The notes under the pieces were generated by a model. That model searched no databases. It was not told the origin of the DNA and saw only the letters and a list, made by a program, of their open reading frames with translations. Both the position numbers and the translations under genes were made by a program. From Saccoglossus kowalevskii (taxonomy: Eukaryota; Hemichordata; Enteropneusta; Harrimaniidae), in assembly GCF_000003605.2 (NCBI RefSeq), contig NW_003119432.1:15069-61811 (forward strand): a stretch of DNA of 46,743 bases, given 5' to 3'. Below, piece by piece: positions 1 to 46,743 of the stretch. The number at the start of each line of letters is the position of its first letter. Positions within the stretch are counted from its first letter, which is position 1.

Positions 1-102
1 CCCTCTAGTGCCCCTCCTCAATTTCAATTGTATATGTCCCTTCTTTGGAACATGTATAGGTATTAGGAGGGGCATAACCTATTACATTGGGGCGGAGTGG
101 GC

Positions 103-234
103 TTAAAGGGCAGGTGGTCACCGTGCAGCACGTGTTCCGATTTCATGTAAACAATGTATTTTACATGCGTTTTATATGTCGCTATGAGTCCCATATCCAC
201 ATCAAATGGGACGTTGCATGACGACCACCTTTAG
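103..234. mobile_element. MITE, TTAA-type (piggyBac-like termini), copy A
   Basis: Begins TTAAAGGGCAGGTGGTC and ends GACGACCACCTTTAG, an imperfect terminal inverted repeat with TTAA on the left and its one-base variant TTAG on the right. Interior motifs (AAACAATG on the left, TTTATATG on the right) are shared with the copy at 20217-20517. It lies in the RINT1 intron before the first visible exon. No coding capacity. Confidence 0.6.
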
Positions 235-290
235 AAAATTCTTTCCCTCGAAAGCTCCACAGTTGCATGGTGTCAATTCTACTGTTTCAG

Positions 291-8309
<8,019 letters not shown>

Positions 8310-9951
8310 GAACATTTCTCAGAATGTCATTCTAATTTATTTTGTCCCTCATGGTATACACTAAATTACCGTAATCTATTTACAGACAGCGATGTTAGGT
8401 CAACTGAATAATAAGCACTATTATCTATGTGTTTCATGGCATGTTGAGATCGCAGGAAATGAGAAATCCAAGTACTCTCATAAATCACCATACCTGTGCA
8501 TTGTTGTTAACAATGTAAGGGTAAACAAGTTAGTCAAGAATGTATGCACACCTTGCTTGATATGACATGGGTAGCTGTTTTGGGTTGACATCACAAAATA
8601 CTGTAAAATGCAGTTATTTTCATTGCTGAGCATTATTCATTACAAATACTAGGCTTATAGCTCTTAGTACATCTTGGTTTGACCTGCAGCAGCTTTTGGA
8701 GAGGGATGGGATTACTTGACAGTATACAAAATGTATGCTTAAGATACACTTGGTGTAAATCATCCATGAACTGTCAACAAGTATGAACTTCAGGGTCATT
8801 GATGCCTGAATTTCCAGTAAAGGATCAAACAAATGCCAGGTTACATTGCATAGCTTATTTGATAGTGTAGTACATATTATGATATAACAGATTTTCTTAA
8901 TCATGTACTTTTATTTATAAACTTAGATGCAATCATGTATAATAAATACATTCTATTCTAACACTTGGTAATTGCTTGCTTAGTTACAATACAGTTCCAC
9001 AAGTCATCAATAATGAGATCCTTTTACCATTCCTTTTGCTTAGAATGGGGCAAGGTATTAATTTTTTATCTGTTCTCAGATTTTTAGGCAGCAATTCTAT
9101 TTAAATAAAAATGATGGTTTATTATGCATTCCATCCAACAATATGTAAGATTCAAAATTCACTTTCATAACGGCCACCACATATCATTGTTTTCAAGGGT
9201 CATCCTTGTATCCAACGTAGTGTCAGGTCATCATGAGGCTGCAGCAACATGGTCTTCATTGATTAAAAATGTCATCTAGATATATCAGGTCAATTGTACA
9301 AATAATAAATACTGTAAAATACTTTTTTTCGCTTGGAATTAATTTTCACTGAAGGAGTGATTCAGTGAAAATAAAATCCAGCGAATATACCTTTTTTCCT
9401 ATATTTTACATCAACTCACCAAAAATCAGTGAAAATGAATTCAATACAAATTACCCAAAAAGTCAAAAATTAGTTCCAGTGAAAATAAATTATTTCACAG
9501 CAAGCATTTATTCACTGTTGGAAATATGTGTTGTTTAAACACAAAGGGTGTAATTATTTGTCATGCTTCTCTGTCTCAATGTTGCTGTTAATGTGTGATA
9601 TACATGTAATATGAAAAACAATACTTCAGTAAATTTATTTGAATTGCATAAAATGTGCAAGTAGCTAACCATGTATTTGATATATATTTGTATTGGTGTA
9701 CTAATTTGCATTTATTGTGACTTATGGATCAACCATATCTTACCAATTGCATACTTTTAGCCTCTGTGTGACTTATGTGGGTAAACCAATTTAAGCGGTC
9801 AACACCCAACTTTCCCAATACTTTAAGAAGAGTTCTTTGTATTACGCATCAAAAGAATAGTACATGCTTGGTTTAAGTAGAAGAACCCCACAGAAGATCG
9901 CCCTCTTTATTTTGCTTTGTGAGTTGATTTGTGCATACTCAAACAAATAAA
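8310..9951 (+). terminator. RINT1 3' UTR / poly(A) region
   Basis: No coding sequence. AATAAA signals occur at 8941-8946, 9104-9109 and 9946-9951. The sequence stays CpG-poor, like the RINT1 body, until about 9.9 kb and then becomes CpG-rich, which hints that transcription may reach the last signal. The true cleavage site cannot be decided here. A MITE occupies 9312-9500. Confidence 0.45.
9312..9500. mobile_element. MITE family CTGTAAAATAC, copy 1
   Basis: Left end CTGTAAAATACTTTTTTTCG, right end AAATAAATTATTTCACAG; inverted termini preceded by TA at 9310-9311. The interior (TGAAGGAGTGATTCAGTGAAAA) matches the copy at 25283-25481. Non-coding. Confidence 0.65.
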
Positions 9952-10447
9952 GCAATCGTTTTAAATCCGCCCAGTGCCATTTTACTCCCTAAATGTCTTA
10001 TTTATAATATTTTTATGAACTTGGGTTAAGCTGATGGAATTTTCTTTTTAATCATAATTTGAATGTAGTAGTGAACGAATATTGTGTGTGCCAACAAGTT
10101 CCTTAGTACCATAAGTGGTTTGATGTATACAACAACCCAAGCATTCATTCCAGTCAATAAGAACCTCTTGAAAAAACGTGTTGATTACAGTGGAGAAATC
10201 CTATCCTACCCCCACAATAGACAATAGGGTTTGCAATGTACGATAGCACACATTCCAACTCTGTCAATATACTTCAGCATCGCCTTTAAATTCCGAAGAA
10301 CTCTTCATATTTTCTTTTTACAAGCGTATACATTTTTCTCTGACGTTTTTTTTTTTTTTTTACATTTTTTTAAAAAAATGCTAATTTGTTTTAACGCGTA
10401 CATACTTGATTACAAGGGCATGTTGATAGTGCAAACGCTTACTGAGT

Positions 10448-10480
10448 GCACAGTCCCTCTATCGTATAGAGGGACTGTGC
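10448..10480. repeat. Perfect 15-bp inverted repeat, 3-nt loop
   Basis: Arms GCACAGTCCCTCTAT and ATAGAGGGACTGTGC around CGT. A TGAGTGC/TGAGTGC direct repeat flanks or overlaps the hairpin (about 10443-10449 and 10481-10487). Could be a cruciform, a small-RNA precursor or the relic of a transposon footprint; nothing else nearby decides it. Confidence 0.7.
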
Positions 10481-13400
10481 TGAGTGCAAACAATACAGTA
10501 CGGAAACCATTTCCGAACGCGTCAACAATCGACTGGTTTTAATTCGTGCATTTTGTGACGTTTCAAACTTTTAAGGGGCTTGGCGATAACTTTGATATTA
10601 AGAAGATGAACTTTTAGTCAGTGCGATATTTGAACATCGAAAAAACTATAACATTTTAATAATGTGCCAGTTCCTTATTGTCTATATAATAATAGGAATA
10701 AGTCAAAAAGCGATTACCTGAGTCGACAAGATAGTGCGTGCAAACTACAAAATATTGACTCTTAGCAGTATCCCATTCAAATCTGAAAAGAAGGCATTTC
10801 ATGAAATGAAATGAAGACATGAAGATTTCTGGCGCCATGCATTTTTTCTCGTAGGCTAATATCAGTAACTGAGGGTTCAATCACGTACCATGCACAGACA
10901 GAGATTCTTCAACTTCATTTTTCTCTTATTTTGTTGCCAATCGCAATATGGCCGCCAATAGTATACACTAAATAGAATTAAAGACCGGCAATCAACAGAG
11001 CTATTTTTATACTAGTAAATACTAGCGAGCTGGCTCTCACTTGGACCATGGAATGCATGCATGCAATAGAGAAATCTCATTTATGGTTACAACATTGAAG
11101 GGTAGATGCCACTTTTAGGTACTAAGTTCCTGATAGAGTACATACCTCTTCCCTACATTTATTGCAACGACTAAGTCACGATAGGTTAGTAATTGTACTA
11201 AGATATCATTGATCTACTAGTATGCTGTTTCTGGGAATTAAATCTCGTATCAGCAGGTGTTTGCGTACACACTTCTTGCCACATACAGCTTCGAATGATC
11301 TTTTACTGTAGGTTTATTTTTGGCTCTTCAAATTAAGAATAAAATAAATAACGTCTCCATGATGTAGTGACGTAGTATGACTCAGTTCACGTTCCCCACT
11401 AACTCTTTACTCGAATTATGTATCTAATTGGTAAAATAACATTATTTTCACGTTTTAGAATTGTCCAGTTTTCTGATGAATATTTCGATGATAAGTTGCA
11501 TATGTCTAACTGCTCGCAGTGTTCAAAGAACGCAAGAACGCATGGCGAGTCACCAACAGGTGGTCGCACATTTCGCCAAACTTGAAGTGCGTTATGAGAT
11601 ATGTAAATGTAACCAGAAATATTTTTTCCTGCAAAACATATTTTCATAAATAGTTTACTTGATGTTACATATTGAATTGTTATAAAGGGTTATATATACA
11701 CACATTTCATACGTACGTGTATCGAAACAATCAGCAAAACCCACCTATGTGCGTTCCACAGATTCAATATATGTTGAATATCAACATATATATCGTGTAT
11801 AAGAATGGAGTGACTTCGATAGACAAAAAATCACTAGACTTGAAAAGAGTATTCTGTTCAGTCATCCAGTAAATTCACACTCTTGGTATAAACCATTGAC
11901 TCAATTTCAGCTTTAACCTTTGAAAATAAATATCATTACTGTGTTTCAGATAAACCATACAAACTCATGTTATCTTATCATTATAGGGTTATATGGACTT
12001 GTATGTGACAAGACACATTTATTGACTGACCTTTAATAAAAGGTCTATGCCCTTCTTTTCTTCTCTGATGCCCATGGCTGAATGATCCATATTGTAATAT
12101 CTGTATGCACCCAGTCAACCGTGTGCCGGTCTAACGTTTCGTTACCTATATGGTTCACCTGTAAATACCAAATAATGACTTTTTTTTAAATTTCTAGATT
12201 GATTTCCTGTAAGTATTTAATTTATGGTAATCGTAGTATAGCAGCAGCTTTAATCTGCCTGGTAACCCCGCCACATAGGTTTAAATGAACCGTGTGTTAA
12301 CACGTATGTCCCAGTAGAATTGCGATACATAGATACATTGCTTTATCTCGACTACGTAAATGAATGAATGTGTGTGGGGTATACTTTCAGTAAAGAGATG
12401 TTATTATATCCATCACCAATACATGATGCCATTCAATTCTTATTGAACTTATATTATTTAAGATATTGATTTCAAATACGTTTATCACTGAAAAACATTG
12501 AACAAATAAATGGTACATTCTTAGAGAAGCTTGTGATTGTGTTAATCAATCACCCGGCTTCACGTTATTCGTTGACTTGCACGATGTCCTGCATGTCACT
12601 TCGGCACCCAGGTAGAATGCACTAGCACTTTATTTATTGACCATGGGTTATTGACAGTGGTATATCCAAACGTAATAAGTCTGCTAAAGACGTTTATACA
12701 CGACTCACCGATGAGTAATAAGCCATTAATTGCGAAGATGACCGAGGTGACCGGTTGGAATAAAGCCCCGGGGCTTACACGCGCTTGCATTCAACGTAAA
12801 TGGGCATTTCATGAAACTTAACTTGACAAACTTAACTTGAAGACCTTCCCCAGCACAATGTAAAATTGGATTCCCTTTATTTGCATCCCGTGATTAATTA
12901 TTTTCGAAGGCTATTAGTTGTGGTGTTAACAATAGGTGATGTGCCACGAATGAGAATGCACTTGATGCTGTACCGTGACGGCATAATACAGGATAACCAC
13001 AAAGCTATCTTGGTAACAGCACATACTTGTACACCCGTAGAGGTCGTATAGGGTTGCTTAGCTCAGTGTATTGTGCTTTGTCTTGTCTCAGTCTAATTGT
13101 GCATTTGTTAGCGTTCGTTGTTTTCCTACAGATTTGATCCGATTTCTAATTCAAATCATGTTACCTGTGTAAGTATTTTGAATTTCCGAAAGTGCATAGG
13201 ATAAGTTAGTTACTTTAACGCCCATCTATCTCTACGTCATATGTGTACAAACATGGTTGCTATACTAATAGTAAACGTGGTCCAGAACACAATTTTAGAC
13301 TTTCCGTGATTGTACGTGCGTTTAATAGTTGATCTTTGCATCTATTTACATGTCAATTGCCCTCAATATAGGCGTTAACTGCACACGGACAGCGTATATT

Positions 13401-13953
13401 AAATACTCAATTCATGCCTCACTTGACAAGCTTTTCCCGTTTCTGAAAAAAAAAGACGAGTGAGCATTGTATTCGGAAGCTGTTGAATGGAAGTCCTCAA
13501 GCCACCCTGTTTGCCAGTTATTGCTACCGGTCTTTCGGTTTCACCAGCGTTTCCATGGTTACCTAGTGAATATCTCAATCGCGTTGTACTCGTATAGAGC
13601 ATGTAAGTCAAACCATTAACAAGGGACATAACGTTCACTTTTTGTTTTGGGGGTCTTGTGTGGATAGATGAGCGGTGTTATTTTATAGGTTTAAACTCTT
13701 TGTTGATCGCGAATTGATCCCTTTCCGGATCCCGTTATACGCCTTTGTACGGTGGTTGGAGTTAATACCACATGGGAGCAGTGTAAGTTGTCGGCCTACG
13801 ATAACCATGATATATACGAGCCGTACCATCACTAATTGAGGCGAAGATTTAAAGAGAGTACGATTTCGCCGCTAAACAACGACATTTCACCATCCTAAGA
13901 CATACATCGAAGTGATCTACGCGTATACACCGTGCCAAACAGCGGAGATTAAG

Positions 13954-14091
13954 ATGACGACTACAGTTGGATCGAAGCAGATAGAAATGCGGAAACGCAG
14001 CGAGACAAGTGCAATGTGGATTGGATTGGTGAGAGGGGTTGTCGGTCCGCTCATAAGGATGAGAATGGCCAGTATGCGAACTAGTATGGCG
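13954..14091 (+). CDS. Candidate alternative first coding exon (46 codons)
   Basis: ATG at 13954 opens 46 codons that end in phase 0 at a good donor (gcg|gtaagt at 14092). The frame is open from an upstream TAA at 13873-13875. The peptide begins MTTTVGSKQIEMRKRSETSA and is basic and methionine/arginine-rich; no family recognised. Phase 0 is the phase needed to splice to the exon at 23997, so it could be another start of the downstream EF-hand/WD gene. It lies in the CpG-rich block. No homology supports it, so it may be chance. Confidence 0.25.
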
Positions 14092-17000
14092 GTAAGTTTC
14101 AATTGCAAATATTTACAGTTGGTAAACGTGTTGTATTCATAGAAGTTTAGTTCTATGGCGTACATATAGTATTATCGATTATACGAGCAAGGACCGCGAC
14201 GGAATGGTTATTCTTACAAGAATCTTCTTCAAAATCAAAAGTAAATGATCAGATTACCATTAGTTTTACAATTGTTACTTTGTTATGCCCATGTTCACAA
14301 AACCCACAATTTCGTACAAAATTATCGGGTCAAACATGTTACCATAATTTATGTCACGACGGTAAAATGTTTCATCATATCTCAAAATTTAATTCCGTAT
14401 AGGGTGGCAAAATATATGTTGTTATATGATGGGCACTTGTAGTTGTCACGAATTATTAGCTATTTACGATAAATAGCCCTACGGAAATTGTCCGTTTTTT
14501 GCGCAAACAGAAAGTTGATGGCATGTGTCCAAGTCAGTAAGTTATATTCCCTGGCACTCACTTGCCGGATAGTAAACCTCTAACACGTGAAATAAAACTA
14601 GTATATATAACATGGACATTAACATGTTTCAGTGTTATAATCGATGTACGAGACAAGACAAACATAATGTTGGCTTCACATAAAAACAAAGGTTCATCTG
14701 AGAATAATAATATCAAACTATGTCGCTTTCTCGTCGATATGCATGTCGTAAACCAGCATGGTTTTCATTGCACGTAAATTGAAATGTACCATACACAACC
14801 CAGCATGGTTGCTTTGTACGGGCATTGCGTAATCCCATATATATCCGATTTATGACAACACGTGTATGTAATGTGAATGAAGTTGTCTACCAACTTTCGT
14901 GTCATGGAAAGAAAGACTCGATGCGAAACGGACATAAATTATAAGTTATATTCAAAGTGTAAATGGTGTTGCCATTGGTGACCGAGACACTGAACTATAT
15001 AAGCAGTCCACACACGGAATACGAAGGTCGGATTTTTGAAAATAAATCGTCATGTGATCAGAATTAAAATGCAAGATGAAGTAACAAGGGGTCTGTACAA
15101 ACACGAGGGACGCAGGTGAATGTTCTGATTAGAATGTTTTGTTTTCTATCAGTCCACTCACAATTTAAACACTCGACAATCCTAAACCGACCGCCGCCAG
15201 TTTCAAGTATATTGTTGACAAAATAAAGTACCTCGATCTTGTCACGTAAAAACGGAAAGCACTATCTACTTTAATAGAAGCCGACGTCTGTCGCCACATC
15301 AAGGATGAACCAACGTGACCCATAGTGGGCGCCATTTCTGACCATTGTACCAATAACTGTATAGTCGATCAGGCGGGGGGGGGGGGGTCATTCGTTAGGC
15401 ACCCGACTTCTTACATTTTAACCAAATTGCCGGGACGCACTGGACCACGACATTGAATTAAAGAAAACTTGGGTCATTGGAATTGTAGACGACAAAACAC
15501 ATACGTGACCTGACTATTGGGCCCAGGGCCACTGAGATCATTGGCCAACTTTGCAAATACATTTTTTTCAGCTTGATAAATTTTGGCGTTATTCTCGAGT
15601 TCGGTTTTTTAGATCTAGACAATAACCTCTTGAACACAATCATTTTCCACCAAAAAACTGTGCAATATTTTGCATATATGATTTATTCCTTAATTTTAGA
15701 ACAAATTTTCATAATGCGTGGTTTTATTTTTTTGGAAAGTGGAAAAGGTGACTTTTTACTATGTTCTAATAAATAATTTAGCAACAAAGTTTAGCAACGC
15801 CAGTGATAATCTATTCCGCTCTTACATGTACACATACACCAAGGCTGTAGACAATATAAATAATAGGGTTTGTCGCAATTCAGTTTAGAAAAATATTATC
15901 ACCTTTTAAAACCACTGTGTAATCAGTGTATGAGCAACTGGTTCATGGCCATGTACACTGTTTACTATTGACTATTCTGATATTATTACTATAAAATCTG
16001 ATCAGATTTTACGCACGTTTTCTTAGCACTGGCTAAGAAATTTGACCTCTTATCCCGTGCCAGGAAGCTGTGCGTGAACGCAACTATTTTCTCCATTCAG
16101 CAATCTTCTTAAGAAGCATACTTATAGTTCTATGACAAATATTTAGGTACATAGTTTACATGTAATTTAGTGTTTAAATTGGTAGATCGGTAGAGCAATA
16201 GTCAATATTTTGAATAAAATGGGCCAAAAGTTATGCAAATTCCAGATTTTAAAAATAATTAATGACAATGTGAAGTACCTGTCGGTCTATAAATGTTCAG
16301 TATATATAAGATATATGCACATTTGAGATATAAAGAACAGTCGTTGCTATAGAAACCAATAATAGAATATGTTTCCAGGATCGCACATAATTTATAATAA
16401 GTATCCTTATATTGGCTCTGAGAAATTATAATTTATGTGCAGGATTCTACCAATAAAACACCGCCAACCATCACCACAATCGTCGTACTGTGTCGTGTTT
16501 AAAATGGATCTAAAGCCGTGGGGTTCCCATGTAATGTATACAGTTTGTGTAAAATATATGTACATTGTTTATGCAAAGTTATTTGATTGTGCGATGCGTG
16601 GCAACTGTGGCGATTTAAACTGATTTCATGTCATGATGCAAACATTAATGAAGCAATGTTGTTTTTTGCAATTATTTTTTTTGGAGTTATATTATTTTTT
16701 TTAGTTTTGACCACCCTCCCAACATCCAGTGACCCGTTCTTTATATCCCGTGCCGTTCTCGTTCTACTATTTTCAGATGGTCGAATTACGTGATTGTGTC
16801 GCCTAAACAGGCACGAAATAACTAAACACAAGATCCATCTCAAAAGGTTCCGCATCTGGGCTTTGTTACAGATCCCAATGTGGTGGTTCGATAGTGTTTG
16901 TGAGTCACGGTTGACAAACACATACTTATATATGCGCCATTGCTAGTAATCGCGCACATTCATTGTCAAGGTTTTATTTGGTTCAATTTACCATTACGTT

Positions 17001-18899
17001 CAGCTATAATAGGTTTTCCAAGGTGCGGCAGCCCTTTGTATGAAATTGACATGAAATAATTACTGACAAATAAATAACGCGCAGAGGAGTGGTAAATATC
17101 TTATTACCAGAATGAGATGATATCAAAAAAATAACATCAAAACTTAATAGTTTATAAAAAAAATGCAATACTGCCCTCCGTGGCGATATCTTATATGAAA
17201 TCTATTCCTTCATTAAGCAGCTTTACAAATATGTTTTGATATTCATTATAATATGAGTGTTCAATAAACCTTTTAATATTATTACTCCAATGCCGTGTTC
17301 ATTGCCTTTGAAAAAGTAAACTCACAAAAAGCCCTGCTTTGATGAATGCTTGTACGTGACATACTGTACACAAACTGAGCTATTGACAGTGGAGTTTAAG
17401 AAGGGGAAATCTTTTATTGTACATTACATACCGCCTGTAAAAATTATTTTTATCGAAATGGTTTTGATAAATTTTATGTCGTTGACCATGAAGGGGAGAA
17501 TCAATATTTCTTCTGGATTGACTAGATTCACGTTGTATCATAACTTCAAAAATGTACTCATCCGCTCTCTATATGTGAAGGCTTGGGTATGGGTTATTTT
17601 GAATAACTGTTTTCTTTTCAGAGGGACTAAAGTGTTTGCTATTTTCTCATATAGACTTTCAAATCATAAACTCGCCTCATAAAAATTAAAATAGCCCATC
17701 CCTTATCTACCTGTCGTCGCCATGGAAACCTGTTCTATGTTAATGTACTAGTAGTATCTCGTTTCACATGATACAACTACACATACCATACCAACTTGAA
17801 CCCTTTACGTGATTTGCAATTTTTGTAAGATCTATGACGACGTTGAATGACAGAGGAGATATATTAACTATTTTGGTATTGCCAACTGTTATATCCATGT
17901 ACAAACTATGGAAATACATTTCAAAATAAATATTATACAAATGCTAACACCAAAATAATAATCAAAAGCTCTGCAACGTTTTACGTATGGGTTGAGTTTA
18001 CATAAATGTTATATTTTTATTCCAATTATATGAGAATATGGATGCAATTTACTCGCGTATACTGGCAAAACCTGCTCTCACTCAGTATCATAGTCATTTT
18101 CCAGAAACGTGTTCTGTGTCTCACTTAAGTTTTAAAGTAATATTTAAGAAAACATTATCGAAACATTATAGAACATTAATCGATAGAACAACTTATAATA
18201 ATACACAAAACGATCGTGACATTTCAATTTTCAGAGCATTAAGGTAGTTGGCTACCATTCAAACGGATGTATTTTGACGTTTTTACCATGATGGTTTTAT
18301 TTATTTTTCACCAGATCTCAAACTTTTGTAGGGAATTGTGGTTGAAGAGAATTTTCACGACATCGCAATGATTACTCTTATCTTTTTTGATGAAATAATG
18401 CTTTACATGGCTACTTTTAGAAACTGTTAAAAAAATGTATGCATTTTTTTGCAAACAAATATTCGTTCTGGGAAAAACATCCTGAAAGGTTGGTTGATAG
18501 TACTGTGTTCTGGAACGAGGCTATCATTTATATTAATATGTGTAAATAGTTGAATAACACGCATATCACGGTTGTTCGGGACAATCCGACGTGTGAACAC
18601 AAAGCACCTTACACACTTCACAATTGAGAGAAGGAGATTTTTAATGTACATTATCCATTGTCCGTTATTAGTAATTTAATGGCTTAAAATTATTCATTAA
18701 TACAAAGTAAGACATTCTATACACAGCTCTGTACAATCACGTACAAGTACTTTTAATATATAACTGATCTTCGTTAGCTTAAAATCTGAGGTAAAGGCGC
18801 TCTGTTCAGTTTGAGTCTATCGAGAAGACTTGACTATCGTAAGAGCAACTTGACTCAAGCTGTGAGCGGGGCCCGAGTGTAGTTAATCTGCAGTCAGCA

Positions 18900-18968
18900 A
18901 TGCTTCGTACGGCGTATTTAAAACGTGAGAACGGACCTTCGTCTAAGAAGAAGCAGTTGAAACCACAG
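18900..18968 (+). CDS. EF-hand/WD gene, first coding exon, form 1
   Basis: ATG at 18900 with an in-frame TAA upstream at 18840-18842. 23 codons, MLRTAYLKRENGPSSKKKQL..., ending in phase 0 at donor gtaggc (18969). Highly basic. An initiator-like TTCAGTTTG lies at 18805-18813, about 90 nt upstream. Sits in the CpG-rich block, as expected for an unmethylated promoter. The short length means chance cannot be excluded without transcripts. Confidence 0.5.
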
Positions 18969-21363
18969 GTAGGCGTCGTTACATTTCGACAGTAACAGAA
19001 ATTATGATGCGTTTGTTGAATTTGCAATTGATGGGTTACTAGTTATATGGAATAGTTTACACCATATGCTTGTTATTAACTATTTGACACGCGCAAAATA
19101 ATAAGGTAGTCGTATACAATTGCGGCGGTATAGTCATAGTAACCGGAAATGTGTTTTGTCTCTGCTCTTGTAAGCATCGTCATCATGGTTATCACTTCCC
19201 ATGATTTAGTCGATACATTTAGTGTCTTACTGACGAACGACTCGTATTAGGTAGAGTGTACGTGTGCAATTATATGTTGTGTGTCAAGGTGCGGAACAAA
19301 AACAGAGTAGTTTCCGTTTGTCGACACAAATAACCCAGATATTATGTATTAAGTCAAGTCATGAAGGAGTAAAAGAAGATGCTCCATTATTGAGGGAGTA
19401 TAAACATCCTTAGACATTGGTTGTCAATAGATAAATGCACATACACGTACGCCTCTTACACATACGTGAGTGTGTCTTTAGTAGACGAACGAACAGGCGT
19501 CCGCACGGAGTTTTGTTGAAAAAACACGGCATCATCTAATATTTTCTTCGTTTGTTTCGAGGTTAGTGGAATTTCTACAGCGGACGGCGAAACGAATTTC
19601 CCTTGTAACATTGCAATATCCTTTGGTACAATCTTTACCAAGAATGATGAGGGGTAAAATTTATATACAGTATATACTCCCCCGCACTATGTCGAGGATG
19701 AAAATTCAATTTATGACTGAATATCATGATTTTTGTTCATATTCAAATTACAACAGTTACCGTGGATAACGCCGAAATTTCAGAATCGCTTTGCAAGACG
19801 GTGCTCTGAACGGTTGATTTTGTGGGCGATGTTCCTCTGTGAAAACCGTTTTCGATTTTGAGCTAAAGAACTGCGTGAAATATTGAAATGGTGATTGTTG
19901 TAATCCTATGAGCGTTCTACACTTGAATACATTGAATCAAGCATACAATTTAATTTCAAATTCGAAAAACCTCCTCAAATAATAGTAGAACGTTTGATCT
20001 GCAATCTGTCAACGGTTGAATGCAAAGTCACACGTAACAAGGAATATTGCAATGTTTGAGAAAAATTATAGAGAAAAGCACTTTTGTTGATCTGTTTATT
20101 TCGGCACCCGCTGTAATAGTATTATGGTATCAATGAATTATAAATCATCGATTCGACGTAAAGACCATCATCTTTTCAGTTTTAGTGCATGGGTTATGCA
20201 GCACTGCAGATACATGTTAAAGGGCGGTGGTCGTCGCGCTGCGCATGTCATTTGTGTTGATAAACATTGATTTTTCCACAATCCAATGCGTTCTACTAAT
20301 GGAAATCACAAGTTAGAGGTTTGACCTGGGCGCGACTTGCATCAATTACTGCCGGTGACTCCTTCGATACCTTCCAATCACCTAAAATACATAATTAAAG
20401 CTTAGCAACATCTCAGTTTGTACTCATTGATCTGCGCAACAGTCATAGTAGCCATCTTTGTTTATATGAGACCCATGTATCTCGCTCATGCGTGGCGCGA
20501 CGACTACCACACTTTAAGCATGCTTAAAATAAAATTAAAATAACATAAACTTAATAAATACAATAGTTGAAAATTGTTAGTAAATTACCATAGTGCTAGT
20601 TGAGCGAATCCACCATTTTCACGACACATATTAGTCAAACATATATTTATTTTTTGCAAATATGACGGGAAATAAATTATTATTCTTAATTTGCACGTGA
20701 TTATGAAAACTACAGTGTCAACCATGCATGTGATTACATCAAAATTCCGGGAATAATTTAAATCCACAAAGACAGGTTTTGTTATCGTCGTTTGAAAAAT
20801 ACTGTTGCTTTCAAGTTGTTTTATACAATTACTAAAATACATGCATATTCACGTGCCAACGAAGCTATATGGTTACTATGTGATTGGCTCTCAATTTGAT
20901 TTTCACAAACAATGGACAACCTACTTATAGCCCCAATGAATTTAGCATTTTAAGAACGAATAAATTGATTGGATTTTCACCTGACTGCACTTAATTTATT
21001 TGGTTTATTGGCTGCAACTGCCAGACGGAGTTGTCAAATGGTGAATAACAAATTCGTATGTCACTATTTATGTAATGTTTACATAAGACTGTAATCTAAC
21101 TAGTTGAACTATTAATATCTTTTTACGATTATTACTGTATTATAAATATATACATGCTTACACGACTTAGTGGGAAACAAAGTGTTACACTTTAACGAGG
21201 AATATCGTTTGGGGGCGCTGGTCATTCATCGTTGGTCGTCGTGAGATTTCAACAAGGGGCAACGTCCCGCCATATACCCGGTACATGAGATGTCCATGGG
21301 TTAGTTTATTTTGGAAATGCTAATAAAACAGACGCAATAAAAGAAATAACAGCACATTAAAAT

Positions 21364-21401
<38 letters not shown>

Positions 21402-24400
21402 ATCATGCATGTGGGGAATACTTTTGTTAAATGGCTAGGGGGTCAAGCAGGACAAATCGTATGATAATGACAGGAAGCTATTTAAAAACAAACGACAGGT
21501 TAGTTCTTGTTTACGGTTTTATTAAAATGCATTTTCGCAAAATGTCCCGACAGGAAAGACTCTTAGTTCCACAAACTGCTGAGACCGCGGAGTCTACGTA
21601 TACCAAACATTGAGCACAATTTGGGTGAGAGAAATTCGGTGAGCAAAATTCTGCGACGTCAGCAGAATATTGTCCACAAACTCAGACAAGGAATCATCAT
21701 ACCAGTTTGGGGAATATTATTTGCTCTTTCAAATTTCGCCAATGCCCTACTTTTATGTTACCGATATTAGTCGAAAAAATCGAGAAATTCGGAGCAGTGT
21801 GTATGGTTTTTCTAGCACAGTTGGTGGTATATGGCCTGTTAATATGCATCTATCAACTGATTGAACATGTAGAATAAATACAACTCATTGTTTCTCTGTG
21901 CTGAATATGCTCAAACATCAAAGTACTGAATATGGTAATTAATTGGATTGACAGTATGTGAAAATATGGCAAGGTTATTATTTTAGTCTTCTTAGTGTAT
22001 ACTTTTTTTTGTTTTTTTGTGGTATTCATGACAGCTGATCTTCCGTGGAATTCCGTCCTGCTATTGGTCAGAACAAGAAATCAATTTTTCATAAAGTCTT
22101 TATTGTGTATCACCAGACATTGTTATCTTTTTATCTGCCAGTAATTTAAGAACTTATTATATATGTAAATGAAATTAAAAAAGAGAACAGCAAAAGTACT
22201 GTATTCGGTCTAATTAGGACAAAAACAATTGTGTGGTAGCTAGGGTAGGTAGAACAGGGCTCGAAATTAACTTTTTTTTTTGGTAGTCCATCTGGGCTAC
22301 CACTTTTTAAATCTGGTAGCCCAAGATCAATCACTGGTAGCCCCAAATTTTTAAAGCAGTATTTATGCGAATGTCANNNNNNNNNNNNNNNNNNNNNNNN
22401 NNNNNNNNNNNNNNNNNNNNNNNNNNATTGGCTAAAAGACGTATCATCGACCACACGTTTCCAAACATCATCGGAAGTCGGGACGAAACGAAACGTCATC
22501 ATCAAATACATGTAGCAAGTTTTTTTTTTTTTTTTTTTAAATTTAAACTGTGTAATAAATTAAAATCTTATATATGTTGAAAAAAAAATTAGGATCAGGA
22601 CGTATTTTTAGGTAGGGTCGGGTTACCGGAAACACACCACTTTTTTTTAGGCCTATTTACAGTGAAGTCTTCCTGATGTGCCAAAAATCAGGACGATAAA
22701 CTCAGTGTCATTGATGTCTTCTTGAAATCTTGTGTAATTTTGTACTATTTTTTTATGTTTGGTCAAAAAAAGTTTAGGGTAGGATATTAAATTTAAGATA
22801 AAGCGGGGTTATTGGAACCTCACACATATTTTTGTTATTTGGTCTTTAATGTACATATGTGTACTGGCACTGCCTGTGGCCACACTAAGCGACTAGTGTA
22901 CAATTACCAATATTGCAATTTTTTGTCTATTTGAGATTGCTTCTAAATGAGCAAATACAGTGAATTATATTTCAAAGAATTTATCCCTAATTAATCCTCA
23001 CATTTATCATGTAACTACTAACTAGTATGTAGTTTTATTGACTGTCCTAGTTTTTATTAACAGCCTATTTCAGTTCCCAGATAGGATTTTAGAATGTCTA
23101 TTTCAGTGGAAAATAAAAGACAAATTTAAAGTGCACACAACACAGACCATACAGATTTTGTTCTTCAGTCCTACCCATGGCACTGTGCATAAGCCTAAAA
23201 GCATATATGTTTTAATAAAACATTACTTCTACAAAATTGTGAATATTTCAACAGGATTAGGCCACCCATTCTTAATATGATGACAGGTGTGCATGAGAAA
23301 AAAAAGTTGAAAAAAAACCCTTTATTTTCTTCTAGGCCTCGCTGACTGTTCTGAGTAATGTAATTATTGTAAAAGGTTGCGTTGAAAACACCCTGTCAAT
23401 AAAGCCTCAGAGTAAATACTGTTTGATTACTCTGCATAATACCAACTTGCTAATGCTGGCTTTATGAAATATGATGAGAATAATTATATATTCAATATTA
23501 ATATGACTAGTAACTATGTATATTGAAATTGTACAGTTAGACAAAAAAACATTCATACTCAAAAAATCACTGTCATAACATTAATTCAACAAATATTTAA
23601 TATTGCTTTTAATAGCATAATCAATCCATATAGATTGGGTGAAAGTGGAGAAAAAGGTACCGTATTCTTTCAGATCAATCCATGTCCCTCAATTACAAGC
23701 TAACCACCCCTATGCTCAATAATAATTTGACCCTGTCTTGAACACTTGTAGGCTAGCCTGTCTTTATTTTTGAGGCAATCTGATAATACACCTGGGTCTT
23801 GGGGCAATTAACTGATTTGCTGTCATTACTATCAGTGTGAGTACACCCCATAATTACTCAGAAAGACAGATCCTTACTTTTTACAACTCCAGGATTTTCT
23901 GAAAATGCTCGGATAAATCACACTTACTGCGGTTTTACTTAACGGGACATCTCTATTGTGAACTCACTTCTAACCTTGTATATATCCTTTTTATAGGCTG
24001 GTATAGACCCTGAACCACAATTAGATCGAAGGAGAAGAAAAAATAGTTTCTCTGATGATGATGCTGCACAGATTCAGAAGTAAGTAATTTTTTTTAAGCT
24101 TTCTGCCAAGTGATTATTATGTGTACTATACAACTGTGTACTAACTGATTACTAGTATATTGAATCGTAGAGTGTTTAACGCATTGCTGGTTTTTCCATT
24201 CATTCTGGCTATCCATGGAAGCTTTCAGCAGGCAGTGCGTCAAATGTAACCTTTATCCCAAGCTGATTTTGAAGTTATTTTGATTGTATTCCTATATCCT
24301 ATATACACCAAATGAATGGAATTTTCTGCTCACCTACAGCTCAATTAAATGGTATGCCTATAAGGTGTTGGTCCTGAAATGATCTCTTAATTTGACAATG

Positions 24401-27400
24401 GCCTCATAAAAAGTGTTCAGATTCATTACCTTTGTGTTGTTCACTGCATATGTTTGTATAACGGCGATGCGAAAGTTTGGATTTAAAAGTCTGTAAAAGC
24501 AGTAGTGATTTTTGATACACTGTGTTGTGTGTTTCATTCATTGAATGATCCTATCATTTGCTTGTATATAGATACCAGCATGGTTAGCTTTATGTCTACT
24601 AAACAAATACTGCTACAATTGTGTCCAATTACGAACCTGGTGTTGTGTTTGCTACATTTATTGTCTCTTAACTGCTACCTTAGAACTCAATAGAGTAAAC
24701 AATCACCCTGCTTACTACATAGCCGTCATATTAGACAATAACTATGTTGCCATAGTAATGACAATGCCTTGTCTTTATATCTTGGTTACACTCTGCTATA
24801 AAAATCACAAATTCAACCAGATGAAATGGTTGTCATAGTTACTAGCATTTAATGTGAATTTAAATTTAAATGGTTTTTAAAGTTTACTTGATCATTGAGT
24901 ATATTTGAGAAACCATTCTTTAATTGCATCATTTTGGCTAATGGCTATGATTTATTTATCAGTTAAGTTTTTCTCATTTAGAATTACTACCCCCCTCTAT
25001 AATAATGGTGGAATCCATTGAATTACATTCAGAGGTTGCCCTTATTACTGATAATGTATACAGTTTGCACTCAATAAACATGCAAATGGTGTTGCTTTAC
25101 AAATTGATAGCTTTACTCAGGGCTTTCCACTGACATTGTTTTATTGAACTCACAATACAAAGCTTTAATGCTAACCATTCCAATTAAAGTAATGTCTCAT
25201 TCTATTTAGGCTTTATCTTGGCGAAATTAATCCTTAGCAACTGCCATACACCTTCAGACACTGTGTTTAATTTGCACACCTACTGTAAAATACTTTATTT
25301 TTGCTTGGAATAAATTTTTGCTGAAGGAATGATTCAGTGAAAATAAAAACCAGCGAATATAACTTTTTTTTTATATTTTACATTCAACTCATCAAAAGTA
25401 TGTGAAAATAAATTTCATACAATACACCCAAAACGTCTTTTTAGTGAAAATTAATTCCAGCTAAAATAAATTATTTTACAGTAGATAGATAGATAGATAG
25501 ATAGAATTTTTTTTTTATTTGGAACATACCAATGAAATCTTGAGTAAAGTCCAAAAATAACGATAACAAAACAAAACATTCAGAACAACAAAAACTTACA
25601 GTATTAAAACATATCAAGAATATAGAAAATAAGTTTTGCAAAAATGCTAAGAATGAAAAAATCATTACTTGAAACAATAATAGGAAATAATTCATTCATG
25701 CTAAAATCTTCCAGCTTTGGGGCATAGATGTATAAAGCTGCAAGGAATCTAGATCTTTGTTCTTTGATTTGCCAATTATTACCGTAAAATCTGTATTAGA
25801 AGCCGCATCCCTAATAGAAGTCGCACCCATTCTTTTTGAATAATTGAGAATCAAAAATCATCATTTCTCATATGTGTAGATGCTCTAATAGAAGCCGCAT
25901 CCCTCTGTTGCTTTGTACCATTTTAATAGAAGCCGCAGCTTCTAATACAGATTTTACAGTACAATATAAAATGTAATGTTTCTCATCCCCTACTTCATTG
26001 CATTCATGGAGATTACATAGCCTGTTTTCCTTCAAAATGCCTTTATGTCTACCGGATTCAATGGGAAGAAAATGTGCAGAAGTTCTAAATTTAGTATAAG
26101 CTATTCTATGATTTTTATTTTTAATTTTTTCCAAATAATGTTCAAATTCAAAATTTTCTTTAGCACACTTGTAAAAGTCAAGCTTACAATTGTTCAACAA
26201 ATTGTTTTTCCACTTCATACGGTACAAACATTTGAGCTTCTCTTTAAAAATATCACAAAAATTGTTCTGATGTGGGTCTGAATTAGTTAGATCTGTTATG
26301 ACTAGTAATTTTTGTATAAAGTTAAGCCATGGGTCATGCACAAGAGTTTTGGATTCTTCATAGGCTGCATCAATGATAGAATTGTTTTTTTTTTACATAC
26401 TAGTCTTTGATAATATTTCATAACTGAAACACAGATATCCAATATAAGTGGATATTGACCTAATTCACCTCTACATGGGTCATTAGATGCCTTCCTGTGC
26501 ACACCCAGAACTCTTTTACAGAATTTAATATGAAGTTTTTCTGGAATTAATTTATCTGAGAAAAGTTTTGTTTCAAAATTGCAATTGTCAACTGTACATT
26601 TATTTTTACCAGACCCCTTGTAGATGTTCAGCATAACCCCTCCCCACACATCAGCCCCATATAAAGCTGTGGGTTTGATAATAGAGTTAAATAGATTTTT
26701 AGCCAGACTAACAGAATAACATTCCTCACTGATCCAAAGCATTTTGTACATCTTGAACAGTGCTTTCTGTGCTTTGTCTTGTAGCCTAGACATAGCATTA
26801 TGAAACTTACCATTTGTTTGAAAAACAATAAACAGTATATAAACACCGGTAAATACCAGCACTCGCACACACAGGCATCAGTTTGAAGGTGAAACAACAT
26901 TTTATACTATACTAGTAGTTCATAACTCGGGTGGGGGTTGGGTGTGGGGGTGGGTGTAGGGATGTGGGTGGGTGTTGTCAGTCGTAAGCACTTCTTTCTT
27001 TCTCTCTGTTTTTGAAAATTACAAATCCTGAGAAATTTTTTGCAAAAACATAGTTTTGTAAAAGTCACTGTAACTGCCCTGACTCTGAGAACTTAAGTGA
27101 AAATATTCCATCCTACAATATTTTCTGCTTTTCTTTAGTTCATGAAATTCATGCAAATTTATTGCAAAATTCAAAAGATTTGTAGATCAGCTATTTTTGG
27201 AATGCATTATTATAGCATGTGTCTCAAGCAGTTCCCTACTTCCTTTCTTATAAAATTTAAAAAGAAAATACAGACATACTGATTAACCCTAATTGTCACT
27301 TATCAGTAATGGCGCCCCCAATTGTCAGGTCATATCCTTCATCACAATAGTATCAGTGGCTGTGCTTTTATACAATACGGCACAGATTCTTGCCCATACA

Positions 27401-30400
27401 TGTAGCTGGTATCTATACAACTAATTACTTTTAACTTCTTTTTCCAGTTAAATTTATAAAACTATTATTATTATTATTATGATTATAAATTAAGTAATTA
27501 TGGTAGTCATTAATTTTTCAATGATTGTCCATAAAATGCTGTCAAAATTTATCATTTTAATTGCTGTGTTGCATATAGAACTGTACGTACCATGAGTCAT
27601 ACCATGAGTCGAGTCAGTTATATACAATGTTAGTTGATAAACTATTACCTACACACCCTTGGGAGTGAAGGTCTGCCAATGTCAGAGATAATGAAATTTA
27701 CTTATGCTCTGACTAAATCACCCTCAGTTGTGAGAATTGAGTTTTTCTACTGCATGGATAATTGAACGCACTGAATCCATTCATGCGTTCAAGAAATAAA
27801 ACCTTATAACAACCAAACAAGCAGAGTATAAATGGCTAGTTTTTGTTAGAGCACTTCTTTTCAAATTGAACAATAATTGGGAAGTTGATAAATATTCAGA
27901 CATTCATAGCGTTGTTCTCAATGGGCACTGTCGCACATCAATTACTTGCGCTGTAAATAAGACATACAGCCTTACAGTTAGATAACAACCGCTACTCATC
28001 AAGCTGGTAAGTACGTGAAATCTGTATCTCGCTTTCTTCTCTTAAAATAAACCAAACATTGTTTAAATTGAGCAGTCATACCTAGAGTATAGCTATTTCC
28101 TCCTGGATTTAAATCACTACATTTCTACAGTCTTATTTACTGTCACAATCAATTTTTGTTCAATCATGAAACATACTTAATGGTTGTGCTTTACACATTC
28201 CTTGGACGTGTAAAGAAACCGACTTCATAGATTGATTGGATATAATTCTCAATGTTCACCAGTCATACCCACAGTGATGATATAAAATAGGATAGGATAG
28301 GATATATAATCCCCTAAATAATCATTTATTTTTCAATGTTGTTAATGGACTTTTTATGGGTGCTACTCAACAATTGCCTTTATTATGTCTTGTTTATGTT
28401 CTGCCTGCATTTTCTTGATCAACATAACATGGTAATCAAGCCAAAAATGTGCCAGTTCACAAGGTACAAATATTGAAGTATGTAAAGAGCAGTCTCATAT
28501 TTAGCTCTATTGGAACAGTTGAAACTTATAGCATAAGGCCAAAAAAAAAATTGTTTTGTTGCCCTCAGCGACCGGCCGAAAAATATGAAATATCGGGTTG
28601 CGTTTTTTTTTTATTTAATAGGCCTAAATATTAAAAACTCACCATTTTAAGCAGTAAAAAAGTGTTTCCTCTAAAAGTTAACGATCCTGGACTGTTGTTT
28701 GATCTCCAGGGTCCCCGGGGGGATAAGTGGCGACTTTGAACCTCGGGTTGATCTGTATTTAAATAAAAAAACTTTGATTTGACTTTGATTTTTGTGTTTA
28801 ATATCTTGCATGCATTTGATTGATTCCCATATACATGGACTATTTACGATAACCCCAGTTTTCAAAAGTTTAAAAAAAAAAAAAAATCTACCGACAGACC
28901 AATTTTTAAATTTTCTGACTTGAGGACAACATAAGTTTTTTTGGCCTAAGGTGTTTCCCTCACTGAATACAATTTACAAAGAATGATCATGTATATCAGT
29001 ATGCTGTTCACAACATACTACCATGAACGAAAAGCAAGTGAGTTCATGGCCAATCAAATCACGTTTGAAGGGTTTTTACGCAACATTTGGCATTAATTGC
29101 TCAGATGAACTTTCATAAAATAGTTCTGTATTGATAAATCCACTTGATATTTCAAAGATTTTGATCAAAATTTGTAATTTTAGATCAAATGGTACTGTAC
29201 ACAATACCCTATTGGATTCCTTTTGTATATATAAATTCGCCTGTGTGAGAAAAAATAATAATCTCTCAATGAAAAAAATTCATGGGCTAATTTCTTTTAA
29301 ACTTGGTATTTACATTACGCATAGCTGATTACTGATGCATGTCATTTAGTTTTGTTTTTTGATATTCTTTCTCAGATTATTATTTTACAGATTATGTTTT
29401 GTATTTTGTACAATGCAAGACATATTATGGGTTGTATGTTTTCTTCACTTATTTTGGGATTTTGATGGCAGCCATTTTTGTGAATAAACTAAAATCACAC
29501 AATTGTAGCACATCATCATCTGTTTCAGCATAGACCCTCTGGTTTCACTGGTGTTGCTAGGACGATTTTGTTCAAACTTGGTATGAACATCACATGTGAT
29601 TGAATACTAATGCAAGTCAATTTGTATTGTGATTTGATTTAAAATGGTTGCCTGGTAACCATATAGGTTTTATTTTTATGTGTCCTTAACCAATTCTTAG
29701 GATGTAATTTTTGTTGAAAGTAGGTGCAAAAACAAGTGATAAACTTTTCACCACCAAACTTTCTTGCCCAAATCTGTCTGCACATTTTTTCTAAATTCTT
29801 CAATATTCTTCAAAGCTTTTGGACTCACAGTTACGGACTAGTTGTCGAAAATAACATTTTTTATCAAAAATAACAAAAATATTGACTAAAAATTCAAATT
29901 TGCATATTTTGAGACGAATTTAACAAATCTGACAGAGGACTTACTCAAGTACCTTTGGTACAAATATGAATGTAATTGGTCAAGTACTTTTGAAGAAGAA
30001 GTCGTTTAAAGGAAAACTTCACGGAGGACGCAGGACGGACAACGCCGAAGAGACCCCCATACCAACAGCTCCGCTGGGTCATCTGCAATGACAGCGGAGC
30101 TAATAGTAAAAGTGGATATGTTTGAATGTATTGTATGAAAAATTTTTGATAAAAAATGTTATTTTCGACAACTTGTCCGTAACCGTGAGTCCAAATGCTC
30201 TGATATTTGCAGCAATGGTACTCGGGGTGGTCCTCTGTCAGATTTGTTAAATTTGTGTCAAAATATGCAAATTTGGATTTTTAGTGAATATTTTTGTCAT
30301 TTATGGTAAAAAATGTTATTTTCGACAACTAGTCTGAAACCGTCAACCACAATGCCACTGAGTTCTTGTTCCATGATAATGAAGACAGCGGAGCTATTTC

Positions 30401-33400
30401 GACCGTCAGGTCGCCGCTTGTTCATAATATTTAAGGCTAATTACATGTGTATTTCATTTTTAAGGACAGGGACTGTGACATGTAAATCTAAAAAATGGTA
30501 AAAAAAAATAATTAAATTTTCATGAAAAATCAAAATATTGCTTCGATGGCATTTTAAAAATAGAAATAAAAAATGCTTGTACATAAATTGACCATAAACT
30601 TTTTCATTTTTCTTTTTGCCTATTCTATGCTTGTTTCTATTTTATTTGTAGTCAGTATACACAATAAGTAAAATTTTAATGTTTATGATGACAGCGAATG
30701 TGATTTTTAGTTTATATTGGAAATGCACTTTTAAAGGAGCAAATATAGTATCGTAATTGTGCTTAAAATAGTGTTGAGTTTACTTTGTAGGCTGTAATTT
30801 ACAAGTCATTATGTCGCCGGGTATTCTGTCACTTCTCATCAAATACGACTAATACTTAGATTAAAACTAGTAGAATAAATTGCCACAATTTATATCATGT
30901 CTAGCCTGCTGGAACATTTCAGATCACAAATATCAAATTAAATGTTCCATGAAAAAAAAAATCTGGTTGTATGACTACCCAAATTTTGTTGATTTGTAAA
31001 ATAGGACTAATATTTTTTTGTGTGAGCGTGAACTATAAAAAATATAGTAATTATTGAATTAATTATATACCCTATATATAAAAATTTTTTTTTCACTTAA
31101 TAATTTTGTCAGTTATAATGCAGTTATAGTTGCCATGGTAGCAGCAGATATTTTCACAAAAATAAATTTAATTTTTAATAGCTGTTGACTGTGAATCTTT
31201 TCAAATACACACTTAGGTTGTCATGGCAATATAAATGTTCCATTAATGTTGATAGAGATAAATTACCTTGAGTGTCTGTTATTAGAGTTGATGATGCGAT
31301 AGGTTGATATATACTAGACTATATAACACTATTCGTTCTGGACTGTTTAATGATGGCATGTCAATTGCCATTTGTCGCTGATTATTTATGCAAAAGGCAG
31401 CCACATTCTTAGGATTAATTTTGCTTGTCAGTATATACTCATCAATCTAGTTTCTATCTTTAAACAGTTGACTTAAGTGGTCTACCGAGGTCATGTGGGT
31501 CAGCTTTTAAATCCAAAATAATACTACAGTAAATACATTGTATGTAGGACTTGAATATTTTGGATTTGTTGGTTCGTTTATTATTTGGTAGTGTTTATAA
31601 TTACAGTACATCATACTGTGTATTGTAGAAGTGAGGGATTTGACACTGATTTATTGTCCACTGTTATCTAATAAAAGACAGGTATAAATAAATCATTTCA
31701 ATGGGGGTACTTCTGTCACATTTTTTATTGTCAAGTGACAAGGACAAGTGTATTGGTGTGCTCAGCCTGCAGTGTGCTGTGATGATTGACTCTGCGGGAT
31801 AAGTGCAATTAATGTGGCTGCTTGCTTTCAAGAGTGATGTTTTGAAAGTTCTATAGATATGTGTACACTATGTTGATGTGTGTGTGCAACTATAAGGTAT
31901 ATAGCAACAATATCATTCAAATAACCATCAAAGTGGACTTAAAACTGTTGTTGAGTGCAAGTAAAAAATCTGTTCCCAGATTGGCTTCTATAATAAGTGT
32001 CTGCTCTTATATGAAGTTATGATATAATAATGGGACAAAATGAAAGGTAGGAACACTGATCTGTACCACTATGTGTTTTCTTGAAACTTTTATACATTGC
32101 CTTTTTTCATCACTGTAAAATACTTTATTTTAGCTGGAATGAATTTTCACTGAAAAGACATTTTGGCTGTTTCGTATGAACTTTATTTTCACAGTTTTTT
32201 GTTGAATTTAATGTAAATTAGCTGATTACTAATGTGCATAATATAGTAAGTTTTGTGCTTTGATTTTCTTTCTCTTTCTCAGATACACTTTTACAGATTA
32301 TTGTTATATATTTGGTACAAGACAAGACATATTTTCGTTGCTTTCGCTAGATTTTATTTTCACTGATCCATTCCTTCAGTGAAAATAAATTGCAAGCAAA
32401 AATAAAATGATTTGCAGTATTAAAAATGGCATATATACAACCCCTACCTTCAAATTGGGATGCCGAACACCACATATTGTGGTGATATCGTGCTCAGAAA
32501 AGAAGTTCAATTCTATACGCTAATTCTTTTTTTTTATTTGGTTGATTTGATAGCAATGATATAAAAAGGGTTATGTCACAGCACACCCAAACACTTGAAA
32601 ATCTCAACACCTCAGATAAATCGNNNNNNNNNNNNNNNNNNNNNNNNNNNNNNNNNNNNNNNNNNNNNNNNNNNNNNNNNNNNNNNNNNNNNNNNNNNNN
32701 NNNNNNNNNNNNNNNNNNNNNNNNNNNNNNNNNNNNNNNNNNNNNNNNNNNNNNNNNNNNNNNNNNNNNNNNNNNNNNNNNNNNNNNNNNNNNNNNNNNN
32801 NNNNNNNNNNNNNNNNNNNNNNNNNNNNNNNNNNNNNNNNNNNNNNNNNNNNNNNNNNNNNNNNNNNNNNNNNNNNNNNNNNNNNNNNNNNNNNNNNNNN
32901 NNNNNNNNNNNNNNNNNNNNNNNNNNNNNNNNNNNNNNNNNNNNNNNNNNNNNNNNNNNNNNNNNNNNNNNNNNNNNNNNNNNNNNNNNNNNNNNNNNNN
33001 NNNNNNNNNNNNNNNNNNNNNNNNNNNNNNNNNNNNNNNNNNNNNNNNNNNNNNNNNNNNNNNNNNNNNNNNNNNNNNNNNNNNNNNNNNNNNNNNNNNN
33101 NNNNNNNNNNNNNNNNNNNNNNNNNNNNNNNNNNNNNNNNNNNNNNNNNNNNNNNNNNNNNNNNNNNNNNNNNNNNNNNNNNNNNNNNNNNNNNNNNNNN
33201 NNNNNNNNNNNNNNNNNNNNNNNNNNNNNNNAATCTCGATCAACAACTTAAATAAATCATATGTCACACACACCCAAACACTGAACACATATCACAAGAA
33301 TTGATAAAAACACCTTAGATAAATCTAAGATAAATGTGATATTTCTGACATTAAAACATGCTTGACAGATCAATGATAATTTACACATTAAATTGTTAAA

Positions 33401-36400
33401 TGATAAAGAAATGCATTGTTTACTGCCCCCCGAACTTCCATCTATTTACTACTTGTACTAAGAATGACAATATAACCACAGCAAGTATTGTTGCATTACC
33501 AAGCATAGATTTACGTATTGTGAGCGAGTGTGTATGTGTACACATATAGGTTATCTTCGTTTTTTCAGCGTATTGATTATATGTTGTATATAATACATAA
33601 TAGTGGTATAGGTTTATCAGCAACCCCAGTTTACTATTGGTATTGTTGTTGGTGTTGTGACTACAATAATGCACAAATGCTAGTAAAAACAATTTTTCAA
33701 ACTAAACTTTGATTGAATCTGTTGCTTTTCTTTGGTTTGTAAGTGAAATTGTGAAACAAAAATTCAGAATTACTAGCATGTTTTGTGCACTTTTGTGCAT
33801 TTATAAATATAATAATGCCTCCCATTATTGTATTATATGTAAAGTTTTACTGAAGGTAATATTTAAATTGGATTCTAAATCTTTTAAAAATCACAATCTA
33901 AAAGCTAAATTGGATCTGATCTGACCTGATAGGTGTTCAAAAGTTGAGAAAATTGTTGGGTTATTGCCCAAGTTTGAGTTTTGGAATATGAAACATTGAA
34001 ACAATTAAGAATCAATAAAAAAAATAAGAAAATGTTCTCTGTCAAGTTCAATGACCTAGAACTGTGCTTTATGCCTAATCCATTTAATGAGGTATTAGTT
34101 TGTAAACAAGTCAATAAAAAGAATATGATACCTAGAAATAATAACAACTATTTGTCTAATAATAATATTATCATTATGTTTATGACTTTTTATACATGAT
34201 CATACAGTGTAATTCGTATGACAATTTTACTTCTGTGTAATATAGGAATGACTTCCCTTTATTGAGTGTAGGTTGCTAGGGTAATGGTACAGTCTGCTCA
34301 ACTATGCCTCTATCTCATTATTGTGACCAAACTGATCAACTGGCCTAGATATTCTGTGCACGGTTTCCTTCATGCATGCTTGGTGATTCCCTGGTGGCAA
34401 CCTGTTAACACTGTTGTTATTGCTTCAAGCTTGATTAAACACAATGAAAGCAGCTTCAATTCGCTATATCTAAAGTGTACTTTTCCCAAACACAATGCAA
34501 AGTAAATTGCCACAGCTGAGCCTTTGGCATGCTTGGGGCATAATACCAAAACAACTTTACTGTTAGGCTTTAGTCTCTCAAGTGGAAATGCTCTTTAATT
34601 CATTCTTGAAGCTTCAATGCATTCTTCTGGAACATCGCCCTCTAGTGGCAACCACACTGTTGTTTATAGACACCATGGTAACAGTGACATTTTTTTTTTT
34701 GTGGTATGGCAATAGTCATTATGGGATCATTATGGTACTATACTTCTATCTTAGTTTTGTCTGCCTTATATTGTACCAGTACATTGAATTTGAATTCAAA
34801 GTTTTTATATTAAAGTTTCTACATGTATTGTAATAGAATCTAAAGATTACCTACTTAGTAGCAGCAATCACCCTTGTATTGTGAGTAGTTGAAATTCATG
34901 TCTTACCTTACGGTGTTCTTGTGTATCAAAACAAATATTCAGATAACCATGAATTTTACGCTTAAAAATATATGGCTGAAAACCATAAACGGCAATGTTT
35001 AAGCCATCTAACATTGATTTCTATGGAGAAAAGATCTCTTCATATCTGAAAATATTATTTGGTGAATTATATTGAAAAAATAGTATGTTTTTATAGATGA
35101 GTGTTGTCACAAATTTTTGAAAGATTCTGGACATTACTATTTATTTTCCATGAAATAATTACATGAATTACATGGGAATTGTTTGAAAAATTCTAATAGT
35201 TGGCATTTTTTCACACGATTTTCTCTGAAAACCATGATTTGTACTGGGCGAAAACATGCAAAAGGCTATGGCATATATTCAAGTCTTTACTCAAATAGCA
35301 CTTTTGAAACACAATATTGTGATAACTTTTTTACTTTAATAGATACCCATGAACAACCTTAAAATGCAGCAGATATTTGTAGTCCTCTAAATGACCTCTA
35401 GCCCATGGTTGCTTTTTACAGTATTATACCTCATAAGTATTGACAGGCGCCCTCATATGGTCTAATAAAGAAAACTCCTCAATGACTAACAAAAGTATTT
35501 TTTTGTCACATTATTCCTCAACTGTTACATTGTTTTTTTGCCTGGCTATTCACATTTTTGCTTTTTGAATATTATTCAAATATTATTTTTGTTTTTTAAA
35601 TATTATTTAAAAAAAAAGGCTTATGTCTAAGTTTAACTTAAATAATACTTAAGTAATTACAAGAAACTGTAATATTCAAATCTGTCATTGCTCTATTATT
35701 GGTAAAATTGAAATCTGTGTTATAATATTGATTTATTTCATTAAAAAGTGTGCCTAATATAACCTTTTGGTATTGGTAATATGAAACCTCGCAAACATTT
35801 TTTTTGTTTTCAATGAGAATTAAAATGATCCAATGTGATGGCAGGTAGTAATAGTTGAACTGATTATTGATTTGTCTATATGTACAAGAGTTTTTAGTCA
35901 TTAGTCTCTAGGATACCAACATCAAATACTGAAATGGATTACATTTAACTGGTCTATCAAGAGAAAACTATGCTTCTGTGCAGTCAGTCATACTAAATTA
36001 TATACCTTAAGAAAGATGGGTGTGCTTTTATGCCATTAGTCTAATTAGGTGTGCTTTACCTTTGGTTAATACTCTATTTATTGATATGCTAATTAATGGA
36101 TTTTAGGATTGAATATGATTATTGCGCTAATTAGGAAGAATGAAATAACTTAAAAGTTAAATTATAAAATATAGTACTGCATTTGCTCCATTAAAAACAT
36201 ATTTTTCAATAGAATTGCATGTAAGCTGCAACAGTTGTATTTATTGTACACTTGATAATTAAAATACAACTTATTTTGATTAGGATATTTAATAATAATA
36301 ATACTACTAATAATAAATACTTTATTGAAATCATATCCTCCAGATAAAAATACAATAAAGTTTGAGCCCCCCAAAAAATTATAACTTGAGAAATAATAAA

Positions 36401-39400
36401 TATTTTTGTAAGCTACTAATAGTTCAAATATGGAAATTATAATTAATAAGTTGCCTGCTGAAAGCTTCCACATATAGCTGTGATATGAAAGAAAATATAA
36501 TGGTGAACATGAACTGGTGCAGCAATATATATATTAGATAATATTTGGTAATCGTTGTCCTAAGTAACTATTAAAAATAGCTAGACGCTTTGAGCAATGG
36601 TTCTTTATCGATAGCATAGAAGTAAATGTTTTATGGTTTTTATGGTTCTTTCAGAAAATTAGAAAACAGAAATTCTGTTTTAGTATTTCAGATCCGTTGT
36701 TTCACTTATATCACCCCCTCAGGATATCACTTCACTGTAGGTTTAAAAAAAAATGTTGTGGGTAAAGGAAAAAAGCAGAAAAATTTAAAATTATCAAGTC
36801 TAAATGTCAGTAAAATATTTGCCATATATGGTCCTAAGATTTCAAGTAGGGAGAAATGGAATTTCAAATAAAAGTGCAGTAAATATATTACCCCCCCCCC
36901 CCACAGTGTTGAATGGTATACTGGTAATTCACCCATTATATTGTAATTATAAGATATACTACTCCAAACACTTAATGGTTCCTCTTCCACTTAAACTCTT
37001 GCCTAAGTGGTCTCAAGTAGTATAATTTTATAATTTTGTCACACTTGAGTGATAAACCTGACATAGCAATTAACATTTCCAGGTTGTAAAATGCATCAGT
37101 GATTAATTCTTTAATTTAGAAAATTCAAGATTAAAATTAAAATTTTCTATTCAATCATTTATAGCATTATCAAATTATATTCCATATACATTTTTTGTAA
37201 TAGCTTCTTTCCCTGCTTTTATGAATAACTGATACATGAACTTGAAGCAGCTTTACTTCGCTTTGTGAAAAAAAGTTTTTTTTTTTGAATTTCACCATTA
37301 TGTTTTTAATGAGTTGGCTAGTTGATTAATCCATCTTAACAACATCATCCTAGTTTGTCATATTGGCATTTGCAGTGATTTATGCCCACTGAGGCACTCC
37401 TAGTGATGGGTGCTTTATTAGCAGAAAGAACCAATTAGGCTACAGATAAAAGCCCCCTGGTTGATTTTTATAGGCGCTGCACTGTGCATGTCAAGAAAAG
37501 CCTATCAATAAAATGTTGTTATTGCATACTGGCTAGTCTGTGTTTAGAGTCGGCAAGCAGCAGGGATGCTTATACAAGTGAATGCTACATCTGTGGGCTG
37601 TACATGTCAACAAGGTTACCCACTCTGTTTTGTGTTTGTATCACATCAAATGCTGGTACATGATTCTGGAAACTATACAGGAAAACTTTTAGGCTGTGTT
37701 TTTTAACTTGAATCTCATGGATGACTACAATCTCAGGTTTGTTGTGTATTTTTATTAGAGATGTTTAGTACTATATTTGTTAGTTTTAGTCGTTTTAATG
37801 TGATCCGCTGCAGGCTATAATAGCTGAGACAACACAATTAATAAAATAAACCAAATACATGTAATATGCTTTAATAAAGTTGTCTGAGCATTCTAACCAC
37901 CCTTCTTCATTAATTTACTAGACATAACATAGTCTCGTTTCAATAATATATATATAATATGATATGGGAATTATATTTTCGTTTTTTTTTTTCTTTCGAA
38001 TGATATTTTAGACCGTTCGGTAAATGTGTGACATAATACGTATATAATATGATATGGGAATTATATTTTTGGTGTCTGTTTCTCGAATGATATTTTAGAC
38101 CGTTCGGTAAATGTGTGACATAAGTATTCTGAGCCGTATATAAGATTTTCCTGTGATTTTTAGGGCTGTGACTAACATGATCCTCTGACTCCTAGTCAAT
38201 ACTCGTTATTTCCCTATTTACACTTTAACTAAATAGATTTCATATAGATTATTTTAAAAAATGAAAATGTTCAATTTTAGTTGTAATTTAGAAAAAAATT
38301 GGTAAAAAAAATCATTATATATGTTCATTCTGTGAAAAGCAATAAAGATTGGTGATGGCAATAAATTGCTATAGAAAAGATAATAAATTTGTTGATTTAA
38401 CAACATAATTTTGGGGAAATTGCCATTATTGTCTCAGACAGTCTAATGTTTGCAGATCTTTGATAGACTACATTCCAACCAGGCTATTTGCCTGACTCTT
38501 TCTGTAATTTGATGCTGAGTATATACTACCCTTTCATGTAAGAATGGTTGATCCCTAAACTGGAATATCATTTTATAGTATATTTTAAAGAATTTTGGAG
38601 TTTGAAAATTCGCAAAGCTGCAATAGAGCAAATACTGTAGTTAGATTAAAGTTACAATTTTGTTATTTTCCCTAAAAAGGATATTTAATATTAATGTATT
38701 TATTTTATATACACCCGATAAAATCAGTTGCTCCGCAATAGGTCAGTTGTCTCATTAATGAAATCACTATAGTAGTTTTGTTGTTGACTGTACATGTGTA
38801 TATATGCAGATTTGATACTTTTTCATTTATTAATTGCTTGTGGATACTGCATTTTGATAATTATCTGTCTATGTTGGGAGTTGCCATGACAACCACTTTA
38901 AACCTGTGGTTTCTCAACAGTTGAATAAAGGTTTAGAAATCAGAATATTGTAATTATTGCCTGATATGTATACAATATTATATGATGTTTATACATGTAG
39001 GATTGACCTAAATAGTCAATACATTTCTAAAGATGCAATAAATGTTACAGTTACATGTATCTGTGGAGATTTCCAAGTGCGTCATATTTGCAACATGCTA
39101 GTTTTCCTGCAAAACAGGTATATAGCTGAGTCACTGTTTTATGTTCATTGACAATAAGACAATTTGATTCAACTGTGATTTATATAGGGTACAGCTTCCT
39201 AAGGTAATTTGAAACTGTCGCCTCTTTGTTAAGATCTCTCAATGGGAACCAAGCCTCACTTGAGCTTTTATGAGAATAACTGTAAAAGGAACAACTTAAT
39301 ATACAAGATGTGTCTTGTTGCCATGTCAACATGGCTGTAATGCACATTTTTATTGGATATCACAATTTTGATGGAAAAATAGTACTATTTACTGGCTGTA

Positions 39401-42400
39401 ATGAAAATGAATCTAATGCTTGGAGATAAAAAGAATTTTTGGGTTCATTTATGGTCTGATTTAAAGCAAGGGAAATGATTGTTTCTGCAAAGGATATTAC
39501 TATTCTAAGAGTTACCATATACTAGTACTTTTTTCAATCTGTAGAAATCTTGGCCAAGGGGGTATTTTTTTATGGCAGCTCTAGTTATTAAAAAATGTGA
39601 CCCACTTGGTGTGGCACCACTATTTGGGTGTTAGCTAGTGTGGAGTGAAAAGAAATTGGTTGTGTAATTAGGCTTTCAATGTTTTTTTGAAACTGTTTGA
39701 ATGGGAATAATAGAGTTGTGCAACTGGGCTTTCACTGTAAACGCAGGGTGCCATGTGTCAATATTTATCCTTGTTTTATCCCTACTTGTTCACTTATGAA
39801 TAGAATTCTCCATGGACCCTCCAGAAATTTTAGTCTGCATGCCATGGATTAAACTATTCTGCCCAAGGTGGGCAGGTGAACATTGTTCATGTGAATGTTT
39901 ATTTTAGACTCTGTATTGTGAACAAGCATGGGTTCTTTATTTATTTATTATGCTTGTCAATGTTCGCACAACATCCTGTCCATTCACCCCTCTAGCCTAT
40001 CACCCCTATCACAGAGTGGTATGTCTGTTTCTTATTCTTGACAATAGTTGTCCACACTAGTGACTTCTCTATCCCATTGGCATGTCATTGTTATACAGTG
40101 ATGATATGTCAAGAGTTTCTTTAGTATACTTGTTTAAAACATAACTGAATGTATTGGAACTCTGCACATCATGCCCAACTGATTGCTAGCTGGGATATGC
40201 TGTCATCGTGCTGGTGATAAAAAATGGAGGAAAATAGTCTTAGCTCTACTGAAGATAGAAGCTCGCTAACATCTACTTCCTCAGAGTTTCAGGGATTAAT
40301 TACGAACCAAAACAGTTATTTATATGACAGTGACAGTAGTTCGTGGGATGATGATGGCCAAGGCAGCAATTTCTCATTTTTTGAGGATAAAAGAACTTAT
40401 AACTTGTAAGTTGTGTTTCTCTCTAACCATGTGGCCTTAATTGTTTTCATTCATATACACACTGTGTTATGTACCATTTATTTTGTGTAAAGACTCTGAC
40501 CTCCCATAACACAGACTGTTAAACAGTCCATGGCATTTTACTGCATCATATCAAGAATAGCACTACATATGTCAGTGACCCTGTGCTGCCCTTGGTGGAG
40601 GTGATATGCACTCAACACATGCAGTAACGTTATTTAGACAGTTGCTAGGGATTTGAAGATTGATACTATAACCATGTAGTTCTGCAAGTTATCAGTTTCC
40701 AGATAAAGCCACATTCCAATATGGTTCTGTAGTTTTTTCTGTATTTTTTCTTTCTTTTTTGGTTTTTTTTTTACTACAATGCTCGTAAGCATATGGAATA
40801 CTATAAAAAATTTGGTATACACAGACTGCATGTTTTGAATAATATGTCATAAAAATATTAATAACTAATAGAAATATTGAATAGTAATAATAATAATAAG
40901 CTATGCTACATCAATATGTAACGTTTTTTGATAATTTTGTAAACAATTTTGAATTTTGTCCTGATCCGTGACAATTCAGTTGACTTGAACAGTTTGAATA
41001 GACGTTGTTACAGTAACATTGGATTTCCAACCAGGTGTAAATCTTTGGCCTGTCAGCTTACTGTCATGTTTCACTCTAATATATACAATAGAAAAACATT
41101 TTATTTGGCTGTGCAAAGTTTTCTCAAGTCTTAAGTTACTATTTGTCATAAGTGGTTACTAACCAAGAAATCCTAGATCACTATCGGTTTATCCAGTGCA
41201 CGAACTATGCATGGAGTATTTTGACTTCCACTGGAATTACCATACTCTCCCAAAATAATGTTGCGTGAGTATTCACGACCAAAGAGCAGGTCCTGTACTG
41301 GTAGTAATTTTTACACTGGTGGGAGTGGGTCTTCCAGTCGGCCTGCTACATCATCAAGTATTGGTTCTTTCAGAAGTGCTCCATCATCACTGGAGTCTGC
41401 ACCGCCACATCGCAGACCGAGCTCACCGCCGGTAGATAATGAACTCACACATGTGGAGTAGTAAGTTAGCAAATTTTATACCGATCCAATCTAGAGAAAG
41501 TAATCACCTACTTGATCTGTATTCTGATGTTTGATGGTTGTAAAAAAATGTTTCCTGATTAATCTTTCTTGGAATATTAATTTTGTTTCACACACAATTT
41601 TTGTCGTATATACACACTCATGGTTCAAAATTGTAACCACATACTGTTAGCTGCAAATTATGTAGATTTAACGTTGGCTACTGTGGACAGTTTTGTCTCC
41701 ATAAATCTCCACATTTACCAGGACAACAAATCACACAGGTATTGTGAAGTGAATCAGTGATAATTCATATTTTGTATACAACAAGTTGCCACAAATCAGT
41801 AAAAATAGTTATACTAATTTTAGGGGAAAATAATCATATTTTTAATTTTTTTTTCTCTCATTTTACAGGTTTTATTAAAACATTTTTTGGGAAATAGGAA
41901 AGTTAATTTAAATATAGTAATAGTACATAATAATAATAATAATAGGAAAGTAATTAAAAAAAAAGGTGTTGTACGAATAATTAGTCAGTCTCGATACCCC
42001 AATATATTATATAATGAAAACAAAATATACAACTATATATTAGTTTACATATTCAAAGTGTTAAAATGTTGAAAACACATTTTTGTAGGCAGACCCCATC
42101 TTTTCAAATACAGCTGGTTTTAAGCAGAATCATTGTGACTTTTTGAGTTGGTGTACAGAATAATACAACTGGAGGACTTTAACTTATTCCATTAATAGGG
42201 TCTTTCATGTTAAACTGTGTTCAAGCAAGGTGGTCTAGCTCTCATTGTAAAGGTCATATCTATTTAGTGTGGTAACACTTCACTATGTACAAACTGATTT
42301 ATCATGGAGTTAATCTCCACTGAATCAGAACACCAGAACAGAATTAAATGCTATCGGGCATTTTCAACATACATTGAAAACTAATTCCTGTATCTTATTA

Positions 42401-45400
42401 AAATTAAATATTCAAATCCATGCCCTAAGGAGTTTTTTCCCCCTGCCCTGGTATCAATCATGGGTGGAGACGTTTATTGATTGCATGTTCCTTTTACAAT
42501 AGCCTATACAAATGTTTACATTTTTTGTTGTTTTTCTGTTTGGTACTTGAATATGGAAAACTAAATATACCCTCAGCAGTAGTCAGCCATTGTTAATTGC
42601 TATGGCAATGATTTATATAAAACTACCATATATATTATATATATATATATATATTAGTAATATTTGTAATTTAATGAATAACTAATTACCAGTAATTATC
42701 CTTGATATGTTCTTTGCAATTTACTGATATTTATGTTTTACCAGTATAATTATTTTTTTAATTTGGAAATCCTGGTGAATGTGCTTAATGAAAGCACCAA
42801 CATTTCTCTGCTACAAAATACAAACTGCGATTACTTTAATAGTAATTTCTGGTCTATATATTCATCATTTTATGGAGAAAGTTGCAGGTTTCAAGTTCAT
42901 AGGGAGTTCAGTTATACTATACAAGTAAATTTAATATATCCAGATTGTAGTGAACAGACTGTACATTTTATTATCACGTTTGACACTGTCAATGACTAGC
43001 ATTGTGTGTCGGTGTTATTAGGTACAGTTCCAATTTCAAAGTTAACCTATCGTATCCCGCACATTCTTACACCAGGGTGTTAATCCAATTCTATGGTTTG
43101 TGGCTGACAATTGCATAGACTTGACACATCCTATCTTCCCATATACCAGTTCATTTAGTGGTAATGACAATCCAACAAAGAGATGGAAAAGAGTTGGTTT
43201 TATTTTGACTGTTACCACGGCAACCAATGAAGGTCATGCTCAGGACATATAGCTGATGGTGATCTCCAGCCTACTAGTATTTCAACAGTGAGTGAATCAG
43301 AATCTCCTGAAAAGATTTTTTAATAAAATGTAAAACAAACTGAAACAATCATAAGCACCAAAATATTTCACAAAATAATATAATTATTTCCATACTTTTA
43401 ACCTGTAACCAGTGTGAAATTATGTGTTCATTATGGTCCAAAATTATCAAAGAAACCATAAAAATGTGCAAAAAGTTGCAACCAAATTTTGAGGGAAAAA
43501 TATGATGATGTTTAAATGGTTGAGAAGGATTTGTAGATTTAATCTAGGAGTCAATATATTTAACTAAATTAAACTAAATAGAGGACACAGTAGATAAAAA
43601 GAATATGATGCTATCCCATAATGCAATAATGTATTCCCAGAGATTTTAGAATCTTTGCCTTTTGAACAATTCTTCTATTTGACAACACCGCCTTTAGTTT
43701 GATGTGTAATGTAGTATACACTTCCATTGACTGCATATTTATAAACTAACATGACCGCTAATTGTTCAGATTCAGTCACTGTATAATTACAAAATTTACA
43801 ATGACTTTAATCCAAAATGACAGTTACCATTGCTTTAAAAGGAGGTATTGCCAAATATGTGACCAACATATATCGAAGTGTCAAGTATTTGAAAATCTTC
43901 TTCGATCGTATATAATTAAAAATTATTGTTGACAAGTCACGTACAAGTGCAATGTAGCCTTTGTAGTGATAATATTTGATTTGAAATGTGATTTTCACTG
44001 GGTTTTCAACAAAAAAGGTTAACAGTGATGAAAGAGAATTGCAGTGACTTTAGTTTGTTGCCCGGTTGGATCTCCCATGGCAACCATGTATATGGCATAA
44101 CTGAATGTTCAACAACATTCCTGCATCGTCTCTCCCTAGTGAAAAAAATCTTTTGAAGATTGTAACAATTAACACTCTATTTAGTTCTGAAAGTTTGTTT
44201 TTTTTAAATAAAAGAAAAAATTGGCAAGAATTGTAAACAAACCATTTGTGTTTCTGTGTTTCTGTGTCGTAAATGCTGTAACAATTGAGTGAGGTCATGT
44301 CACCTTCAGTTGTCCTGCTGCTATGTATTTTAACTATAACAGCACTCTGCTACTTACATGTTCTAAAGCCTTGTGGTAATTGGAACTTCCTTTGTTCAAG
44401 CACTTGAAAACATCGCAAACATGCTACAATTCAAACCAACATCTTTTGAATGACAATGTCTGTTAACAATGCTCAATAAATATTTTGCCATGATTTGTTC
44501 AGATCCTGAATATTGTTATACTGCCAAGGCTCGATTTCAAATTAAATAGCAGTGTCAAATTTTGTTACTTTTCAAGTCTTAAGACTCTGCATATCCACAC
44601 TGACACCTCATTATTAACCAGACTTATGTGTAAAAAAACTCACGTTGAACATTTAGGGATTACTTGATTCTGTTTTTTTTTTTTTGGGGGGGGGGTATCC
44701 TAGATTGACTGGCATATAGCAAATATGGCAGTGATCCATACTACCTTTACAGTAACTTGTTTTCTTCTTAAAGAATATTTATGTACAATACTTTCTAGCA
44801 ATTGGCTTGTGTGTATAATTCTGTCTTTAGGTGTGTATACCAAACAAAATTCTGCTTTTTACAAGTTTTAGGTGAATATTGCTTCAAACTATCATATTTG
44901 CTCTGACAGAAGTGTATCTCCAATAGAAGTGTATGTAAACCACAAATTGCACATACATGTATGTATGTAGTGTTGACCATAGACTTATCTCTGTCTTTTA
45001 AGGAAGTGCATATGCGCTATTATTTACAGACTCACTAATCTGCACAAGAATATCTCTGGATGTTCATGCTGATTGCTGATTTTGTGATCATATCGCAATT
45101 AAAATCGACTCCTTCAATTTGTGTGAGATCTTCATCGCACACCTGGCAGCCTCATTTGATAAATCCTTGATTATGTATATATCGAGGTTCTTATAAAAGT
45201 ATTATGCAGGAACCAAGGACTGGGAAATAAAGTAACACACATCATTTGTATTATCAAAATTCAATTATAGTAAAAAAGTCTAAAATGTTAATCTCAAAAT
45301 TGAGATTATCAGCAACATATTATATTAGCAGCTGTGAACAGATTAGTTCAACATTTGTTGAAGATTAATGTTAGGATATTTAATATCAAAAGGCATGGTC

Positions 45401-45881
45401 CTAAGAGACAATTTACAGGAAATAAAGGGCAGTCTGAAATCTACCAGTGTGTGTGGTTTCTCATGACCTCAAATAACCCCTAAATTAAATTGCATCCTGA
45501 ATAGGATACTCTTGAATGTTTTCTAGCTTGTGTGAGAGAAGAGCGCGAGACTGTGCTTTAGAGCTTAAACAATTGTGTAGAAGTCTTTGTTATTAATTCC
45601 TGTGCAATCTCTTCATCTTATTTTCCAGTTTCCAAGACCAGAACATCCGATTTGAAGAACACATTAATCTTCATCATCTTGAGACATTAATGCAAAAGTT
45701 TGCTGAACACAGACCAAAAAATGACATGTCAGGACAAGTGGGCAGACATGATCACAGAATTGCTGGTAAGGCTGAGAAACGAGAACCTGGCAACATGACG
45801 CTAGAAGAATTTAAAGAGACCATTGCTAGTATGCTTGGTACTGATGCCTGGGATGATCAGATGGAATCTCTCTTTGCTAAG
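18900..45881 (+). CDS. EF-hand/WD40 protein, WDR49/WDR64/WDY-like, 5' part with alternative N-termini
   Basis: Gene extends beyond the window. Form 1 joins 18900-18968, 23997-24079 and 45629-45881; forms 2 and 3 begin at 40224 or 41258 and join the same 45629 exon. All three joins are phase 2. Seen: the common exon encodes a helical stretch NLHHLETLMQKFAEH, then TLEEFKETIASML and DQMESLFAKV, the layout of the EF-hand-like region before the WD40 repeats in WDR49/WDR64 and the fly Y-linked WDY protein. Known: WDR49 homologues (CFAP337) are axonemal proteins of motile cilia. Inferred: a ciliary/flagellar role. No WD repeats are visible because they lie downstream. Other EF-hand proteins remain possible. 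Confidence 0.55.
20217..20517. mobile_element. MITE, TTAA-type (piggyBac-like termini), copy B
   Basis: TTAA at both ends (20217-20220 and 20514-20517). Inverted repeats: AGGGCGGTGGTCGTCGCGCT on the left against AGTGTGGTAGTCGTCGCGCC read from the right. Interior ends resemble copy A at 103-234. 301 bp, no ORF, so it would depend on a transposase in trans. Confidence 0.68.
21367..21398. repeat. (AT)16 microsatellite
   Basis: Uninterrupted AT dinucleotides, 32 bp. Confidence 0.95.
22253..22376. repeat. Dispersed-repeat fragment with GGTAGCCC motifs, cut by gap
   Basis: Begins AGGGCTCGAAATTAAC and has three CTGGTAGCCC-like or GGGCTACCA motifs; runs into the N gap. This looks like a known type of genomic dispersed repeat in marine invertebrates, but I cannot name the family. 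Confidence 0.4.
22377..22426. other. Assembly gap (50 N)
   Basis: Run of 50 undefined bases; the size suggests a placeholder or short scaffold gap. Confidence 0.99.
22580..22828. repeat. Diverged direct repeat pair
   Basis: Two about 60-bp related segments, 22580-22640 (ending GGGTTACCGGAAACACACC) and 22763-22828 (ending GGGGTTATTGGAACCTCACA). Both start with an A-rich run and carry a TAGG(G)TAGG-like core. Probably parts of an old dispersed repeat. Confidence 0.4.
23997..24079 (+). CDS. EF-hand/WD gene, second coding exon, form 1
   Basis: Acceptor tttatag ends at 23996 after a pyrimidine-rich tract; donor gtaagt begins at 24080. Phase 0 in, phase 2 out. 27 complete codons, AGIDPEPQLDRRRRKNSFSD through DDAAQIQ, with a basic RRRRK patch followed by an acidic run. 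The RRRRKNSFS stretch resembles a basophilic kinase site (inference). Too short to show as an ORF by itself. Confidence 0.55.
25283..25481. mobile_element. MITE family CTGTAAAATAC, copy 2
   Basis: Perfectly TA-flanked (25281-25282 and 25482-25483). Left end CTGTAAAATACTTTATTTTT, right end AAATAAATTATTTTACAG. About 199 bp; the interior matches copy 1 (TGAAGGAATGATTCAGTGAAAA). Directly abuts the (TAGA)n tail of the LINE. Confidence 0.75.
25482..25504. repeat. (TAGA)n microsatellite
   Basis: About six TAGA units at the LINE 3' end; forms the tail of the element. Confidence 0.9.
25604..26835 (-). pseudogene. LINE reverse transcriptase C-terminus, frameshifted and MITE-interrupted
   Basis: Two open stretches (26302-26868 and 25868-26341, minus strand) belong to one former ORF. 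The shift maps to the homopolymer 26385-26394: on either side of it the frame reads sensibly (SVMKYYQRLVCKK before, HDPWLNFIQKLL after). The second break is the MITE after ...HYILYC; the coding line continues at 25779 with NNWQIKEQRSRFLAAL. No full reverse-transcriptase catalytic domain is present. Confidence 0.75.
25782..25959. mobile_element. Second TA-flanked MITE, nested in the LINE
   Basis: TA at 25780-25781 and 25960-25961. Left end CCGTAAAATCTGTATTAGAA, right end TTCTAATACAGATTTTACAG; the arms match for over 20 bp with one mismatch. Interior carries three or more copies of TAATAGAAGCCGC or TAATAGAAGTCGC. 178 bp. Confidence 0.8.
26929..26977. repeat. G-rich tract, potential G-quadruplex
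   Basis: At least eight runs of three to five G separated by one to five bases, of the form GGGTGGGGGTTGGGTG. Lies just outside the 5' truncation of the LINE. Confidence 0.7.
28534..28950. mobile_element. Putative inverted-repeat element, TAAGGCCAAAAAAA termini
   Basis: Left end ATAAGGCCAAAAAAAAAATT, right end (reverse complement) CTTAGGCCAAAAAAACTTAT. Arms share GTTG(C/T)CCTC further in. The interior includes a GC-rich piece (28705-28750) and an A/T tail (ATTTAAATAAAAAAACTTTG) that looks like a retroelement 3' end, so the element may be composite. No clear target duplication found. Confidence 0.4.
29270..30430. repeat. Composite foldback repeat
   Basis: Nearly matching 105-bp inverted arms at 29836-29940 and 30230-30334 (both reading GACTAGTTGTCGAAAATAAC at the outer end). 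A third partial copy of the right arm lies at about 30130-30229, a perfect 10-bp hairpin (AGCTCCGCTG ... CAGCGGAGCT) at 30067-30101, and two related 'AACTTGGTAT' segments at 29300 and 29577. The 30.0-30.1 kb core is CpG-rich and contrasts with the host intron. Confidence 0.7.
32113..32417. mobile_element. MITE family CTGTAAAATAC, copy 3, enlarged
   Basis: Left end CTGTAAAATACTTTATTTTA, right end AAAATAAAATGATTTGCAG followed by TA. At 305 bp it is about 100 bp longer than the others. Its middle (about 32215-32335) matches sequence at about 29325-29430 (TAGCTGATTACT, TTTCTTTCTC, CAAGACATATT). Confidence 0.65.
32573..33325. repeat. Minisatellite edges around the large gap
   Basis: TATGTCACA(G)CACACCCAAACACT occurs left of the gap (32573) and right of it (33260); CACCT(C/T)AGATAAATC occurs at 32609 and 33310. 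Orientation is the same, as expected for a tandem array. Confidence 0.55.
32624..33231. other. Assembly gap (608 N)
   Basis: Both sides carry CACACCCAAACACT(T)GAA and AGATAAATC motifs, so the gap probably hides a tandem repeat. Confidence 0.99.
36891..36902. repeat. C12 homopolymer
   Basis: Twelve C followed by ACAG. Together with similar G runs at 5073-5089, 15375-15387 and 44686-44695 (the last preceded by T13), it marks places where sequence length may be unreliable. Confidence 0.9.
37951..38122. repeat. Tandem duplication, 90-bp period
   Basis: Two copies starting TATATAATATGATATGGGAA at 37951 and 38041. Both contain TTCTCGAATGATATTTTAGA or its one-base variant and GACCGTTCGGTAAATGTGTG. 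They differ mainly in a T-rich stretch. Confidence 0.9.
40224..40405 (+). CDS. Alternative first coding exon, form 2 (Ser/Asp-rich N-terminus)
   Basis: ATG at 40224 with an in-frame TAA just before it at 40218-40220 and no acceptor between, so this is a genuine start exon rather than an internal one. Donor gtaagt begins at 40406; phase 2 out, matching the common exon at 45629. The 60 codons are low-complexity and acidic: MEENSLSSTEDRSSLTSTSS, later YDSDSSSWDDDGQGSNF. Confidence 0.55.
41258..41460 (+). CDS. Alternative first coding exon, form 3 (Ser/Pro-rich N-terminus)
   Basis: ATG at 41258 with an in-frame TGA at 41222-41224 and no acceptor AG between them. Donor gtaagt begins at 41461; phase 2 out, matching 45629. 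67 codons, basic then Ser/Gly/Pro-rich: MLREYSRPKSRSCTGSN, later SSSRPATSSSIGSFRSAPSS and PPHRRPSSPPVDNELTHVE. The composition suggests a disordered tail. Locally richer in coding-like codons than the surrounding AT-rich DNA. Confidence 0.6.
41461..45628 (+). other. Intron before the common exon
   Basis: About 4.2 kb without a recognised exon. Holds an (AT)n run near 42630-42655, an 88-codon open frame at 42733-42999 of unknown meaning, an RFX X-box-like site at 43211-43224, and a T13G10 run at 44673-44695. Confidence 0.4.
43211..43224. promoter_or_regulatory. RFX X-box-like motif
   Basis: GTTACC AC GGCAAC fits the consensus GTNRCC-N(0-3)-RGYAAC without mismatch. Lies 2.4 kb upstream of the common exon of the putative ciliary gene. 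A match of this kind can occur by chance in this much sequence. Confidence 0.3.
45629..45881 (+). CDS. EF-hand/WD gene, common exon
   Basis: Acceptor ttttccag ends at 45628; donor gtaacc begins at 45882; phase 2 in, phase 0 out. 84 codons beginning FQDQNIRFEEHINLHHLETL, then a charged linker (KPKND..., HDHRIAGKAEKREPGN) and TLEEFKETIASMLGTDAW, DQMESLFAKV. The last helix is the start of an EF-hand whose calcium loop would lie on the next exon, outside the window. Codon use and length are clearly coding-like. Confidence 0.8.
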
Positions 45882-46743
45882 GTAACCAACATGAATTAAT
45901 CACTTTCATTTCCATGGTAAACTTTCATCACAAATATAATCCTGGTAAAATTTTGTGTGTTTCAACAAAATCTGTTTATCAGAATCAGTTAGCAATATCA
46001 TAATCTCACTTTCTGGTTAAAATTAAACTTGAATTCTCAACATTAAAAAAAATGTAAATTGCAGAAAAATTGCAAACATTTGCATAAAAAATGTGGCGGG
46101 AATTTGTATGTAGGGAAAAGTCAGTAAATAACAGTGCAAGGGTTGTTGCAAAATTTATTGCCATTTATGAAAATAATATTGAAATTAAGACTCTTTGTAT
46201 TCCAAATCCTGGAATTTCTCTTGGATTTATTTTTTGTGCTGGAGATATAGGTTAGCGTAATAATATCCAGCTAAATTACATTTCATCAGTTACTTGTCAC
46301 ACCAGCTATTATATACTCTTAGTAGTTGTACATATAATTATAAAATAAAGCTGAATTGATTGCACCAGTATAGTCATGGCTATTCTGCTTGCCAGGTTTT
46401 CCAAAAATCTTTTTATGTAAAGTTGCAAGTCTCATCATGTGACGTTTAATTCCCCCTAGTTATTTGTTTATAAAATGTTTGCGTATATTGCATGTAACAT
46501 CATTTATATCCCCTTATTGACAGTGATTTAAAATGTTTCATTTATATCCCCTTATTGACAGTGATTTAAATGTAAAATATATACATTATTTTCAATAGCG
46601 TTTAAGGTAGAGATGCAGGTTCGTGGGCACTTTTCGTGAATTTTTTGTTGTTGGCCTTTTCTTACCTAGACAGTCTTGGCTAGATAGTGTTAAAATTTCG
46701 GAGCATTGTCATTGTTAGAACATACACAAAAATCAATTTTAAA
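45882..46743 (+). other. Start of the next intron, with 38-bp tandem repeat
   Basis: No exon recognised. A 38-bp unit starting CATTTATATCCCCTTATTGA is present twice, at 46501-46538 and 46539-46570. Confidence 0.6.

What the first reader, a model, noticed from the sequence alone, without database searches (positions are those of the whole stretch)
18900..45881. Nested alternative first exons giving one EF-hand/WD protein three different N-terminal tails
Three separate start modules (18900-18968 plus 23997-24079; 40224-40405; 41258-41460) each have an in-frame upstream stop, a GTAAGT donor and a phase-2 end. All three fit the single acceptor at 45629. The tails differ sharply: basic with an RRRRK patch, acidic Ser/Asp-rich, and Ser/Pro/Arg-rich. 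Two of the starts cannot be internal exons because a stop precedes the ATG with no acceptor between. This suggests nested promoters spread over 27 kb that choose the N-terminal tail.
Basis: partly seen in the sequence, partly recalled or inferred. Interest (0 to 1): 0.75.

Follow-up and report, generated by a model that had tools for sequence, protein, structure and literature searches.

The report
Three alternative starts for one gene
A gene that may encode a cilium or sperm-tail protein appears to have three alternative first coding segments, each giving the same protein a different front tail; this is a known way for genes to vary their products, and transcripts are still needed to prove it here.

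Summary
The anatomy is real. Modules m1 (18900-18968+23997-24079), m2 (40224-40405) and m3 (41258-41460) each start with ATG after an in-frame stop, stay open, end in phase 2 at GTAAGT and fit the acceptor at 45629. Simulated 27-kb sequence gave on average 0.027 such modules of 60+ aa, none of 150 runs with two; the window has two. The tails are richer in disorder-promoting residues than any open non-coding window of equal length examined. m2 and m3 are not repeats; the shared exon is the only copy found. Best reading: alternative first exons of one gene, perhaps of the WDR49/FAP337/WDY axonemal kind. Not shown: transcripts, promoters, conservation, or the EF-hand/WD identity (nothing above cutoff in Pfam or PDB; the next 20 kb read N). 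'Cannot be internal exons' is too strong: m2 has good acceptors 209-228 bp upstream and could follow a non-coding exon. Against: synonymous codon use gives no support, and looser criteria find similar modules on both strands. Alternative first exons are a known kind; SPAG16 is an axonemal precedent.

The parts
18900..18968 (+). m1 exon 1: ATG, 23 codons, phase 0, donor GTAGGC
   Evidence: donor rank 7 of 5312 GTs
23997..24079 (+). m1 exon 2: ends phase 2 at GTAAGT; RRRRK patch
   Evidence: acceptor rank 108 of 4616, donor rank 68 of 5312
40224..40405 (+). m2: 60 codons + 2 nt, acidic and Ser-rich tail (15 S, 12 D+E, 3 K+R of 60), donor GTAAGT
   Evidence: donor rank 149 of 5312; no match elsewhere in the assembly
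41258..41460 (+). m3: 67 codons + 2 nt, Ser/Pro/Arg-rich tail (18 S, 8 P, 8 K+R of 67), donor GTAAGT
   Evidence: donor rank 237 of 5312; GC 0.498, reached by 7 of 6794 background windows; no match elsewhere in the assembly
45629..45881 (+). shared first common exon, 84 codons after the split codon, donor GTAACC
   Evidence: acceptor rank 15 of 4616; longest phase-compatible open run among 20 plus-strand acceptors scoring >=5 in 41461-46000 (89 aa against at most 33); only match to itself in the assembly at E<=10
39996..40223 (+). possible spliced 5' leader of m2 (acceptors at 39996 and 40015); candidate only
41004..41017 (+). X-box-like site GTTGTTACAGTAAC, 254 bp upstream of the m3 ATG; candidate only
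38880..38893 (+). X-box-like site, 1 mismatch to the recalled palindrome, 1344 bp upstream of the m2 ATG; candidate only
39317..39330 (+). X-box-like site, 1 mismatch to the recalled palindrome, 907 bp upstream of the m2 ATG; not a match to the restricted published consensus

Best explanation
Three alternative first coding modules (m1 has two exons) splice in phase 2 to one acceptor at 45629, so that one gene makes three proteins with the same body and different, probably disordered N-terminal tails: basic, acidic Ser-rich, and Ser/Pro/Arg-rich. Most likely each start has its own promoter used in different ciliated or germ cells, and the tail tunes docking, targeting or phosphorylation of an axonemal WDR49/FAP337/WDY-type protein. 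Shown: frames, phases, splice signals, no second copy found, tail composition beyond the null. Inferred: transcription from separate promoters, the tissue rule, the identity of the body and what the tails do.
For: Frames and phases; two GTAAGT modules against 0.027 expected, 0 of 150 simulations with two; tail composition beyond the null windows (0 of 2955, 1596, 1018); 45629 stands out by open run length; m2 and m3 are not repeats; no cassette exon passing the filters between 24080 and 45600 on either strand; open frames on the same strand at C1217:83477-84766, beyond a stretch that reads N, would fit a long gene that continues (that they belong to it is inferred).
Against: No transcript, TSS or relative was available. 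Synonymous codon use does not support m2 or m3. Looser criteria find as many modules on the minus strand, and one false-looking plus module is also phase 2. The m2 and m3 donors lack G at -1 and rank only 149 and 237 of 5312. X-box-like sites are about as dense outside the gene (8) as inside (13), so they do not mark the three starts. Body identity unproven; in fly WDY the first EF-hand motif is placed at residue 47 (PMC10786823, section 20), whereas the most EF-like stretch here (MTLEEF) would fall at residue 107-124. Gaps of 608 and 50 N inside the gene's introns could hide exons.
Confidence: 0.6

Rival explanations
1. One promoter near 18.8 kb, or an unseen non-coding first exon, with alternative splicing: m2 and/or m3 are ATG-bearing exons with a spliced 5' leader, so the choice is made by splicing and not by promoters.
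For: Strong acceptors 209-228 bp upstream of the m2 ATG (39996, 40015; rank 34 and 81 of 4616). Upstream of m3 the sequence shows a TACTAAC branch-like motif before a modest acceptor at 41197 (score 4.5).
Against: A transcript carrying m1's own ATG and then joining m2 or m3 would meet stops; no leader exon was identified; acceptors near m3 are mediocre.
Confidence: 0.2
2. Only one start (m1, or m1 plus one other) is used; the remaining module is a chance open frame beside a GTAAGT or a decayed exon.
For: Looser criteria produce other modules on both strands; no synonymous codon support; a stricter filter drops m2 and m3.
Against: Simulated rate 0.027 per 27 kb and tail composition beyond the null windows.
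Confidence: 0.14
3. m2 and/or m3 begin a different, nested transcript whose later exons were missed or lie in sequence that reads N downstream.
For: The 20 kb after the window read N.
Against: No other plus-strand acceptor scoring >=5 in 41461-46000 gives a phase-compatible run above 33 aa; no internal exon passing the filters between 24080 and 45600.
Confidence: 0.06

Closest known systems
SPAG16 alternative promoters, SPAG16L/SPAG16S (PMC5282894: abstract and passages seen)
   Same: A cilia/flagella gene makes isoforms from alternative promoters, with partly different location and function.
   Different: There the two proteins are 71 and 35 kDa; here only a short N-terminal tail would be exchanged, three ways.
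WDR49 / WDR64 / FAP337 / WDY family (PMC11779644 and PMC11151096: passages; PMC10786823: passages and sections 10 and 20)
   Same: Proposed body: EF-hand followed by WD repeats in a ciliary or sperm protein. PMC11779644 proposes WDR64 as a sperm-specific paralogue of WDR49.
   Different: In mammals paralogous genes are proposed to supply the cell-type difference; here one gene with three starts could. Family membership not shown.
C. elegans unc-68 tissue isoforms (PMC7644089: search listing with start of abstract)
   Same: A single invertebrate gene whose isoforms may do what several vertebrate genes do.
   Different: A ryanodine receptor, studied experimentally; here sequence only.

Membership tests
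Alternative first exons of one gene | Two or more start exons in the same phase fitting one acceptor | tested here: met
Alternative first exons of one gene | Start exons are coding rather than chance frames | tested here: met
   (composition and simulation); mixed, weaker
Alternative first exons of one gene | Separate transcription starts | not testable with these tools
   No RNA data; core-motif and X-box scans do not single out the starts
Alternative first exons of one gene | Junctions to 45629 seen in transcripts | not testable with these tools
   no transcripts available
WDR49/FAP337/WDY family | N-terminal EF-hand pair | tested here: inconclusive
   nothing above cutoff; no canonical loop in the shared exon; the second motif would lie beyond the window; fold prediction failed
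WDR49/FAP337/WDY family | WD-repeat propellers after the EF-hands | not testable with these tools
   C1217:61812-82006 reads N; open frames further on gave only a sub-cutoff WD40_2 match, E 0.092, for 1 of 3
RFX-driven ciliary gene | X-box within 1 kb upstream of the ATG (restricted consensus of PMC2375033) | tested here: inconclusive
   One site for m1 (490 bp), none for m2, one for m3 (254 bp); 0.46 per kb expected at window density, 0.13 at control density

The most novel reading that the evidence does not exclude
A single axonemal gene uses three nested ciliary promoters to swap N-terminal tails, doing with isoforms what mammals are proposed to do with the paralogues WDR49 and sperm-specific WDR64, so that the tail decides in which cilium or at which docking site the protein sits.
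Probability: 0.15. Interest if true: 0.6.

Novelty: new member of a known kind. Interest (0 to 1): 0.35.

Why it matters
If transcripts confirm it, the gene offers a clean test of how cell types adjust one axonemal part: isoform choice from one locus instead of paralogues. The three tails differ in charge and serine content, so their effects on localisation are easy to test. The mechanism itself is common.

Tried and rejected
Led nowhere: identifying the body by Pfam or PDB sequence (one search's one hit, WDR20 at E 0.35, is not significant). A PDB search with a longer query hit troponin C and calmodulin, but 20 residues of that query came from my recall and lie in the hit region, so it is discarded. 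Close paralogue: the shared exon matched only itself at E<=10, and the exon-like frame at C1217:84063-84221 only itself at the default cutoff; stretches that read N are not covered. Repeat origin of m2/m3: rejected, since 39600-41700 matches elsewhere only at about 40831-40918, an AT-rich low-complexity stretch. Around m1, only flanking pieces at about 18329-18447 match elsewhere; m1's second exon was not searched.

X-box sites as a mark of the three starts: rejected. Restricted consensus: 21 in the window against 14 in 106,365 control bases (ratio 3.46; binomial p 0.00025). A recalled strict pattern: 9 against 5, p 0.009. Recalled palindrome with up to 2 mismatches: 6 in the window against 0.13 in shuffles and 3 in control, p 0.026; up to 3: 12 against 1.66 in shuffles and 9 in control, p 0.009. 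The loose consensus gave 92 strand-hits against 62.4 simulated. But three of the 21 sites lie in one local repeat, 13 lie inside and 8 outside 18900-45881, about equal per base, and the motif was chosen after looking. A FOXJ1-like 7-mer is not enriched (13 against 33, p 0.67). Control: one search had 12 stretches; two (L022, L023) read all N and were left out, which used the other 10.

Ten paper searches were answered; in the titles and abstract starts listed I saw no report of alternative promoters for WDR49/WDR64/FAP337. One search listed 30 of 240 papers, all on alternative promoters or first exons in general, so this is weak.

Full report
What the window is. It lies at G000:C1217:15069-61811 of a 572-Mb, 4830-contig assembly. 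RINT1 (Pfam RINT1_TIP1, best E 7.4e-57) occupies roughly 1-8300 on the plus strand. The next plus-strand gene is the one in the finding. Sequence on both sides of the window (C1217:1-15068 and 61812-82006) reads N, so the middle of the gene could not be read. Open frames appear on the same strand at C1217:83477-84766; that they belong to this gene is inferred.

Check of the observation. The coordinates, frames, stops and phases hold. m1's first exon ends at GTAGGC and its second at GTAAGT; m2 and m3 end at GTAAGT. Joined to 45629 the frames stay open to 45881. Scores from a recalled generic splice matrix rank the 45629 acceptor 15 of 4616 AGs and m1's acceptor 108 of 4616, and the donors of m1 exon 1, m1 exon 2, m2 and m3 at 7, 68, 149 and 237 of 5312 GTs, both strands counted. 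Of 20 plus-strand acceptors scoring at least 5 between 41461 and 46000, only 45629 continues the required phase for more than 33 residues.

Chance. The window has 18 GTAAGT on plus and 6 on minus; 7 plus and 0 minus sites end an ATG frame of at least 40 aa, four of the seven in the RINT1 span. Simulated first-order sequence gives 0.027 phase-2 modules of at least 60 aa per 27 kb, with at least one in 4 of 150 runs and two in none. The share of disorder-promoting residues in the tails (0.76, 0.60, 0.70; residue set recalled) is not reached by any open window of the same length in the unmasked part of the window, both strands (0 of 2955, 0 of 1596, 0 of 1018). Masked were 1-8400, the modules, the shared exon and 25860-26910. 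Such windows overlap, so these are not independent trials.

Results against. Codon log-odds place m1 at 0 of 3306, m2 at 53 of 1904 and m3 at 19 of 1297 null windows, but the synonymous part alone gives nothing. With donors of score at least 5.5 there are 4 plus and 4 minus modules of at least 60 aa, and 10 plus and 11 minus of at least 40 aa. Of the 4 minus ones, three lie in an interspersed repeat. A stricter filter returned only 13954-14091 and neither m2 nor m3. The length-and-donor shape alone is therefore not rare; the perfect GTAAGT with matching phase, and the tail composition, carry the case.

Uniqueness. The 39600-41700 region matches elsewhere only at an AT-rich low-complexity stretch. 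The shared exon matches only itself at E up to 10. m2 and m3 are therefore not repeat-borne, and no close paralogue of the shared exon was found in the readable assembly.

How it probably works. Three starts, one acceptor, three tails. Acceptors at 39996 and 40015 upstream of m2 score 9.3 and 8.2, while m1 has none above 4.1 within 500 bp. Separate promoters are favoured because a transcript that already carries m1's ATG would stop on entering m2 or m3, but this is inference. Within 600 bp upstream, a TATA-like motif occurs for m1 (18757) and m3 (40802) and none for m2.

Regulatory hints. X-box-like sites (RFX consensus from PMC2375033, passages seen) are denser in the window than in 106,365 control bases (21 against 14). 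m3 has one 254 bp and m1 one 490 bp upstream of the ATG; m2 has none within 1 kb by the restricted consensus. At the window's own density 0.46 per kb are expected, and density outside the gene is about that inside. The same paper states that one X-box upstream of an ATG does not predict RFX-dependent expression. This is a hint about the locus at most, not evidence for three promoters.

Identity. The EF-hand/WD label is plausible from recall of WDR49/WDY-like sequences, but no tool confirmed it. A longer PDB query that seemed to confirm it contained recalled residues and is set aside. PMC10786823 (sections 10 and 20) describes WDY with a pseudo EF-hand motif from residue 47, a canonical one after it, and two WD40 propellers; here the EF-like stretch would fall later, at residue 107-124 depending on the tail. 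If the label is right, the body is a protein of the FAP337/WDR49 kind, placed at CCDC96/CCDC113 and the base of dynein d (PMC11151096, passages). PMC11779644 proposes WDR64 as a sperm-specific paralogue of WDR49 (passages).

Verdict. A probable example of alternative first exons, a common mechanism with a cilia/flagella precedent (SPAG16; PMC5282894, abstract and passages). It deserves a transcript check more than a claim of novelty.

Noticed in passing
window 1-8300 (+): RINT1 gene exons (Pfam RINT1_TIP1) lie directly upstream on the same strand.
   Followed up: partly
window 25868-26890 (-): Interspersed repeat with long broken open frames; 45 matching pieces in the assembly, itself included, 79-100% identical. 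Looks like a retrotransposon by eye, but Pfam found nothing at E<=1.
   Followed up: partly
window 45765: Strong internal donor (score 10.6) inside the shared exon, stronger than the exon's own donor at 45881 (7.2); could give a shortened exon.
   Followed up: no
window, 21 sites: X-box-like RFX sites 3.46 times denser than in control stretches of the same assembly; three of them (29841, 30158, 30315) sit in one local repeat family.
   Followed up: partly
window 37943-38123: Two tandem copies of an 87-bp unit in the intron.
   Followed up: no
G000:C1217:126310-127704 and 128999-130210: Two long intronless open frames that look like galactosyltransferases by eye; used as most of the codon training set (869 of 1280 codons).
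   Followed up: no
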